A DNA stretch of 64,000 nucleotides, from positions 310,001 through 374,000 of the forward strand of contig NZ_JAHUWZ010000005.1 of the NCBI RefSeq assembly GCF_019218755.1, given 5' to 3'. The position numbers were made by a program, and so were the translations under genes. This DNA is from Acidovorax sp. sif1233. Lineage in GTDB: Bacteria > Pseudomonadota > Gammaproteobacteria > Burkholderiales > Burkholderiaceae_C. Below the pieces are notes generated by a model, which saw nothing but the letters and a program-made list of their open reading frames with translations, searched no databases and was not told the DNA's origin. Shown piece after piece: positions 1-64,000 of the stretch (position 1 is the stretch's first letter; each line of letters opens with the position of its first letter).

Positions 1-534
1 GTAGTACTTGAGCTGCTTGCTCACGATCTCGCCCAGGAACTCGTGCTGCGGCAGTTCCTGCGTGATGTAGTCGTGATAGGCCAGCTCCTTCACCTCGCGC
101 ACGCCGTGCACCAGGATGACTTCCTCGAACTTCTCGTACGTTTCGGGGTCCCGGATCAGGCTCAGGAATGGCGCCACGCCCGTGCCCGTGGAGAACATGT
201 ACAGCCGCTTGGCGGGCAGCAGGTAGTCGATCAGCAGGGTGCCGGTGGGCTTCTTGCCCACCACGATGTGGTCGCCCACCTTGATGTGCTGCAGGCGCGA
301 GGTCAGCGGGCCGTCGGGCACCTTGATGGACAGGAACTCCAGGTGTTCCTCGTAGTTGGGGCTCACGATGCTGTAGGCGCGCAGCAGGGGTTTGCCGTTT
401 TCCCCGCGCAGGCCGATCATCGTGAAATGGCCGTTGGAAAAGCGCAGGGCGGTGTCGCGCGTGGTGGTGAAGGAGAAAAGTCGGTCTGTCCAGTGGTGGA
501 CCGTCAGGACGCGTTCTTCGAGAAAGGCGCTCAT
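1..534 (-). CDS. fpr: Ferredoxin--NADP reductase, 3' end beyond window
   Basis: Flavoprotein that moves electrons between NADPH and ferredoxin or flavodoxin in the cytoplasm. The 178 visible residues begin MSAFLEERVLTVHHWTD and contain the FAD-binding RAYSIVSPNY block (about residues 52-61) and the NADP-binding start FSTGTGVAPFLSL (about 114-126), both typical of bacterial Fpr of about 257 residues. The C-terminal third is cut off by the window edge. The ATG at 534 gives the usual N-terminus. It follows fdxA on the same strand with a 66-bp gap, so the two probably form a reductase-ferredoxin pair. Family assignment is firm; its partner role with the divergent reductase operon is inferred. Confidence 0.93.
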   Translation of the reverse strand, partial: MSAFLEERVLTVHHWTDRLFSFTTTRDTALRFSNGHFTMIGLRGENGKPLLRAYSIVSPNYEEHLEFLSIKVPDGPLTSRLQHIKVGDHIVVGKKPTGTLLIDYLLPAKRLYMFSTGTGVAPFLSLIRDPETYEKFEEVILVHGVREVKELAYHDYITQELPQHEFLGEIVSKQLKYY

Positions 535-600
535 GGTGCTTGGGTCGGGAAAGTTGAAAAAAACAGGGGAAAACTGGCTGAAGTCCGCTCCCGGAGCGCG

Positions 601-930
601 TCAGAACGCGATATCCAGGCCGGAAAGCTTGTGGCTCACAACCCTCCATTGTTCCGCATCTGGAAGTGGAGGCTTTCTTTTGGTGATTGTGGGCAGGCCC
701 GGGGCCAGGTTTTTGTTGAATTCCAGGAAGGCAGCGAACTCCGCCGGCAGGTCCGTGTCCGCGTAGATGGCATTGGCCGGGCATTCGGGAATGCACACCG
801 CGCAATCGATGCACTCGTCGGGATCGATCACCAGGAATTGCGGCCCTTCCTTGAAGCAGTCGACCGGGCATACGTCGACGCAATCGGTGTACTTGCACCG
901 AATGCATGCGTCAGTGACAACGTGCGTCAT
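601..930 (-). CDS. fdxA: 7Fe ferredoxin FdxA
   Basis: Small electron carrier of 109 residues. The N-terminus [20 protein letters not shown] holds the 3Fe-4S/4Fe-4S cysteine pattern, followed by [16 protein letters not shown] (about residues 39-54) for the second cluster. The C-terminal tail after residue 60 is the usual FdxA extension. An in-frame ATG lies 15 codons upstream, but family members begin at MTHVV, so 930 is preferred. It is divergent from the 6-hydroxynicotinate reductase-like gene across 162 bp and sits upstream of fpr. That placement would suit supply of low-potential electrons to the reductase, though FdxA also has general housekeeping roles. Confidence 0.93.
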
Positions 931-996
931 ATTGGGGCTCCTCATGCACCTTTTCGGGGGGTGCGAAAACACCATTGCGGACCATGGATGATTACG

Positions 997-1017
997 CTAC
1001 ATTCGCGATAAATGTAG
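997..1017. promoter_or_regulatory. Candidate operator in the fdxA / reductase divergent promoter
   Basis: Perfect inverted repeat CTACATT-N7-AATGTAG. It lies in the AT-richer gap between the divergent fdxA and 6-hydroxynicotinate reductase-like genes, 66 bp from the fdxA start and 75 bp from the reductase start. The arm length and spacing suit a dimeric helix-turn-helix repressor. No regulator gene lies next to it in the window, so the binding protein is unknown. Confidence 0.4.
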
Positions 1018-1092
1018 TGATCACAACATTTAAGTTAAGTGAATGCTACACAAAATGCACTGAGCGTACAAGCATTTGAAAAGATGCAATGA

Positions 1093-2754
1093 ATGGGCCG
1101 CACGATGACTGAACACACCAAGACCGATGGGCTTCCGGGCATGGATGCGCCGGATCTGCCGCAAGTGCTCGAGCGCGCCCGGCCCCGCAATGAGCGCATG
1201 AACGCGGCCAAGGTCGAGTGCAATGCGTGCCCGGTGCTGTGCCAGATTTCCGAGGGCCGCGCGGGGGCGTGCGACCGCTACGCCAACCACGCCGGGGTGC
1301 TGGTGCGGCTGGACCCGGTGGTGGTGCTGCGCAAGACCCTGGAGGCCGGCGAGGCCACGCTGGTGCCGTTCGCGGCGCGGGCCCAGGCCGCGCAGCAGAG
1401 CGGTGCGGATGCCGCCGCAAGCGATGCGGGGAGCGGGCCTTCCACACCGCCCGCGCCCTGGTCGGGCGACCTGCTGCTGAGCGAAGAGGTCTTCGTGACG
1501 GGCGTGGGTTCGTCCACCACCTATCCTGACTACAAGCCCGCGCCGTTCATCGTGGGCTCCCAGGTGCAGGGTGTAGACATGGTGACAGTGGTCACCGAAG
1601 GCATCTTCAGCTACTGCAGCTTCAAGGTGAAGATCGACACCGACCGCTTCCTCGGCTCCGAGCAGGCCAATGTGCGCTGCAAGGGCGAGGTGGTGGGCCA
1701 CGTGACCACGGCGGAATACGGCTCGCAGATGCTGTCGCTCGGCGGCGTGCACCACCTGACCGGCGGCACCAAGAAGGAAGGCCGCGTCACCGCCGAGATG
1801 ATGCAGCTGCTGGGCAACAAGCAGGCCGTGGAGTTCACCATCGACGGCGGCTCGCAGCTCGTGATCCAGGCCGGGCGCGCGCCCATCGTCAACGGCGTGG
1901 CCGAGCAGCGCATGCGCGTGGGCTGCGGCTCGGCCGCCATCGGCATCTTCGCGCGCCAGTTTTTCGGCCATGCGGATGAGGTGGTGGTGGTGGACGACCA
2001 CATCACCGGCGTGTTGACCGAGCACCAGGCTGGGCGCTGCCTGGACATGAAGTCCTCTGGCATCCAGATGCGCGGGCGAAAGTCCACGCCGGGGCGCTAT
2101 TTCCAGGTGGCGAATCCGGGAACGGGCTGGGGCGGCACCGACATCGCCGACCCGCTGGCCATCATCGAAGGCTGGGACCCCGAGGTGGCATGGCCCGGCC
2201 TGCGCCTGCTCATGACATCCACCACGGGCGAGCATGCCTGCTGGTATGTGCTGGACGGGCAGCTGAACCCGGTGGAGGCGCAGATGCCTTCCGAAGTGCG
2301 CCGCATCGTGGACCGCATCGGCGAGAACTGCGAGCCCTCGCTGGCTTCGGTGCTTTTCCTCGGCGGCGCGGGCGGCAGCCTGCGTGCCGGCGTCACCGAG
2401 AACCCCGTGCTGCTCACCCGCTCCATCAAGAATGCGCTGGTCAATGTGACCTGCGGCGGCGCGCCGGCCTATGTGTGGCCCGGTGGCGGCATCACGGTGA
2501 TGGCCGACGTGCTGCGCATGCCCGACAACAGCTTTGGCACCGTGCCCACGCCCGCCATCGTGGCGCCCATCGAATTCAGCATGCGCCGCACCGACTACGA
2601 AGCACTGGGCGGCCATGCGGGGCAGATCCGCAGCCTGCGCGAGGTGCTGGAGCACGGCGCGTGGCACAACGACGGCGCGCCCCAGGCGCTGGCATGGCAG
2701 ACGCTGCCGTCCGCCAACCCCTGGCCGCTGGGGCGCCCGCCCCTGCTGGGCTGA
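1093..2754 (+). CDS. hnr: 6-hydroxynicotinate reductase-like Fe-S protein
   Basis: Predicted 553-residue iron-sulfur protein resembling 6-hydroxynicotinate reductase, which reduces the hydroxypyridine ring to 1,4,5,6-tetrahydro-6-oxonicotinate. An N-terminal cysteine set C43-x2-C46-x3-C50-x9-C60 is visible. The Eubacterium barkeri enzyme is known to be ferredoxin-dependent and to carry covalent flavin and Fe-S clusters. A TGGT stretch at residues 223-226 loosely recalls flavin-attachment Thr motifs (speculative). It is the first gene of a rightward operon, with 11 bp to the UPF0280 gene, and the operon ends in a nicotinate dehydrogenase-like pair. Neither possible start (1093 or 1105) has a strong ribosome site. 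The family call is good; the substrate here is inferred from context. Confidence 0.75.
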   Translation: MGRTMTEHTKTDGLPGMDAPDLPQVLERARPRNERMNAAKVECNACPVLCQISEGRAGACDRYANHAGVLVRLDPVVVLRKTLEAGEATLVPFAARAQAAQQSGADAAASDAGSGPSTPPAPWSGDLLLSEEVFVTGVGSSTTYPDYKPAPFIVGSQVQGVDMVTVVTEGIFSYCSFKVKIDTDRFLGSEQANVRCKGEVVGHVTTAEYGSQMLSLGGVHHLTGGTKKEGRVTAEMMQLLGNKQAVEFTIDGGSQLVIQAGRAPIVNGVAEQRMRVGCGSAAIGIFARQFFGHADEVVVVDDHITGVLTEHQAGRCLDMKSSGIQMRGRKSTPGRYFQVANPGTGWGGTDIADPLAIIEGWDPEVAWPGLRLLMTSTTGEHACWYVLDGQLNPVEAQMPSEVRRIVDRIGENCEPSLASVLFLGGAGGSLRAGVTENPVLLTRSIKNALVNVTCGGAPAYVWPGGGITVMADVLRMPDNSFGTVPTPAIVAPIEFSMRRTDYEALGGHAGQIRSLREVLEHGAWHNDGAPQALAWQTLPSANPWPLGRPPLLG

Positions 2755-2765
2755 GCGGCACCGCC

Positions 2766-3692
2766 ATGCAAGCCTGCCGCAATCCCCTGTCCGACGGCCG
2801 CTGGCATTTCCAGCACGGGCCCATGGATCTCGTCATCCAGGCGGAGGGCGCAGCCGATGCCGTGGCCCGGGCCCATGAGCGTGCCTGGGCGCGTTTCGAG
2901 GGTCTGCTGCAGGAACTGGTGGACGAGCTGCCAGCCCTGCGCGCGCCGGTGGAGGGGGGCGCCTGTCCTCTGCGCGGCGTGGTCGCGCGCCGCATGTGGA
3001 CGGCCTGCAGGCCGTACCGCGCAGGCTTCATCACCGCGATGGCTGCGGTCGCGGGGTCGGTGGCGCAGGAGATCCTCGGGTGCTATGCCCAGGACGGCAT
3101 TGGGCGGGCCTGGGTCAACAATGGCGGAGACATCGCGCTGCACCTGGCCCCCGGGCAGTCGGCCACCGTGGGGGTGTATTCCGACATCGCCGCGCTGGAC
3201 GCCGCGCAATGGCGCCACGGGCTGGTCCTGGACGGAAAGATTCGCATCGACAGCGCCATGCCCGTGCGCGGTGTGGCCACCAGCGGCTGGCGCGGGCGCA
3301 GCCACTCGCTGGGCATTGCCGACAGCGTCACGGTGCTGGCCCGCACCGCGGCCGAGGCCGACGCCGCGGCCACGATCGTGGCCAATGCCGTCAATGTGGA
3401 TGACGAACGCATCCTGCGCATGCCGGCATGGCGGGTCCGCGATGACAGCGATCTGGGTGCCATTCCTGTCACAGTGGATGTTCCGCCATTGCCTGCCGGG
3501 CTCGTGCATCGCGCGCTGGGGCAGGGGCTGCAAAAGGCGCAAGAATTGCAGGCACAGGGCCTGCTGTGGTTCGCCCTGCTCGCCTGCCAGGGCCAGTTCG
3601 TGGCCACCGCGGCGGCGCAGCCAGCGGCGGATGGCATGGCGCTGCCGGTGGAAATGGCGCCGCAGGCAGAAGTTGGTTCGGTATTTGCTTAA
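2766..3692 (+). CDS. UPF0280 (ApbE-like) family protein
   Basis: Predicted 308-residue cytoplasmic protein of the UPF0280 family, distantly related in fold to ApbE flavin transferases. Visible landmarks are an Ala/Gly-rich helix around residues 95-110, the VNNGGDIALHL block (about 117-127) and RGVATSGWRGRSHSLGIADS (about 173-192), which carries the family's GVATS-like signature. The start at 2766 is chosen because upstream sequence in this frame lies inside the preceding gene. It is tightly coupled behind the reductase gene. The characterised relative of that reductase has covalently bound flavin, so this protein is a plausible flavinylating enzyme for it; that is inference, not established for UPF0280. 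Confidence 0.75.
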   Translation: MQACRNPLSDGRWHFQHGPMDLVIQAEGAADAVARAHERAWARFEGLLQELVDELPALRAPVEGGACPLRGVVARRMWTACRPYRAGFITAMAAVAGSVAQEILGCYAQDGIGRAWVNNGGDIALHLAPGQSATVGVYSDIAALDAAQWRHGLVLDGKIRIDSAMPVRGVATSGWRGRSHSLGIADSVTVLARTAAEADAAATIVANAVNVDDERILRMPAWRVRDDSDLGAIPVTVDVPPLPAGLVHRALGQGLQKAQELQAQGLLWFALLACQGQFVATAAAQPAADGMALPVEMAPQAEVGSVFA

Positions 3693-3713
3693 CGAATTGC
3701 ACAGGTTTCCAAA

Positions 3714-4355
3714 ATGATCCAGATACGACGTGTTTTCACCCATCTCGAGGAAGTCCGGCATGAATTCGGGCCCGTGGCCGATGTGCCGCTGCTGCGCGGC
3801 GCCATCGGCGCGGTGCTGACAAACCCCTATTCCGGCCGGTATGAGCCGGACATCCTCCCGATGATGGACGCCCTGCAGGATGTGGGGCTGGACATGGCCC
3901 AGCGGCTGCTCAAGGCCATGGCCGTGCCCGCCGAGCGCATCGCGACCTACGGCAAGGGCGCCATCGTCGGGGCCGCCGGCGAGCTGGAGCATGGCGCGCT
4001 GTGGCACGTGCCCGGCGGCTATGCCATGCGCGAGCTGCTGGGCTGGAAGGGCGACCGCAACGCCTATGCCAAGGGCCAGGCGGAAAAGAAGACCGGGCAG
4101 CCCGCCAATGCCCTGTCCATCGTGCCTTCCACCAAGAAGGTCGGCGGCCCCGGCGCGGCGCTGGATGTTCCGCTCACCCACATCAACGCCAGCTACGTGC
4201 GCAGCCACTTCGATGCCATCGAGGTGCGCGTTCCCGGAGCGCCCGCGTCCGATGAAATCGTCTTCATCCTCGCCATGACCACGGGCGCGCGCATCCATGC
4301 CCGCGTCGGCGGGCTCAAGGCCGCCGACATCAGCCAATGGGACGGCCTGCGCTGA
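3714..4355 (+). CDS. Amino acid synthesis family protein (DUF1185), copy 1
   Basis: 213-residue member of the DUF1185/AA_synth family, which has solved structures but no agreed function. It shares with the next gene the blocks TNPYSGRYEPDI, YGKGAIVGAAGELEHGA, VPSTKKVGG and YVRSHFDAIEVRV in the same order. The conserved P-S-T-K-K and R-S-H-F-D residues are candidate catalytic or metal-binding positions. It differs from copy 2 by a longer middle segment (about residues 105-130) with a hydrophilic LLGWKGDRNAYAKGQ insert. The paired, divergent copies suggest a heteromeric enzyme. In a nicotinate-type operon lacking an enamidase it could act on the reduced lactam ring; that is speculation. Confidence 0.8.
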   Translation: MIQIRRVFTHLEEVRHEFGPVADVPLLRGAIGAVLTNPYSGRYEPDILPMMDALQDVGLDMAQRLLKAMAVPAERIATYGKGAIVGAAGELEHGALWHVPGGYAMRELLGWKGDRNAYAKGQAEKKTGQPANALSIVPSTKKVGGPGAALDVPLTHINASYVRSHFDAIEVRVPGAPASDEIVFILAMTTGARIHARVGGLKAADISQWDGLR

Positions 4356-4403
4356 AGGCGTCAGGCCCGCTGCCGCGCCCACAAGAAAACCAAGGAGCAA
4401 CAC

Positions 4404-4988
4404 ATGCCAGCCAAGATCCGGAAAATCATTGTCCAGACGGATGAAGTCCGCGTGGAGATGGGGCGCGACGTGCAGCCCCCCGTGCGCAAGGCCCTCGCCA
4501 TGGCCGTGATCGACAACCCCTTTGCGGGCCGCTATGTCGAGAACCTCGACGAGCTGGTGGCCATCGGCGAGGAGCTGGGGGCCCTGCTGGGCGCCCGCTG
4601 CGTCGCCGCGCTGGGCATCGAGCCGGGCCAGGCGCAGAGCTATGGCAAGGCCGCCATCGTGGGCGAGGCGGGAGAACTGGAGCATGCCGCCGCCATCCTG
4701 CACCCCAAGCTGGGCGCCCCGCTGCGCGTGGCGGTGGAAAAAGGCGCCGCGCTGGTGCCGTCGAGCAAGAAGATCGGTGGCCTGGGCACGGCCATCGACG
4801 TGCCCCTGGGCCACAAGGACGCGGCCTACGTGCGCAGCCATTTCGACGCCATGGAGGCCCGCGTGGCCGACGCGCCGCGGGCCAACGAAATCGTCGTCGC
4901 CGTCGTCGTGACGGACGGCGGCCGGCCGCTGCCCCGCGTGGGCGGCCTCAAGGCGTCCGAAATCCAGGGTACGGACGGGCTGCGCTGA
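4404..4988 (+). CDS. Amino acid synthesis family protein (DUF1185), copy 2
   Basis: 194-residue paralogue of the preceding gene. A clear ribosome site (aaggagcaacac) precedes the ATG at 4404. Family blocks are DNPFAGRYVENLDELV, YGKAAIVGEAGELEHAA, VPSSKKIGGLGTAIDVPLGH and YVRSHFDAMEARV. It is shorter than copy 1 because it lacks the central insert. Both copies end in the same way, with a VGGLKA motif and a C-terminal DGLR. No signal peptide or membrane segment is present, so it is probably cytoplasmic. Position between the UPF0280 gene and the transporter implies a part in the same catabolic route. Confidence 0.8.
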   Translation: MPAKIRKIIVQTDEVRVEMGRDVQPPVRKALAMAVIDNPFAGRYVENLDELVAIGEELGALLGARCVAALGIEPGQAQSYGKAAIVGEAGELEHAAAILHPKLGAPLRVAVEKGAALVPSSKKIGGLGTAIDVPLGHKDAAYVRSHFDAMEARVADAPRANEIVVAVVVTDGGRPLPRVGGLKASEIQGTDGLR

Positions 4989-5062
4989 GCGCGGTCCCCG
5001 GCACTACCATCACCCACCACCATCCCCCCTGTCTCCCCAACCCACCTTTCAGGAGTTTCCCC

Positions 5063-6268
5063 ATGACGATGCGACGAAACCTCATGCGTGCCACGGCTGC
5101 GGCCGCGCTGGCCATCACGCTGGCCCCTGTGCACGCCCAGGATGTCATCAAGATTGGCGAGATCAACAGCTACAAGGCGCAGCCCGCCTTCCTGGAGCCC
5201 TACAAGAAAGGCATGGAGCTGGCCGTTGACGAGATCAATGCCGCGGGCGGCGTGCTGGGCAAGAAGGTCCAGCTGGTCATCCGCGATGACAACGGCAACC
5301 CCGGCGACGCGGTCCGGGCCGCCGAGGAGCTGGTGTCCCGCGAGAAGGTCGATGTGCTCACGGGGTCCTTCCTGTCGCACGTGGGGCTGGCGCTGACGGA
5401 CTTCGCCAAGCAAAAGAAATTCTTCTTTCTGGCCGGCGAGCCGCTGACCGACAAGATCGTGTGGCAGAACGGCAACCGCTACACCTACCGCCTGCGCCCC
5501 TCCACGTACATGCAGGTGTCGATGATGGTGCCCGAGGCCGTCGCCCTGAAGAAGAAGCGCTGGGCGCTGGTCTACCCCAACTATGAATACGGCCAGTCGG
5601 CCGTGGCCACCTTCAAGCAGCTGCTCAAGGCGGCCCAGCCGGACGTGGAATTCGTCGTCGAGCAGGCGCCGCCGCTGGGCAAGGTCGACTCGGGCAGCGT
5701 GGTGCAGGCCCTGGCCGATGCCAAGCCCGATGCGATCTTCAACGTGCTTTTCGGTGCCGACCTCTCCAAGTTCGTGCGCGAAGGCAACACGCGGGGCCTG
5801 TTCAAGGACCGTGAGGTGGTCAGCCTGCTGACGGGCGAACCGGAGTACATGGACCCGCTCAAGGACGAGGCGCCCAACGGCTGGATCGTCACGGGATATC
5901 CCTGGTACGGCATCCAGACGCCCGAGCACAAGGCCTTCCAGACGGCCTACCAGGGCAAGTTCAACGACTACCCGCGCCTGGGCTCCATCGTGGGCTACAG
6001 CGCCATCAAGTCGCTGGCCGAGGGCATGAAGAAAGCCGGCTCCACCGACACCGAAAAGCTCGTGGTCGCGTTCAAGGGCCTGCAGGTGCCCACACCCTTC
6101 GGCCCCATCGTCTACCGGGCCGAAGACAACCAGTCCACCATGGGCGGCTACGTGGGCCGCACCAAGAACGAGGGCGGCAAGGGCGTGATGGTGAACTACC
6201 GCTACGTGGACGGCAGCAAGGTGCAGCCCAGCAACGACGAAGTCAAGAAGATGCGCCCCGCGGATTGA
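5063..6268 (+). CDS. Liv-type ABC transporter substrate-binding protein
   Basis: 401-residue periplasmic binding protein of the branched-chain amino acid/amide/aromatic acid class. Residues 1-25 form a Sec signal peptide (MTMRRNLMRATAAAALAITL, cleavage after VHA-Q). The mature start IKIGEINSYKAQPAF and the DDNGNPGDAVRAAEELV segment are typical of Peripla_BP_6. A strong ribosome site (caggag) stands 7 bp before the ATG. It precedes the fused permease and the two ATPase genes, so it probably delivers ligand to that transporter. The ligand is unknown; operon context favours nicotinate or a related carboxylated heterocycle over leucine. Confidence 0.88.
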   Translation: MTMRRNLMRATAAAALAITLAPVHAQDVIKIGEINSYKAQPAFLEPYKKGMELAVDEINAAGGVLGKKVQLVIRDDNGNPGDAVRAAEELVSREKVDVLTGSFLSHVGLALTDFAKQKKFFFLAGEPLTDKIVWQNGNRYTYRLRPSTYMQVSMMVPEAVALKKKRWALVYPNYEYGQSAVATFKQLLKAAQPDVEFVVEQAPPLGKVDSGSVVQALADAKPDAIFNVLFGADLSKFVREGNTRGLFKDREVVSLLTGEPEYMDPLKDEAPNGWIVTGYPWYGIQTPEHKAFQTAYQGKFNDYPRLGSIVGYSAIKSLAEGMKKAGSTDTEKLVVAFKGLQVPTPFGPIVYRAEDNQSTMGGYVGRTKNEGGKGVMVNYRYVDGSKVQPSNDEVKKMRPAD

Positions 6269-6273
6269 GTCGC

Positions 6274-6405
6274 AACCCTCCCTGAGACGCTTCGCGTCTT
6301 CCCCCTTCTGCCGTGCTGTGCGCGGGAAGGGGGCGCCGTCCCCGCTGCGGGGCGGCCCTTGCTCGGCTGCCCTGGCCTGGGGTGCGCCAGTTTCATAGGC
6401 TGTGG
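6274..6405 (+). repeat. Family B 3'-end hairpin repeat, copy B1
   Basis: GC-rich element beginning a few bases after the stop codon of the binding-protein gene: CCTGAGACGCTTCGCGTCTTCCCCC, a G-rich return arm, and GCGCCAGTTTCAT at the far end. The order of blocks matches copies at 27700-27793, 28880-28993 and 52318-52426 once those are reverse-complemented. All four follow a stop codon and read in the sense of their gene. The hairpin could attenuate or stabilise the transcript between the binding-protein and permease genes. Confidence 0.5.
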
Positions 6406-6437
6406 GCGGCGCGTAGGTAGCGCCGTGGAGACCTGAG

Positions 6438-8348
6438 ATGGGTTTTTCGAGTTTTATCGTTCAACTGCTCAACGGATTGGCGGGGGCTTCCTCGCTGTTC
6501 CTGGTGGGCGCCGGGCTCTCGCTGATCTTCGGCGTCACGCGCATCGTGAATTTCGCGCATGGCTCGTTCTTCATGGTGGGCATCTACGTCGCCTACTCGC
6601 TGGTGGCCAAGCTGGGCACGGGCCTGGGTTTCTGGCCCGCGCTGCTGCTGTCGGCCGTGGTGGTCGGCGCGCTCGGCGCACTGGTCGAGGTGGTGCTGCT
6701 GCGCCGCATCTACAAGGCGCCCGAACTGTTCCAGCTGCTGGCCACCTTCGCGCTCGTGCTGGTGATCAAGGATGCCGCGCTCTGGATCTGGGGCCCCGAG
6801 GAGCTGCTCGGCCCGCGCGCGCCGGGCCTGTCGGGCTCGGTGGACATCCTGGGGCGGCAATTCCCCTCGTACGACCTGTTCCTGATCGTGGTGGGGCCGG
6901 TGGTGCTGGGCCTTTTGTGGCTGCTGCTCACCCGCACCCGCTGGGGCACGCTGGTGCGCGCCGCCACGCAGGACCGCGAGATGGTCAGCGCGCTGGGCGT
7001 GAACCAGGCCTGGCTGTTCACGGCGGTGTTCGCGCTCGGCGCCCTGCTGGCGGGCCTGGGTGGCGCGCTGCAGCTGCCGCGCGAACCCGCCACGCTGGAG
7101 ATGGACCTGAACACCATCGGCGCCGCGTTCGTGGTGGTGGTGGTGGGCGGCATGGGGTCCATCCCGGGCGCCTATGTGGCGGCCCTGCTGATCGCGGAGA
7201 TCAAGGCCGTGTGCATCTGGCTGGGCGTGGTGGAGATCCTCGGCTACAGCGTCTCCTTCTCCAAGCTCACCCTGGTGGTGGAGTTCCTCGTGATGGCGGT
7301 GGTGCTGGTGGTGCGCCCCTGGGGACTGATGGGCCGTCCGCAGGGCGTGAGCCGCAACACGGGCCTGCCGGAGACACCGCTGCGCGCGCCCGACCGCTGG
7401 TTCAAGCTCGGCGGCGTGGCCCTGGTGGCCGTGCTGGTGCTGCTGCCGCTGCTCACGGCCGGCTCGCCGTACCTCACCGTGCTGTTCATCGACCTCTTGA
7501 TCGCCGCGCTGTTCGCGGCCAGCCTGCACTTCATCATGGGCCCGGCGGGCATGCACTCGTTCGGCCATGCGGCCTACTTTGGCCTGGGTGCCTACGCGGC
7601 GGCGCTGCTGGTGCGCTCTGCGGGCATTCCCATGGAGCTGGCCCTGGTGCTGGCACCGCTCGCGGCCGCGGCGGGCGCGCTCATCTACGGCTGGTTCTGC
7701 GTGCGGCTGTCGGGTGTGTACCTGGCCATGCTCACGCTGGCCTTCGCGCAGATCACCTGGGCCATCTGCTACCAGTGGGACGGCTTCACCGGCGGCAGCA
7801 ACGGCCTCACCGGCGTGTGGCCGGCGGCCTGGCTGTCGGACAAGCGCAACTACTACTACCTCACACTGGCACTGGTCGTGGGGGGCGTGCTGCTGCTGCG
7901 CCGCATCCTGTTCTCGCCGTTCGGCTATGCGCTGCGCGCAGGCCGTGATTCGGTGCTGCGCGCCGATGCCATCGGCATCGACGTCAAGCGCATGCAGTGG
8001 ACGGCCTTCGTGATCGCCGGGCTGTTCGCGGGCCTGGGCGGCGCGCTGTTCGCGTTTTCCAAGGGCAGCATCTCGCCCGAGACGCTGCACGTGGGCCGGT
8101 CGGTCGATGGCCTGGTGATGGTGCTGCTGGGCGGCATCCAGACACTGGCGGGCCCCGTGGTGGGCGCCGTCACGTTCACCTGGCTGCACGACACTGTGGC
8201 GCGCAACACCGATTACTGGCGCGCCATGCTGGGCGCCATCATCCTGATCCTGGTGCTGCTGTTCCCCCAGGGCATTGCGGGGGCCATCAAGCAGCTCTTC
8301 GACAACCGGCGCGAAGCCGATATCAACAAGCAGGAGGGCAAGGCATGA
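6438..8348 (+). CDS. Fused LivH-LivM ABC transporter permease
   Basis: 636-residue inner-membrane protein joining both permease subunits of a Liv-type importer. The N-terminal half (about residues 1-300) is LivH-like, with IFGVTRIVNFAHGSFFMVG near the start and GGMGSIPGAYVAAL near residue 235. A hydrophilic linker (about 300-320) leads to a LivM-like half with FIMGPAGMHSFGHAAYFGLG and a second EAA-type loop (GGIQTLAGPVVGAV). E. coli uses two proteins; such fusions are common in this bacterial family. A GGAG site precedes the ATG by 8 bp. Its stop overlaps the next start by ATGA, so translation is coupled. Confidence 0.9.
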   Translation: MGFSSFIVQLLNGLAGASSLFLVGAGLSLIFGVTRIVNFAHGSFFMVGIYVAYSLVAKLGTGLGFWPALLLSAVVVGALGALVEVVLLRRIYKAPELFQLLATFALVLVIKDAALWIWGPEELLGPRAPGLSGSVDILGRQFPSYDLFLIVVGPVVLGLLWLLLTRTRWGTLVRAATQDREMVSALGVNQAWLFTAVFALGALLAGLGGALQLPREPATLEMDLNTIGAAFVVVVVGGMGSIPGAYVAALLIAEIKAVCIWLGVVEILGYSVSFSKLTLVVEFLVMAVVLVVRPWGLMGRPQGVSRNTGLPETPLRAPDRWFKLGGVALVAVLVLLPLLTAGSPYLTVLFIDLLIAALFAASLHFIMGPAGMHSFGHAAYFGLGAYAAALLVRSAGIPMELALVLAPLAAAAGALIYGWFCVRLSGVYLAMLTLAFAQITWAICYQWDGFTGGSNGLTGVWPAAWLSDKRNYYYLTLALVVGGVLLLRRILFSPFGYALRAGRDSVLRADAIGIDVKRMQWTAFVIAGLFAGLGGALFAFSKGSISPETLHVGRSVDGLVMVLLGGIQTLAGPVVGAVTFTWLHDTVARNTDYWRAMLGAIILILVLLFPQGIAGAIKQLFDNRREADINKQEGKA

Positions 8349-9130
8349 GCTTGCTCAAAGTCACGGGCCTGGGCAAGTCCTTTGGCGGCGTCAAGGCCGT
8401 CGATGGCATCCATTTCGAGCTGGCCGCCGGCGAACTGCTGGCACTCATCGGCCCCAACGGCGCCGGCAAGTCCACCACCTTCAACATGGTCAACGGCCAG
8501 CTGGCGGCGGACGCGGGCTCGATCCAGCTCCACGGCCAGGAGCTCGTGGGCCGCAAGCCGCGCGACATCTGGCGCATGGGCGTGGGCCGCACCTTCCAGA
8601 TCGCAGAAACCTTCGCCTCCCTCACCGTGGTGGAGAACGTGCAGATGGCGCTGATCTCCCACGACAGCCGCCTTTTCGCGATGTGGCGCAAGGCGGCCGA
8701 CCACAAGCGAGAAGAAGCCCTGGCGCTGCTGGACCAGGTGGGCATGAAGTCCCAGGCCGACCGCCCCTGCAGCGTGCTGGCCTATGGCGATGTGAAGCGC
8801 GTAGAGCTGGCCATCGCCATGGCCAACGCGCCCAAGCTGCTGCTCATGGACGAGCCCACGGCCGGCATGGCGCCCAAGGAGCGCAACGAACTCATGGCGC
8901 TCACCAAGCAGCTCGTGATCGACCGCGGCATGGCCGTGCTGTTCACCGAGCACAGCATGGACGTGGTGTTCGCGTACGCCGACCGCATGATCGTGCTGGC
9001 GCGCGGGCGGCTCATCGCCGAGGGCAAGCCCCTGGAGCTGCGCGACCACCCCAAGGTGCAGGAGGTGTACTTCGGCACCGGCAAGACCTTCGAGAAGAAA
9101 ACGGCAGCCGCTGCTGCGGAGGCCGCATGA
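8345..9130 (+). CDS. ABC transporter ATP-binding protein, LivG-like
   Basis: 261-residue ATPase of the Liv-type importer. Walker A is GPNGAGKS (residues 36-43), followed by a Q-loop region TFQIAETFASLTVVEN and Walker B LLLMDEPTAGM. The signature motif is degenerate (VLAYGDVKRVELA in place of LSGGQ), as often seen in LivG. The C-terminal tail is Ala/Lys-rich. The start ATG overlaps the permease stop, and its own stop overlaps the next start, so the three genes are translationally coupled. It should pair with the LivF-like protein on the cytoplasmic face of the permease. Confidence 0.9.
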   Translation: MSLLKVTGLGKSFGGVKAVDGIHFELAAGELLALIGPNGAGKSTTFNMVNGQLAADAGSIQLHGQELVGRKPRDIWRMGVGRTFQIAETFASLTVVENVQMALISHDSRLFAMWRKAADHKREEALALLDQVGMKSQADRPCSVLAYGDVKRVELAIAMANAPKLLLMDEPTAGMAPKERNELMALTKQLVIDRGMAVLFTEHSMDVVFAYADRMIVLARGRLIAEGKPLELRDHPKVQEVYFGTGKTFEKKTAAAAAEAA

Positions 9131-9876
9131 GCATGACGACCAACGAAACCAAAGAAGTGCTGCTGCAGGCCCAGGGGCTGCAGGCCTGGTACGGCGCCGC
9201 GCAGATCCTGTACGACGTGGATCTGGACGTCCGCCGGGGCGAGGTCGTGGCCCTGATGGGCCGCAACGGCGCGGGCAAGTCCACCACGCTCAAGACGCTG
9301 ATGGGCATGCTCGCCAAGCGCAAGGGCCAGATCCGGTTCATGGGCCAGGACATCTCCAGGAGCGACCCGCACGATGCGGCGCGCCTGGGCCTGGGCTTCG
9401 TGCCCGAGGACCGCCGCGTGTTCACCGACCTCACGGTGATGGAAAACCTGGAGGTGGGGCGCCAGCCCGCCCGCAGCTGGCCCGATGGCACGGCAGCCCC
9501 GGTGTGGACACCCGAGCGTCTCTTCAAACTGTTCCCCAACCTGGGCGAAATGCCCCAGCGCCCGGGCGGGCGCATGAGCGGCGGCGAACAGCAGATGCTG
9601 ACCGTGGCCCGCACGCTCATGGGCAACCCCTACCTGGTGCTGCTGGACGAACCCTCCGAAGGCGTGGCGCCCGTGATCGTGGAGCAGATGGCGCACATGA
9701 TCCTGGAGCTCAAGGAACAGGGCGTGAGCATCCTGCTGTCCGAGCAGAACATGCACTTTGCCGAACTGGTGTCCGACCGCGCCTATGTGCTGGAGAAGGG
9801 GCAGATCCGCTACCAGGCCACGATGGCGGAGCTGGCGGCGAACGAAGAGGTTCGCCGCGCCTACCTCAGCGTATAG
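9127..9876 (+). CDS. ABC transporter ATP-binding protein, LivF-like
   Basis: 249-residue second ATPase of the importer. Walker A is GRNGAGKST (residues 45-53), the signature is MSGGEQQML and Walker B is LVLLDEPSEGV, followed by the switch-region sequence LLSEQNMHFA. Length and motif order match LivF. Translation is coupled to the preceding gene by an ATGA overlap. A 142-bp gap follows before the second binding-protein gene, with no clear terminator, so the operon probably continues. Confidence 0.9.
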   Translation: MSMTTNETKEVLLQAQGLQAWYGAAQILYDVDLDVRRGEVVALMGRNGAGKSTTLKTLMGMLAKRKGQIRFMGQDISRSDPHDAARLGLGFVPEDRRVFTDLTVMENLEVGRQPARSWPDGTAAPVWTPERLFKLFPNLGEMPQRPGGRMSGGEQQMLTVARTLMGNPYLVLLDEPSEGVAPVIVEQMAHMILELKEQGVSILLSEQNMHFAELVSDRAYVLEKGQIRYQATMAELAANEEVRRAYLSV

Positions 9877-10018
9877 CGCCATGGCCGCTGCCCGCCCGCC
9901 CATGGCGCGGCCAGGGCCGGGGGTGGCGGCTATGACGGATTCACAACACCTCGCGGAAATGGTTGCACAGCCGCTTCGCTTGCAGGGAAACTTGCGCCTT
10001 TGATGTAAGGAGCGTTTC

Positions 10019-11191
10019 ATGAAGTTTCGTGGGATGGAGGATGGGAGCATCGACCGCCGGGTGGTGCTGACGGCCCTGGCCGCCGCCGCTCTGGGAGCCG
10101 CTGGCCCGGCAGCGGCCGAGACCGGGGTGACGGACACCCGCATCAAGGTGGGGCAGTCGGCCGTTTTCACGGGGCCGGCCAAGGATTTCGGGGTGGACTA
10201 CAAGGCCGGCATCGTGCTGGCGTTCGACAAGGCCAACAAGACCGGCGGGGTGCACGGGCGTGCGCTGGAACTCGTCTCGCACGACGACGCCTATGAGCCC
10301 AAGAAGACCGCCGAGAACACCACGCGCCTCATCGAGGAGGACAAGGTGTTCGCGCTGATCGGCTACGTGGCCACGGGCAACCTGATCGCGGCCATGCCCA
10401 TCGCCGAGAAGGCGGGCGTGCCCATGTTCGCGCCGCTGGTGGGCACGACCTCGTTCCGCACCAACCACAACCGCCACCTGTTCCACGTGCGCGCCAGCTA
10501 CGAGACCGAGCTGCGCAAGATCGTGGGCCACCTGGCCACCCTGGGCATCAACAACATTGCCGTCATCTACCAGAACAGCGCGTTCGGCAAGTCCAACCTC
10601 GAGACCTGCCTGCAGATCGCGCAGGGCCTGAAGGTGAAGGTGGTGGAATCCGTGCCCATGGAGATCGCCGCCACCGACGCCAAGCCCCAGGTTGCCACGC
10701 TCACCAAGGCCCAGCCCGGTGCCGTGGTGATGATCATGGCCGGCAAGATGGTGGAAGTGTTCCTGCGCGACTACCGTGCCAGCGGCAGCGCGGCGCCGCT
10801 GTACACCATTTCCGTCGGCATCACCGACGCGCCGGGATCTGCGCAGCGCCTGAACGGCGGCATCGAAGGGCTGGTGACCGCCAGCATCGTGCCGTCGCCC
10901 CAGTCCAGCCGCATGCCCATCGTGGCGGACTACCGCAAGGACCGCGCCGACGCCGGCGAGAAGATCGACAGCTACACCATGCTGGAAGGCTACATCGCCG
11001 CGCGCGTGTTCGTCGAAGGCCTCAGGCGCGCGGGCCGCAACCTCACGCGCGATGGCTTCATCAAGGCCATGGAGGACATGGGGACGACCAAGCTCGGCGA
11101 CTTCCCGCTGCAATACGGCCCGGGTAACCACAATGGCTCCAACTTCGTGGACCTGGAGATGTACACGCGCTCGGGCACCTTGAAGCGCTGA
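10019..11191 (+). CDS. Second Liv-type ABC substrate-binding protein
   Basis: 390-residue periplasmic binding protein of the same class as the one at 5063 but clearly diverged from it. The leader has a twin arginine followed by a hydrophobic run (SIDRRVVLTALAAAALG, residues 10-26) and an Ala-rich cleavage site near residue 35, so Tat or Sec export is possible. The mature start is IKVGQSAVFTGPAKDFG. An ideal ribosome site AAGGAG lies 6 bp before the ATG. Two receptors for one permease set suggest two ligands, for example the starting compound and an intermediate, or different affinities. Confidence 0.87.
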   Translation: MKFRGMEDGSIDRRVVLTALAAAALGAAGPAAAETGVTDTRIKVGQSAVFTGPAKDFGVDYKAGIVLAFDKANKTGGVHGRALELVSHDDAYEPKKTAENTTRLIEEDKVFALIGYVATGNLIAAMPIAEKAGVPMFAPLVGTTSFRTNHNRHLFHVRASYETELRKIVGHLATLGINNIAVIYQNSAFGKSNLETCLQIAQGLKVKVVESVPMEIAATDAKPQVATLTKAQPGAVVMIMAGKMVEVFLRDYRASGSAAPLYTISVGITDAPGSAQRLNGGIEGLVTASIVPSPQSSRMPIVADYRKDRADAGEKIDSYTMLEGYIAARVFVEGLRRAGRNLTRDGFIKAMEDMGTTKLGDFPLQYGPGNHNGSNFVDLEMYTRSGTLKR

Positions 11192-11213
11192 AGGCCAGGA
11201 GTCCGTTCGCCCC

Positions 11214-11717
11214 ATGCACGCCACCCCCAGCGCCACGGCCACCGTCAACGGCCAGCCCTGCGCACTGCCCGCCACCGGCGCGGACGGCGCCACGCTGCTG
11301 CACGTGCTGCGCAACGACCTGCAGCTCAACGGCCCCAAGTACGGCTGTGGCCTGGGGCAGTGCGGCGCGTGCACGGTGCTGGTGGACGGCGTGGCCGCGC
11401 GGGCCTGTGTGATCCCCGCGCGGGGCGCGGCGGGGCGCGACGTGACCACGCTGGAGGGGCTGCCGGCGCGCTGCGGCCAGGCCGCGGGGCTGCACCCGGT
11501 GCAGCAGGCCTTCATCGACGAGCAGGCCGCGCAATGCGGCTATTGCCTGAGCGGCATGGTGATGATGGCCGTGGCCCTGCTGGAGCGCAACGCCGACCCC
11601 GACGAGGCCGCCATCCGCCGCGAACTGGCCAGCAACCTGTGCCGCTGCGGCACCCATGTGGAGATCATCCGCGCCGTGTTGCGCGCGGCCGTGCTGATGC
11701 GGGAGGCCAGGGCATGA
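11214..11717 (+). CDS. nicA: Nicotinate dehydrogenase-type small subunit (2Fe-2S)
   Basis: 167-residue subunit with two [2Fe-2S] clusters, from the xanthine dehydrogenase family small subunits. The plant-type motif C-x4-C-x2-C lies in YGCGLGQCGACTVLVDG with the fourth Cys in VAARAC, and the second cluster is formed by CGYCLSGM and CRCGTH. It transfers electrons from the molybdenum subunit. It overlaps the next gene by ATGA and matches the two-subunit NicA/NicB layout of Pseudomonas nicotinate dehydrogenase. The isoquinoline 1-oxidoreductase alpha subunit has the same design, so the substrate is inferred from the linked reductase gene. Confidence 0.82.
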   Translation: MHATPSATATVNGQPCALPATGADGATLLHVLRNDLQLNGPKYGCGLGQCGACTVLVDGVAARACVIPARGAAGRDVTTLEGLPARCGQAAGLHPVQQAFIDEQAAQCGYCLSGMVMMAVALLERNADPDEAAIRRELASNLCRCGTHVEIIRAVLRAAVLMREARA

Positions 11718-14700
11718 GCACCACGCCCGCCGGCGCCTTGCCATTGCGCGCCCACGCACCCCTGACCCGCGCTGACTTCCATGCCGCGCAGGGTGTGCTG
11801 CTGGTGGTGCGCAACCCGCCGCCCGGGCCGCCGCCCGTCAAAGGCCAGCCCGCGCTGGTGGCGGGCAATCCGGCCGAGGGGGTCGAAATCCTGATTGCCG
11901 TGTGGGACGACGGCAGCGTGACCGCGCTCAACGGTCACGTCGACCTGGGCACGGGCATCCGCACGGCGCTGGCGCAGATCGTGGCCGAGGAACTCGATGT
12001 GCCGCTGGCCCGGGTGCACATGGTGCTGGGCGACACCGCGCGCGCGCCCAACCAGGGTGCGACCATCGCCAGCGCTTCGATCCAGATCCACGCCAGGCCG
12101 CTGCGCATCGCTGCGGCGCAGGCGCGCCACTGGCTGGTGGCGCGCGCCGCCGCGCGCCTGGGCGTGGCGGCCGACACCCTGCGGGTGCAGGCCGGGGTGG
12201 TGCAGGCGGCCGCCGAACCGGCGCGCCAGGTGGCCTATGGCGAACTGCTCGCTGGCGCGCACACCACCCTGGAGCTCGCCGAGGCCACGCCCACCAAGCC
12301 CGCGGCCGACTACACCGTGGTCGGGCAGCCGGTGCCGCGCGTGGACATCCCCGCCAAGGTCAGCGGCGAGCTGGTCTTCGTGCACGACATGCGCGTGCCC
12401 GGCATGCTGCATGGGCGCGTGGTGCGCCCGCCGTATGCGGGCGCCGACCATGGCGACTTCATCGGCAACACGCTGGAATCGGTGGACCAGTCGTCCATCG
12501 CCCACATCCCGGGCATCCGCGCGGTGGTGGTGATCCGCGACTTCGTGGGCATCGTCGCCGAGCGCGAGGAGCAGGCCGAGCAAGCCCTGCGCGAGCTGAA
12601 GGTGCAGTGGAAGCACTGGCCCGGTTTCCCGCGCCAGGACAGCGCTGAAGCGGTGGAGCAGGCCATTCGCGCCAACCCCGCCACCCAGCGCCGCCTGGTG
12701 GACGAGGGCGATGTGGATGCCGCGCTGGCCGCTGCCGACCAGCCCATGCCGCGCACCTATGTGTGGCCCTACCAGCTGCACGGCTCCATCGGCCCCTCGT
12801 GCGCGGTGGCCGAGTGGCGCCAGGACGAAACCTCGGGCCGTGCCCGCATGGCCGTCTGGGCCGGCACGCAGAACCCCCATGTGCTGCGCGCCGACCTGGC
12901 CCGGCTGATGGGCCTGGCCGACGTGGACATCGACCTGGTGCGCATGGAGGCTGCGGGTTGCTACGGCCGCAACGGGGCCGACGACGTGGCGGCCGATGCT
13001 GCGCTGCTCTCGCGCGCCGTGGGGGCGCCCGTGCGCGTGCAGCTCACGCGCGAGCAGGAGCACCTGTGGGAGCCCAAGGGCACGGCCCAGCTCATGCAGG
13101 TGCGTGGCGGGCTCAACGCCGATGGCTCGGTGGCGGCCTACGACTTCGAGACCTCCTACCCCTCCAACGGCGCGCCCACGCTGGCCCTGCTGCTCACGCG
13201 CACCATCGAGCCCGTGGCCCAGGCCTACGAGATGGGCGACCGCACCGCGCGCCCGCCCTACGGTTACGAGAACCTGCGCGTGGCCGTGAACGACATGGCG
13301 CCCATCGTGCGGGCCTCGTGGCTGCGCGGCGTCTCGGCGCTGCCCAACTCGTTCGCGCACGAGTCGTATGTGGACGAGCTGGCCACGGCGGCGGGCGTGG
13401 ACCCGGTCGAATTCCGCCTGCAGCTGCTGAACGATCCGCGCGCGGCCGAGCTCGTGCAGGCCACGGCGGAAAAGGCGGGCTGGGTGCGCCGCACCGGCCC
13501 CTTGCAGCGCGGGCTGGACGGCGACTGGGTGCAGGGCCAGGGCTTTGCCTACGCGCGCTACATCCACAGCAAGTGGCCGGGCTTTGGCGCCGCCTGGGCG
13601 GCCTGGGTGGCCGACGTGGACGTGAACCGGAAGACCGGCGAGGTGCATGTGCGCCGCGTGGTCGTGGGGCACGATGCGGGCCTCATGGTCAACCCGGCCG
13701 GCGTGGAGCACCAGGTGCACGGCAACGTGGTGCAGACCACCAGCCGCGCGCTCAAGGAGCAGGTGCGCTTCGACCCCGTCACGCAGGCGGTGGACACGCG
13801 CGAATGGGGCAGCTACCCGATCCTGAGCTTCCGCGAGGTGCCGGTCATCGAGGTCATGCACATGCCCCGGCAGGACGAGGCGCCGCTGGGTGCGGGCGAG
13901 TCGTCCTCCGTACCCGGCACGGCGGCCATCGCCAACGCGATCTTCGACGCCACGGGTGTGCGCTTTCGCGCGCCGCCCTTCACGCCCGAGGTGGTGCGCG
14001 CCGGGCTCAATCCGCTGCCGGGCAACGCCGGTGCGGGAGATGCGGGCACGGCAGGCACCGCCACCACGCAGCCTGCCGACGTGCTGCCCACCCTGGAACT
14101 GCCAGCGCCTACCGTGCCCGCCACCGCCACGTGGCCGCGCCAGCGCAGCCCCTGGGCGCGTGCACTGGCCCTGGCCGCGGGTGGCCTGGCCATGGGCGCC
14201 GCGCTGCTGGGCTGGCGCCCGTCCATCGCGCCCGTGGTGCAGACGGCGGGCGGTGCGGCGGTGTACAACGCCGCCACCATCGAGCGCGGCCGCCTGCTGG
14301 CCGCCGCGGGCGACTGCGTGGTCTGCCATACCGCGCCCGGCGGCACGCCCAACACGGGCGGGCGCGGCATGGAAACGCCGTTCGGCACCGTCTACACCAC
14401 CAACCTCACGCCCGACGCCGAGACCGGCATCGGCCGGTGGTCGTTCAGCGCCTTCCAGCGCGCCATGCGCGAGGGCATCTCGCGCGACGGCCGCCACCTG
14501 TACCCGGCGTTCCCGTACACCTCGTTCGCGAAGATGAGCGACGACGACCTCACGGCGGTCTACGCCTACCTCATGGCGCAGCCCGCCGTGCGCGCCGAGG
14601 TGCCCGCCACCCGACTTGCATTCCCCTTCAGCGTGCGCCCGCTCATGGCTGGATGGAACGCGCTGTTCCACGACGCCACGCCCTGGAAGCCCGACCCCGC

Positions 14701-15451
14701 GCGCCCGCCCGAGTGGAACCGGGGCGCCTACCTGGTACAGGGCGTGGGCCACTGCGGCGCCTGCCACACGCCGCGCAATGCGCTGGGCGCGGAGCAGGGC
14801 GGGGCGGCCTTCCTGTCGGGCGCGCTCATTGACGGGTGGGAGGCCCCCGCGCTCACCGGCTTGTCCAAGGCACCCGTGCCCTGGAGCGCCGAGTCGCTCT
14901 ACGGCTACCTGCGCCACGGCCACAGCGCGCAGCACGGCAGCGCCTCCGGCCCCATGGCGCCCGTGGTGCGCGAGCTGGCGCACCTGCCCGACGGCGACAT
15001 CCGCGCCATGGCCACCTACCTCGCCTCGTTCACGGCCGCCACCGAGCCTGCCGCCGACGCGGCGCGGGCCCGCGCCACGGCGGCCGTGGCCCAGGCCGCC
15101 GCGCTCGCGCCCCAGCCCGGCTCCGCGCAGCGCCTGTTCAACGGCGCTTGCGCCGCCTGCCACCACGACGGCGACGGGCCGAAGCTGCTGGGCGTGAACA
15201 TTCCGCTGGCCCTCAACAGCAACCTGCACAGCGACCGGCCCGACAACCTGCTGCAGGTCATCGTGCACGGCATCCGCGAACCCGCCGCGCGCGACATCGG
15301 CTTCATGCCCGGCTTTGGCCACGCGCTCAGCGACGCGCAGATCACCGAGCTGGCAGGCTACATGCGCCAGCGCTACGCCCCCGGGCGCCCGGCGTGGCGT
15401 GATGTGCCCGAGGCGCTGGCCCGTGTGCGGGCGGGGCCTGCGCATCCTTAG
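11714..15451 (+). CDS. nicB: Nicotinate dehydrogenase-type large subunit: Mo hydroxylase fused to tri-haem cytochrome c
   Basis: 1245-residue two-part protein. Residues 1-780 are a molybdopterin aldehyde oxidase/xanthine dehydrogenase-type domain, ending in the catalytic-Glu block PLGAGESSSVPGTAAIANAI. A hydrophobic segment (about 815-835) can anchor it in the membrane. The C-terminal part carries three c-haem sites: C868VVCH, C1014GACH and C1146AACH. This is the NicB design, in which electrons from hydroxylation at ring C6 leave through the 2Fe-2S subunit and haems to the respiratory chain. No XdhC/MobA-type maturation gene lies nearby. Other N-heterocycles remain possible substrates. Confidence 0.83.
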   Translation: MSTTPAGALPLRAHAPLTRADFHAAQGVLLVVRNPPPGPPPVKGQPALVAGNPAEGVEILIAVWDDGSVTALNGHVDLGTGIRTALAQIVAEELDVPLARVHMVLGDTARAPNQGATIASASIQIHARPLRIAAAQARHWLVARAAARLGVAADTLRVQAGVVQAAAEPARQVAYGELLAGAHTTLELAEATPTKPAADYTVVGQPVPRVDIPAKVSGELVFVHDMRVPGMLHGRVVRPPYAGADHGDFIGNTLESVDQSSIAHIPGIRAVVVIRDFVGIVAEREEQAEQALRELKVQWKHWPGFPRQDSAEAVEQAIRANPATQRRLVDEGDVDAALAAADQPMPRTYVWPYQLHGSIGPSCAVAEWRQDETSGRARMAVWAGTQNPHVLRADLARLMGLADVDIDLVRMEAAGCYGRNGADDVAADAALLSRAVGAPVRVQLTREQEHLWEPKGTAQLMQVRGGLNADGSVAAYDFETSYPSNGAPTLALLLTRTIEPVAQAYEMGDRTARPPYGYENLRVAVNDMAPIVRASWLRGVSALPNSFAHESYVDELATAAGVDPVEFRLQLLNDPRAAELVQATAEKAGWVRRTGPLQRGLDGDWVQGQGFAYARYIHSKWPGFGAAWAAWVADVDVNRKTGEVHVRRVVVGHDAGLMVNPAGVEHQVHGNVVQTTSRALKEQVRFDPVTQAVDTREWGSYPILSFREVPVIEVMHMPRQDEAPLGAGESSSVPGTAAIANAIFDATGVRFRAPPFTPEVVRAGLNPLPGNAGAGDAGTAGTATTQPADVLPTLELPAPTVPATATWPRQRSPWARALALAAGGLAMGAALLGWRPSIAPVVQTAGGAAVYNAATIERGRLLAAAGDCVVCHTAPGGTPNTGGRGMETPFGTVYTTNLTPDAETGIGRWSFSAFQRAMREGISRDGRHLYPAFPYTSFAKMSDDDLTAVYAYLMAQPAVRAEVPATRLAFPFSVRPLMAGWNALFHDATPWKPDPARPPEWNRGAYLVQGVGHCGACHTPRNALGAEQGGAAFLSGALIDGWEAPALTGLSKAPVPWSAESLYGYLRHGHSAQHGSASGPMAPVVRELAHLPDGDIRAMATYLASFTAATEPAADAARARATAAVAQAAALAPQPGSAQRLFNGACAACHHDGDGPKLLGVNIPLALNSNLHSDRPDNLLQVIVHGIREPAARDIGFMPGFGHALSDAQITELAGYMRQRYAPGRPAWRDVPEALARVRAGPAHP

Positions 15452-15491
15452 ACTGACGATCTCGCAGAACCGCTCTGGGCGAGCGTCAACA

Positions 15492-15557
15492 CGTTTTGAA
15501 GCTTTTTGGTGCTGAGGCGCTAGTGGAATATGCGCAAGCAGCTATCAAAAATAGAGC
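15492..15557 (-). repeat. Family A dispersed repeat, copy A1
   Basis: On the minus strand this reads as a tttttgatagctgcttgcgc core, then tagcgcctcagc and a caaaaagcttcaaaac end. It matches the family consensus tagctatt-gcgc-ttgat-taagcgctg-ggcc-ttgcttgaaat. It lies between the end of the hydroxylase operon and the lipoprotein gene. Confidence 0.6.
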
Positions 15558-15612
15558 GACCGCAGGTGCAATGTTCGGCCCGACAATCGGGCTGCACCAC
15601 CGCCCAGACACC

Positions 15613-16323
15613 ATGACACCTGTCGCTCCCCTGCCATCGCACAGCGTCATACTCACCCCGCACCGGCGCGCGCAGCGCATAGGCGGGGCCGCAACGCTGG
15701 CCCTGTGTTGTCTGGCCCTCACGGCCTGCGGGCCGGATGTGCAGGGGTCGCCCAAGCCGCCCCCGGCGTTTGGCCCCGTGCAGAGCAGCTGGTTCGGCTG
15801 CCCGTCGCTGCAAGGGGTGTACGCCTGGCCGCCGGTGGAGCCCGGTGGTGTGCGGGGCAGCCTGCCGTTTTTCACCGGTTCGCCGGAGATGCAGGTCTGG
15901 GTACAGCAGCAGCGCGGCGAAACCACGCTGCGCACGCGCACCGTCAACCGCGCGCGCAATGTGCGTACCTCGCTCACCCGGCAGTGGAGTCTGGTCACCT
16001 ACGGCGGCGCGCAGGCCCGCTGCAGCTCCGGCATGCTCGACCTTGTCCCGCAGACCGTGCCGCCGGACAAGGAGCCTGGGGCCTCGGGCGTGCTGCAGGG
16101 TTTCAGGCTGGCGCTGCTCAAGGATGGCGGGCTGGCCGTGGGCAAGCGCACCGTCAGCACGGGCAACAAGGGCTCGTACTTCTCGTGGGGCGGGCAGTCC
16201 TACGGCAGCTACGACGCGCCCGATGTGGAGACCTGGACCTGGCTCAAGCTGGCCCGCACCGCTGCGGGGGACAGCGAGCCGCCGGTCATAGACGCCTACG
16301 TGCCCGGGGCCACCTCCCCTTAG
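15613..16323 (+). CDS. Hypothetical lipoprotein
   Basis: 236-residue protein of unknown function. A basic N-region is followed by a hydrophobic core and the lipobox LTAC at about residues 36-39, so it is predicted to be lipidated and anchored in the outer or inner membrane. The mature part has no recognised domain; it contains two short Ser/Trp-rich stretches and a Trp-rich C-terminal region (WSLVTYGG, ETWTWLKLA). The ATG at 15613 is preferred over one at 15496, because the extra N-terminal codons lie in repeat A1. Its neighbours give no functional clue. Confidence 0.6.
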   Translation: MTPVAPLPSHSVILTPHRRAQRIGGAATLALCCLALTACGPDVQGSPKPPPAFGPVQSSWFGCPSLQGVYAWPPVEPGGVRGSLPFFTGSPEMQVWVQQQRGETTLRTRTVNRARNVRTSLTRQWSLVTYGGAQARCSSGMLDLVPQTVPPDKEPGASGVLQGFRLALLKDGGLAVGKRTVSTGNKGSYFSWGGQSYGSYDAPDVETWTWLKLARTAAGDSEPPVIDAYVPGATSP

Positions 16324-16527
16324 GCTTTTTGATTGCAGAGCGGCGCGCGAAAAAGGCCGCGAACTTCCCCGTTTATCGCGCCACCGCCTGCGCTGCCGCC
16401 TCGGCACAGTGACATCGGGGCTTGGTCCATGGTGGGGCAGGCCCGGGCGCCCGCATTGTTGTGGCAGGCGCCCACGTCATCGGCCTGCCCAAGCAGCGGC
16501 CGTCCACTGTCGTTCAAGGAGAAGACC

Positions 16528-16644
16528 ATGCCCGCTAGTGAACTGGAAATCCACGAGATCGTGCTGCGATTGCTGCGTGAAGGCTATGCCGCCCTGACCG
16601 TCGCCCAACGCAGGGTGGTAGACACGCTGATGGCGGTGTGCTGA
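16528..16644 (+). CDS. Small hypothetical protein, 38 residues
   Basis: Short open frame encoding MPASELEIHEIVLRLLREGY followed by 18 further residues and ending in Cys. It is predicted to be mostly helical. A good ribosome site (aaggagaagacc) precedes the ATG, which is the main support. The frame stays open upstream, but that sequence has no coding character. It lies alone between the lipoprotein gene and repeat A2. No family is recognised. Confidence 0.4.
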   Translation: MPASELEIHEIVLRLLREGYAALTVAQRRVVDTLMAVC

Positions 16645-16660
16645 CGCGCCACGCGGCCAT

Positions 16661-16735
16661 TCAAAGTCAATTTTGAATCTTTTAGGGCCCTAGCGCTGGC
16701 CCCGATTGCACTGGTGGCTACTAAAAATGTAGCAA
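16661..16735 (-). repeat. Family A dispersed repeat, copy A2
   Basis: On the minus strand it reads gctacatttttagtagcc, then ccagcgctagggcc and a final attcaaaatt, in the family A order. It overlaps the 3' end of the EVE-domain gene and supplies its stop codon (16721-16723). Confidence 0.55.
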
Positions 16736-17260
16736 TTGCAATTCGGCTCGCATGGCCCGCGCAATGAGGCGCATGTCATGGTCGCTGACGGAGAGCAGCC
16801 CAAAGCGGAACTTGCTGCCCCAGCGCTGGCGGTCGTCCACAAATTCAAAATCGTCCAGCAGCGGCGCAATCGCCGCCTCACGTGCAGGCACATAGGCCAC
16901 GTCCCGCCGCGACGGCACAAACCCGCCGCCCATGTCAAACGCATACGGCGCGCCCGGCAGCACGAGGCCGATGGAGACAAACGCCTGCAGCCGGTCCTTG
17001 CCCCCCATGGTGACCGTGGGCGCGTAGTAGGCCACGCGGTCTCCCGGCTGGATGCGCCTGAGCGGCGCGGCCTTGCCATGGCACACCTGCATGTAGCCGG
17101 CGCCCGGCTCGGCGCAGCCCCGGCGGGCGTGCTGGGCACTGGCCACGGCGATCCAGTTGCGGCGCGCTGGGGCGCCAGAGGTTGCCGCCGACACGGACGT
17201 TTCCATGCGCACGGGCTCGGCATCCGGCCAAAGGGTGTGTTGCAGCACGGCGTCGGTCAT
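16721..17260 (-). CDS. EVE domain protein (UPF0310 family)
   Basis: 179-residue protein dominated by an EVE domain, a fold related to PUA that binds modified bases in RNA or DNA. Family blocks are [14 protein letters not shown] (about residues 35-48), [43 protein letters not shown] and a C-terminal [19 protein letters not shown]. The first 33 residues are a variable extension. A ribosome site (caggag) lies upstream of the ATG at 17260. The last residues and stop codon are encoded by repeat A2, so the C-terminus has been remodelled. A composite CTGACA/CACCATCGGT motif lies in its promoter. Confidence 0.82.
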
Positions 17261-17286
17261 GAGAAAAGCTCCTGGTCAAAGAAGCC

Positions 17287-17325
17287 ACCGATGGTGCGGG
17301 CGGGCTGCTGACACCGCAGTGTCAG
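17287..17325 (-). promoter_or_regulatory. Composite CTGACA palindrome + CACCATCGGT box upstream of the EVE gene
   Basis: Palindrome CTGACAC-N4-GTGTCAG (17308-17325), then exactly 11 bp, then CACCATCGGT (17287-17296) when read on the minus strand, ending 26 bp before the start codon. The same arrangement and spacing occur upstream of the VOC gene at 19391 and the GyrI-like gene at 47776. Either an operator or an unusual (ECF-type) promoter would fit. Confidence 0.6.
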
Positions 17326-17363
17326 TACCCTTGCAGCATCTCCTGCGTTGGGTACACGAGCCG

Positions 17364-17984
17364 TCAGACCAGCTGCACCCACTGCCACAGCGCGAACCCG
17401 CCCAGCAGCAGCGCCGATGCCTGGTTGATGCGCTGGCGCCAGGCCGGCGTGAAGCGCCGCCGCTGGTACGCGATCGCGCCGGTCAGCAGCAGCCACCACG
17501 CCGCGGAGCCCGCCAGCACGCCCGCCACCATCCACAGCGGTGACGGCATGGCCTGCCGGCCACCGCCCAGCGACCCAAACACCGCGATGAACGACACGAT
17601 GGTGGCCGGGTTGGCCAGCGTGAGCGCAAAGGTGCCCGCCGCCAGGCCCAGCAGGCCGCGCGCATCGCGCGCCGGGGCGGCGGTGTGGGCTACCGGCGCA
17701 TGCCAGGTGCGCCAGGCCAGCACCAGCAGCAGCGCGCCGCCGCCCAGCGCGAGCGGTGTCTTGGCGCTGGCCAGCAGGTCGATCAGCCAGCGCACGCTGA
17801 AGGCGCCGATGGCGCCGTACACCGCGTCCGCGGCAGCGGCGCCCAGGCCGGTGGCCAGCCCGGCCGCCAGGCCCCGCTCCAGGGTGCGCTGCATCGTCAG
17901 CAGGCCGATGGGCCCCACGGGGGCCGCGATGAGGACGCCAATGAGGGCGGCTTGAAGAAAGAGGGTGAGTGGTGCGAAGTCCAT
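17364..17984 (-). CDS. LysE/RhtB family exporter
   Basis: 206-residue inner-membrane amino acid exporter. The start FLQAALIGVLIAAPVGPIGLL is the LysE/RhtB signature, and about six membrane segments follow (near residues 5-25, 35-55, 68-85, 105-125, 145-165, 185-205). It is divergent from an Lrp/AsnC regulator across 102 bp, the usual arrangement of an exporter controlled by an amino-acid-sensing regulator. The substrate is not deducible. It sits downstream of the EVE gene on the same strand, but with its own likely promoter. Confidence 0.88.
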   Translation of the reverse strand: MDFAPLTLFLQAALIGVLIAAPVGPIGLLTMQRTLERGLAAGLATGLGAAAADAVYGAIGAFSVRWLIDLLASAKTPLALGGGALLLVLAWRTWHAPVAHTAAPARDARGLLGLAAGTFALTLANPATIVSFIAVFGSLGGGRQAMPSPLWMVAGVLAGSAAWWLLLTGAIAYQRRRFTPAWRQRINQASALLLGGFALWQWVQLV

Positions 17985-18023
17985 GCACCGATGCTAGGGG
18001 GGCGCCTTGCGAAGGAGAATGCT

Positions 18024-18041
18024 GAAAATTTGGTATTTTTC
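18024..18041. promoter_or_regulatory. AT-rich near-palindrome, candidate Lrp-type site
   Basis: GAAAATTTGGTATTTTTC in the AT-rich gap between the divergent LysE exporter and the Lrp/AsnC regulator. Lrp-family proteins bind AT-rich imperfect palindromes of about this length next to their own genes. Support is positional and compositional only. Confidence 0.35.
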
Positions 18042-18086
18042 AATTCTGGTTTCCTATTTTTCTGCATTTACTCAAAAAGGCGCTCC

Positions 18087-18539
18087 ATGGAAGTCGATGA
18101 CAAGGCCTGGCGGCTCATCACCGCGCTGCAGGCCGACGGGCGTGCATCCCTCAAGGACCTGGCGCACACGGTCGGGCTGTCGGTGCCCGCCACGCTGGAG
18201 CGCCTGCGGCGCCTGCAGGAGGCCGGGGTGGTGCGTGGCGTGCATGCCGACATTGACCCCGCCCAGGTCGGCTACGGCGTGCGGGCGGTGGTGGGCATCA
18301 ACGTGCCGCAGCCCGGCAAGAAGGCGCTGATCGACAAGCTGCGCCAATCCGCGCGGGTGCTGGAATGCCACCATGTCAGCGGCAACGATTCGTATGTGCT
18401 GCAGGTGGTGGCGCGCGACCTGCCGGATCTGGAGCGTTTCCTGGGCGACATCAATGGCTATGGAGAAACACGCACTTCCATCGTGTTCTCCACGCCGATA
18501 CCGCTGCGCGGCCTGGCCCGCCCCGAGGTGGGTTGTTGA
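18087..18539 (+). CDS. Lrp/AsnC family transcriptional regulator
   Basis: 150-residue regulator with an N-terminal winged helix-turn-helix (AWRLITALQADGRASLKDLA, then VPATLERLRRLQEAGVV) and a C-terminal RAM ligand-binding domain (VLECHHVSGNDSYVLQVVA). It begins at MEVDDKAW, the typical AsnC start. It is divergent from the LysE exporter gene and probably controls it in response to an amino acid, and may regulate itself through the AT-rich gap between them. Confidence 0.9.
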   Translation: MEVDDKAWRLITALQADGRASLKDLAHTVGLSVPATLERLRRLQEAGVVRGVHADIDPAQVGYGVRAVVGINVPQPGKKALIDKLRQSARVLECHHVSGNDSYVLQVVARDLPDLERFLGDINGYGETRTSIVFSTPIPLRGLARPEVGC

Positions 18540-18569
18540 TCCAGTGGCGGGGCCCGGGGCGTCAGGCCA

Positions 18570-18998
18570 TCAGAACGTCACCTTGACCGACGGCGCGCTG
18601 CGCTGCGCCTCGCCGTGGAACACCGCCTCGATGTTGTTGCCGTCCGGGTCCAGCACAAAGGCGGCGTAGTAGCCGGGGTGGTACGGCCGCTCGCCCGGGG
18701 CGCCATTGTCCGTGCCGCCATGGGCAAGGGCGGCCTGGTGGAATGCCTCCACCATGGCGCGGTCCCGGGCCTGGAAGGCCAGGTGGTGCCGGCCCGTGAG
18801 ATGGCCCTGGGCGGCGGCGCTGTCGGCGGTGGAGACAAACAGCTCATCCGCCCAGAAGTACCCTTCGCCCGTGCCGCCCATCGGCACCTGGAGCGCCTTG
18901 AACACGGCGGTGTAGAAGGCCTGGCTGGCCGGCAGGTCGCGCACGACCAGCTGGATGTGGTCGATGAGGCGGCCCCTGTGCAGTTCCTGTGTTTCCAT
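18570..18998 (-). CDS. VOC (glyoxalase/bleomycin resistance) family protein
   Basis: 142-residue protein with paired beta-alpha-beta-beta-beta modules. DHIQLVVRDLPASQAFYTAVF opens the first module, and RHHLAFQARDRAMVEAFHQAAL with YYAAFVLDPDGNNIEAVFHG forms the second. His (DHIQ), His (HHLAF) and Glu (NIEAVF) are at the usual metal positions, so it may be a metal-dependent lyase or dioxygenase-like enzyme. It follows another VOC gene by 15 bp, so both are probably in one transcript controlled by the composite promoter at 19422-19465. Substrate unknown. Confidence 0.85.
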   Translation of the reverse strand: METQELHRGRLIDHIQLVVRDLPASQAFYTAVFKALQVPMGGTGEGYFWADELFVSTADSAAAQGHLTGRHHLAFQARDRAMVEAFHQAALAHGGTDNGAPGERPYHPGYYAAFVLDPDGNNIEAVFHGEAQRSAPSVKVTF

Positions 18999-19013
18999 GC
19001 GGTTGTCCTTTCT

Positions 19014-19391
19014 TCAAGACAGTGCGTGAAGACCCACGCGGTTGCCATCCAGGTCATGGATGTGCGCGAAGAACCCCATGCCCGGCGGCAGTGCCTGGCG
19101 CGGCAGGGCCACGCGGCCGCCCTGGGCCACCGCGCGCTCCAGCGCGGCGTCGAGCGAGGGTGATGCATCGAGGTACACCAGTGTGCCACCGCCAGAAACC
19201 TGCGGTGCCGTGGGGCCCATCATCAGCGCGCCCCCCGCGCCATCGGCCGCGGGGTCGTAGGCAAACACGGCGCCTTCGCTCGGGCCCATGTTCTCGCGGC
19301 GCATGGGCTGGCCCAGCACGGCTTCATAAAAGGCCTGGGCGCGGTCCAGCTGGGTGGTGGGGATCTCGAACCAGGCGACGGCGTTTTTCAT
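19014..19391 (-). CDS. VOC family protein
   Basis: 125-residue VOC protein starting MKNAVAWFEIPTTQLDRAQA, with a C-terminal module ending FAHIHDLDGNRVGLHALS. The ATG at 19391 has a good ribosome site (aaggag) and matches family starts; an ATG 30 codons upstream is unlikely. The metal-binding residues are partly replaced (E in WFEIP, no second-module Glu), typical of the YdcN/CFP32-like subgroup. It is the first gene of a two-VOC operon. Function is unknown. Confidence 0.83.
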   Translation of the reverse strand: MKNAVAWFEIPTTQLDRAQAFYEAVLGQPMRRENMGPSEGAVFAYDPAADGAGGALMMGPTAPQVSGGGTLVYLDASPSLDAALERAVAQGGRVALPRQALPPGMGFFAHIHDLDGNRVGLHALS

Positions 19392-19421
19392 GGGGGCTCC
19401 TTGTGTGTGAAAGAAAGAAGC

Positions 19422-19465
19422 CCTGATGGTGATCGGGGGCTGCTGACAGCGGCGTGTCAGCAGCC
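19422..19465 (-). promoter_or_regulatory. Composite CTGACA palindrome + CACCATCAGG box upstream of the VOC operon
   Basis: GGCTGCTGACA-N6-TGTCAGCAGCC (19438-19465, perfect 11-bp arms). On the minus strand, 11 bp after the inner TGTCAG comes CACCATCAGG (19422-19431), ending 30 bp before the VOC start. Same layout as at 17287-17325 and 47673-47711. Confidence 0.6.
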
Positions 19466-19477
19466 TGTCACGCGGCA

Positions 19478-21635
<2,158 letters not shown>

Positions 21636-21664
21636 GCATCCGGCATTCGCACTGTCACCCAATC

Positions 21665-21701
21665 AAAGGCTTGCATGGGGTTCCCTCATGCAGGCCTTTT
21701 T
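21665..21701 (+). terminator. Rho-independent terminator after pobA
   Basis: Hairpin AAAGGCTTGCATG / CATGCAGGCCTTT with a 9-nt loop, followed by a short T run, 30 bp after the pobA stop. Confidence 0.85.
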
Positions 21702-22050
21702 GTGTGTGCCCGCATCGGCGTTGATTGCAACCGGCGATCCGTCGGCTCACTCTCCGCGCGCACCACGGCCCGCGCATCGCGGCCACACACAGCCCCAATG
21801 ACAAAGCCGCTTTCCAGGCAGTTGCCCTGCACGGCGATCTTCATCTGCTACGCAAAATTTAGGCAGAACTGATGCTTACGCCCGCACAGCAGGCTCGATA
21901 GCATCGCACCAAGTTTTCAGATCATTTGCCCAGTGCTGTCGATGTGAGATTCGACGATGGCTTGAACACGATGAAGCTGCTGACGCAGCGTTTTAAGTCA
22001 GTGCACTTCACGGTAGTGACTGCCAATCAATAGCCAGGAAAATCTCAAAG
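21702..22050. other. Gene-poor stretch between pobA and the orphan-gene island
   Basis: No supported gene. GC content falls along this stretch relative to the flanks. Short open frames are present but have no ribosome sites or recognisable product. It may mark the left edge of acquired DNA. Confidence 0.4.
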
Positions 22051-22215
22051 ATGGATTGGGTCCCGATAGTCTTCATTGTGTTCAAGGTGGCCGTGTTCGG
22101 CACCGGCATGTTCTTCGCCATCAAGTGGCATTACGACCAAGGGAAGAAGGCGAGGAACGAAGCCAGCAAATCGCCAATTCCGACTGAACGCAGGCCGGGC
22201 GCGTCGGAGCAATAG
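22051..22215 (+). CDS. Small single-pass membrane protein, 54 residues
   Basis: Short gene encoding MDWVPIVFIVFKVAVFGTGM, then FFAIKWHYDQGKK and a charged C-terminal tail. One membrane helix (about residues 4-24) is followed by a Lys/Arg-rich cytoplasmic tail, so an N-out, C-in orientation is likely. An aggaa-type ribosome site is present upstream. Similar tiny proteins are common in Comamonadaceae, but their function is unknown. Confidence 0.6.
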   Translation: MDWVPIVFIVFKVAVFGTGMFFAIKWHYDQGKKARNEASKSPIPTERRPGASEQ

Positions 22216-22262
22216 CTAATTGCTGTCGATGGTCATAGCTGCGTCAACCCAACTCCGTGCGC

Positions 22263-22520
22263 CTACTCCACCCTGGATCCAGCCCTGCCAATGTCGTTGC
22301 TTGGCGTGACTTCGGCACGGTCAACCGGCTGGCAATCGAGGTTGCGAATTGAGCCAGTGCGAAAGTACGGTAACAGACGGGCGACCGCTTCAGGCCGGTT
22401 GCGGACGTACGCTCCACTTTCGTGAATGAGTACTATCGGCCAGTAGCTGCCGTTGGCGGTTTGAGAAAGCGGTCGCTCAATGTTCGCGCTCACCGGCGGC
22501 AGCAGGCCCGGAGTTCGCAT
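22263..22520 (-). CDS. Doubtful hypothetical protein, 85 residues
   Basis: Open frame starting MRTPGLLPPVSANIERPLSQ, with no recognised domain. It begins 6 bp after the stop of the membrane-protein gene upstream on the same strand. There is no clear ribosome site. It could be a real small gene, a remnant, or chance. Confidence 0.25.
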   Translation of the reverse strand: MRTPGLLPPVSANIERPLSQTANGSYWPIVLIHESGAYVRNRPEAVARLLPYFRTGSIRNLDCQPVDRAEVTPSNDIGRAGSRVE

Positions 22521-22526
22521 AACGGG

Positions 22527-22970
22527 TCAAGCGTCTTCGCTCCAAAATGATCTGTCACGAGCAAGGGCTGCAAACAACCAAACAACGCTCCCGGTGTCGG
22601 CAAAAAGTATCAGCAAGCTGGTGGCAGCTACCGACAGCTTTCCCCAGGCGACTAAAACTGCAATCGCTGCAAGGATTGAACCAACCAGGGGAATCCCAGA
22701 AGCATGCTTGTAGCCTTTCATTGATTTGCCATGGAGCTTGGCGTACAGCGCAGGTCGTAAAAACGAAAGGTGAAGATTGATTGCCATTGCCATCGATGCC
22801 AGGGCAATGAGCACCCAAGCTGTTGCAGGCTCTCGAGTGTCATTGGGGGCAATCAAAGCAGAGCACGCCGATCCAATAGAAAGCGCCAACGGTGAGGCCA
22901 TCAATGCAGCGACGGCTAAATTTTTGACGACAAGCGTGACACGCATAGAGTTAGTTTTTCGACCAATCAC
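22527..22970 (-). CDS. Hypothetical four-helix membrane protein
   Basis: 147-residue protein with four likely membrane segments (about residues 12-35, 48-68, 90-110 and 114-136) joined by short loops, and basic residues favouring an internal N-terminus. No family is recognised. GC content and codon use are lower than in the flanking genes, suggesting recent arrival. MRVTLVVKNLAV, eight codons in, is an alternative start that would remove a weak leader. Confidence 0.5.
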   Translation of the reverse strand: MIGRKTNSMRVTLVVKNLAVAALMASPLALSIGSACSALIAPNDTREPATAWVLIALASMAMAINLHLSFLRPALYAKLHGKSMKGYKHASGIPLVGSILAAIAVLVAWGKLSVAATSLLILFADTGSVVWLFAALARDRSFWSEDA

Positions 22971-23106
22971 AGTTGAACGACCAATATAGCCTGCGCAATG
23001 TGCAGGCCCGTAGATGAAGGGCCGGACTCATCGACTGGCGGCTTGCCGCTGCTATGCGATGGACTGTTCAGGGCCCGAAGGTGACGCCTGCGCAAACCCC
23101 AAACGA

Positions 23107-23661
23107 TCATCTTTCTTCCACCTGCTGCGCTTCGTAGTACGAGCCACCTTCAACCGCTCCAGTTGCAAGAGAAACGGTAAAGGGGTGCCACGTGTCGTCG
23201 AACATCCATGCTTCGCCTCTCAACTCACCGTCATGAAGGGATAGATCGCGGAAGCCATCCCAAGAGATGCGGCGCGAGCGCCAAACGACGCCTCCGCCCC
23301 TTTGTCGAAGTTCGAAGTCTGTGGGACTGCAAAGCAGCAGATATCCAGTGCTAGGTACTTCAAGGACAGACTCAATGTCACCCCCAAACTCTTCAAGCAG
23401 CTCCCCGGTCACCGTGTTCACCCTGTAGCCTTGGCCGCCAGCTAGCACGTTTACTTCAAGTCCCCTTCCATCCGCGAAAACGGCTGAAAACTTCGTGAGA
23501 CCTGGCTGAAAATTTCCAACCCAGCAGCGGCTTTCGTCCGCGCAAAACTCTACGACCAGACCCTCGCGATGCTTACCTTGTCCGGTCGCACTGAATTGGC
23601 GCGGGAAATTGCCCACTCCAGGTAGTCCGGGGAGAATTCTGGGAGCGCTCAAAAATTCCAT
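23107..23661 (-). CDS. Hypothetical protein, 184 residues
   Basis: Soluble, beta-rich protein of unknown function beginning MEFLSAPRILPGLPGVGNFP. Recurrent segments such as GYLLLCSPTDFELRQRG, ISWDGFRDLSLHDGELRG and DDTWHPFTVSLATGAVEGGS look like repeated beta-strands. The frame is open for 51 more codons upstream, but that part is poor in coding character, so the ATG at 23661 is preferred. It belongs to the lower-GC block. Confidence 0.5.
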   Translation of the reverse strand: MEFLSAPRILPGLPGVGNFPRQFSATGQGKHREGLVVEFCADESRCWVGNFQPGLTKFSAVFADGRGLEVNVLAGGQGYRVNTVTGELLEEFGGDIESVLEVPSTGYLLLCSPTDFELRQRGGGVVWRSRRISWDGFRDLSLHDGELRGEAWMFDDTWHPFTVSLATGAVEGGSYYEAQQVEER

Positions 23662-23848
23662 ATGACGCCTATGTCCGGTTCTGGCCGATAGTACCCATTC
23701 GTGACCGAGATGCGAACGGCAGCAACCGCTGCAAAGCTGCCAATGAATCTGCGCAAATCGCTTCTCACTAGTGTGTAGCCCGGGCCCAAAAGTCTGGAAC
23801 TTCCGGGGCTGCACGCAGCAGCGCTTCTAGTCACCCCTTCGCCCGATG

Positions 23849-23871
23849 AAAAAGCCCGGCACAAGCCGGGC
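23849..23871 (-). terminator. Rho-independent terminator of the tannase gene
   Basis: Hairpin GCCCGGC-ttgt-GCCGGGC followed by five T on the minus strand, 20 bp past the stop codon of the tannase-family gene. Confidence 0.85.
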
Positions 23872-23891
23872 ATCGCACTTTCAATCCCCCA

Positions 23892-25631
23892 TCACCTGCA
23901 GCTGAAACTGCCCGCACTCTCCACATCCCCCGTGCCGTTGTAGCGCGCCACCTTGGGGTACACGCACAGCGGCCGGGTGCGGTTGGCGGACCAGCTGGCA
24001 GGCAGCTCGGCATTCACCACATTGGCCCCCGCGCCGCGTGCCTTGGCGGTCACGCTGTCGGGGGCCTTGCCCTGTTCCACCCAGGCGACCAGCGGGGCCA
24101 GCATGTCGAACTGGTCGGTGGCGGGGCCGCCGGAGCAGTGGTTCATGCCGGGCACCAGGAACAGGCGGGCAAACGCATCGGCCTTGCCGCTGTGGTTGGC
24201 CTGCAGGCGGTCCATCCAGTTGGCGGTGTCCATGGGCGAGAACACGCCGTCGGCCACGCCGTGGAAAACGATCATCTTGGCGCCCCGGTTCTTCAGGGTG
24301 CTCAGGTCGGCTTCGTTGGGCGGGGTCATGTAGGACCAGGGGGACTCGGTGTACGTGGTGTTGGTGGCGAACATCTTGGGGTAGTCCGTCTCCATGCTGA
24401 AGTTCAGCGCGTACTGCATGCCGGGGATGGCGGTGAACGCGGCCACGGTGGACGGGGGCGAGGTGAAGATGAAGGCCATGGCCCCTGCGTCGCGCGTGGC
24501 GGGCGAGCCGAAGTGCCAGGACGCGAAGTTGGCGCCCGCGATGCCGGGGTCGAACCAGGTGCCCGTGTACAGCGCCTCGCCCTTGCTGTTCCTGGGGCCC
24601 GCAAAGATGCTGGCCAGCACGCTCTTTTGTTCGCTAGTGATGCACGAACCGTCGCGCGCGCCGGTGCAGGTGGGCACGTCGGTCTGCAGGTTGAAGGCGG
24701 CCTGGCAGGCTGCCACGTCGTTGACCTGGCCGTCAGCCACGCCGTCCAGCGCGTCGCACTTGGCGACGATCTTGCTGCCGATGAGCTTGAACTCGGCGGG
24801 GCTCACGGCCGTGTTCAGGTCGGGCAGGCCGGTGGTGGCGTCCTTGGTGGATACCTTGGCGTACTGCTGGGCCTTCCACAGCTGGGTGGTGGCGGCCTTG
24901 GGAAGGTGAAAGCCGGGGTTGCCCGCCAGGATGCCGTCGTACTGGTCGGCATAGCGCGATGCGCCCACCATGGCGTGGCGGCCGCCGTTGGAGCAGCCGG
25001 CCAGGTACGAGCGGTCGGGCGCCTTGCCGTAGGCAATCTTGATGAGGTTCTTGGCCATGGGGGTGAGGGTGCCCACGGCCTGGTAGCCGTAGTCCAGCCG
25101 GGCCTGCGGGTCCACGCCGAAGAAGGGGGTGGGCGCGCCATGGCCTGCGTCGGAGCTGAGCACCGCAAAGCCCTGCACCAGGCCGGGGGCCACCGGCGCG
25201 GCGCCGCTCACCGAGCCCAGCGCGGTGACCACGCTGCCGTCCAGTCCGCCGTTGGCCTGGTGCAGAAAGCGGCCGTTCCACGCCACGGGCAGGCGCATCT
25301 CGAAACCGATGGCGTAGCTGGCGCCATCCACGGGGCCGGTGCGCTCCTTCATCTTGCCCTTGACGAGGCAGTGCGCGGGCGCCTGGGTGGTCACGCCCTG
25401 CAGGGCCAGGGGCCCCTCGGGCACCTGCTCGGCGGAGGTGATGCGCGTGTCGGGCAGGGCCAGACTGGTGGCGAGCGTGGCGCACGACTGCAGGGGGGCC
25501 GGTGTGGCGGCGGAGAGCTGGGGCAGGGCGGCATCGGACGAGCCGCCGCAGCCCATGAGCAGGGCCGTGGTCAGGGCCGACAAAGCGATGGGATGGGCGC
25601 GCATTCTGGTCCTTCTTTTTTTCAAGCTCAT
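23892..25631 (-). CDS. Tannase/feruloyl esterase family lipoprotein
   Basis: 579-residue secreted esterase of the tannase family (alpha/beta hydrolase). Such enzymes release gallate, ferulate or related acids from plant esters. The nucleophile lies in GCSNGGR (Ser214, preceded by Cys213), and the catalytic His498 in MNHCSGG is followed by Cys499, the CS-D-HC arrangement in which two cysteines are disulfide-linked. A lipobox LLMGC near residue 27 predicts a lipoprotein. MRAHPIALS, nine codons later, is an alternative start. It is the last gene of a minus-strand group for hydroxycinnamate breakdown and would supply free acids to it. Confidence 0.87.
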   Translation of the reverse strand: MSLKKRRTRMRAHPIALSALTTALLMGCGGSSDAALPQLSAATPAPLQSCATLATSLALPDTRITSAEQVPEGPLALQGVTTQAPAHCLVKGKMKERTGPVDGASYAIGFEMRLPVAWNGRFLHQANGGLDGSVVTALGSVSGAAPVAPGLVQGFAVLSSDAGHGAPTPFFGVDPQARLDYGYQAVGTLTPMAKNLIKIAYGKAPDRSYLAGCSNGGRHAMVGASRYADQYDGILAGNPGFHLPKAATTQLWKAQQYAKVSTKDATTGLPDLNTAVSPAEFKLIGSKIVAKCDALDGVADGQVNDVAACQAAFNLQTDVPTCTGARDGSCITSEQKSVLASIFAGPRNSKGEALYTGTWFDPGIAGANFASWHFGSPATRDAGAMAFIFTSPPSTVAAFTAIPGMQYALNFSMETDYPKMFATNTTYTESPWSYMTPPNEADLSTLKNRGAKMIVFHGVADGVFSPMDTANWMDRLQANHSGKADAFARLFLVPGMNHCSGGPATDQFDMLAPLVAWVEQGKAPDSVTAKARGAGANVVNAELPASWSANRTRPLCVYPKVARYNGTGDVESAGSFSCR

Positions 25632-25667
25632 GGTGTTGTCTCCTGTTTTTCTGAGGCGCAAGGAAAC

Positions 25668-25694
25668 CCGCAGCGTGGCCTCAACACGCTGTGG
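25668..25694. other. Hairpin between the acyl-CoA dehydrogenase and tannase genes
   Basis: Inverted repeat CCGCAGCGTG / CACGCTGTGG (one mismatch) with a 7-nt loop and no T run. It could separate expression of the two genes or be a weak terminator. Confidence 0.35.
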
Positions 25695-25728
25695 GCGGGA
25701 GATCGGCGGAAGGCGGATTGCTACTGAA

Positions 25729-27483
25729 TCAGGAGCTGCTGGCGCATATGGGTTGAGCGCCTGTGGCCTCCTGGGGCCTGGATTCCAAGGCGTGCGCGAT
25801 GCGCTGGCGCAGGATGCCGGTGCGCAGGTCGAATTCGGGCAGCACCCACAGGGCGAAGGCCTGGGCGGGGGCGGTCCAGCGGTCCGTGGCGCTGGTGGGT
25901 TCGCTCCCGCGTTCGCGGGGGCTGGCGGCGCCGATCTGGCCCCAGGCCCATTCCAGCAGCACCAGCGCCACGGCGCGCAGGTAGTCGTCGGCCACCCAGT
26001 AGGGCAGCTCGGGGTCGGACTGGGCGGCCGCCGCCAGGGCCTGCGTGATCTCGACCAGCGCATGGCGGCGCACGCTGGCGGCAGTGCTGGGGGCCGCGCC
26101 GGGCAGGCTGCCCAGCAGGGCGCCCAGGCCCTGGCCGCCATCGGCCAGCACCTTGCGCACCAGCAGGTCGATGGCCTGGATCTCGTTGGTGCCCTCGTAG
26201 ATCATGGCCACGCGCGCGTCGCGCACGATCTGCTCGATGCCCCATTCACGCACATAGCCGTGGCCGCCAAACACCTGCAGGCAGGCGCTGGCGCCGTGAA
26301 AGCCCTGGTCGGTGAGCGCGGCCTTGAGCACGGGCGTGACCAGCGCGCACCAGCGCTGGGCGGCGGCGCGCGCGGCAGCGTCGGTGCTGTGCTTGGCCAC
26401 GTTGAGCTGCAGGGCCGTGTGGTAGGCCAGCACGCGGCCGCCGTCGATCCAGGCGCGCTGCGTGTGCAGGATGCGGCGGATGGCGGGGTGGTCCTGGATG
26501 AGGCTGGTGTCCTTGGCGCCGGGGCCGCGCATCTGGCGGCGCTCGGCCGCGTAGGCACTCGCCTTTTGCCATGCGGCCTCTAGCAGGCCGATGCCCTGCA
26601 GGCCCACGTGCAGGCGCGCCGCGTTCATCATCACGAACATGGCGTTGAGGCCCTTGTTCGGCTCGCCCACCAGCCAGCCGGTGGCGTCGTCAAAGCGCAT
26701 CACGCAGGTGGGGCTGCCGTGCAGGCCCATCTTTTCTTCGATGCGCTCGCACACCACGGCGTTGCGGCTTCCATCTTGAAGAATCTTGGGCACCAGGAAC
26801 AGCGACAGGCCCTTGGGCCCCGCAGGCGCATCGGGCAGGCGCGCCAGCACCAGGTGCACGATGTTGTCGGTCAGGTCGTGCTCGCCGCCGGAGATAAAGA
26901 TCTTGCTGCCGTTCACCCGCGCGCTGCCATCGGGCTGCGGCACCCCACGTGTGCGCACCAGGCCCAGGTCGCTGCCCGCGTGGGCTTCGGTCAGGCACAT
27001 GGTGGCCAGCCATTCGCCGGTGGCGACTTTCTCCAGGTATTGCGCCTTGAGTTCGTCGCTGGCGTGGTGTTTGATGCATTCGTACGCGCCGTGCAGCAGG
27101 CCGGGGGCCATGGTCCAGCCGTGGTTGGCGCCGGCCAGCCATTCGAACAGCACACATTCGAGCACCGCAGGCAGGCCCTGGCCGCCGTCCTCGGGCGCGC
27201 ATGACAGCGACGGCCAGCCCGCCTGCCAGAAGGCCTGGTAGGCGTCGCGGAAGCCTGCGGGCGTGCGCACCTGGCCTGCGTCGAAGCGGCAGCCTTCTTC
27301 GTCGCCGCCGCGCTGCAGCGGGGCGATGGCGCTGTCCACAAACTTGGCGGCTTCGTCGAGCACCTGCGCGGCCAGCTCGCCATCGGTGTCCGCAAACGGG
27401 GGCAGCGCCTGCCAGCGGCTGGGCGCCTGCAGCACATGGGTCAGCAGATGCTGGATGTCGGCAAGGGCCTGGCGTGCTTGCAT
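25729..27483 (-). CDS. Acyl-CoA dehydrogenase, DmdC/AidB-like long form
   Basis: 584-residue FAD enzyme of the long acyl-CoA dehydrogenase group that includes 3-methylmercaptopropionyl-CoA dehydrogenase. A short N-terminal helical domain precedes the core with MCLTEAHAGSDLGLVRT (flavin-binding) and KIFISGGEHDLTDNIVHLVL. FGGHGYVREWGIEQIVRDARVAMIYEGTNEIQAIDLL is the C-terminal signature, read in pieces around residues 423-460. Its place among feruloyl-CoA synthetase, crotonase, SDR and thiolases suggests it desaturates a dihydrocinnamoyl-CoA or similar acyl-CoA. Substrate is not proven by sequence. Confidence 0.88.
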   Translation of the reverse strand: MQARQALADIQHLLTHVLQAPSRWQALPPFADTDGELAAQVLDEAAKFVDSAIAPLQRGGDEEGCRFDAGQVRTPAGFRDAYQAFWQAGWPSLSCAPEDGGQGLPAVLECVLFEWLAGANHGWTMAPGLLHGAYECIKHHASDELKAQYLEKVATGEWLATMCLTEAHAGSDLGLVRTRGVPQPDGSARVNGSKIFISGGEHDLTDNIVHLVLARLPDAPAGPKGLSLFLVPKILQDGSRNAVVCERIEEKMGLHGSPTCVMRFDDATGWLVGEPNKGLNAMFVMMNAARLHVGLQGIGLLEAAWQKASAYAAERRQMRGPGAKDTSLIQDHPAIRRILHTQRAWIDGGRVLAYHTALQLNVAKHSTDAAARAAAQRWCALVTPVLKAALTDQGFHGASACLQVFGGHGYVREWGIEQIVRDARVAMIYEGTNEIQAIDLLVRKVLADGGQGLGALLGSLPGAAPSTAASVRRHALVEITQALAAAAQSDPELPYWVADDYLRAVALVLLEWAWGQIGAASPRERGSEPTSATDRWTAPAQAFALWVLPEFDLRTGILRQRIAHALESRPQEATGAQPICASSS

Positions 27484-27495
27484 GGTTTGCTCTTG

Positions 27496-27552
27496 TTCTG
27501 ATAGCTATTGGCGCTTGATGGACGCGCGGTAGCGGCTGTTTTTGCTTGAAAT
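27496..27552 (+). repeat. Family A dispersed repeat, copy A3
   Basis: Plus-strand copy: tgatagctattggcgcttga, then gcggtagcggc and tttgcttgaaatcc. It lies just upstream of the acyl-CoA dehydrogenase start and, together with the REP pair and repeat B2, fills the 310-bp gap to the Bug receptor gene, which holds no gene. Confidence 0.6.
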
Positions 27553-27572
27553 CCTGGTCAACCAGCGGCTGA

Positions 27573-27646
27573 CCGTTCACCCTGATCCGGTCGAACGGAC
27601 TGCGCGGGTGGCATGCCCAGGCTTCGACAGGCTCAGCCTGAACGGG
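27573..27646. repeat. Inverted REP-like pair
   Basis: Two related units in opposite orientation: CCGTTCACCCTGATCC-type (27573-27598) and, reverse-complemented, CCCGTTCAGGCTGAGCCTGT-type (27620-27646). Both follow the pattern CCGTTCA-N-CTGA-N-GTCGAA. Such units are widespread in betaproteobacteria and resemble REP/REPIN pairs. Confidence 0.5.
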
Positions 27647-27699
27647 TGGGGAATGGCTGCGCGCCCTCCCGCCGCGTTGCGCACTGCCCGTGATACCGG

Positions 27700-27793
27700 C
27701 GTGGCCCCGGCCAGCGCCACCGTGGAACTGGCTTCGCCAGGCCACGGGTGGCGTCCTCCTCAGGGGGAAGCGGCGAAGCCGCTCAGGGGGAGC
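27700..27793 (-). repeat. Family B 3'-end hairpin repeat, copy B2
   Basis: Read on the minus strand it starts directly at the end of the Bug receptor gene: CCCCCTGAGCGGCTTCGCCG, C-rich block, then GTGGCCTGGCGAAGCCAGTT and CCACGGTGGCGC. The inner hairpin is GCGGC-TTC-GCCGC. Same layout as B3 and B4. Confidence 0.6.
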
Positions 27794-28783
27794 TCAGGAA
27801 TCCGCGGTGAAGCCGATCTTCTTGATCAGCGGACCCCAGGTGTCGTACTCGGCCTTCTGCCAGCGCGCCTGCTCCTCGGGCGTGGAGCCGTGGGGCATCA
27901 GGCCCACGATGGCCAGGCTGTCGATGACCGACTTTTCCTTCAGCGCCGCGTTGATGGCGGCGTTGGCGGCGGCAATCACGGGCTTGGGCGTGGCGGCGGG
28001 GGCGTAGAAGCCAAACCATTCCTCGGTCGTCAGCTCGGGGAAGCCCTGCTCGGCAAACGTGGGCACATCAGGAACGTACTGCGAGCGCTTGGGGCCCGAG
28101 GTGGCCAGGATGCGCAGCTTGCCCGCCTTGTAGTTGGCGATGAAGTCGCCGTGCGGCGTGACCATGGCCGCCACCTGGCCGCCCACCACGTCCGTCACGC
28201 CGGGGATGGAGCCACGGTAGGGCACGTGGCGCAGGTCCACGCCGCTGTTGATGCCCAGCAGCGCGCCCAGGAAGTGGGGCGTGGAGCCCGCGCCAGGCGA
28301 GCCGTAGCTCGCGTCCTTGGGGTTGGCCTTGGCCCAGGCCAGGAAGTCCTTCACCGTCTTGACGCTGGCGGGCACCATGGGGCCCACGGCCAGGCCGTGG
28401 TGCATGATGGCCGCGATCGACACGGGCGCGAAATCCTTGTCGGTGTAGTTCATCTTGCTGTAGATGTGGGGGTAGTTGGCCAGGGCCGACACCTGCGCCA
28501 CCGCCAGCACCGAGCCATCGGCCGGGGCCGACTTCAGGGTCTCCAGCGCAATGCGCCCGCCCGCGCCAGGCTTGTTTTCCACCACGCCGGCGTTCTTGCT
28601 GAACGCCGAGCCACCCCATTTTTCGGCCACGCGCCGCGCCACGGTGTCGCCCGAGCTGCCGGCCGGAAAGCCAAAATACACCTTGACCTGGTCCACCTGC
28701 GCATGGGCGGCGAAGGGGTGCAGGGCGCCCAAGGCGGCGCTGGCGCCAAGGGCCTGAACGAATTGACGGCGTGTGGTGGTCAT
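27794..28783 (-). CDS. Bug family (TctC-type) solute receptor
   Basis: 329-residue periplasmic receptor of the Bordetella uptake gene family. The leader TTRRQFVQALGASAALGA (residues 2-19) is a Tat-like signal. The mature part has the Bug hallmarks FGFPAGSSGDTVARR, VVENKPGAGGRIALETL and YGSPGAGSTPHFLGALL. No TctA/TctB permease genes lie nearby, which is normal for orphan Bug receptors in this family. It sits between the acyl-CoA dehydrogenase and SDR genes of the hydroxycinnamate group, so an aromatic acid ligand is plausible but unproven. Confidence 0.88.
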   Translation of the reverse strand: MTTTRRQFVQALGASAALGALHPFAAHAQVDQVKVYFGFPAGSSGDTVARRVAEKWGGSAFSKNAGVVENKPGAGGRIALETLKSAPADGSVLAVAQVSALANYPHIYSKMNYTDKDFAPVSIAAIMHHGLAVGPMVPASVKTVKDFLAWAKANPKDASYGSPGAGSTPHFLGALLGINSGVDLRHVPYRGSIPGVTDVVGGQVAAMVTPHGDFIANYKAGKLRILATSGPKRSQYVPDVPTFAEQGFPELTTEEWFGFYAPAATPKPVIAAANAAINAALKEKSVIDSLAIVGLMPHGSTPEEQARWQKAEYDTWGPLIKKIGFTADS

Positions 28784-28879
28784 GGTTTGTCTCCTGGTGT
28801 GTATCTGACGGACATCTCAAAAATCAACCGGGGTGTTCGCACACCCTCTCGTTATCAGCTGTGCGGCGCCTCCCGGGGC

Positions 28880-28993
28880 GCAAGAAACTGGCGCTGCCCA
28901 AGCCAGCGCCACCGTGGAACTGGCTTTGCCAGGCCACCGGTGGCGTCCCCCTCCCGCAGGAGAGGGGGAGGGCGCGAAGCGACTCGAGGGGTG
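28880..28993 (-). repeat. Family B 3'-end hairpin repeat, copy B3
   Basis: Starts just after the stop of the SDR gene (minus strand). It shares with B4 the longer block AAACTGGCGC...GCGCCACCGTGGAACTGGC (plus-strand view) and with B2 the GGCCACCGGTGGCGTCCCCC block. The distal part GGGGGAGGGCGCGAAGCG is a degenerate form of the hairpin. Confidence 0.55.
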
Positions 28994-28995
28994 CA

Positions 28996-29760
28996 TTACC
29001 GTGGCGCCATGCGCAGGGCACCATCGAGGCGGATCACCTCGCCGTTCAGGTGCCCGTTGGTCACGATGTGGCACGCCAGCTCGGCAAATTCCTCGGGCTT
29101 GCCCAGGCGTGGGGGGAAGGGGATGCTCGCGGCCAGCGATTGCTGCACGGCCTCGGGCAACTCCTTCATCAGCGGCGTGGCGAACAGGCCGGGCGCCACG
29201 GTGCACACGCGGATGCCGTGCTGCGCCAGGTCACGCGCCATGGGCAGCGTCATGCCCACCAGGCCGCCCTTGGAGGCGCTGTAGGCCTGCTGGCCCACCT
29301 GGCCGTCGAAGGCAGCGGCCGAGGCGGTGAACATCATCACGCCGCGCTCGCCATTGGGCAGGGCGTCGAGCTTGGCGCAGGCGGCAGCGAACAGGCGGCT
29401 TACGTTGTAGCTGCCGATCAGGTTGATGGTGACCACCCGCGTGAAGTCCTCCAGCGGCGCGGCGCTGCCATCGCGCTGCACGATGCGCTTGGCGCTGCCG
29501 ATGCCGGCCACGTTCATCAGGATGCGCGCGGGGCCGTGGGCCGCGGCGGCCTTCTCCAGCGCGGCGGTGACGCTGGCGGGGTCGGTGATGTCGCAGGCGC
29601 AGGCCACCCCACCGATATCGGCAGCCACTTGTTCGGCCAGCTCGGCATTGCGGTCGAGCACGGCGACCTTGGCGCCCAGGCGGGCGAGTTCGCGGGCGGT
29701 GGCTTCACCGAGGCCCGATGCGCCGCCGGTCACGATGGCGGCTTGTCCTTGGATGTCCAT
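28996..29760 (-). CDS. SDR family 3-hydroxyacyl-CoA dehydrogenase-like
   Basis: 254-residue short-chain dehydrogenase. The cofactor motif TGGASGLG is at residues 11-18, with Asp36 (VAVLD) indicating NAD preference. NVAG is at 83-86, and the catalytic set is Ser147, Tyr160 and Lys164 (YSASK). It resembles type II 3-hydroxyacyl-CoA dehydrogenases. Lying between the feruloyl-CoA synthetase and Bug genes, it probably oxidises the 3-hydroxyacyl-CoA made by the neighbouring crotonase, before thiolysis. Other hydroxy substrates cannot be excluded. Confidence 0.87.
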   Translation of the reverse strand: MDIQGQAAIVTGGASGLGEATARELARLGAKVAVLDRNAELAEQVAADIGGVACACDITDPASVTAALEKAAAAHGPARILMNVAGIGSAKRIVQRDGSAAPLEDFTRVVTINLIGSYNVSRLFAAACAKLDALPNGERGVMMFTASAAAFDGQVGQQAYSASKGGLVGMTLPMARDLAQHGIRVCTVAPGLFATPLMKELPEAVQQSLAASIPFPPRLGKPEEFAELACHIVTNGHLNGEVIRLDGALRMAPR

Positions 29761-29802
29761 GCTGTGTGTCCTTGAGAAAAATGTGGGGTGTGTCTTTGGC
29801 GT

Positions 29803-31668
29803 TCAGCGGCGCGGCACCAGCGTGCCGGGCAGCGTGCCGCCGTGCAGTGCGTCCACCACGTCCGCGCGGTGTTGCAGCACGGCGCGCTGGTTGATGGAGC
29901 CCTTGTCGGTGACCTCGCCCTTGTCGAGCGAGGGCGGCTCGGCCATCAGGTGCGCACGGGCCACGCGGGTGGCGCTGCCGGTGGACTCGGCCGCAAGCCT
30001 GTCCAGCACCTGCTGGAAGTGCTGCTGCACCGGGGCGCTGTGCAGCACCTCGTGCAGGCTGGCGCTCTCTGGCAGGTCGCTGAGCGTGCGGATGGTGGGG
30101 GTGGGCACGAGCAGCGCGCCGATCTCTTTCAGGTTGATGCCGGTGATGACCGCGTCCTGCACGTAGGGAGCGCAGGCCGCGATGATCTTCGCGCGCATGG
30201 GGCCCACGCTCACGAAGGTGCCGGTGGAAAGCTTGAAGTCCTCGGCAATGCGGCCGTCGAACTTCAGGCCCTTGTTCGGGTCGGTCTCGTCGATCCATTT
30301 CACGGCATCGCCCGAGCAGTAGAAGCCTTCTTCGTCGAAGGCATCGCGCGTGGCCTCGGCATTGCGCCAGTAGCCGGGCGTGATGTTGGGGCCGCGGTAG
30401 CGCACCTCGACCTTGCCGTCCACCGGCACGAGCTTGAGTTCGAGCCCCGGCGTGGGCACGCCGATGTCGCCGGCCTGCACGTCGGGGCTGTTCACCGCCA
30501 CGCAGAAGGGGCAGCCCTCGGTCATGCCCAGGCCCGTGTTCATCACGATGCGCTCGCCCACCTCGCGCTCGGCGCTGTCGAACAGCGAGTCCCAGATGGG
30601 CTGTGACAGCGCGGCGGCGGCAAAGAAGAACATCTTCACGCGGCTGAGCAGGTTCTTGCGCAGCAGGTCGTCCGTCTTCATGGTCTGCGCGATCACCTCG
30701 AAACCCGTGGGCACGTTGAAGTACACCGTGGGCGCGATCTCGCGCAGGTTGCGGATGGTCTCGGCCATGCCCTTGGGCGTGGGCTTGCCTTCGTCCAGGT
30801 ACAGCGTGCCGCCGTTGTAGATGACGATGCCGAAGTTGTGGTTGCCGCCGAAGGTGTGGTTCCACGGCAGCCAGTCCACCAGCACCAGGGGCTCCTCGGC
30901 CAGCACCGGCATCGACTGGTTCATCTGCTGCAGGTTGGCGGCCCACATGCCGTGCGTCACGATCACGGCCTTGGGCAGCTTGGTGGAGCCCGAGGTGAAC
31001 ATGAACTTGGCGATGCTGTCGGCGGTGATGGCGCCGTGCGCCGCATCCACGGCGGGCGTGGCAGGGGTGGCCAGCAGGTCGCGGAAGGCCACGGTGCTGC
31101 GGCCCGGCATGCTGCCGGTGCCCAGCACTACCTTCACGTCGTCGGCCACGGTGGCCTCGATGGCGCGCGCAAAGCGCGCGGCGTCGCTGGCGAACACCAG
31201 GCCGGGGGTCAGCGTGTCCAGCACATGGCGCAGCTTGTCGAAGTCCTGGCTGATGGTGGAGTACGCGGTGGAGACGGTGCACTGCGGCACGCCGGCCACC
31301 AGGCAGCCCAGCGACAGCAGCGCGTGGTCCAGGTCGTTTTCGCTCAGGATGGCCACGGGGCGCTCGGCGCCCAGGTGCATGTCGAGCAAGGCCTGGGCAA
31401 TGCTGCGCGCGGCCTGCCAGGCCTGGCCGTAGGTGACGTGGCGCCACTCGCCCAGGCTGCCGTCGGCGTTCTTCACGCGCTGGGCCATCCAGGTGCGGTC
31501 GGGCACGGTCTGGGCCCAGTGCGCGAGCCGGTCGGTCAGGCGCAGCGGGTAGGCCTGCAGGTCTTGAGTGGCCCGCACGTAGACCACGCCGTTGTCTGCC
31601 TGGCGCGTGCTGACCTCGGTCACGCCAAAGCGCAGCGGACGGTAGCGGGGGGATGGGTTGCTCGTCAT
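29803..31668 (-). CDS. fcs: Feruloyl-CoA synthetase-like acyl-CoA ligase
   Basis: 621-residue AMP-forming ligase. The ATP motif FTSGSTKLPK (about residues 228-237), the NTGLGMTEGCP block and YCSGDAVKWID with the C-terminal DGRIAEDFKLSTGTFV are present. This last block, with KLSTGTFV in place of the common Lys-rich hinge, is typical of the feruloyl-CoA synthase group. It would activate ferulate, coumarate or caffeate with CoA. It follows the crotonase gene with a 69-bp gap and precedes the SDR gene. Exact substrate range is unknown. Confidence 0.85.
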   Translation of the reverse strand: MTSNPSPRYRPLRFGVTEVSTRQADNGVVYVRATQDLQAYPLRLTDRLAHWAQTVPDRTWMAQRVKNADGSLGEWRHVTYGQAWQAARSIAQALLDMHLGAERPVAILSENDLDHALLSLGCLVAGVPQCTVSTAYSTISQDFDKLRHVLDTLTPGLVFASDAARFARAIEATVADDVKVVLGTGSMPGRSTVAFRDLLATPATPAVDAAHGAITADSIAKFMFTSGSTKLPKAVIVTHGMWAANLQQMNQSMPVLAEEPLVLVDWLPWNHTFGGNHNFGIVIYNGGTLYLDEGKPTPKGMAETIRNLREIAPTVYFNVPTGFEVIAQTMKTDDLLRKNLLSRVKMFFFAAAALSQPIWDSLFDSAEREVGERIVMNTGLGMTEGCPFCVAVNSPDVQAGDIGVPTPGLELKLVPVDGKVEVRYRGPNITPGYWRNAEATRDAFDEEGFYCSGDAVKWIDETDPNKGLKFDGRIAEDFKLSTGTFVSVGPMRAKIIAACAPYVQDAVITGINLKEIGALLVPTPTIRTLSDLPESASLHEVLHSAPVQQHFQQVLDRLAAESTGSATRVARAHLMAEPPSLDKGEVTDKGSINQRAVLQHRADVVDALHGGTLPGTLVPRR

Positions 31669-31737
31669 GGGTGCGTGTCGGTGGGCTTGCGCGGGCGCGT
31701 GCTGTCTGTGCTATCTGTCCTGTCCGGGGCGCTGCGG

Positions 31738-32529
31738 TCAGCCCTTCTGGACCTTGGCGGCCTTGCCGTCGAGGAAGGCGCGCACACGCGCCTTGGCCTC
31801 GGGGGCGCTCTGCGCGATGGCGGCCATCATGGCTTCGGTCATCAGGCCCTGGTCCGACGGCTGCTCGGCGATGCGCGGCAGCGCGTGCATCAGCGCGTAG
31901 TTGGTCAGCGGCGCGTTCTGCCCGATGCGCTGGGCCAGCTCGAAGGCCTTGTCGAACGCCGTGCCGGTGGGCACGAGGTACTGCGCAAAGCCCACGCGCT
32001 CGCCGTCCACCGCGTTGTAGACGCGGCCGGTCATCATCATGTCGGTCATGCGCGCCGTGCCGATCAGGCGCGGAATGCGCACCGCGCCGCCGCCGCCCAC
32101 GAAGATGCCGCGCGAGCCCTCGGGCAGCGCGTAGAAGGTGGACTCGTCGGCCACGCGGATGTGGCAGGCGCTGGCCAGCTCCAGGCCCCCGCCCACCACC
32201 GCGCCGTGCAGCGCGGCCACCACGGGCACGGGGCCGAACTGCACGCGGTCCAGCGCCGCATGCCACATGCGCGAGTGGTGCAGGCCCTGGCCCGCATCGC
32301 GCTCCTTGAGTTCGGACAGGTCCAGGCCCGAGCAGAAGTGCTCGCCTTCGCCATCGATCACAGCCGCGCCCACGGTGGCGGGCAGGTTGTCCATCACGTC
32401 CCGCAGCGCCAGGATCAGGCCGTCGTTCAGGGCATTGCGCTTGGCGGGGCGGGCGAGGCGGATGACCGCGATGTCCTCGCGTTCGCCGCGGATTTCGAGG
32501 GAGATGTCGGAGTGCTTGGTCATGGTCAT
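31738..32529 (-). CDS. Crotonase/enoyl-CoA hydratase family protein
   Basis: 263-residue crotonase. Oxyanion-hole blocks EHFCSGLDLSEL (about residues 63-74) and ALHGAVVGGGLELASACHIR (about 105-124) are present. The catalytic Glu region reads YALPEGSRGIFVGGGGAVRI. MTMTKHSD offers two starts, 32529 and 32523. It is the first gene of the minus-strand hydroxycinnamate group and is divergent from the thiolase genes. Next to a feruloyl-CoA synthetase it is likely to hydrate the side-chain double bond; whether it also does the retro-aldol step of Ech enzymes cannot be told. Confidence 0.87.
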   Translation of the reverse strand: MTMTKHSDISLEIRGEREDIAVIRLARPAKRNALNDGLILALRDVMDNLPATVGAAVIDGEGEHFCSGLDLSELKERDAGQGLHHSRMWHAALDRVQFGPVPVVAALHGAVVGGGLELASACHIRVADESTFYALPEGSRGIFVGGGGAVRIPRLIGTARMTDMMMTGRVYNAVDGERVGFAQYLVPTGTAFDKAFELAQRIGQNAPLTNYALMHALPRIAEQPSDQGLMTEAMMAAIAQSAPEAKARVRAFLDGKAAKVQKG

Positions 32530-32552
32530 CGAGGTGAGTTGGAGAAATTATG

Positions 32553-32567
32553 GTTATCAAAAATAAC
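32553..32567. promoter_or_regulatory. Candidate MarR site, crotonase side
   Basis: Palindrome GTTAT-N5-ATAAC within TTATCAAAAATAACTAAAA (32554-32572), 23 bp upstream of the crotonase start. It matches the site at 32634-32652 at 17 of 19 positions. Likely target of the MarR regulator encoded at 36808-37308. Confidence 0.55.
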
Positions 32568-32633
32568 TAAAACAAGGCCATGGAGGCGGTCTTTGCTAGG
32601 TGCTTTCCCTAGCTTTTCTGGGTGTTCATATGA

Positions 32634-32646
32634 TTATGATAAATAA
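32634..32646. promoter_or_regulatory. Candidate MarR site, thiolase side
   Basis: TTAT-N5-ATAA within TTATGATAAATAACTAAAA (32634-32652), 34 bp upstream of the thiolase start and exactly 80 bp from the matching site on the other side of the divergent promoter. A small inverted repeat GCTAG-N9-CTAGC lies between them. Confidence 0.55.
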
Positions 32647-32680
32647 CTAAAATGGCACCGATTCACAGCAAGGAACCGTC

Positions 32681-33901
32681 ATGAACGCCTTCATCCCCTA
32701 CGGCATTTACTGGTCGTCCCCGTTCGCCAAGTGGCAGGGCTCGCTGGCCAACCTCAACGCGCTGCCGCTGGCGGCCACGGTGGGCAAGCAGGCGCTGGCC
32801 GCGCGCGGGTACGACCTGGCGGCGGTGGACCTGGCGATCCTCGGCATCACCAACCCGCAGAAGGGCAGCTTCTACGGCCTGCCCTGGGTCACCGGCCTCA
32901 TGGGCATCGACCGCGTGGCGGGCCCCACGGTGCAGCAGGCCTGCGCCACCAGTGTGCGCGCGCTGCAGATGGCCGCGCAAGAGGTGGCCTGCGGCACGGC
33001 CACCAGTGCGCTGCTGGTGATGGCTGACCGCCAGTCCAACGGGCCGGTGGTGTACTACCCCGATTCGAGCGGCACCGGCGGCTATGGCATCACCGAGCAC
33101 TGGGTGCCCGACAACATGGGCCACGACCCCTACGCCAAGAACCCCATGCTGCAGACGGGCGAAAACGTGGCGGCGCGCTACGGCATCACCACCGAAGAGC
33201 AGCACGCGCTCAAGCTGCACCGCTACACGCAGTACCAGGCGGCGCTGGCCGACGACCGCGCCTTCCAGAAGCGCTACATGGCCGATGTGCCGGTCACCGA
33301 CTCGAAATTCCGCAAGCAGACCGGCACGCTCAGCGCCGACGAAGGCATCTTCCCGACCACGGCCGAGGGCCTGGCCAAACTGAAGCCGGTGAAGGAAGGC
33401 GGCACCGTGACCTTTGGCGGCCAGACGCACCCGGCTGACGGCAATGCGGGTGCCATCGTCACCACGCGCGAACGTGCGCGCGCTGTGGCCACCGACCCTG
33501 GCATCGAGGTCGAGATCCTGGGCTTCGGCATGGCGCGCGTGGAGGCCGGCTTCATGCCCATGGCGCCGTCGCCGGCGGCGTTCAACGCCTTGAAGCAAGC
33601 GGGCCTGTCGATTGCCGACGTGCACGCGATCAAGACGCACAACCCGTTTGCGGTGAACGACATCGCGCTGGCGCGCGACACCGGCTTTGCGTGGGAGCGC
33701 ATGAACAACTACGGCAGCTCCATCATCTGGGGCCACCCACAGGCGCCCACCGGCCTGCGCGCCATCATCGAACTCATCGAAGAGCTGGTGCTGCGCGGCG
33801 GCGGCGCGGGCCTGTTCACCGGCTGCGCCGCGGGCGACACCGGCTACGCCACCGTGCTGCGCGTGACCGACAGCAGAACCAGCACCACCCCCAAGGCCTG
33901 A
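32681..33901 (+). CDS. Thiolase family protein with non-canonical C-terminal motif
   Basis: 406-residue thiolase-fold protein. The nucleophile Cys88 lies in QQACATS, His320 in KTHNPF (usually NEAF), His352 in GHPQAPTG, and Cys382 in TGCAAGD instead of CxGGG. The core residues are kept, but the surrounding loops resemble the SCP2-thiolase/aromatic acyl-CoA group rather than acetoacetyl-CoA thiolases. It overlaps into a second, canonical thiolase gene 2 bp downstream. Probably cleaves or forms a bulky 3-oxoacyl-CoA such as an aryl-3-oxopropionyl-CoA. Control by the MarR sites upstream is likely. Confidence 0.82.
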   Translation: MNAFIPYGIYWSSPFAKWQGSLANLNALPLAATVGKQALAARGYDLAAVDLAILGITNPQKGSFYGLPWVTGLMGIDRVAGPTVQQACATSVRALQMAAQEVACGTATSALLVMADRQSNGPVVYYPDSSGTGGYGITEHWVPDNMGHDPYAKNPMLQTGENVAARYGITTEEQHALKLHRYTQYQAALADDRAFQKRYMADVPVTDSKFRKQTGTLSADEGIFPTTAEGLAKLKPVKEGGTVTFGGQTHPADGNAGAIVTTRERARAVATDPGIEVEILGFGMARVEAGFMPMAPSPAAFNALKQAGLSIADVHAIKTHNPFAVNDIALARDTGFAWERMNNYGSSIIWGHPQAPTGLRAIIELIEELVLRGGGAGLFTGCAAGDTGYATVLRVTDSRTSTTPKA

Positions 33902-33903
33902 CC

Positions 33904-35172
33904 ATGACGACCACTGCGACGACAACCAGCAACGAACATTCCTTTTCCGCCCCGCTGAACGCCTGGCTGGTCGACGGCGTGCGCACGCCCATGGTCGACT
34001 ACTGCGGCCCGCTCGGCCATGTGTCGCCCACCGACATGGGCATCAAGGTCGCCCGCGCCGTGCTCGACAAAAGCGGCGTGCCCGCTGCCGACGTGAACTC
34101 GGTCATCACCGGCTCGATGGCGCAGGCCGACTTCGACGCCTTCGTGCTGCCGCGCCACATCGGCCTGTATGCGGGCGTTCCGCAGAGCGTGCCGGCCATC
34201 CTGGTGCAGCGCATCTGCGGCACGGGCTTCGAGCTGTTCCGCCAGGCCGCGGACCAGATCGCGCTGGGCTATGCCGACGTGGCGCTGGTGGTGGGCACCG
34301 AGTCCATGACGCGGAACCCGATCGCCGCGTACACGCACCGCACGGGCTTCAAGCTCGGTGCGCCGGTGGAGTTCAAGGACTTCCTGATGGAGGCGCTGAT
34401 CGACACCGCTGGCCCGGTGACGATGATCGAGACCGCCGAGAACCTGGCCAAGAAGTACGGCATCACCCGCGAAGACGTGGACGCATACGCGGCACGCTCG
34501 TTCGAGCGGGCGCTGCAAGCCCAGGCCGACGGCTTTCTGGCCGGCGAGATCGTGCCGGTGACGAGCGAAAAGTTCGAGCTGGCAGGCTACGCCACGCGCG
34601 GCATCACGCTGCCGCGCAAGGTGGCGCAGCTCGACCGCGACACGCACCCGCGCCCCTCGCCCATCGAGGCCCTGGCGGGGCTGCGCACGGTGTACCCCGG
34701 CGGCGTGCAGACAGCGGGCAACAGCTCCGCCCTGGTGGATGCGGCCGTGGGCGCCGTGGTGGCCAGCGATGCCTATGTGCAGCGGCGCGGCCTCAAGCCC
34801 CTGGCGCGCCTGCGCGGCGCGGCTGCCGTGGGTGTGGCGCCCGAATTCATGGGCATCGGGCCGGCACCCGCCATCCGCGCGCTGCTGGCGCGCACGGGGC
34901 TCACGCTGGAGGACATCGGCCTGTTTGAAATCAACGAAGCACAGGGCGCGCAGACCATCGCCGTGGAGCGCGAACTGGGCCTGGACCGCGACAAGCTCAA
35001 CGTGAACGGCGGCGCAATTGCGCTGGGCCACCCCTTGGCCGCCACGGGCGTGCGCCTGACGGTGACGCTGGCGCGCGAGCTGCGCCGGCGCGGCCTGCGC
35101 TACGGCATCTCGAGTGCCTGCGTGGGCGGCGGGCAGGGCATGGCGCTGCTGATCGAGAACCCTGACGCCTGA
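33904..35172 (+). CDS. Acetyl-CoA acetyltransferase-type thiolase
   Basis: 422-residue thiolase. Active residues are Cys105 (RICGTG), His376 (GHPLAATG) and Cys406 (CVGGGQG), with NEAQ in place of the common NEAF. The start at 33904 follows the previous stop by 2 bp, so translation is coupled. Residues 1-18 are a polar extension before the core AWLVDGVRTPM. It should carry out the final thiolysis that releases acetyl-CoA. Why two thiolases are paired is unclear; different chain or ring substrates, or a complex, are possible. Confidence 0.9.
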   Translation: MTTTATTTSNEHSFSAPLNAWLVDGVRTPMVDYCGPLGHVSPTDMGIKVARAVLDKSGVPAADVNSVITGSMAQADFDAFVLPRHIGLYAGVPQSVPAILVQRICGTGFELFRQAADQIALGYADVALVVGTESMTRNPIAAYTHRTGFKLGAPVEFKDFLMEALIDTAGPVTMIETAENLAKKYGITREDVDAYAARSFERALQAQADGFLAGEIVPVTSEKFELAGYATRGITLPRKVAQLDRDTHPRPSPIEALAGLRTVYPGGVQTAGNSSALVDAAVGAVVASDAYVQRRGLKPLARLRGAAAVGVAPEFMGIGPAPAIRALLARTGLTLEDIGLFEINEAQGAQTIAVERELGLDRDKLNVNGGAIALGHPLAATGVRLTVTLARELRRRGLRYGISSACVGGGQGMALLIENPDA

Positions 35173-35208
35173 ACCAGTCATCCCTTTTTTCGCAAGAGCA
35201 CACAGACC

Positions 35209-36783
35209 ATGAAAATCATCACCGCCGCTGAAGCCGGGGCCCTGATCCCCGACAACGCCACCATCTTCCTGGGCGGCCTGGCCGTCTCCAGCCTGCCCGA
35301 GGAAGTGCTCAAGGGCGTGGAAAAGAATTTCCTCGACACCGGCCACCCGAAGAACGTGACCACCTGGGCCTGCGGCGCCATCGGCAACAGCAAGGATGCG
35401 GGCATGGTCCACTTTGCCCACCCCGGCATGATCAAGCGCACCGTGGCGGGCCACTTCGGCCAGACGGGTGCCGAGATGATGAAGATGGTGTTTGACGGCG
35501 AAGTGGAGGCCTACAACTTCCCGCAGGGCAGCCTGTCGCACCTCACGCGCCACATTGCCAGCCGCAGCCCCGGGCTGCTGACCAAGGTGGGCCTGGGCAC
35601 GTTCGTGGACCCCCGCATCGAAGGCGGCAAGCTCAACAGCAAGTCCACCGAAGACCTGGTCAAGCTCGTCGAATTCAACGGCGAGGAATGGCTGTTCTAC
35701 CCCGCGCCCAAGGTCGATGTGGCCATCATCCGCGGCACCTTGGCCGATGAGAACGGCAACATCACCCTGGACAAGGAAGGCGTGCTGCTCGAGCAGATCA
35801 ACATCGCCCACGCGGCCAAGGCCAGCGGCGGCATCGTGATCGCGCAGGTGGAGCGCATCGTGAAGGCCGGCAGCCTGCACCCCAAGTCGGTCAAGGTGCC
35901 CGGCGTGTCGGTGGACTACGTGGTGGTCAGCCAGCCCGAGAACCACATGCAGACCATCACCACGCAGTTCAACCCCGCGCTGTGTGGCGATGTGCGCGTG
36001 CCGCTCAACTCGCTGGCGCCGATGCCGCTGGACGAGCGCAAGGTGATCGCGCGCCGCACGGCGCTGGAGCTCACGCCGGGCGCCATCACCAACCTGGGTA
36101 TCGGCATCCCGGCCGGCGTGCCGTCGGTGGCGGCGGAAGAGGGCGTGTCCGACCAGTTCACGCTGAGCGTGGAAAGCGGCATCACCGGCGGCATCCCGGC
36201 GCAGCTGGGCGACTTCGGCACGGCCTACAACGCCGACGCGATCATCGAGCAGTCGCTGCAGTTCGACTTCTATGACGGCGGCGGGCTGGACGCGAGCTTC
36301 CTGGGCTTGGCGCAGGCCGACAACCACGGCAACGTGAACGTGAGCAAGTTCAACGGCCGGCCCGTGGGCTGCGGCGGCTTCGTGAACATCACGCGGTCCA
36401 CCAAGCACCTGGTGTTCTGCGGCACCTTCACCGCGGGCGGGCTGGAGGTGCAGGTGGCCGACGGCCAGCTCACCATCGTCAAGGAAGGCCGCTCGCGCAA
36501 GTTCATCGAGAAGGTCGAGCAGATCACCTTCAACGGGCTGGACGCCGCGCAGCGCGAGCAGAACGTGCTGTTCGTCACGGAGCGCGCCGTGTTCCGCCTG
36601 ACCACCGAGGGCCTGGAGCTGACCGAGATCGCGCCAGGCATCGACCTGGAACGCGACGTGCTGGCGCACATGGGGTTCAAGCCCCTGATGCGCGATGTGA
36701 AGATGATGGACCCGGGCCTGTTCCGTGCCCAGTGGGGCGGGCTGGCGCAGGCAATGGCCGCCAAGGCCGGGTCTGCCGACTGA
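35209..36783 (+). CDS. Acyl-CoA:carboxylate CoA-transferase (family I, fused subunits)
   Basis: 524-residue CoA-transferase of the YdiF/acetate CoA-transferase type, with alpha and beta halves in one chain. The catalytic Glu322 lies in SVESGITGG. The alpha part opens with MKIITAAEAGALIPDNATIF and has the oxyanion-type GHFGQTG segment. It follows the thiolases by 36 bp and is probably cotranscribed. In this setting it may recover CoA from an aromatic acyl-CoA, or activate an acid using acetyl-CoA, avoiding ATP cost. Substrate unknown. Confidence 0.87.
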   Translation: MKIITAAEAGALIPDNATIFLGGLAVSSLPEEVLKGVEKNFLDTGHPKNVTTWACGAIGNSKDAGMVHFAHPGMIKRTVAGHFGQTGAEMMKMVFDGEVEAYNFPQGSLSHLTRHIASRSPGLLTKVGLGTFVDPRIEGGKLNSKSTEDLVKLVEFNGEEWLFYPAPKVDVAIIRGTLADENGNITLDKEGVLLEQINIAHAAKASGGIVIAQVERIVKAGSLHPKSVKVPGVSVDYVVVSQPENHMQTITTQFNPALCGDVRVPLNSLAPMPLDERKVIARRTALELTPGAITNLGIGIPAGVPSVAAEEGVSDQFTLSVESGITGGIPAQLGDFGTAYNADAIIEQSLQFDFYDGGGLDASFLGLAQADNHGNVNVSKFNGRPVGCGGFVNITRSTKHLVFCGTFTAGGLEVQVADGQLTIVKEGRSRKFIEKVEQITFNGLDAAQREQNVLFVTERAVFRLTTEGLELTEIAPGIDLERDVLAHMGFKPLMRDVKMMDPGLFRAQWGGLAQAMAAKAGSAD

Positions 36784-36807
36784 TACGCAGCAACCCTGCG
36801 CGGGCTC

Positions 36808-37308
36808 TCAGGAGGCGGGGTCCGGCGAATAGACCTTCTGCAGCAACCGGATCAGCGTCTTGCGCTCGGCGGCGGTCAGGCCCGCCGTGGCGTCCACTTC
36901 CAGCTGGGCGGCGGTCTCCTCGGCCTGCGCGGTCAGCTCCACCCCTGCGGGCGTGAGGTGCACGCCCATGGCGCGCCCGTCGCTGGGGTGCGGGCGGCGC
37001 TCGATCAGCCCGCGCCGCTCCAGCGCGGCGATCAGCCCCACCAGGTTGGGCGGCAGCACATTGAGCGTGGCGCACAGCTGGCGCGAGGTGATGCCCGGGT
37101 TGTGGGCCACCAGCGACAGCACGGAAAACTCCACCACCTTCAGGCGGTACACCGCCATGCGCTCCATGAACACCTCGATGACCGCCAGCGACGCACGGCG
37201 CGCGTTGTAGCCCACCAGCGTGCGCAGGAAGCTGGTGTCCACGGCCTCCGGCGTGGAGAGCGCGGTGGCGGGGGGCGGTGGGTTTTTGAAGGGGCGGGCG
37301 CTGGACAT
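36808..37308 (-). CDS. MarR family regulator of the hydroxycinnamate genes
   Basis: 166-residue winged-helix regulator. The DNA-binding part runs SVLSLVAHNPGITSRQLCAT, then NLVGLIAALERRGLIERRPHPSDGRAMGVHLT, the MarR wing. It converges on the CoA-transferase gene. MarR proteins such as CouR, FerR and HcaR control hydroxycinnamate genes by sensing the CoA thioesters, so it likely binds the two TTAT-N5-ATAA sites at 32553 and 32634. A frame-extended start at 37350 is possible; neither start has a strong ribosome site. Confidence 0.83.
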   Translation of the reverse strand: MSSARPFKNPPPPATALSTPEAVDTSFLRTLVGYNARRASLAVIEVFMERMAVYRLKVVEFSVLSLVAHNPGITSRQLCATLNVLPPNLVGLIAALERRGLIERRPHPSDGRAMGVHLTPAGVELTAQAEETAAQLEVDATAGLTAAERKTLIRLLQKVYSPDPAS

Positions 37309-37398
37309 GGGGCGATGGGTGCCGGAGCAAGGTCGGGTTTGGCGACGCATCGGGCAAGACCACTTTCTGACTCCCTTTCGCCGCTGCCGCTTATTTTA

Positions 37399-37440
37399 TA
37401 TACATCTTTTGCTATTAAAAATATAGCTATATCGCGAAAT
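37399..37440 (+). repeat. Family A dispersed repeat, partial copy A4
   Basis: Only the core ttttgctattaaaaatatag with a following tatatcgcgaaatcg is recognisable. It lies between the MarR gene and comM. Confidence 0.4.
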
Positions 37441-37463
37441 CGAAAAACGCGGCTCCACCCGCC

Positions 37464-39008
37464 TCAAGCGGGGCTGCGCAGCACGCGGCGGTATTGCACG
37501 GCCTCGGCCACATGGATGACCTCGGTGGTGGGCGAGCCCGCCAGGTCGGCGATGGTGCGCGCCACCTTCAGCGCACGGTGCGTGCTGCGGGCCGACCATC
37601 CCAGCCGCGCGGCGGCGGTGTTCAGGAACCTGGCGGCCGCATCGTCCAGCCGCAGGTGCGTGTCGATCTCCTGGCCCTGCAACGCCTGGTTGGCCTTGCC
37701 CTGCCGCGCCAGCGCCAGGGCGCGGGCATGTTCCACCCGCCCGCGGATGGCGGCGGTGGGCTCGCCCGCGGGGGCCTGCACCAGTTGCTCGGCGGGGAGG
37801 GCGGGCACCTCCACATGCAGGTCGATGCGGTCCAGCAGCGGGCCGCTGAGCTTGCCCTGGTAGCGGTTGATCTGGTCGGGCGTGCAGCGGCACGCGCGTT
37901 GCGTGGACCCGAGAAAGCCGCACGGGCAGGGGTTCATCGCAGCGATCATCTGAAAGCGCGCGGGGAAGTCCGCGCGCTGCGCGGCCCGCGAGATGGTGAT
38001 GTGGCCCGTCTCCAGCGGCTCGCGCAGCGCCTCGAGGGCGGCACGGGGAAATTCCGGCAGCTCGTCGAGGAAGAGGACGCCGTGGTGGGCCAGCGAGATT
38101 TCGCCCGGCCGGGGCGGCGATCCACCTCCGACAAGGGCCACCGCGCTGGCCGTATGGTGGGGCGTGCCCGTGGGCCGTTGCCCCCACAGTTCGGGGCGGA
38201 ACCGCCCGGCCAGGCTGGCGATCGCTGCGCTCTCCAGCGCCTCGTCCACCGTCATGGCCGGCAGCAGCCCGGCAAAGCGCAGGGCCAGCATGGACTTGCC
38301 CGAGCCCGGCGGGCCGGCCATCAGGACACTGTGGGCTCCGGCGGCCGCGATCTCCAGCGCGCGCTTGGCCGTGGCCTGGCCTTTCACGTCGGCCATGTCC
38401 AGGGAGGCGGCTGCGGCCGCCATCGGCGTGGCTTGCAGGCGGGTCCAGCCATCGTTGTCCACGGAGGCATCGCCCGCCGCGGCGCTGCCCGGTGGCAGGA
38501 AGGCGCGCACCACGTCCAGCAGGTGCCGGGCGCGCACCACCTGCGCGGCGGGCACGAGGGCGGCCTCTTCGGCGCTGCCGGGCGGCAGCACCAGCACGGC
38601 GCTGATCTGCTGCGTCTGCAGCGCGAGGCTCGTGGCCAGCGCGCCGCGCACCGGCCGCAGTTCGCCCGACAGCGACAGCTCGCCCGCGAATTCGTGCCCC
38701 GGCAGGCGGGCGCCGTCCAGCTGCCCGCTGGCCGCCAGGATGCCCAGCGCGATCGGCAGGTCGAACCGGCCGGAATCCTTGGGCAGGTCGGCGGGGGCGA
38801 GGTTGACGGTGATCCGCTTGTTGTGGGGGAACTCCAGCCCCGCGTTCTGCAGTGCCGACCGCACGCGCTCGCGCGCTTCCTTCACTTCCACTTCGGCAAG
38901 GCCCACCAGGGTGAAGCTGGGCAGGCCGTTGGCCAGGTGCACTTCGACAGTGACGGACGGCGCCTGCAGCCCCAGAAGGGCGCGGCTTTGCACCAAAGCA
39001 AGACTCAT
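37464..39008 (-). CDS. comM: YifB/ComM family Mg-chelatase-like AAA+ ATPase
   Basis: 514-residue protein. An N-terminal Lon-protease-like domain (MSLALVQSRALLGLQAPSVT, then HLANGLPSFTLVGL) precedes a Mg-chelatase-type AAA+ domain with Walker A GPPGSGKS, Walker B LFLDELPEF and the cysteine-rich AMNPCPCGFLG. The C-terminal part ends in helices typical of YifB. ComM is a branch-migration helicase that promotes integration of foreign DNA during natural transformation. The ATG at 39008 matches the family start; upstream in-frame codons lie in the sigma-54 promoter region of torF. Confidence 0.93.
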   Translation of the reverse strand: MSLALVQSRALLGLQAPSVTVEVHLANGLPSFTLVGLAEVEVKEARERVRSALQNAGLEFPHNKRITVNLAPADLPKDSGRFDLPIALGILAASGQLDGARLPGHEFAGELSLSGELRPVRGALATSLALQTQQISAVLVLPPGSAEEAALVPAAQVVRARHLLDVVRAFLPPGSAAAGDASVDNDGWTRLQATPMAAAAASLDMADVKGQATAKRALEIAAAGAHSVLMAGPPGSGKSMLALRFAGLLPAMTVDEALESAAIASLAGRFRPELWGQRPTGTPHHTASAVALVGGGSPPRPGEISLAHHGVLFLDELPEFPRAALEALREPLETGHITISRAAQRADFPARFQMIAAMNPCPCGFLGSTQRACRCTPDQINRYQGKLSGPLLDRIDLHVEVPALPAEQLVQAPAGEPTAAIRGRVEHARALALARQGKANQALQGQEIDTHLRLDDAAARFLNTAAARLGWSARSTHRALKVARTIADLAGSPTTEVIHVAEAVQYRRVLRSPA

Positions 39009-39069
39009 GAAGCGATTCCTCCCCAGATGGGTGCGTTTTATGGCGTTCCCGCGCGGGCCCTTGGCGCCA

Positions 39070-39086
39070 TGCACCAATAGCGTGCG
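39070..39086 (+). promoter_or_regulatory. NtrC-like enhancer site
   Basis: TGCACCAATAGCGTGCG matches the NtrC consensus TGCAC-N7-GTGCA with one mismatch. It lies about 100 bp upstream of the sigma-54 promoter of torF-glnK-amtB, the normal place for an activator site. Confidence 0.55.
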
Positions 39087-39172
39087 TATGGCCGTGGCAC
39101 GGTGCTGATGCCCACTGTACCGGGGATCGTTGTAACGCGAAGCAACGGCGCGCGCGGATGTATTGCGCCGCG

Positions 39173-39188
39173 TGGCACGGTCCGTGCT
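39173..39188 (+). promoter_or_regulatory. Sigma-54 promoter of torF-glnK-amtB
   Basis: TGGCACGGTCCGTGCT fits the -24/-12 consensus TGGCAC-N5-TTGCW, with GG and GC separated by exactly 10 bp and one mismatch (GTGC for TTGC). It lies 38 bp upstream of the torF start. With the NtrC-like site it predicts induction under nitrogen limitation. Confidence 0.7.
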
Positions 39189-39226
39189 TAAAGCGCTCGT
39201 CCCTACTTTGTCCAACCGGAGGAAAC

Positions 39227-40344
<1,118 letters not shown>

Positions 40345-40380
40345 GGGCCCGGCCGCATCACACCCAAGAAGAGAAACGCC

Positions 40381-41928
40381 ATGAAAAAACTGCTTGCTTC
40401 CTTCATTCTGGGGCTGGGCCTGCTGACCATGGGCAACCTGTCCCTGGCCCAGGCGCCCGCCGCCTCCGAGCCGGCCGCCGCCGCGCCCGCTGCGGCGGCC
40501 GCTCCCGCCGCTGAAGCCCCTGCGGCTGCCCCTGCTCCCGCGGCCGCCGCTGCAGCCGCTGCACCGGCCGCCGCCGCCGAAGCCCCCGCTCTGGTCCCCA
40601 ACAAGGGCGACACCGCCTGGATGATGACCTCCACCATCCTCGTGATCCTGATGGTCCTGCCCGGCCTGGCGCTGTTCTACGGCGGCCTGGTGCGCAGCAA
40701 GAACATGCTGTCCGTGCTGATGCAGGTGATGGTCACGTTCTCGTTGATCGTGGTGCTGTGGTTCATCTACGGCTACAGCCTGGCCTTCACCGAGGGCGGC
40801 GCCTTCATCGGCGGCTTCGACCGGCTGTTCATGAAGGGCATCTGGGACAACGCCGCCGGCACGTTCGCCAACGCCGCCACCTTCAGCAAGGGTGTCGTGA
40901 TTCCGGAAGTGGTGTTCGCCGCCTTCCAGGCCACGTTCGCCGGCATCACCTGCGCCCTGATCGTCGGTGCGTTCGCAGAGCGCATCAAGTTCAGCGCCGT
41001 CATGATGTTCATGGTGCTGTGGTTCACCTTCAGCTACCTGCCGATCGCCCACATGGTGTGGTTCTGGATGGGCCCTGACGCATACGCCTCCAAGGAAGTG
41101 GCCGACGCCATGACCGGCAAGGCCGGCCAGATCTGGCAGTGGGGCGCGCTGGACTTCGCCGGCGGTACCGTGGTGCACATCAACGCCGCCGTGGCGGGCC
41201 TGGTGGGCGCGTTCATGGTGGGCAAGCGCATCGGTTACGGCAAGGAAGCCATGGCGCCCCACAGCCTGACGCTGACCATGGTCGGTGCCTCGCTGCTGTG
41301 GGTGGGCTGGTTCGGCTTCAACGCCGGCTCCGCCCTGGAAGCCAACGGCTTTGCCGCCCTGGCCTTCATCAACACGCTGGTGGCCACCGCCGCCGCCGTG
41401 CTGGCATGGTCCATCGGTGAAGCGCTGATGCGCGGCAAGGCGTCGATGCTGGGTGCCGCGTCGGGTGCCGTGGCCGGCCTCGTGGCCATCACGCCCGCTG
41501 CCGGCAACGTCGGCATCGGCGGTGCGCTGGTGATCGGCCTCGTGGGCGGCTTCGCCTGCCTGTGGGGTGTGAACGGCCTCAAGAAGCTGCTGGGCGCGGA
41601 CGACTCGCTCGACGTGTTCGGCGTGCACGGCATCGGCGGCATCGTGGGTGCCCTGCTGACCGGCGTGTTCAATGCGCCTGGCCTGGGTGGCCCCGGCTAC
41701 GTGGCCGACTGGGTGACCGCCACCATGGTGACCTCCGCCGACTACTCCATCGCCGCCCAGGTGTGGACCCAGACCAAGGCCGTGCTGCTGACCATCGTGT
41801 GGTCGGGCGTGGTCTCCTTCGTGGCCTACAAGATCGTCGACCTGACGGTGGGCCTGCGTGTCTCGGAAGAAGACGAACGCGAAGGCCTGGACATCACCTC
41901 GCACGGCGAAACAGCGTACAACCGCTGA
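40381..41928 (+). CDS. amtB: Ammonium transporter with long Ala/Pro-rich N-terminal region
   Basis: 515-residue inner-membrane ammonium channel. A signal peptide (MKKLLASFILGLGLLTMGNL, cleavage near ALA-Q) is followed by about 45 residues of Ala/Pro/Glu low complexity (to about residue 70) before the core WMMTSTILVILMVLPGLALF. Twin-His features are visible in AHMVWFWMGP and FGVHGIGGIVGALLTG. The C-terminal tail EDEREGLDITSHGETAYNR is the cytoplasmic GlnK-binding segment. The N-terminal extension is longer than in E. coli AmtB. It is the last gene of torF-glnK-amtB, and a terminator follows. Confidence 0.95.
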   Translation: MKKLLASFILGLGLLTMGNLSLAQAPAASEPAAAAPAAAAAPAAEAPAAAPAPAAAAAAAAPAAAAEAPALVPNKGDTAWMMTSTILVILMVLPGLALFYGGLVRSKNMLSVLMQVMVTFSLIVVLWFIYGYSLAFTEGGAFIGGFDRLFMKGIWDNAAGTFANAATFSKGVVIPEVVFAAFQATFAGITCALIVGAFAERIKFSAVMMFMVLWFTFSYLPIAHMVWFWMGPDAYASKEVADAMTGKAGQIWQWGALDFAGGTVVHINAAVAGLVGAFMVGKRIGYGKEAMAPHSLTLTMVGASLLWVGWFGFNAGSALEANGFAALAFINTLVATAAAVLAWSIGEALMRGKASMLGAASGAVAGLVAITPAAGNVGIGGALVIGLVGGFACLWGVNGLKKLLGADDSLDVFGVHGIGGIVGALLTGVFNAPGLGGPGYVADWVTATMVTSADYSIAAQVWTQTKAVLLTIVWSGVVSFVAYKIVDLTVGLRVSEEDEREGLDITSHGETAYNR

Positions 41929-42017
41929 AGCAGGCCGGTGCGCCCGACGCGCCGCGGTGTCTGGTGGCACCGTGGCGTCGCAACAAGAACAAGCGAGTCG
42001 CTCCTTTGGTTGTTGAA

Positions 42018-42042
42018 CCCGCCGGCAACGGCGGGTTTTTTT
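42018..42042 (+). terminator. Rho-independent terminator after amtB
   Basis: Hairpin CCCGCCG-gcaa-CGGCGGG followed by seven T, 90 bp after the amtB stop. Confidence 0.88.
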
Positions 42043-42204
42043 CGTACCGGGCGGGGGACTCGCTTGTCTGCATTCTGTTCTGGCATGCACGCCCAGAGCA
42101 CACGTCCGCAGACATCCCTCCCGGCGGTCCCGAGCCATTTGCACGCGCGCTGTTCAAAAAATTCACGCGCTCTCCGCGTGGCGCCGGACATCGCTGGAGC
42201 TACG

Positions 42205-43341
42205 ATGCAAGGCATGGACCTCGCCCTTGCCCAGATCGCCGACCGTGTGCGCACCGCCGCCGCCGACCAGACCCCCTTGCGCATCCGGGGCGGGGGCACC
42301 AAGGACTTCCATGGCCTGGCGCTGCATGGCGAGGTGCTCGACACCCGCGTGCTGCGCGGCATCGTGAGCTACGAGCCCAGCGAACTGGTCGTCACCGTGC
42401 GCGCGGGCACCCCGCTGGCCGAGCTGGAGGCCACGCTGGCCGAACAGGGCCAGTGCCTGCCCTTCGAGCCCCCGCACTTCGCCAAGACCCCCCCGGATGC
42501 CGCCACCGTGGGCGGCATGGTGGCGGCCGGCCTGTCGGGGCCGGCCCGCGCCAGCGTGGGCGCGGTGCGCGACTATGTGCTGGGGGTCACGCTGCTCAAC
42601 GGCCGGGCCGAGCTGCTGAGCTTTGGTGGGCAGGTGATGAAGAATGTGGCGGGCTATGACGTGTCGCGCCTCATGGCCGGCGCCTGGGGCACGCTGGGCC
42701 TGCTCACCGAGCTCAGCCTCAAGGTGCTGCCGGTGGCCCCGGCCGAGGCCACGCTGCGCTTCGAATGCAACCAGGCCGATGCCTTGCGCAAGCTGCACGC
42801 CTGGGGCGGCCAGCCCCTGCCGCTCAACGCGAGCTGCTGGGTGCAGGACACGGGCACGGGCACCCTCTACGTGCGCCTGCGCGGGGCCGTGGCCGCCGTC
42901 GAGGCCGCGTGCAAGACCATGGGTGGCGTGCGCATGGACGACAGCGCCGCCGTGGCTGCCGATTGGGCCGCCTGCCGCGAACAGACCCTGCCCTGGTTCA
43001 GCGACCGCGCCCAGCGCCCCGGCCACGCGCTGTGGCGCCTGTCCCTGCCGCCCACGGCCCCCGTGCTCCAACTGCCTGCGGCGGCCCAGCCGCTCATCGA
43101 ATGGCACGGCGCCCTGCGCTGGGTGCAGGCGCCGGAAGCGGCGGGCGATGCCCTGCGCGAGGCCGCACGCGCGGTGGGCGGAAGTGCTTCTGTTTTCATA
43201 GCTTCCAGCGCAGGTGCATCAAGCGGTAGCGGCCAGTTTGGCTTGAAATCCAGTGCGCTGGAGCAGATACACGCGCGCCTCAAGCACAGCTTCGACCCCG
43301 CGGGCATCTTCAACCCCGGGCGCATGGCCCGCGCCTGGTAA
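42205..43341 (+). CDS. glcE: Glycolate oxidase FAD-binding subunit GlcE
   Basis: 378-residue subunit of glycolate dehydrogenase, a FAD_binding_4 protein. FAD contacts are visible in LRIRGGGTKDFHG (about residues 25-37) and PPDAATVGGMVAAGLSGPARASVGAVRDYVLG. The C-terminus ARLKHSFDPAGIFNPGRM is the family signature. Residues about 328-349, where other GlcE proteins have a short strand and loop, are encoded by a copy of repeat family A (Ser/Gly-rich FIASSAGASSGSGQFGL), in frame. ATG 42205 has a ggag site 5 bp upstream; 42214 is an alternative. Partner GlcF lies after an intervening gene; GlcD is not in the window. Confidence 0.9.
   Translation: MQGMDLALAQIADRVRTAAADQTPLRIRGGGTKDFHGLALHGEVLDTRVLRGIVSYEPSELVVTVRAGTPLAELEATLAEQGQCLPFEPPHFAKTPPDAATVGGMVAAGLSGPARASVGAVRDYVLGVTLLNGRAELLSFGGQVMKNVAGYDVSRLMAGAWGTLGLLTELSLKVLPVAPAEATLRFECNQADALRKLHAWGGQPLPLNASCWVQDTGTGTLYVRLRGAVAAVEAACKTMGGVRMDDSAAVAADWAACREQTLPWFSDRAQRPGHALWRLSLPPTAPVLQLPAAAQPLIEWHGALRWVQAPEAAGDALREAARAVGGSASVFIASSAGASSGSGQFGLKSSALEQIHARLKHSFDPAGIFNPGRMARAW
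43186..43251 (+). repeat. Family A dispersed repeat A5, inside the glcE reading frame
   Basis: gcttctgttttcatagcttc, gcgcaggtgc, atcaagcggtagcggc and tttggcttgaaatcc follow the family order, in particular the last 30 bases match copy A3. It is translated in frame as part of GlcE without a stop. Confidence 0.65.
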
Positions 43342-43365
43342 GCCACGCGCCAGCCTGCGGCACCC

Positions 43366-44163
43366 ATGCGACGCCTGCGCCATCTCACCGGACACCACCG
43401 CACGGTGGCGAGCAACCGCGTGCTGGGCCTGCTGCTGGCCTTCAATGCGGGCGCGGTCAATGCCGGGGGGTTCCTGGTGGTGCACCTGTACACCTCGCAC
43501 ATGACCGGCTTTGTCTCGATGCTGGCCGACAACCTCGTGCTGGGCAACATGGCCCTGGTGCTGGGCGCGGTGGGGGCGTTGCTGGCCTTCGTCAGCGGCG
43601 CGGCCACCACGGCCGTCATGGTCAACTGGGCGCGCCAGCGCAAGCTGCACAGCAGCTATGCGCTGCCGCTGCTGGTGGTGGCGGTGCTCATGCTGGTGTT
43701 CGGCCTGGTGGGCGCCATCACGCTCAACTGGCGCACGCCGTTCGCCGTGCCCACCACGGTGCTGCTGCTGTCGTTCATCATGGGCCTGCAGAACGCCACG
43801 GTGACCAAGATGTCCTCGTCCCAGATCCGCACCACGCACATGACCGGCGTGGTGACCGACCTGGGCATCGAGCTGGGCAAGATGCTCTACTGGAACCGCA
43901 CCGGCACCGCGCCGGAATCCCAGGTGCGCGCCAACCAGGCCCGGCTGCGGCTGTTCGCGGGGCTCGTGGCGATGTTCCTCGTGGGAGGCGTTGCCGGGGC
44001 CGCGGGCTTCAAGCACGTGGGCTTCGTGTTCGTGGTGCCGCTGGCGCTGGTGCTGCTGGGGCTGTCGCTGCCCCCCTTGTGGGCCGACCGCGCGCGCCTG
44101 CGCCACCCCTTGCGCAAGGCGCTGCCCCTGGAGCCGCCGCTCACTCCGCCGCCCGCGCTCTGA
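43366..44163 (+). CDS. YoaK family (DUF1275) membrane protein
   Basis: 265-residue inner-membrane protein of the DUF1275/YoaK family. The start GLLLAFNAGAVNAGGFLVVH and the conserved TSHMTGFVSMLADNL and TTHMTGVVTDLGIELG blocks (a repeated T-x-HMTG motif) identify the family. About six membrane segments are visible, then a short polar C-terminal tail. Its function is unknown in general. It lies between glcE and glcF, with 24 and 43 bp gaps, so it is probably cotranscribed with them, and a link with glycolate or small-acid transport can be suggested. Confidence 0.87.
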   Translation: MRRLRHLTGHHRTVASNRVLGLLLAFNAGAVNAGGFLVVHLYTSHMTGFVSMLADNLVLGNMALVLGAVGALLAFVSGAATTAVMVNWARQRKLHSSYALPLLVVAVLMLVFGLVGAITLNWRTPFAVPTTVLLLSFIMGLQNATVTKMSSSQIRTTHMTGVVTDLGIELGKMLYWNRTGTAPESQVRANQARLRLFAGLVAMFLVGGVAGAAGFKHVGFVFVVPLALVLLGLSLPPLWADRARLRHPLRKALPLEPPLTPPPAL

Positions 44164-44206
44164 GCGTTCCGGCCCTGTTTTACCTTCCCCTGTCCAGGCA
44201 TGCTCC

Positions 44207-45457
44207 ATGCAAACCCAACTCGCCCCTGAATACCGCGCCCGCGCCGATGGCCTGGAGGCCGAGGCCATCCTGCGCAAATGCGTGCACTGCGGCTTCTGCA
44301 CCGCCACCTGCCCCACCTATCAGCTGCTGGGCGACGAGCTCGACGGCCCGCGCGGCCGCATCTACCTCATCAAGCAGGTGCTCGAGGGCGCCGAGCCCAC
44401 GCGCAAGACCCAGATGCACCTGGACCGGTGCCTGACCTGCCGCAACTGCGAAAGCACCTGCCCGAGCGGCGTGCAATATGGTCATCTGGTCGATATCGGC
44501 CGCAAGATCGTCGATGAGAAAGTCGCCCGCCCGGTGGGCGAGAAGGCCTTGCGCTGGGCGCTGAAGGAGGGCCTGCCTTCGCCCCTGTTCGCCCCCGCCA
44601 TGAAGGCAGGGCAACTGGTGCGCGGCCTGCTGCCCGCATCCCTCAAGGCCAAGGTGCCTGCGCCCCAAAATGCCGGCGCATGGCCCGTGCGCGAACACGC
44701 GCGCAAGGTGCTTTTGCTGGCGGGCTGCGTGCAGCCGGCCATGATGCCCAACATCAACACCGCCACCGCCCGCGTGCTCGACGCCGTGGGCATCCAGACC
44801 GTGGTCGCGCCCAAGGCGGGCTGCTGCGGTGCCGTCAAGTTCCACCTCAACGACCAGGACGGCGGCAAGGCAGAGATGCGCGCCAACATCGACGCCTGGT
44901 GGCCGCTGGTGGAGCAGGGCGGGGTGGAAGCCATCGTCATGAACGCCTCGGGCTGCGGCGTCACCGTCAAGGAATACGGCCACATCCTCAAGGACGACGC
45001 GCAATACGCCGCCAGGGCCGAACGCATCAGCGCGCTCACGCGCGACCTGTCGGAGCTGCTGCCGGCCCTGCTGCCCGAGCTGGCCGACAAGCTGGCGGGC
45101 CGCGCCCAGCCCGCCGCCGACGTGCTGTACGCCTACCATCCGCCGTGCACGCTGCAGCACGGCCAGAAGCTGCGCGGCGGGGTGGAAACGCAGCTTGCGC
45201 GCCTGGGGTTCCGGCTGCGCGCGGCGCGCAACGAGGCCCACCTGTGCTGCGGCTCGGCGGGCACGTATTCGGTGCTCAACCCGGACCTGGCGTACCAGCT
45301 GCGCGACCGCAAGCTCGGCGTGCTCGGCGAGGCGTTCGGCGACCAGCCCCCGGACGTGATCCTGTCGGCCAACATCGGCTGCATCACCCATTTGCAAAGC
45401 GGCACCGGCACGCCGGTGCGCCACTGGATCGAGGTGCTGGACGAAGCCCTGGCCTGA
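44207..45457 (+). CDS. glcF: Glycolate oxidase iron-sulfur subunit GlcF
   Basis: 416-residue subunit that passes electrons from the GlcD/GlcE flavins towards the quinone pool. Two ferredoxin-type clusters are formed by C25VHCGFCTATCP (C25, C28, C31, C35) and C75LTCRNCESTCP (C75, C78, C81, C85). Two CCG domains follow, with GCVQPAMMP...GCCGAVKFH and CTLQHGQK...HLCCGSAGTYS. The ATG at 44207 gives the usual GlcF N-terminus. A DUF1275 gene separates it from glcE. A weak terminator follows. Confidence 0.94.
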   Translation: MQTQLAPEYRARADGLEAEAILRKCVHCGFCTATCPTYQLLGDELDGPRGRIYLIKQVLEGAEPTRKTQMHLDRCLTCRNCESTCPSGVQYGHLVDIGRKIVDEKVARPVGEKALRWALKEGLPSPLFAPAMKAGQLVRGLLPASLKAKVPAPQNAGAWPVREHARKVLLLAGCVQPAMMPNINTATARVLDAVGIQTVVAPKAGCCGAVKFHLNDQDGGKAEMRANIDAWWPLVEQGGVEAIVMNASGCGVTVKEYGHILKDDAQYAARAERISALTRDLSELLPALLPELADKLAGRAQPAADVLYAYHPPCTLQHGQKLRGGVETQLARLGFRLRAARNEAHLCCGSAGTYSVLNPDLAYQLRDRKLGVLGEAFGDQPPDVILSANIGCITHLQSGTGTPVRHWIEVLDEALA

Positions 45458-45466
45458 CAAGGGGAT

Positions 45467-45486
45467 GCCGCCGCTGGCGGGCTTTT
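45467..45486 (+). terminator. Probable terminator after glcF
   Basis: Short stem GCCGCC-gct-GGCGG, then gctttt, 10 bp past the glcF stop. The T run is short, so strength is doubtful. Confidence 0.5.
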
Positions 45487-45545
45487 CTCCAACGCTGGCA
45501 TGATTGAGGGTTTTGTTGCCCTCTCCCTCACCCATTCGCACCGCC

Positions 45546-46457
45546 ATGACCGACTCCGTGCCCGCACAAGAACAACCGAACGCAGCCCCTGCCACACCGC
45601 TGGCGGCGCCTGTTTCGGCCGCACCGGCCGAGGTGGCTGCCGCCGCTCCCGGGGCGTCCGCCGCCGCCGACGCTGCCGGGGCACCCCAGCAGCGCGCGGG
45701 CGGATCACGCCGTGGCGGCCGCAACCGCCGCAAGCCCGAAGGGCGCCCGGCGCCAGAGGGCGGCGCCGAGGCCTCTGCCCCCGCACCTGCGGGCGCGCGC
45801 GCGCCGCAGCGTGTGCACCCCGCGCTGGAGCAACTGGCGGGGCTCTACCCGCACCTGTTCGGCGCGGTGTTCCGCCCGCTCAAGCGCGGCATCTTCCAGG
45901 ACCTGCTGGCCGCGCACCCCGAGGTGTTCGAGCGCGAGGCGCTCAAGGTGGCGCTGGGCATCCACACCCGCTCCACGCGCTACCTGCAAAGCGTGGCGGC
46001 GGGCGACCGGCGCCATGACCTCTCGGGCCAGCCCGTGGAGGACATGGCCCCCGAGCATGTGCACCATGCGCTGCTGGAGGTCTACCGCCGCAAGAAGGCC
46101 CGTGCCACCGAGGACCTGCTGCCCAAGCTGCGCAACCGCATGATGGCCGCGTTCGAGGCCTCGGGGCTCACGCGCGAGGCCTACACCGAGCTGGTGCAGG
46201 GCCGCGACGAAGCCGCCAACGCCATCCTCGAAGAGGCCTTTGCCGAATGGTTGGCGCGCAACGCCAAGGACGAGGCTTTGCTGCGCGCGTTCGAGGCCAG
46301 CGGCCAGACACTGGAGGCCTTTGCCGACATGTACGGCCTGGTGCCCCGCACCGTGGGCCAGCAGCTCGAGCGCGCTCGCCGCCTCGCCGCCGCGCGGGTG
46401 CAGGCCGCGGCGGCCGCGGCCGTGGCCGCCATCGCACCGGCCCCGCAAGACGCCTGA
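45546..46457 (+). CDS. ProQ/FinO domain RNA-binding protein
   Basis: 303-residue protein. An Ala/Pro-rich, basic low-complexity N-terminus (about residues 1-95, with RGGRNRRKPEGR) leads into a ProQ/FinO domain: HPALEQLAGLYPHLFGAVFR, then RPLKRGIFQDLLAAHP and ALGIHTRSTRYLQSVAAG. The C-terminal 150 residues are helical and Ala-rich and not recognised. Proteins of this type bind structured RNAs and small RNAs. The next gene follows after 16 bp and may be cotranscribed. Confidence 0.87.
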   Translation: MTDSVPAQEQPNAAPATPLAAPVSAAPAEVAAAAPGASAAADAAGAPQQRAGGSRRGGRNRRKPEGRPAPEGGAEASAPAPAGARAPQRVHPALEQLAGLYPHLFGAVFRPLKRGIFQDLLAAHPEVFEREALKVALGIHTRSTRYLQSVAAGDRRHDLSGQPVEDMAPEHVHHALLEVYRRKKARATEDLLPKLRNRMMAAFEASGLTREAYTELVQGRDEAANAILEEAFAEWLARNAKDEALLRAFEASGQTLEAFADMYGLVPRTVGQQLERARRLAAARVQAAAAAAVAAIAPAPQDA

Positions 46458-46473
46458 CGCGAGAGGCTCGCCC

Positions 46474-47139
46474 GTGCCGGCGGCACCTTCCAGGCTGATC
46501 TTCCTGCCCGGCGTGGGGGGCGACCCCGCGTTCTGGCAACCGGTCTCGTCGGCCATGCCGCTGCCCGCCGCGCGCGTGCTGCTGGGCTGGCCCTGGCGCG
46601 ATGCAGGAGCCGGCGCGGGGCTGGCGCCGGACGCGGCCGGTGGCATGCAGGATCTGGTCGATGCGGTCACGCCGCACATGGACCGGCCCTGCGCGCTGGT
46701 CGCGCAGTCCCTGGGCGGCGTGGTGGCCCTGCTCGCCGCCCTCGAGCGGCCCGACCACCTGACCCACCTGGTGCTCGTGGCCACGTCGGGCGGCGTGCCC
46801 ATGGACGACCTGCATCCCCACGACTGGCGGCCCGATTTCCTGCGCGCCAACCCCGCGTTTCCGCCGTGGATGGCCCAGGCGCGGTGGGACCTGTCGGCCC
46901 GGCTGGCGTCGGTGCGCGCGCCCGCCCTTTTGCTGTGGGGCGACAAGGACCCCATCAGCCCCGTGGCCGTGGGGCGGCGCCTGTGCGGCCTGCTGCCCGG
47001 CGCGCGCATGCACGTGCTGCCAGGCGGTGCCCACGACCTGGCCCGCACGCACGCCGGGGCCGTGGCCGGGCACATCCACCGCCATCTGCGGGGCGGCGCC
47101 TCAGGGGATGCCGGACAGGGCGCTTCGCAGAACGCCTAG
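46474..47139 (+). CDS. Alpha/beta hydrolase, GTG start
   Basis: 221-residue alpha/beta hydrolase. The oxyanion strand LIFLPGVGGDPAFW opens the protein, the nucleophile Ser lies in VAQSLGGVVALLAA (about residue 79), the acid is in LLWGDKDPISP, and the His is in LPGGAHDLART. No ATG is available before residue 28 of this frame, so the GTG at 46474 with agagg upstream is chosen. It follows the ProQ-domain gene closely. Substrate is unknown. Confidence 0.8.
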   Translation: MPAAPSRLIFLPGVGGDPAFWQPVSSAMPLPAARVLLGWPWRDAGAGAGLAPDAAGGMQDLVDAVTPHMDRPCALVAQSLGGVVALLAALERPDHLTHLVLVATSGGVPMDDLHPHDWRPDFLRANPAFPPWMAQARWDLSARLASVRAPALLLWGDKDPISPVAVGRRLCGLLPGARMHVLPGGAHDLARTHAGAVAGHIHRHLRGGASGDAGQGASQNA

Positions 47140-47165
47140 AATCCCGCTGCGGCCCGGTTCACGGG

Positions 47166-47187
47166 TTGCCGTAAGCGTTTACGTCAA
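47166..47187. promoter_or_regulatory. LiuR-like palindrome
   Basis: TTGCCGTAA-N4-TTACGTCAA, 9-bp arms with one mismatch. It resembles the TTGACGTAAACGTAA-type sites of LiuR/MerR-family regulators of branched-chain acid breakdown. No liu genes or MerR gene lie nearby; the next gene is DUF2798. Treated as a candidate only. Confidence 0.35.
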
Positions 47188-47310
47188 TCAACGTGCCAAC
47201 CAACGCCGGCCTTGCCGGGGTGGTGGCCCCTTTCCTGTCCCGGCGCGGCCCGCGCCGCGTGGGCGGGCGGGGGCGGCACCTTGTCTGACCGGCTGCTTTC
47301 TGGAACTGCA

Positions 47311-47598
47311 ATGAACGACTCTTCGTCGCCCACCCCGCCTTCCCCCAGGACCTCCTGGGGCCTGCGCAAGCTGCCCGCGCGGTCCGCGGCCTGGGTCATG
47401 CCCCTGCTGCTGTCGCTGCTCATGACCTTCATCGTGTCGCTGATCAGCACCGTGCGCGTGGTGGGCTTCTCGCTGGATCTTCCCCGCCTGTGGATGAGCT
47501 CCTGGGCACTGTCCTGGCTCGTCGCCTTCCCCACGCTGCTGCTGGTGCTGCCCGTGGTGCGCCGGGTGACGGCCGCCATCGTGGAGCCGCAGGGCTGA
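47311..47598 (+). CDS. DUF2798 family membrane protein
   Basis: 95-residue protein with two membrane helices (about residues 24-44 and 60-83), matching the DUF2798 pattern with MPLLLSLLMTFIVSLISTVR and the WMSSWALSWLVAFPTLLLVL segment followed by PVVRRV. The ATG at 47311 excludes an implausible Gly/Ala-rich upstream extension. Function unknown. A 15-bp-arm palindrome lies 12 bp past its stop. Confidence 0.8.
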   Translation: MNDSSSPTPPSPRTSWGLRKLPARSAAWVMPLLLSLLMTFIVSLISTVRVVGFSLDLPRLWMSSWALSWLVAFPTLLLVLPVVRRVTAAIVEPQG

Positions 47599-47609
47599 GG
47601 CCCCCCGGG

Positions 47610-47642
47610 GCAGGCTGCTGACACGGTGTGTCAGCAGCCTGC
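47610..47642. promoter_or_regulatory. CTGACA palindrome, long-arm copy without the CACCATCGG box
   Basis: GCAGGCTGCTGACAC-GGT-GTGTCAGCAGCCTGC, perfect 15-bp arms. It lies between DUF2798 and the GyrI-like gene, 30 bp upstream of the composite motif at 47673. The arms contain the same TGCTGACA/TGTCAGCA half-sites. No T run follows, so a terminator is less likely than a binding site. Confidence 0.5.
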
Positions 47643-47672
47643 CGCCCGGCCCCCAGCGCGTTGCGCACGCTA

Positions 47673-47711
47673 CTGACATCAGGCTGTCAGCAGCGGGTCC
47701 GCACCATCGGT
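47673..47711 (+). promoter_or_regulatory. Composite CTGACA palindrome + CACCATCGGT box upstream of the GyrI-like gene
   Basis: CTGACA-N6-TGTCAG (47673-47690), 11 bp, then CACCATCGGT (47702-47711). From TGTCAG through the box, 24 of 27 positions match the copy before the EVE gene. The start codon is 64 bp further on. Confidence 0.6.
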
Positions 47712-47775
47712 CCTCGCAGCTGCACACCACCGATCGATCCATCGATCCCCTTCACAGACAAGAGAGGACCTGCCC

Positions 47776-48255
47776 ATGACCACACCCACCACCGTCCAGA
47801 TTCCCGCCTTCAGCGTGGCCGGCATTGCCGTCCGCACGCGCAACAGCGACGAGATGAACCCCGCCATCGCGCGCCTCGGGGGCCTGTGGGACCGCTTCTT
47901 CAGCCAGAGCTGGGAGCGCAAGTTGCCTGGCCGCGACAGCGATGGCCGCATCTTCGGCGTCTACAGCGGCTACGAATCCAACGAACACGGCGCCTTCGAC
48001 GTGACCGCCGGCGTGGCCACGGCCGACCCGGAACTGGCCCAGGCGGTGCCCGGAGCCGCCCGCGTGGACATCCAGGCGGGCGACTACCTCGTCTTCACCG
48101 GCCACGGCGACATGCCCCAGATGGTGATCGACACCTGGGTCCGCATCTGGCGCTACTTCGCCGAGAACCCGCAGGTGCAGCGCCGTTTCGGCACCGATTT
48201 CGAGGCCTACGAGGGCCCGGACAGCGTGGCCATCCACGTCGGCGTGAAGCCGTAG
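47776..48255 (+). CDS. GyrI-like small-molecule/effector-binding protein
   Basis: 159-residue stand-alone effector-binding domain of the GyrI/AraC-E type. It starts PAFSVAGIAVRTRNSDEMNP, has FGVYSGYESNEHGAFDVTAG in the middle and the closing DYLVFTGHGDMPQMVIDTWV. It has no DNA-binding part, so it may sequester or modify a small molecule or inhibit a partner protein. It lies just upstream of a YafY-type regulator on the same strand and downstream of the composite CTGACA motif, so these two may form a regulatory unit. Confidence 0.8.
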   Translation: MTTPTTVQIPAFSVAGIAVRTRNSDEMNPAIARLGGLWDRFFSQSWERKLPGRDSDGRIFGVYSGYESNEHGAFDVTAGVATADPELAQAVPGAARVDIQAGDYLVFTGHGDMPQMVIDTWVRIWRYFAENPQVQRRFGTDFEAYEGPDSVAIHVGVKP

Positions 48256-48324
48256 CGCCACCGGCCTGCCGATGGCGGCGCACCCCGCCCAACCGCCACG
48301 CGCAGCGCCTTGGCGTTGGTGCAT

Positions 48325-48382
48325 GATGCTATATGTTCAATAGCTTCCCGCGCTGATGGCATGAGCGGTGCAAGCCAGGAAT
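48325..48382 (+). repeat. Family A dispersed repeat, copy A6
   Basis: gatgctatatgttcaatagc, then ccgcgctgatggcatgagcg and gcaagccaggaat. Diverged family A copy between the GyrI-like gene and the YafY-type regulator, possibly overlapping the promoter of the latter. Confidence 0.45.
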
Positions 48383-48407
48383 ACCCACAAGATGTCCCCT
48401 TTCATCC

Positions 48408-49142
48408 ATGCGCCGCGCTGACCGCCTTTTCCAGATCGTCCAGCTCATCCGGGGGCGGCGCCTGTCCACGGCGGCGTTCCTGGCCGAGCGGCTCGAGGTG
48501 TCTCCGCGCACCATCTACCGCGACGTGGCGGACCTGCAGCACCAGGGCGTGCCCATTGAGGGCGAGGCCGGCGTGGGCTACCGGCTGGGCGCTGGCTTCG
48601 AGCTGCCGCCGCTGATGTTCAGCCAGGGCGAGGCCAACGCGCTGGTGGCGGCCGCGCGGCTGGCGCAGGCCTGGCTGGACGCGGGGCTCGCGCGCGAGGT
48701 GGAGGGGGCCCTGGGCAAGATCCTGTCGGTGCTGCCGCCGGCCGCGCGCGCGGCGGCCGAGGCGCAGGCGCTGTATGCGCCGTCCGTGGGGCTGGACCCC
48801 CGGGCGCAGGCCACCCTGCAGGCCCTGCGCGAGGCGGTGCACAGCCGCCACGTGGTGCAGATCGACTACGCCGACGTGCACGGCCGCCCCAGCCTGCGCC
48901 GCCTGCGGCCGCTGGGGTGCTTCTACTGGGGCAAGGTCTGGACGCTGTCGGCCTGGTGCGAGCTGCGCAACGATTTCCGGGGCTTTCGCATCGACCGCAT
49001 CGTGGACCTCGTGGTGCTGGAGGAGCAGTTTCGCCAGGAGCCCGGCAAGACGCTGGCCGACATGCTGCGCAAGGTGGAGGCGGAGATGGCCTCGCGGCCG
49101 CCCGAATGGCCGCCCGCGCCGACGCCCGGGCTGACGGCCTGA
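48408..49142 (+). CDS. YafY-type HTH/WYL domain regulator
   Basis: 244-residue regulator. An HTH_11 DNA-binding domain (RADRLFQIVQLIRGRRLSTA, then LAERLEVSPRTIYRDVADLQ) is followed by a WYL ligand-binding domain, with the core VVQIDYADVHGRPSLRRLRPLG and FYWGKVWTLSAWCELRNDFR. Members often control a divergent or adjacent VOC or GyrI-like gene. It is flanked by a GyrI-like gene and a VOC gene, and could be the protein that binds the CTGACA palindromes, though it is not itself directly preceded by one. Confidence 0.9.
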   Translation: MRRADRLFQIVQLIRGRRLSTAAFLAERLEVSPRTIYRDVADLQHQGVPIEGEAGVGYRLGAGFELPPLMFSQGEANALVAAARLAQAWLDAGLAREVEGALGKILSVLPPAARAAAEAQALYAPSVGLDPRAQATLQALREAVHSRHVVQIDYADVHGRPSLRRLRPLGCFYWGKVWTLSAWCELRNDFRGFRIDRIVDLVVLEEQFRQEPGKTLADMLRKVEAEMASRPPEWPPAPTPGLTA

Positions 49143-49180
49143 AGGCCTTTGGGCCCTGGGCCGCGCCGGCCCGCCAGGCA

Positions 49181-49660
49181 TCAGCCGCGCCGGGCCGCCT
49201 CGATCGTGGCGATGTCGATTTTTTTCATCCCCATCATGGCTTCGAACGCGCGCGCGGCCGCCGCCTTGTCGGGACCGGTGACCGCGGCCGTCAGGGCCCG
49301 GGGCGTGATCTGCCACGACAGGCCCCAGCGGTCCTTGCACCAGCCGCAGGCGCTTTCCTGGCCGCCATTTCCGACAATCGCATTCCACAGACGATCGGTT
49401 TCGGCCTGGTCGTCGGTCGCCACCTGGAACGAGAAAGCCTCGCTGTGCCGGAAGGCGGGGCCTCCGTTCAGGCCCAGGCAGGGGATGCCCATCACCGTGA
49501 ACTCGACCGTCAGGACGTCGCCCTGCCGGCCCGAGGGAAAGTCCCCGGGCGCCCGGTGGACCGCGCCCACGGCGCTGTCCGGAAACGTCTCGGCATAGAA
49601 CTTCGCGGCATCCAGCGCGGTGCCGTCGTACCACAGACATACCGTGTTCTTGCTGACCAT
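49181..49660 (-). CDS. VOC family protein, PhnB/3-demethylubiquinone methyltransferase-like fold
   Basis: 159-residue VOC-family protein of the group often mislabelled as 3-demethylubiquinone-9 3-methyltransferase. It starts MVSKNTVCLWYDGTALDAAK and has TVEFTVMGIPCLGLNGGPAF and CGWCKDRWGLSWQITPRALT, all typical of that group. A good ribosome site (aaggagcaccaag) precedes the ATG. It converges on the YafY-type regulator. Enzymatic activity is unknown. Confidence 0.85.
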   Translation of the reverse strand: MVSKNTVCLWYDGTALDAAKFYAETFPDSAVGAVHRAPGDFPSGRQGDVLTVEFTVMGIPCLGLNGGPAFRHSEAFSFQVATDDQAETDRLWNAIVGNGGQESACGWCKDRWGLSWQITPRALTAAVTGPDKAAAARAFEAMMGMKKIDIATIEAARRG

Positions 49661-50268
49661 CTTGGTGCTCCTTGGGGGCGGGACAGCGCAGTAGCCTCTC
49701 ACATCTGGCGGCAGGCTGCAATGCGCGCGAGGGGCCTTGGGTGGCGGGGCATTGGTGGTGCGGCGGCTTCTTGATGCTATTAAAAAATAGCTATTTGCGC
49801 AGATTCGATAAGCGCTGATGGGACTTTGAGCTACAGATGCCCGGCCTGGAAGACGGCCCTCGCATGGGGCGCCAGGGCCGCGGGCCTGGGGTGCGGCGGT
49901 CCTGGCACCATAGTGCAACGAATTGCTACGCACCGGGATTTGCATGCGGTTTCGGGACGCTCGATCAAGGATTCCGGCATCCCCAGGGCAATCCGGGCCG
50001 GCGCCGTCGCCGTCGCGCAAGATCCGCTGCCGCGCCTGGGGCGCATGGCGGCCGCGAACCCGTCGTGCCCACCGGCGCCACGGCCTCCCTGGCGGCCGAC
50101 CAGGCCGGCAATGCGCGGTACCTGGGCGCCGCCCGCGTGGCACCCGGGCACGCCGTGGTGCATGAAGGAGGCTGCGGGGCGCTGGCGCCCGCGCGACTGG
50201 GGCCGGTGGGGGAGCCGCGGGTCCTGGTGGCCGGGCGGGCGCGGGCGCGTTCCGATGACAATGCCCGC
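49661..50268. other. 608-bp gap without a supported gene
   Basis: Contains repeat A7 near its left end. The rest is GC-rich with overlapping open frames on both strands, none with a ribosome site or recognisable protein. It may include decayed coding DNA, but no parent gene can be named. Confidence 0.45.
49771..49835 (+). repeat. Family A dispersed repeat, copy A7
   Basis: ttgatgctattaaaaaatag, ctatttgcgcagattcgata, agcgctgatggg and actttgagctac. One of the better copies of the core. Confidence 0.6.
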
Positions 50269-50766
50269 ATGCAGCCCCGCTCCCATGCCCCCGGCGTCCA
50301 GCCCGTGATCCGGCCGGCGACCGATGCCGACAGCCACGCCGGCCTGGCCCGCGTGTGGCGCAGGGCCTGGCGTTCCGCCAACCCCTCGGTGAGGCCCGTG
50401 GCTCCGCCCGGCCACTGGGAGGCGCGGGTGCGCGCGGAATTCGGTCCGCCATGTGCGGTGCTGGTGCGTGCGGTGGGGCCGGAGGTCACGGCGTTCCTGG
50501 TGCTGGACGTGGGCGGCGCGCATCTGCACCAGCTGTTCGTGGACCCCGCATGCCAGGGCCGGGGCGTGGGGGCCGAAATGCTGCAGCAGGTGATCCGCCT
50601 GTGCCCGGGCGGCTGGACCCTGCACGTGGCCACGGGCAACCACGGCGCGCGCCGCTTCTATGCGCGCCATGGCCTGGTGGAGGGGCCGGTCGATACCCAT
50701 CCGGCCACGGGCCGCGAGCGGGTGCTGTGCCGCTGGGCGCCTGCGGCGGCAGCGGCAGCAGGCTGA
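50269..50766 (+). CDS. GNAT family N-acetyltransferase
   Basis: 165-residue GNAT protein. After a leader, VIRPATDADSHAGLARVWRR opens the fold, LHQLFVDPACQGRGVGAEML is the acetyl-CoA-binding motif A, and HGARRFYARHGLVEG is motif B. The start at 50269 is chosen because earlier residues in the frame are low-complexity and non-conserved. Substrate unknown. It converges on the glutathione peroxidase gene, with 8 bp between the two stops. Confidence 0.82.
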   Translation: MQPRSHAPGVQPVIRPATDADSHAGLARVWRRAWRSANPSVRPVAPPGHWEARVRAEFGPPCAVLVRAVGPEVTAFLVLDVGGAHLHQLFVDPACQGRGVGAEMLQQVIRLCPGGWTLHVATGNHGARRFYARHGLVEGPVDTHPATGRERVLCRWAPAAAAAAG

Positions 50767-50774
50767 GCGCGGCC

Positions 50775-51263
<489 letters not shown>

Positions 51264-51337
51264 GGCGCATGCTCCTGAAGGTGGAAGACTGTGCATGGTA
51301 GGGGTTGCGCCCCTTTTCTGCTTTTCGCCCTGGCGGT

Positions 51338-52234
51338 TCAGGGGGTGCTGGGGCCTGCCCTGCGGAACTGCAGCGCGGCGAGCAGGGACGCCAGCAGGAT
51401 CATCGCCCCGCCCAGCACGGTGCGCGTGTTCAAGGCCGAGGCGCCCAGCAGCGCGGAAGACACGCTGGCGAACATCACCTCCGACAGCATCACCAGCGCC
51501 GTGGTGCCGGCCGCCAGGCGCGCGGCGCCGAACTGCAGCGCCCAGTTGCCCAGCATCAGCACGCCGGCCAGCAGCAGGCCGGTGACGACCCAGGTGCTGT
51601 TGGGGGCGGGGAAGGGATCGACCACGCCCACCTGCAGCCCGAGGCCAGCCACGGCCAGCGCCATGAGCATGCAGCCGCCGAACATGGTGGCCATGCGCGC
51701 CGGCCCCGGCACGGCGTGCAGGCGGCGCAGCGTGACATTGGTGAGCGCGAACATGAAGCCGCCCAACAGGGCCAGACCGTCGGCCAGGCTCAGGTTCTGC
51801 AGCAGGCGCGCCGCGGGCGCGCCCTCGGGCAGCAGCACCAGCACCACGCCGGCGAAGGCCAGGGCCAGGCGCAGCAGCGCGGCGGGCGTGGGGCGTTCGC
51901 CCAGGACCCGCCAGGCCAGCAGCACGGCCCAGGCAGGCATGAGATAGAACAGCAGGATCACGCGCACCACGTCGCCGATGGTCACGGCCCAGTTGAAGGC
52001 CACGTTGTTCAGCCCCGAGGCCAGCGCCAGCAGCCACAACTGCGGATGTTCGCGCACCTGCCGCAGGATGCCCGGGCGCCAGGCCATGAGCGCGAGCAGC
52101 ACCACGGCGTACATGCAGGCCGTGGCCCACAGCGGATGCAGCCCCGCCTGGTGCATGTGCTGGAACGGCCACCACGCCAGGCCCCAGACGAAAGCGTTGA
52201 ACAGCAGGGCGGCAAAGGGCAGGGGAGATTGCAT
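51338..52234 (-). CDS. EamA/DMT family transporter
   Basis: 298-residue inner-membrane exporter with ten predicted helices in two EamA repeats. The first repeat spans about residues 5-135 ([20 protein letters not shown] at the start) and the second about 150-285 ([20 protein letters not shown]). The substrate may be a metabolite or amino acid. Its start lies only 6 bp from repeat A8, and no good ribosome site is visible, so the promoter and leader may be partly supplied by the repeat. Confidence 0.87.
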
Positions 52235-52239
52235 CGAGA

Positions 52240-52304
52240 ATAAAAATAGGCTCTAGCGCTTGATGGATAAGCGTCAATAGCTATCGATTATGTAGCAATT
52301 TGCG
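52240..52304 (+). repeat. Family A dispersed repeat, copy A8
   Basis: aaaaataggctctagcgctt, gatggataagcg, then tcaatagctatcgattatgt and tttgcgc. The core occurs in rearranged order, as if two half-units were joined. It lies directly upstream of the DMT transporter start. Confidence 0.55.
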
Positions 52305-52317
52305 CAAGTGAGGCGGC

Positions 52318-52426
52318 GCCAAAAACTGGCACGCTTCCCCGCCAGTGCACCCGTGGAACTGGCTCTGCCAGGCCACTGGGTGCGTCCCCCTCCGGGGGAA
52401 GCGGCGCAGCCGCTCAGGGGGGCAAC
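52318..52426 (-). repeat. Family B 3'-end hairpin repeat, copy B4
   Basis: Begins at the stop of lplT (minus strand): CCCCCCTGAGCGGCTGCGCC, C/G-rich arms and GCCAGTTCCACGGGTGCACT, ending GCGCC. It is most similar to B2 in the hairpin and to B3 at the far end. Confidence 0.6.
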
Positions 52427-53731
52427 TCAATGATGCGTATCGTGCCGCGCAATGTGCAGCAGGTGGTTCACTTCGTCGCGGTGGTTGATGCAGTTGCGCT
52501 GGTGCCAGCGGCGGATGATCCACATGATGGCCGCCACCACGAGGCCGAAGGTGATGATCGCACCAAACACCGACAGGCCCAGCTTGAGCGACAGGCTGTA
52601 GAACGCGCCCAGGCCCAGGATGCAGGCCTGCTCGTTGAAGTTCTGCACGGCGATCGAGCGGCCCGCGCCCATGAGGTTGTGGCCCCGGTGCTGCAGCAGC
52701 GCGTTCATGGGCACCACCAGGTAGCCGCCCAGCCCGCCCAGCAGGATGAGGAAGGGGATCGCGAGCCAGATGTTGCTGATGAACACCATCAGGATCAGCA
52801 GCAGCCCCATGGCGATGCCCAGCGGGATCACCCGGGTGGCCATGTCCAGGCGCATGCGCATCGAGGCCACCACCGCGCCCACGGCGGTGCCGATGGCCAC
52901 CACCCCGGTGAGTGCCGAGGCCTGCGTGGTGTTGTAGCCCAGCGCCACGGCGGCCCAGGCCAGCACGATGAACTTGAGGTTGCCGCCCGCGCCCCAGAAC
53001 AGGGTGGTGGTGGCCAGCGAGATCTGGCCGAGCTTGTCGCGCCACAGGCGGCCGTTGCAGGCCCAGAAGTCCGGCAGCAGGGCCAGCGCGTTGGAGAACA
53101 CGCTGCGCGCGGGGTCGGCGCGCAGGGGGCGCATTTCCACGCCGGTGTGCGGGATGCGGGTGTTGAACCAGGCCGCCAGCGCATACACCGCGATCAGCGC
53201 GGCGATGGCGGACTCGGCGGGGGTGTCCACACCCGTGTCGATCATCGGCAGGTCGAAGCCCAGCAGCATGCCCGACAGGTGCTGCCCCACGAGCTGCCCG
53301 CCGAACAGCACGCCCAGGATGATGGACGCGATGGTGAGTCCCTCGATCCAGCCGTTGGCCTTCACCAGCTGCGAGGCGGGAAGGAGTTCCGTGAGGATGC
53401 CGTATTTGGCGGGCGAGTAGGCCGCGGCGCCCAGACCCACCACCGCATAGGCGATGAGCGGGTGCGAACCGAACAGCATCATCAGGCAGCCCACCACCTT
53501 GATGGCGTTGCTGACGAACATGACCTTGCCCTTGGGCAGGGCGTCGGCAAAGGCGCCGACGAAGGGCGCCAGCACCACATAGAACAGCGCGAACATGGGC
53601 ACCAAGGCGGCGCGCTGCCACTCGGGAGCGCCTTCTGTGCGCAAAAGCTCCACGGCGGCCACGAAAAGTGCATTGTCGGCCAGCGAGCTGAAAAACTGCG
53701 CCGACATGATGGTGTAGAAACCGCGCTTCAT
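52427..53731 (-). CDS. lplT: Lysophospholipid transporter LplT (MFS)
   Basis: 434-residue MFS protein with about 12 helices. MKRGFYTIMSAQFFSSLADN is the characteristic LplT start, followed by VPMFALFYVVLAPFVGAFAD and AAYSPAKYGILTELLPASQL. LplT flips lysophospholipids inwards for reacylation by Aas. It is divergent from alanine racemase across 155 bp. Repeat B4 follows the stop. A His-rich tail (HHLL..HDTHH) is unusual and may be strain-specific. Confidence 0.92.
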   Translation of the reverse strand: MKRGFYTIMSAQFFSSLADNALFVAAVELLRTEGAPEWQRAALVPMFALFYVVLAPFVGAFADALPKGKVMFVSNAIKVVGCLMMLFGSHPLIAYAVVGLGAAAYSPAKYGILTELLPASQLVKANGWIEGLTIASIILGVLFGGQLVGQHLSGMLLGFDLPMIDTGVDTPAESAIAALIAVYALAAWFNTRIPHTGVEMRPLRADPARSVFSNALALLPDFWACNGRLWRDKLGQISLATTTLFWGAGGNLKFIVLAWAAVALGYNTTQASALTGVVAIGTAVGAVVASMRMRLDMATRVIPLGIAMGLLLILMVFISNIWLAIPFLILLGGLGGYLVVPMNALLQHRGHNLMGAGRSIAVQNFNEQACILGLGAFYSLSLKLGLSVFGAIITFGLVVAAIMWIIRRWHQRNCINHRDEVNHLLHIARHDTHH

Positions 53732-53886
53732 CGAATGGCTGGTGGCTGCATCAGTTCGGCTGATGCCCTGTTAAATGTGGGGACCCTGGCAAGTGACGGA
53801 CGGTTATATCACGCGGATAAACGGCCACGGTGCCAGAATCCTGCGCGTATTCCCCGGTAAATCCCTTGCCCCACCTGGTCCTTTCC

Positions 53887-55002
53887 ATGCCCCGTCCCAT
53901 CGCCGCCACCATCCACACCGCAGCCCTGCACCACAACCTGGAGCGTGTCCGACAGGCAGCGCCCGATGCCAAGGTCTGGGCCGTGGTCAAGGCCAATGCC
54001 TACGGGCACGGCATCGAACGCGCGTACGAAGGCCTGCGCGGCGCCGACGGCTTCGCGCTGCTGGACCTGGCCGAGGCCGAACGCGTGCGGCATCTGGGCT
54101 GGCGCGGGCCCATCCTGCTGCTCGAAGGCGTGTTCGAGCCGCGCGACCTGGAGCTGTGCTCGCGCCTGGGCCTGTGGCACGCAGTGCATTGCGACGAGCA
54201 GATCGACATGCTGGCGGCCCACAAGACGCAGGTGCCGCACCGCGTGTTCCTCAAGATGAACTCGGGCATGAACCGGCTGGGCTTCGCGCCGCAGCGCTTT
54301 CGCGCGGCCTGGGCGCGGCTCAACGCGCTGCCGCAGGTGGACGAGATCTCGTTCATGACCCACTTCAGCGATGCGGACGGCCCCCGGGGGGTGGCGCACC
54401 AGCTGGCCGTGTTCAACACCGCCGCCCAGGACCTGCCGGGCGAGCGCACGCTGAGCAACAGTGCCGCCACCCTGCGCCACGCGGCGGACGCGCGCGTGCG
54501 CGCCGACTGGGTGCGCGCCGGCATCGCGCTGTATGGCAGCGCGCCCGACTACCCCGAGCATGACGCCAGCCACTGGGGCATGCGCCCCACGATGACCCTC
54601 GCCACCCGCCTCATCGCCACGCAGCAGCTGCAGGCGGGCGACACCGTGGGCTATGGCTCGCGCTTCACGGCCGAGGGGCCGCTCTTGATCGGCGTGGCGG
54701 CCTGCGGCTATGCCGACGGCTACCCGCGCCACTGCGATACCGGCACCCCCGTGCTGGTCAACGGCGTGCGCACGCGGCTGGTGGGGCGGGTGAGCATGGA
54801 CATGGTGACGGTGGACCTCACGCCGCTGCAGCAGGCGGGCGTGGCCGCGGGGTTCGGCTCCGAGGTCACGCTGTGGGGCCAGGCTGGCAACGGCACGGTG
54901 CTGCGCGTGGACGAGGTGGCCGCCGCCGCGGGCACCGTCAGCTGGGAGCTGCTGACGGCACTGGCCCAGCGCGTGCCCGTGTCGGTGGATGGCATCGGCT
55001 GA
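53887..55002 (+). CDS. alr: Alanine racemase
   Basis: 371-residue PLP enzyme that interconverts L- and D-alanine for peptidoglycan. The PLP Lys35 lies in [10 protein letters not shown], the catalytic Tyr256 in VGYGSRFTA, and the RAGIALYG and [12 protein letters not shown] segments are conserved. The ATG at 53887 gives the usual MPRPIAATI start. In related bacteria alr and radA are neighbours, with lplT beside them; here radA is 8.5 kb away, so the block in between seems to be inserted. Confidence 0.96.
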
Positions 55003-55135
55003 TCCGAACCGTCGACAAGTTCACGCACGGCGGGGCGCGGGGCCGCACGGCCGGGCCAAAGTGGTGTGAAATGGCGCGGCGCCGGCACGCAACGCCGCCG
55101 GCCGCGCCCCTCTTTCCACCGCAGGTGTTTCCTCC

Positions 55136-56011
55136 ATGGCCACTTCCCGCAGCGACCGCCACAGCAACAGCAAGAAGAAAACCTCCACCTGGCGCGCCGT
55201 GCGCATGCCGCACCACAGCCGGGTGGCACGCACCCTGCAGCAGCGCTACAGCCTGCGCTGGCATGGCCTGCTGATCGGCAGCTTCACGCTGCTGCTGATG
55301 TGGTGCACCTCCCACGTGCAGATGCTGGTGGGCGTGGAGTCGCTGGCGCTGCGGTATTTCGTCACCCTCTCGGTCGGCTACCTGGGGTACCTGCTGGTGC
55401 TGCGGGCCTGGGCGGCGCGGCTGGTGCGGCAGGACCGCGACACGGGTGGCGATGGCAGCGGCCTGGATGTGCCCGACGTGTCCTGGCCCGGCAACGGGCC
55501 GTCGGGCGGTGGCGGTGGCCAGGTGCCGCTGCCGCGCACGGGCGGCGGTGATTTTGGCGGTGGCGGCGCGTCGGGCGATTTTGGTGGCGCATGGACGCAG
55601 GGCCTGTCCAGCGGGGGCTCCAGCAGCGATTCCAGCGCGCTGGGCGACCTGGCCAGTGGCGCCGCCGACGCCCTGGGCAGCGCCGACGAAGGCGCCGTGG
55701 TGGTCGTGCCCGTGGTGGCGATCTTCCTCATCGGCGCGGCGATCATTTTTGGCGCGGGCTCGCTGGCCATGCTGTTCTTTGGCTGGGATGTGCTGCTGAC
55801 CGTGGCGGTGGAGATCGCCTTCTCGGTGGCCACTGCGCGGGCCGCCGTGGGCGTGGAGCGCGAGGGCTGGCTCACGGCCGCCGTGCGCCTGACCTGGAAG
55901 CCCTTGCTGGGCGCGTTGGTCTGCGCCGTGGTGCTGGGTGCCACCATCGACCATTTCCTGCCCGGCGTGCAGTCGTTGCCCCAGGCCGTGCGCGTGATCC
56001 AGGGGCAGTGA
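55136..56011 (+). CDS. Glycine-rich membrane protein of unknown function
   Basis: 291-residue protein. A basic N-terminus (to about residue 45) precedes membrane helices at about 48-65 and 73-95, then a Gly/Ser-rich, disordered segment of about 80 residues (RTGGGDFGGGGASGDFGGAW), and three more helices (about 185-210, 212-235, 258-280). This order of helix pair, Gly-rich spacer and helix set suggests a scaffold or envelope role; no family is recognised. The Gly-rich segment suggests an exposed loop. Position after alr is probably not functional. Confidence 0.6.
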   Translation: MATSRSDRHSNSKKKTSTWRAVRMPHHSRVARTLQQRYSLRWHGLLIGSFTLLLMWCTSHVQMLVGVESLALRYFVTLSVGYLGYLLVLRAWAARLVRQDRDTGGDGSGLDVPDVSWPGNGPSGGGGGQVPLPRTGGGDFGGGGASGDFGGAWTQGLSSGGSSSDSSALGDLASGAADALGSADEGAVVVVPVVAIFLIGAAIIFGAGSLAMLFFGWDVLLTVAVEIAFSVATARAAVGVEREGWLTAAVRLTWKPLLGALVCAVVLGATIDHFLPGVQSLPQAVRVIQGQ

Positions 56012-56022
56012 TGCAAAAGGCA

Positions 56023-56088
56023 GAATGCTACTAAATTGGTAGCTTGAAATATAGACTTATCAAGCGGTAGGGGCCGGTTCTTTTCATG
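56023..56088 (+). repeat. Family A dispersed repeat, copy A9
   Basis: gaatgctactaaattggtag, cttgaaatatagacttatca, agcggtaggggcc and ggttcttttcatg. It shares the atcaagcggtag block with the copy inside glcE. It lies just after the Gly-rich membrane protein. Confidence 0.55.
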
Positions 56089-56141
56089 TCCTGGCGCCTC
56101 CCGGCCTGGGTCAGGCTGGCCCCGCGTTCCCTCTCCCGGCC

Positions 56142-56615
56142 TCAGCGGCGGCAGTCCCGGCCGCCCTGGCAGCCGGTCTCGATGGCGTCCAGGTTGCTGC
56201 GCACCTGCGCCAGCAGGGCGAGCAGCTGGGCCTGCGTGGCGTCGTCGCACCCTTTGAGCAGGGACGCCGCCAGCCCCCGGCGGGCGTCGCGCAGCGCCTG
56301 GTGCAGGGCCGCACCCTGGGCGCTCAGGCGCAGGCAGCGGCTGCGTTTGTCCTCGGCATTCGGTGCGCTCTCCAGCCAGCCCTTGTCCTGCAGCATCCCC
56401 ACCATGCGGGCCACCTGTGCCTTGTCGGCGCCGCTGTGGGCCACCAGTTCGCGCTGCGTGGTGCCGGGGTGGCGGCCCACGAACATCAGCGCCCGCACTT
56501 CGTTGTGCGTCAGGTCGGGGTGGATGGCGGCCATGGCGCGCACCATGTGGGCCCGGTAGGCATGCAGCAGGTCGTGCATGGCTTCAAAGACATCGGCGGG
56601 CGCGTGGGTGGTCAT
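56142..56615 (-). CDS. MarR family regulator of the SIP gene
   Basis: 157-residue MarR regulator. The winged helix runs LTHNEVRALMFVGRHPGTTQ, then DKAQVARMVGMLQDKGWLES and the wing NAEDKRSRCLRLS. It is divergent from a siderophore-interacting-protein gene across 68 bp, and that gap contains a long palindrome. Repression of the divergent gene, and possibly of itself, is the likely role; the inducer is unknown. Confidence 0.88.
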   Translation of the reverse strand: MTTHAPADVFEAMHDLLHAYRAHMVRAMAAIHPDLTHNEVRALMFVGRHPGTTQRELVAHSGADKAQVARMVGMLQDKGWLESAPNAEDKRSRCLRLSAQGAALHQALRDARRGLAASLLKGCDDATQAQLLALLAQVRSNLDAIETGCQGGRDCRR

Positions 56616-56626
56616 GGGGGTTTGTG

Positions 56627-56673
56627 GTTGACAAAATCAACCAATGCGCAGATCATTGGTTGATCAAATCAAC
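56627..56673. promoter_or_regulatory. Long operator-like palindrome between MarR and SIP genes
   Basis: GTTGACAAAATCAACCAATG and CATTGGTTGATCAAATCAAC form 20-bp arms (16 of 20 paired) around a 7-bp spacer. It fills most of the gap between the divergent genes. Each arm itself contains GTTGA-N-TCAAC (a MarR-size half palindrome), so two regulator dimers may bind. Confidence 0.65.
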
Positions 56674-56683
56674 ATTTTAAGTC

Positions 56684-57505
56684 ATGAACGCACCCCTGCC
56701 TACCGCCACACCCCGCGCCGACGCTGCGCACCTTGCCATCGAACGCGTCCGCCACCCCTTGCAAGCCCGCCACCTCCAGGTGGTGCGGCGCACCGCCGTC
56801 AGCCCCGGTTTCGTGCGGCTCACCCTGGCCGGGCCCGAGCTGGCCGGGTTTGTGAGCGCGGGGTTTGACGACCACCTCAAGCTCATCCTGCCCCAGCCAG
56901 GCCAGGAGCGCCCGTCGCTGCCGTCGATGCAGGACGGCCGCCCCGTCTTCCCCGACCCACGCCCCGTGCTGCGCGACTACACCCCCGCGCGCCATGACGC
57001 CGCTGCGGGCGAGCTGGACATCGAGGTGGCCCTGCACGACGCAGGCCCCGCCACCGACTGGGCCGCGAGCGCCGCCGTGGGCCAGTGGGTGGGCATTGCC
57101 GGGCCGCGCGGCAGCATGGTGGTGCCGACCGGTTTTGACTGGCATTGGCTGCTGGGCGACGAAACCGCCTTGCCCGCCATCGCCCGCCGCCTGGCCGAGC
57201 TGCCCGCGCACACCCAGGCCACCGTGCGCATCCAGGTGAGCAATCCTGCCGACCAGCGGGTCCTGGCCAGCGCGGCGCGGCTCGATCTGCAATGGGTAGA
57301 CGCGCTGCCTGCGGCGGTGGAAGACCTGGCGCTGCCCACCGGCGCGGGGTTTGTGTGGGCCGCCGGCGAACACGGCGACATGGCCGCCGTGCGCCGTGCC
57401 GTGCTGGCCAAGCCGGGCGTGGACGCCAGGCGCATGCGCATCTCCGCCTACTGGAAGCGCGGCGCTGCAGACCACCACGAAGACCTGGTCAGCGCAGCAG
57501 CGTAA
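56684..57505 (+). CDS. Siderophore-interacting protein (SIP/ViuB-type reductase)
   Basis: 273-residue flavin reductase of the ViuB/SIP family. The FAD-binding domain contains VRLTLAGPELAGFVSAG and RDYTPARHDA (RxYT). The NAD(P)H-binding domain ends VWAAGEHGDMAAVRRAVLAK, then MRISAYWKRG, typical of SIP proteins. These release iron from siderophores by reduction. Here control by a MarR protein, and not the usual Fur region, is suggested by the palindrome upstream; the true substrate may not be a siderophore. The 3' end overlaps the convergent LysR gene by 17 bp. Confidence 0.9.
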   Translation: MNAPLPTATPRADAAHLAIERVRHPLQARHLQVVRRTAVSPGFVRLTLAGPELAGFVSAGFDDHLKLILPQPGQERPSLPSMQDGRPVFPDPRPVLRDYTPARHDAAAGELDIEVALHDAGPATDWAASAAVGQWVGIAGPRGSMVVPTGFDWHWLLGDETALPAIARRLAELPAHTQATVRIQVSNPADQRVLASAARLDLQWVDALPAAVEDLALPTGAGFVWAAGEHGDMAAVRRAVLAKPGVDARRMRISAYWKRGAADHHEDLVSAAA

Positions 57506-58376
57506 GCGCCGCCGCCTGCTGCACCGCTTCGGTCATGCGGTGCAGCGCCTGCACGTTCAGGCGCCAGTACTGCCAGTACAACGGAACATCGACGGGCTTG
57601 CCCGGAATCAGCTCGACCAGCGTGCCGGCCTTCAGGTCGTGCTGCACCATCGGGTCCGGCGTCATGCCCCAGCCCAGGCCGGCCCGCGTGGCCATGACAA
57701 ACGCGTTCGCCTCGGGCAGCCAGTGCACGGGCGGCGCGAGTTTGCGGCGCGTGATGCGCCCCACGAAGCGCGCCTGCAGCGCATCCTTGCGGTTGAACAC
57801 CAGCATGGGCGTCTGTGCCAGGGTGGCTGCGTTCACCCCCTGGGCAAAGTGGCGCTGCAGGAAGGCGGGGCTGGCCAGCGCGCGGTAGCGCAGGGTGCCC
57901 AGCGGCAGCACCTTGCAGCCCTGCACGGGTTGGGGGTCGGCCGTCACGGCGGCCATCACGCGGCCTTCGCGCAGCAGGTTGGCCGAATGGTCCTGGTCTT
58001 CGACATGGATGTCGAAGGTGATGCTTTGGCCCTCCGCGGCCTGCGCCATGGCATGGGGAAACCAGGTGGCGAGCGAGTCGGCATTGACGCCGAGGGCCAG
58101 GCGCGTGGACGCGTGCTGCCCGCCGCCGAGCGTGGCGAGCGCGTCGGCCTCGCTCAGGGCCACTTCGCGGGCGTGCCGGTACAGGGCCTGGCCGGCCTCG
58201 GTGGGCGCGCAGGGCGTGGCGCGGCGCACCAGCACCTGGCCCACGCGTTCTTCCAGCAGCTTCACGCGCTGCGACACCGCCGAGCGGGTGACGTGCAGCA
58301 CAGCGGCGGCGCGCTCGAAGCTGCCCTCGTCGATCACGGTGGCAAAGGCGTTGAGCTGGGCGGAGTCAAGGCGCAT
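57489..58376 (-). CDS. argP: LysR family regulator ArgP/LysG-like
   Basis: 295-residue LysR-type regulator. The N-terminal helix-turn-helix runs AQLNAFATVIDEGSFERAAA, then VTRSAVSQRVKLLEERVGQV. A substrate-binding domain follows. It matches the ArgP/LysG group, which activates lysine or arginine export. It is divergent from the ArgO-like exporter gene across 77 bp, the classic argP-argO pair. Its 3' end overlaps the tail of the SIP gene, which is unusual but tolerable for convergent genes. Confidence 0.9.
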   Translation of the reverse strand: MRLDSAQLNAFATVIDEGSFERAAAVLHVTRSAVSQRVKLLEERVGQVLVRRATPCAPTEAGQALYRHAREVALSEADALATLGGGQHASTRLALGVNADSLATWFPHAMAQAAEGQSITFDIHVEDQDHSANLLREGRVMAAVTADPQPVQGCKVLPLGTLRYRALASPAFLQRHFAQGVNAATLAQTPMLVFNRKDALQARFVGRITRRKLAPPVHWLPEANAFVMATRAGLGWGMTPDPMVQHDLKAGTLVELIPGKPVDVPLYWQYWRLNVQALHRMTEAVQQAAALTLLR

Positions 58377-58453
58377 GGATGGTTAGCCATTCTGACGGAT
58401 CGTTAAAAAGTATAGCTGGCGTGACCATGGCACGCGGCCCACAATCCGCGCCC

Positions 58454-59062
58454 ATGAGCACCACTGCCTTTCTTCACGGATTCACGTCGACGGCCATCCT
58501 GATCATGGCCATCGGCGCGCAAAATGCCTTCGTGCTGCGCCAGGGCCTGCGGCGCGAGCATGTGCTGCCGGTGGTGCTGGTGTGCGCCCTGTCCGACGCG
58601 GCGCTGCTGCAGGCGGGGGTGTGGGGCATGGGCGGCGTGCTCCTGGCCCGGCCGGAGTGGGCGCAGTTCATGCGCTGGGCGGGGGCGATTTTTCTGGCCG
58701 CGTACGCGGTGCAGGCCGCCAGCCGGGCCTTCAAGCCGGCCCATCTGCTGGTGTCGGCCAACGGGCCGGGTGCGAGCCTGCGCGCCACGCTGCTCACCGT
58801 GGTGGCGCTGACCTGGCTGAACCCGCATGTGTACCTGGACACCGTGGTGCTGCTGGGCACCATGGCCAGCCCCTACCCGGTGTGGGGCCGCGCCACGTTT
58901 GCGGCCGGGGGCTCGCTGGCCAGCGCCCTGTGGTTCCTGAGCCTGGGCTTCGGTTCGCGCTGGCTGGCGCCCGTGTTCGCGTCGCCCGGGGCCTGGCGGG
59001 TGCTGGACGGGGTGACGGCGGCCACCATGATGGTTCTGGCGGTGGCGATGGGTCTAAGCTAA
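58454..59062 (+). CDS. LysE/ArgO-type amino acid exporter
   Basis: 202-residue exporter of the LysE/ArgO family. The signature FTSTAILIMAIGAQNAFVLR and the NPHVYLDTVVLLGTMA block (helix 4) are typical of ArgO, which exports arginine and lysine. Five or six helices. It is divergent from the ArgP-like regulator and is likely activated by it. ATG 58454 is preferred; an ATG nine codons upstream gives an atypical leader. Confidence 0.9.
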   Translation: MSTTAFLHGFTSTAILIMAIGAQNAFVLRQGLRREHVLPVVLVCALSDAALLQAGVWGMGGVLLARPEWAQFMRWAGAIFLAAYAVQAASRAFKPAHLLVSANGPGASLRATLLTVVALTWLNPHVYLDTVVLLGTMASPYPVWGRATFAAGGSLASALWFLSLGFGSRWLAPVFASPGAWRVLDGVTAATMMVLAVAMGLS

Positions 59063-59137
59063 GAAAGATAAGTTCGTTGGGTAAAACGCGGGCTTGCTCC
59101 ATAGTCGGTCTATTGACTGATCTGGAGTGTTTTCCCC

Positions 59138-60718
59138 ATGCGTTTCAAGACCCTTTTGCTCGCGGCCGCCCTGGCCACCGCCCTGCCGATGGCGGCACAG
59201 GCCAAGACCTTCCGCTGGTCCCGGTCGGTGGACATTTCCACCTGGGACATCCACGCCCAGAACGTGGGCGTGAACAACACCATGCACGGCGCGGTGTACG
59301 ACACGCTGGTCGAATACAACAGCAAGACCTTCAAGCCCGAGCCTTCGCTGGCCACCGAGTGGAAGCTCATCAAGCCCACCCAGTTGCGCCTGACCTTGCG
59401 CAAGGGCGTGAAGTTCAGCGACGGCAGCGAGTTCACGGCCGACGACGCCAAGTTCTCGCTGGAGCGCGCCAAGGCCAAGAGCTCCAACTTCGCGGTGTAC
59501 ACCCAGGGCATCGACCGCGTGGAAAAGGTCGATGCGTACACCATCGACATCCACTCCGACCTGCCCAACCCGGTGCTGGTGAACCAGCTCACCGAGCTGC
59601 GCATTCTGAGCAAGGCCTGGGCCGAAAAGAACAAGTCGGTCGAGCCCAAGGACATCAAGACCAAGGACGAGACGTACGCCCACCGCAATGCGCTGGGCAC
59701 CGGCCCCTACCAGCTCAAGCAGTGGACGCCCGACCAGCGCGTGGTGCTGGAGCCCAACCCGCACTGGTGGGGCAAGGGCAAGTACCCCACCAACCTGACC
59801 GAGATCGTCTACACCCCCATCAAGGCCGACGCCACGCGCACGGCCGCGCTGCTGTCGGGCGAGATTGATTTCGTGATCGACCCCAGCCTGCAGGACCTGG
59901 CGCGCATCAAGCAGACGCCCACCCTGCAGGTGCTCGAAGGGCCGGAGTACCGCACCATCTTCCTGGGGCTGGACCAGTTCCGCGACGAGCTGCCCGGCTC
60001 GGACGTGAAGGGCAAGAACCCGCTCAAGGACCTGCGCGTGCGCAAGGCGCTGTACCAGGCGATCGACATCCAGTCCATCCAGCGCGTGGTGCTGCGTGGC
60101 CTGGCCCAGCCCACGGGCACGCTGATCGCCAACCAGGTGAACGGCTGGACCAAGAAGGCCGACGTGCGCTGGCCCTACGACCCCAAGGCCGCGCAGAAGC
60201 TGCTGGCCGACGCGGGCTACCCCAACGGCTTCGAGGTGGACTTTGCCTGCAGCGCGGGCCGCTACATCAACGACGAGCAGTTGTGCCAGGCCATCACGTC
60301 ACATTGGGCCAAGGTGGGGGTGAAAGCCAAGCTGCGTTCGCTGCCGTTTGCCACGTATTTCCCGATGATCCAGCGCAACGAGGCCAGCATCTATCTGCTG
60401 GGCTGGGGCGTACCCACGTTCGATGCGTTCTACAGCCTGCAGTCGCTGGTGCGCTCGCCTGGCGCGGGGGGCGATGGCAACTTCAACCTGGGCCGCTTCT
60501 CCGACCCGCAGCTCGATGCCCTGGTGGAGCGCGTGAAGAAGGAGACCGATGCCACCACGCGCAACAACCTGATCGAGCAGGCGCTGATCAAGGAGCATGA
60601 ACTGGTCTCGCACATCCCGCTGTACAACCAGGTGATCCCGTGGGCGGCGACGAAGAAGGTGGACATCATCCACCGTGCCGACAACCGGATCGACTGGCGC
60701 TACCTCAAGGTGAATTGA
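59138..60718 (+). CDS. Peptide/nickel-type ABC substrate-binding protein (SBP_bac_5)
   Basis: 526-residue periplasmic receptor. The Sec signal peptide (MRFKTLLLAAALATALPMAA, cleavage near AQA-K) is followed by TFRWSRSVDISTWDIHAQNV, and the fold carries the SBP_bac_5 landmarks VEYNSKTFKPEPSLATEWKL and TLRKGVKFSDGSEFTADDAKF. No permease or ATPase genes follow, so it is an orphan receptor. Ligand may be a di- or oligopeptide or another solute. A bidirectional terminator follows. Confidence 0.9.
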   Translation: MRFKTLLLAAALATALPMAAQAKTFRWSRSVDISTWDIHAQNVGVNNTMHGAVYDTLVEYNSKTFKPEPSLATEWKLIKPTQLRLTLRKGVKFSDGSEFTADDAKFSLERAKAKSSNFAVYTQGIDRVEKVDAYTIDIHSDLPNPVLVNQLTELRILSKAWAEKNKSVEPKDIKTKDETYAHRNALGTGPYQLKQWTPDQRVVLEPNPHWWGKGKYPTNLTEIVYTPIKADATRTAALLSGEIDFVIDPSLQDLARIKQTPTLQVLEGPEYRTIFLGLDQFRDELPGSDVKGKNPLKDLRVRKALYQAIDIQSIQRVVLRGLAQPTGTLIANQVNGWTKKADVRWPYDPKAAQKLLADAGYPNGFEVDFACSAGRYINDEQLCQAITSHWAKVGVKAKLRSLPFATYFPMIQRNEASIYLLGWGVPTFDAFYSLQSLVRSPGAGGDGNFNLGRFSDPQLDALVERVKKETDATTRNNLIEQALIKEHELVSHIPLYNQVIPWAATKKVDIIHRADNRIDWRYLKVN

Positions 60719-60733
60719 TCACCTGCGCCCCGC

Positions 60734-60773
60734 AAAAAAAGCCCCGGTGCTGCCAGAGCCCGGGGCTTTTTTT
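60734..60773. terminator. Bidirectional rho-independent terminator
   Basis: AAAAAAA-GCCCCGG-N12-CCGGGGC-TTTTTTT between the convergent receptor gene and the GST gene. The T runs on both sides let it stop transcription in either direction. Confidence 0.9.
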
Positions 60774-60796
60774 CCTGCCGCTGCTCGCCGCGGGCT

Positions 60797-61420
60797 TCAG
60801 GCCAGGGCGCGTTGCACGGCGGGGCGTTGGAGCATGCGCTGGGTGTGGGCGTGCACCTTGGGAAAGAGCGCAATGTCCACGCCATCGCTGGCCAGCCAGC
60901 TGGCGATGGTGAAGAGATAACCATCGGCCACGGTGTACTGCGCGCCCATCACCCAGGGGCCGTGTTCCGCAGAGGGCAGGTAGTGGGTTTCAATCAGGTT
61001 GAAGCAGTCGGTCATGTTCTGCGGCACCTTGCGCTGCATGGCGGCAATCGCTTCGGGCTCGTCGGCCCAGCGGCTGGCGCGGGGGCGGTGCGCATGGGCG
61101 ATGTGCACCGTGGACGCGAGGTAGCTGTGGAATTCCTGCAGGCGCGCAAAGCCGTGGGCATCGGTGGGGGCCAGGCGCGCCTCGGGGAAACTCTGCGCCA
61201 CATACGCCAGCAGGGCGGGTGTTTCGGTCAGGGTACCGTGTGGCGTGGCCAGCGCGGGCACGCGGCCCTTGGGGTTCACGGCAAGGTATTCGGGCGTGCG
61301 CTGCTGGCCCGCGGCGAAGTCCACGCGCACCAGCTGGTGCTGGGCGCCAGCCTCTTCCAGAGCGATGCGCACGGCCTGCGCGCAGGTGCCGGGGGTGTAG
61401 TAGAGCGTGAGGGTGGTCAT
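60797..61420 (-). CDS. Glutathione S-transferase family protein
   Basis: 207-residue GST. The thioredoxin-like N-terminal domain starts MTTLTLYYTPGTCAQAVRIA, a Cys-type active-site position (TPGTCA), and continues with NPKGRVPALATPHG (cis-Pro and glutathione loop) and ETPALLAYVAQSFP. The C-terminal helical domain runs to residue 207. It resembles the beta-class GstA/GstB group. ATG 61420 matches the family start; a frame-extended ATG lies inside repeat A10. Detoxification role likely. Confidence 0.88.
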   Translation of the reverse strand: MTTLTLYYTPGTCAQAVRIALEEAGAQHQLVRVDFAAGQQRTPEYLAVNPKGRVPALATPHGTLTETPALLAYVAQSFPEARLAPTDAHGFARLQEFHSYLASTVHIAHAHRPRASRWADEPEAIAAMQRKVPQNMTDCFNLIETHYLPSAEHGPWVMGAQYTVADGYLFTIASWLASDGVDIALFPKVHAHTQRMLQRPAVQRALA

Positions 61421-61428
61421 GGTTGATG

Positions 61429-61495
61429 TGCTATAAAATAAATAGCTATTGGCGCTTGATAGGTAAGCGCTGACGGCCAATTTTCTTGAAATATT
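61429..61495 (+). repeat. Family A dispersed repeat, copy A10 (best core)
   Basis: gctataaaataaatagctat, tggcgcttgataggtaagcg, ctgacggccaattt and tcttgaaat. This copy has the most complete core and is used as the reference for the family. It fills the gap between the GST and ketopantoate reductase-like genes and abuts the stop codon of the latter. Confidence 0.7.
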
Positions 61496-62473
61496 TCAGT
61501 ACAGGCCTCGTGTGCGTGCCATCAGGCGGGTCAGGCCCAGCAGCGCATCGGTGTGGGGCGTGGGTGTGTGGGTGATCTGCCCCAGTTCGCGCACCGCGCC
61601 CACCAGGGCGTCGATCTCCATGGGCTTGCCGGCCTCCACGTCCTGCAGCATCGAGGTCTTGAACGCGCCCAGCTTGCGCGTGACGGCATGGCGGTCCTCG
61701 GGCTGCTGGTCGATGGGCAGGCCCAGTTTCTCGCCAATGGCCTTGGCCTCCAGCATCACGGCGCTGACAAAACCGCGCACCAGGTCGTCGTCCAGGATGC
61801 GGTCGGTGGTGGCGCCGGTCAGCGCGCTGATCGGGTTCATGGTGAGGTTGCCCCAGAGCTTGAACCAGATGTCCTTCTGGATGCAGCCGGTCACCTCCAC
61901 ATCGATGCCACCGCGCTGCAGCGTGTCGGCCAGCGCCTGCAGCCGCTCGCTGCGGCGGCCGTCGGGCTCGCCCACGATGAGGCGGTTGCCAAAGTGCTGG
62001 CGCACAAAACCGGGCGATTCCAGCGAGCAGCTGGTGTGCACCACGCTGCCCACCACGCTGCGCGCCGGGATGGCTTTGGCAATCACGCCGCCCGCATCCA
62101 CCGACTGCAGGGCATGGCCCTGCGCCGCGCCGCCAAAACCGTCGAGGAACCACCACGGCACGCCGTTCATGGCCGTGAGCACGGTGGTTTCGGGCCCGAT
62201 CAGCGGGGCCATGGCGCGCGCCACCTCGGGCAGGCCCGGCGCCTTGACTGCGACCACCACCAGGTCCTGCACGCCCAGTGCCGCCGGGTCGTCGTGCGCG
62301 GTGACGGCCACCTGCGCCAGCGTGCCGTCGGCGCGCCGCATGCGCAGCCCCTCGGCCTGCAGGGCGCGCAGCGTGTCGCCGCGCGCCACCATGCTGACCG
62401 GGTGGCCCGCCTGCGCGAGGGCCACGCCCAGCCAGCCGCCGATGGCGCCCGCGCCGTAGATACATGCTTTCAT
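61496..62473 (-). CDS. 2-dehydropantoate 2-reductase-like (PanE/ApbA) protein
   Basis: 325-residue NADPH-dependent reductase. The Rossmann start MKACIYGAGAIGGWLGVALA has GxGAxG, and the C-terminal ApbA domain has the usual KDIWFKLWGNLTMNPISALT (Lys and Asn-containing active-site block). Conserved TAMNGVPWWF precedes it. It is longer than PanE proper and similar to oxidoreductases that act on other ketoacids, so pantoate synthesis should not be assumed. It follows the HpaI-like aldolase gene on the same strand by 76 bp. Confidence 0.83.
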   Translation of the reverse strand: MKACIYGAGAIGGWLGVALAQAGHPVSMVARGDTLRALQAEGLRMRRADGTLAQVAVTAHDDPAALGVQDLVVVAVKAPGLPEVARAMAPLIGPETTVLTAMNGVPWWFLDGFGGAAQGHALQSVDAGGVIAKAIPARSVVGSVVHTSCSLESPGFVRQHFGNRLIVGEPDGRRSERLQALADTLQRGGIDVEVTGCIQKDIWFKLWGNLTMNPISALTGATTDRILDDDLVRGFVSAVMLEAKAIGEKLGLPIDQQPEDRHAVTRKLGAFKTSMLQDVEAGKPMEIDALVGAVRELGQITHTPTPHTDALLGLTRLMARTRGLY

Positions 62474-62549
62474 GGTTGTAGAGCCTTTGTCTTCCAGGGT
62501 TGTTGTTTGTGGTGATGAGGGATTCGGGGCGCGCGACTGCTGCGGGGCC

Positions 62550-63380
62550 TCAGTAGCCCGCCGGGCGCTGGGGGGTGCCCACTGCATCGGTGCGAAAGCG
62601 GGCCAGCAGATCCTGCGCGGCGCTGGCCAGCAGCATGGTGTCCACGCCCACGGCCACGAACAGGGCGCCCGCCGCCAGCCACTGGCGCGCCTGCGACTCG
62701 GTGGTGGCCAGAATGCCCGGCGCCTTGCCCGCGCGCAGGATGCGGGTGATGCCATCGTGGATGGCGGCCTGTACGTCAGGATGTGCCGGGTTGCCGGGGT
62801 GCCCCATGGAAGCCGACAGGTCGGCCGGGCCGATGAACACGCCGTCCACGCCGGGCGTGGCGGCGATCGCATCCAGGTTGGCCATGGCTTCCACCGTCTC
62901 GGCCTGCACCAGCAGGCACACCTGCTGGTTGGCCTCGTGCACATACCGGGGGTAGGCCTGCCAGCGCGACGAACGGGCCAGCGCGCTGCCCATGCCGCGC
63001 ACCCCCTCGGGCGCATAGCGCGTGGCGCGCACCAGCTGCCGTGCCTGCTCGGCGGTGTCCACCATGGGCACCAGCAGGGTTTGCGCGCCGATGTCCAAGT
63101 ACTGCTTGATGAGCGCGGTGTCGCCCACGGGAACCCGCGCAATGGGGTGGGGCGCCCGCGCGCCGGGGGCGAGGGCGCTGCCGGCGCTGGCGATGGCCTG
63201 CAGCTGGTGCAGGATGGAGCGCACGTCGTTGGGCGCATGTTCGCCATCGACCAGCAGCCAGTCGTAGCCAGTGCCGGCGATGATTTCCGCGCTGTAGGCG
63301 TCGGCCAGCGCAAGCCACAGGCCGATCTGCGACTGGCCCTGGGCCATGGCCTGTTTGAAGGGGTTGACGGGTGTCTGCAA
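62550..63380 (-). CDS. HpcH/HpaI-type class II aldolase, TTG start
   Basis: 276-residue metal-dependent aldolase of the 4-hydroxy-2-oxoheptanedioate aldolase family. Family blocks are [80 protein letters not shown] and [18 protein letters not shown]. Family proteins begin [10 protein letters not shown] right at the start, which here needs a TTG codon at 63380, preceded by aggaagctcaca. Upstream ATGs at 63416 and 63437 give implausible leaders. It lies divergent from radA. Partner gene for a sugar-acid or aromatic route is the reductase next door. Confidence 0.87.
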
Positions 63381-63497
63381 TGTGAGCTTCCTGCGGCGGG
63401 GTGCCAAGCCCTCCATCGTACGGGCTGTTGCCAGCACGTGGGGGCATGGCCGCTATAGTCGGCTGCCCCACCCCGGGGGCTTTCCCTCTACATCGCC

Positions 63498-64000
63498 ATG
63501 GCCAAAGAAAAAACCACGTTCACCTGCACCGAATGCGGCGGCACCAGCCCGCGCTGGCTGGGCAAATGCCCGGCCTGCGGTGCCTGGAACACGCTGATCG
63601 AGCAGGTGGCGGACGCGGGGCCGGGCAAGAACCGCTACAGCGGGTCGCAGTTTGCAGGCCTGGCCCAGGCGCAGGCGGTGATGCCCTTGTCGGCCATCGA
63701 GGCCAGCGATGTGGAGCGCACACCGAGCGGCATCGACGAGCTGGACCGGGTGCTGGGCGGCGGCATTGTCGAAGGCGGCGTGGTGCTCATCGGCGGCGAC
63801 CCGGGCATCGGCAAGTCCACCCTGCTGCTGCAGGCGCTTGATGCCCTGCAGCGCGCCGGGCTGCCCACGCTGTATGTGACGGGCGAGGAAAGCGGCGCCC
63901 AGGTGGCGCTGCGCTCGCGCCGCCTGGGGCTGGACCACAGCCAGGTGAACGTGCTGGCCGAGATCCAGCTCGAGAAGATTCTGGCGACCATCGAGTCCAT
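63498..64000 (+). CDS. radA: DNA repair protein RadA, 3' end beyond window
   Basis: First 167 residues of the RadA/Sms helicase-like recombination protein (full length about 455). A zinc finger C10-x2-C13-x10-C24-x2-C27 at the start is followed by a linker, the RecA-like core and Walker A GDPGIGKST (residues 100-108), then LYVTGEESGAQVALRSRRLG. It aids processing of recombination intermediates. It is usually close to alr in this bacterial group. Confidence 0.97.
   Translation, partial: MAKEKTTFTCTECGGTSPRWLGKCPACGAWNTLIEQVADAGPGKNRYSGSQFAGLAQAQAVMPLSAIEASDVERTPSGIDELDRVLGGGIVEGGVVLIGGDPGIGKSTLLLQALDALQRAGLPTLYVTGEESGAQVALRSRRLGLDHSQVNVLAEIQLEKILATIES

Follow-up and report, generated by a model that had tools for sequence, protein, structure and literature searches.

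Reductive nicotinate degradation in Acidovorax sp. sif1233: a probable operon and candidate roles for UPF0280 and DUF1185 proteins

Acidovorax sp. sif1233 carries a conserved operon that, judged from its genes and their homologs, very likely (probability about 0.85) encodes the upper part of a reductive pathway for nicotinate, or vitamin B3. The operon lies in the window analyzed here, which is the whole stretch of 64,000 nt from positions 310,001-374,000 (forward strand) of contig NZ_JAHUWZ010000005.1. The route most likely leads from nicotinate via 6-hydroxynicotinate and tetrahydro-oxonicotinate (THON) to 2-formylglutarate, which is taken as the most likely end point because an enamidase gene sits beside the operon.

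In the proposed pathway, nicotinate would be taken up by a Liv-type importer and converted into 6-hydroxynicotinate by a NicAB hydroxylase which, as its family suggests, passes electrons to a cytochrome c chain. Electrons from NADPH would reach the ring reductase Hnr via ferredoxin reductase and ferredoxin, and Hnr would reduce the ring to THON. The enamidase, encoded divergently to the left of the window, very likely hydrolyzes THON, releasing ammonia and 2-formylglutarate; its place would be taken in related genomes by HyuAB, an enzyme of the hydantoinase/oxoprolinase type. A UPF0280 protein may attach the flavin of Hnr as a dedicated partner, and two DUF1185 proteins might convert 2-formylglutarate into glutarate semialdehyde, which would feed the glutarate route reported for Azorhizobium.

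Organization and conservation of the operon

The operon and its divergent neighbors comprise the following genes:

G000:C19:307740-309026, outside the window, same strand as the reductase (-): enamidase, match to PDB 2vun
L082:10989-11711, outside the window beyond the reductase, same strand as the reductase (-): TetR regulator
1..534 (-): ferredoxin--NADP reductase, truncated at its 3' end by the left border of the window (entire gene L082:11758-12534); Pfam FAD_binding_6/NAD_binding_1
601..975 (-): FdxA-type ferredoxin; NCBIfam NF045490 FdxA, 156 bits (cut-off 135)
ORF 1093-2754, probable start 1105 (+): Hnr, 6-hydroxynicotinate reductase homolog, by identity to annotated Hnr proteins
2766..3692 (+): UPF0280/COG2122 protein; NCBIfam NF003322, 392 bits (cut-off 290)
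3714..4355 (+): DUF1185 protein of clade A (AA_synth); PF06684, 221 bits (cut-off 27)
4404..4988 (+): DUF1185 protein of clade B; PF06684, 244 bits (cut-off 27)
5063..6268 (+): periplasmic receptor of the Liv-type importer; Peripla_BP_6, 241 bits
6438..8348 (+): fused LivH-LivM permease; ORF, homologous plasmid genes annotated as ABC transporter permease
8345..9130 (+): LivG ATPase; homolog annotated as ABC transporter ATP-binding protein
9127..9876 (+): LivF ATPase; homolog annotated as ABC transporter ATP-binding protein
10019..11191 (+): second periplasmic receptor; Peripla_BP_6, 205 bits
11214..11717 (+): NicA-like [2Fe-2S] subunit of the hydroxylase; Fer2_2, 96 bits
11714..15451 (+): NicB-like molybdopterin subunit whose C-terminal part is a tri-haem cytochrome c; MoCoBD_2, MoCoBD_1, Cytochrom_C

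Open reading frames and Pfam and NCBIfam matches agree with the initial annotation in the position of every gene it named, including the ferredoxin and the truncated reductase, both divergent from the operon. Homologs of two divergent genes in locus L083 are annotated as TetR and ferredoxin--NADP reductase. The gene order hnr–UPF0280–DUF1185A–DUF1185B–liv importer–nicA–nicB, for which a comparison with other genomes had been proposed, is kept in 80 loci, mostly from Comamonadaceae, and this conservation far exceeds chance. With the loci that have room for the respective gene as denominator, conservation among these 80 loci amounts to 74/74 for the enamidase, 77/77 for tetR and 76/79 for the ferredoxin reductase on the left side, and to 79/79 for UPF0280 and 78/79 and 77/77 for DUF1185 A and B. 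The importer genes are present in 77/77 (first receptor), 72/72 (livHM), 70/70 (livG) and 69/70 (livF) loci, and nicA and nicB in 68/69 and 63/67. The second receptor was found in only 19 of 67 loci and is for the most part an Acidovorax addition; the FdxA-type ferredoxin is likewise present in part of the loci only. Scanning the window for Rfam families and tRNAs gave no matches.

The hydroxylase

The NicA/NicB-like hydroxylase with three c-haems that had been proposed at 11214-15451 is borne out by its domains: a Fer2_2 subunit is combined with a MoCoBD_1/2 subunit carrying three CXXCH motifs (residues 868, 1014 and 1146), which is the make-up of NicAB-type enzymes. In Neorhizobium and Paracoccaceae, the vicinity of hnr includes annotated nicA genes whose products are 60-62% identical to the NicA-like subunit. 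Of 41 further loci, 38 (27/30 and 11/11) have a hydroxylase of the NicAB type or with an FAD subunit in the neighborhood of hnr, the exceptions being L088, L089 and L123. Genes for a NicAB-like hydroxylase and a putative ring reductase are combined in one conserved unit, as the initial annotation had suggested. It had also set this unit apart from the oxidative route of Pseudomonas, and in agreement with this, PF02073, presumably the family of NicX and used as marker for that route, had no match in the genome of Acidovorax sp. sif1233. Aerobes were already known to combine the two, since a reductive route with such a cluster was published in 2012 (PMC3511419, in excerpt).

Opening of the reduced ring

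It had been stated that the window contains no enamidase gene. While this is literally true, it is misleading, as the gene ends 974 bases to the left of the first base of the window, divergent from the operon. The encoded protein aligns with the structure 2vun from Eubacterium barkeri at 376 bits and an E value of 2.7e-111, with identity at 182 of 381 positions (48%), and the aligned HxH motif is kept. According to passages of PMC7356986, the E. barkeri enamidase hydrolyzes the product of Hnr, and the resemblance of the adjacent enamidase to this enzyme ties Hnr to 6-hydroxynicotinate.

Among 32 Pseudomonadota genomes with Hnr, a strong enamidase homolog is encoded in 18 and HyuAB in 16; two genomes have both and none has neither. 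Enamidase and HyuAB presumably replace one another as ring opener, and from this distribution HyuAB probably opens the same ring. As a member of its family, HyuAB is assumed to use ATP. A 48-tip Hnr tree requires at least three changes of ring opener and at least four of hydroxylase, the minimum in 500 shuffles being 10 for each. Ring opener and hydroxylase are therefore inherited with the core and exchanged now and then.

DUF1185 proteins

DUF1185 proteins are encoded in 31 of the 32 Hnr genomes, G139 being the exception. The clade A protein of the window keeps an R-x-H-x-R motif and has 3byq as its closest solved structure, while the clade B protein, which matches 2qtp with 296 bits, has R-P-L-P-R and has lost the His of this motif. 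In nine genomes of one genus (g110), clade B occurs without clade A. Extra copies away from the main loci were found in 3 of the 14 HyuAB-only genomes, in five g110 genomes and in three others. In the DUF1185 tree, which excludes one further fragment of 82 residues (G159), none of them falls into clade A or B, so that the clade B counts given below stand.

DUF1185 A and B are tentatively proposed to decarboxylate 2-formylglutarate to glutarate semialdehyde, with a likelihood somewhat short of even. This proposal is based on the occurrence of DUF1185 in the trigonelline cluster and on the expectation that the trigonelline and nicotinate pathways should both pass through a 2-formyl-dicarboxylate. 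The hydrolase step of trigonelline degradation, in the work of Perchat from 2018, reportedly yields CO2 and succinate semialdehyde. In 20 DUF1185 loci without Hnr, an alpha/beta hydrolase (15 loci), an LLM monooxygenase (13), a flavin reductase (13) and an aldehyde dehydrogenase (17) are encoded, a set also present in Acinetobacter PK01, in its cluster with annotated tgnA/B/C genes. For Azorhizobium, conversion of THON to glutarate has been described (PMC3511419, in excerpt); glutarate has one carbon fewer than 2-formylglutarate. DUF1185 is also encoded in a 7-hydroxycoumarin cluster, for which attempts to see a helper effect of the DUF1185 protein failed (PMC7913881). No formyl acid is expected in that cluster, which counts against a decarboxylase, as do the lack of DUF1185 in G139 and of clade A in the nine g110 genomes.

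Alternatively, though with a lower likelihood, DUF1185 might be an allosteric subunit, or might act as tautomerase, imine hydrolase or the like in support of the ring opener or the next aldehyde dehydrogenase. Clade B follows the enamidase, being present in 18/18 enamidase genomes and in 1/14 HyuAB-only genomes, and in G123 and G194 a DUF1185 A+B pair lies beside the enamidase gene and apart from hnr. Both observations point to such an auxiliary function, as do the missing His of clade B and the reported stimulation of the TgnE step by TgnF (PMC7913881). However, clade A is also encoded in HyuAB genomes without enamidase. Moreover, aid to an aldehyde dehydrogenase need not be general: in a trigonelline-type cluster of R. 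leguminosarum, the 16.6 kb examined encode only one such enzyme beside DUF1185. A ring-opening amidohydrolase of the cyanuric acid hydrolase kind was also considered and dropped, given the enamidase next door and HyuAB in other genomes. A chorismate mutase-like fold has been noted for a DUF1185 structure (PMC2954203, in excerpt); this likeness is too general to support an amidohydrolase.

Hnr and its proposed partner UPF0280

Hnr is 56-78% identical to plasmid-borne proteins annotated as 6-hydroxynicotinate reductase, and 42% identity to E. barkeri Hnr has been reported for the homolog of strain SG-6C (PMC3511419, in excerpt). Translation probably starts at the ATG at 1105, because M5-T6-E7-H8 do not vary among the 38 sequences aligned. 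At E 0.001, Hnr matched nothing in Pfam, NCBIfam or PDB, and a profile search against PDB returned one chance-level row (E 0.2). The AF2 model is poor (pLDDT 48.6), its input alignment A1 consisting of 38 sequences with no less than 75% identity to the window protein. Hnr looks like an Fe-S protein because of its cysteines, seven of which (C43, C46, C50, C60, C175, C278 and C413) are invariant in 96 sequences. Seven would be too few for the Fe-S content reported for the E. barkeri enzyme. FdxA is presumed to be the electron donor. For E. barkeri Hnr, a study by Alhapel from 2006 is said to have described a covalently bound flavin; the open-licence literature yielded nothing on covalent flavin together with 6-hydroxynicotinate.

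In 398 Pseudomonadota genomes, UPF0280 is found above cut-off in exactly the 32 genomes with a strong Hnr match, and neither protein exceeds its threshold in the other 366. The two genes are adjacent in 31 of the 32 genomes and separated by one gene in the remaining one, and UPF0280 is encoded on 26/26 plasmid records with Hnr. The predicted structure of UPF0280 has the fold of ApbE flavin transferases, with Foldseek TM-scores of only 0.33-0.47 and 10-15% identity to ApbE-type chains, and the motifs NxGGDI, ATSG and ADxxAT are kept. Pfam ApbE stays below its gathering score of 25.6 bits with the window protein (11.4) and a Sulfitobacter homolog (20.9). Based on the strict co-occurrence and the modeled fold, there is about an even chance that UPF0280 is the dedicated partner attaching the flavin of Hnr. 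ApbE targets carry a motif of the form Dxx[ST]GAT. A classical target motif (D..[ST]GAT) in Hnr was rejected, as 0 of 96 sequences carry one. Homology of COG2122 to ApbE seemingly stops short of the flavin-binding region (PMC5764234, in excerpt). Like the missing motif and the low TM-scores, this speaks against flavin transfer.

A function of UPF0280 in sulfur trafficking or Fe-S maturation for Hnr, rather than in flavin transfer, is less probable, at about one chance in a few. It would parallel methanogens and Desulfovibrio, where COG2122 acts in homocysteine synthesis and is needed together with DUF39, its representative MA1715 being described as a sulfur trafficking protein (passages of PMC5764234 and PMC12068725), and it would suit the Fe-S-like cysteines of Hnr. 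On the other hand, fold and motifs of UPF0280 are those of ApbE, and in the 109 UPF0280 proteins from Hnr gene clusters no cysteine is more than 80% conserved, although C81 and C274 are invariant in a narrower alignment of 71 sequences. In addition, none of 339 Pseudomonadota genomes searched gave a match to DUF39 (PF01837). Since Hnr and DUF39 both pair with COG2122, a kinship between the two was considered, and at the sequence level it was rejected after PF01837 gave no Pfam match to five Hnr proteins up to E 10, with search filters dropping most matches above about 0.1. UPF0280 was not found in phages, and no paper on it was found in the open-licence literature.

Relation to known systems

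The reductive route itself is already known. The clusters of Azorhizobium caulinodans, Bradyrhizobium, R. palustris HaA2 and SG-6C, published in 2012 for proteobacteria including Bradyrhizobiaceae, share with the present operon Hnr, the genes for the first three steps, an ABC importer and two conserved proteins of unknown function (PMC3511419, in excerpt). Compared with these published descriptions, the Comamonadaceae operon differs by its fused LivHM, second receptor, TetR, FdxA and two DUF1185 proteins.

As in the fermentation cluster of E. barkeri, reduction of 6-hydroxynicotinate would be followed by an enamidase. The E. barkeri hydroxylase, however, is an FAD/selenium enzyme and nicotinate is fermented to propionate, whereas here a NicAB-type hydroxylase with c-haems and a glutarate route are proposed. 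A NicAB-type hydroxylase is shared with the nic pathway of Pseudomonas putida KT2440, in which the ring is cleaved oxidatively by NicC/NicX. The tgn pathway of Acinetobacter sp. PK01 has DUF1185 in common, proposed to act at the 2-formyl-dicarboxylate stage, but there a flavin monooxygenase opens the ring, and the stretch examined has neither Hnr nor UPF0280. COG2122 with DUF39 resembles the UPF0280-Hnr pair in that one redox enzyme requires a protein of this family (PMC5764234, in excerpt), yet the client enzyme is another.

That the operon chiefly serves some other pyridine or hydroxypyridine carboxylate and acts on nicotinate only incidentally is improbable. Substrates do differ widely within this molybdenum hydroxylase family and among Liv receptors, but the enamidase is 48% identical to the THON enzyme, and SG-6C, with a similar cluster, degrades nicotinate and 6-hydroxynicotinate completely (PMC3511419, in excerpt). 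Acidovorax sp. GW101-3H11 carries the operon too, in locus L008; among the open-licence matches listed, no paper treats both this strain and nicotinate.

New from comparative genomics are the pairing of UPF0280 with Hnr, the proposal of DUF1185 as decarboxylase and the presumed replacement of enamidase by HyuAB, which points to a HyuAB-type enzyme as stand-in. Two families of unknown function would thereby gain concrete, testable roles. Taken together, a second protein-flavin transferase family for Hnr in Pseudomonadota (UPF0280/COG2122), a 2-formyl-dicarboxylate decarboxylase for nicotinate and trigonelline (DUF1185), and modification of the DUF39 enzyme by COG2122 form a combination that is rather doubtful as a whole. 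If true, the DUF39 enzyme of methanogens and Desulfovibrio would be a further target of COG2122, whose part in homocysteine synthesis by methanogens and sulfate reducers is a loose end. That UPF0280 and DUF1185 are passengers retained by operon linkage alone would agree with the adjacency of UPF0280 and hnr but is highly improbable, because no UPF0280 above cut-off occurs without hnr in the 398 genomes, some lineages among the 16 genera of the 32 carriers should have lost neutral passengers, and the lone plasmid record with UPF0280 and no hnr match keeps an apparent 47-residue hnr tail (34% identity, E 0.002) ahead of UPF0280.

Hnr was found in 64 genomes out of 388 sampled from the family to which the window belongs, three further weak matches having been dropped. 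This suggests that reductive opening of pyridine rings, originally known from an anaerobe, is modular and quite widespread among soil and water bacteria.

Gene organization of the probable nicotinate operon

The nicotinate pathway that the operon most likely encodes has been known since 2012 (PMC3511419). The interest lies in two orphan protein families, UPF0280 with its pattern of a fixed partner and DUF1185 with a chemical stage shared between pathways.

The window (G000:C19:310001-374000) is part of a 5.76-Mb genome. The gene map of the initial annotation was borne out. In it, hnr, encoding a 6-hydroxynicotinate reductase homologue, is followed by UPF0280 and a pair of DUF1185 genes, then by genes for a Liv-type importer (one receptor, a fused permease, and two ATPases), for another receptor, and for a hydroxylase of the NicA/NicB type, the NicB-type large subunit of which carries three CXXCH motifs. 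The start of hnr is more likely at 1105 than at 1093. A gap of 11 bases separates hnr and UPF0280, 4-base overlaps occur within livHM-livG-livF and nicA-nicB, and the genes for ferredoxin and ferredoxin reductase are divergent from the operon. Beyond the left edge of the window (locus L082), the ferredoxin-reductase strand continues with a gene for a TetR regulator, followed by one for an amidohydrolase that matches the solved enamidase 2vun from Eubacterium barkeri (376 bits, E 2.7e-111, 182 of 381 residues identical). An enamidase had been listed among the genes absent from the window; thus, this list is shortened by its most important item, which is encoded just outside. The suggestion that hydroxylation and ring reduction are combined here is supported and completed; hydroxylase, reductase, and enamidase genes are neighbours.

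Past the enamidase gene, translations of L082:1774-6654 were read as an AMP ligase, an acyl-CoA dehydrogenase, an SDR, and an IclR protein, with close homologues in a few other Acidovorax-like loci. These genes may encode a lower pathway or else form an unrelated unit.

Conservation of gene order

A genome scan yielded 333 loci, the best 80 of which, mostly from Comamonadaceae, were retained; the closest hnr relatives among these are from Acidovorax (Comamonadaceae) and are 88-93% identical. Within these best 80 loci, the divergent arrangement of ena-tetR-fnr (enamidase, regulator, ferredoxin reductase) and hnr-upf-dufA-dufB-sbp1-livHM-livG-livF-nicA-nicB is nearly invariant. Counted only where the flank was sufficient, ena is present in 74/74, upf in 79/79, dufB in 77/77, nicA in 68/69, and nicB in 63/67 loci. 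One exception is the second Liv receptor (10019-11191), found in 19/67 loci, mostly of Acidovorax. Within the window's own family, Hnr was found in 64 of 388 genomes, three weak matches being excluded, and the operon is therefore common, not universal.

A fixed Hnr-UPF0280 core

Among 398 evenly drawn Pseudomonadota genomes, 32 from 16 genera have a strong Hnr match (a 33rd, G147 with E 9.7e-4, was excluded), and the same 32 encode UPF0280 above the cut-off (weak matches in G293 and G373 excluded; Fisher's test 6e-48, uncorrected for relatedness). UPF0280 adjoins hnr in 31 of the 32, a MarR gene lying in between at the remaining locus, L123. A search of 339 genomes did not recover DUF39, the other family with which COG2122 is known to pair. 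One UPF0280 match (G386:C28:9639-10463) contains an in-frame TGA.

In the plasmid collection, all 26 Hnr records also have UPF0280. The only other record with UPF0280, plasmid pBPS33-1 of Hydrogenophaga sp. BPS33 (L174), has no Hnr match. It has four UPF0280 places, which belong to repeated units that also contain a Rieske oxygenase gene and transposase genes of IS1071. In the stretch read, both UPF0280 copies are preceded by an apparent 47-residue hnr tail (34% identity, E 0.002). Because these two UPF0280 copies each follow this probable truncated tail, the plasmid seems to have acquired a fragment of the operon and amplified it.

Exchangeable hydroxylases and presumed ring openers

A hydroxylase is encoded near hnr in 38 of 41 loci and is either NicAB-like or an enzyme of the xanthine dehydrogenase kind with an FAD subunit. 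Enamidase (at least 59% identity) is encoded in 18 of the 32 Hnr genomes, whereas 16 encode a HyuAB enzyme of the hydantoinase/oxoprolinase type, with HyuB identities of 65% or more; a few matches contain an in-frame stop (enamidase in G365, G287, and G123; HyuB in G194 and G197). Both occur together only in G123 and G194, and none of the 32 lacks both (Fisher 5e-7, uncorrected). HyuB is often remote from hnr, on another contig in G274, G333, and G367 and about 97 kb away in G071; the pattern is therefore not only one of operon linkage. On an Hnr tree of 48 tips, with labels assigned by hand, the ring opener changes at least three times and the hydroxylase at least four times. This fits a fixed Hnr-UPF0280 core in which one ring-opening chemistry is swapped for another, with HyuAB as the putative alternative ring opener.

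Distribution and possible role of DUF1185

A tree of 92 DUF1185 proteins resolved clades A and B and a third clade (15 proteins) from loci without Hnr. The closest solved structures are 3byq for A and 2qtp for B, which we take to be BB2672 and SPO0826 of the DUF1185 structure paper. Both proteins are described as forming hexamers in solution; in BB2672, conserved histidines cluster close to a large interface cavity (PMC2954203).

Clade B accompanies enamidase in 18/18 enamidase genomes versus 1/14 HyuAB-only genomes; eleven additional DUF1185 copies elsewhere in Hnr genomes belong to neither A nor B. On plasmids the link is looser, with B at 5/8 HyuAB loci (L085, L086, L090, L091, L092), enamidase being scored at the locus only. 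G123 and G194, which have both ring openers, carry a second A+B pair beside enamidase at a separate locus without hnr (L163, L164). This arrangement assigns DUF1185 to the ring-opening step or a later one and not to the reductase.

Outside Hnr genomes, one locus each from 20 of 28 DUF1185-only genomes was sampled, two being sources of the query proteins. Of these loci, 17 encode an aldehyde dehydrogenase and 15 an alpha/beta hydrolase, while LLM monooxygenase and flavin reductase genes are each present at 13. The same arrangement is annotated tgnA, tgnB, and tgnC in Acinetobacter sp. PK01; in R. leguminosarum, the stretch read has a single aldehyde dehydrogenase. Judging from the pathway reported by Perchat (2018), trigonelline should be degraded via 2-formylsuccinate to succinate semialdehyde. 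Nicotinate is converted by the reductive route into 2-formylglutarate (PMC9304392, PMC7356986), the Azorhizobium route proceeds to glutarate, one carbon fewer (PMC3511419), and the DUF1185 homologue TgnF is said to stimulate succinate semialdehyde oxidation (PMC7913881). The simplest role common to both pathways would be that of a 2-formyl-dicarboxylate decarboxylase. Counter to this role, G139 lacks DUF1185, nine genomes of one genus (g110, taken to be Bradyrhizobium) have B without A, and a coumarin cluster contains DUF1185 with no obvious formyl acid.

Other regions of the window

An ammonium transporter gene (40381-41928; Ammonium_transp, 381 bits) lies about 25 kb from the operon, which is expected to release ammonia, and is probably unrelated to it. 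Positions 22001-24000 have a GC content of 0.564, compared with about 0.69 over most of the window, and few ORFs; they are flanked by genes of the FAD-binding monooxygenase type (20460-21635) and of the tannase family (23892-25493).
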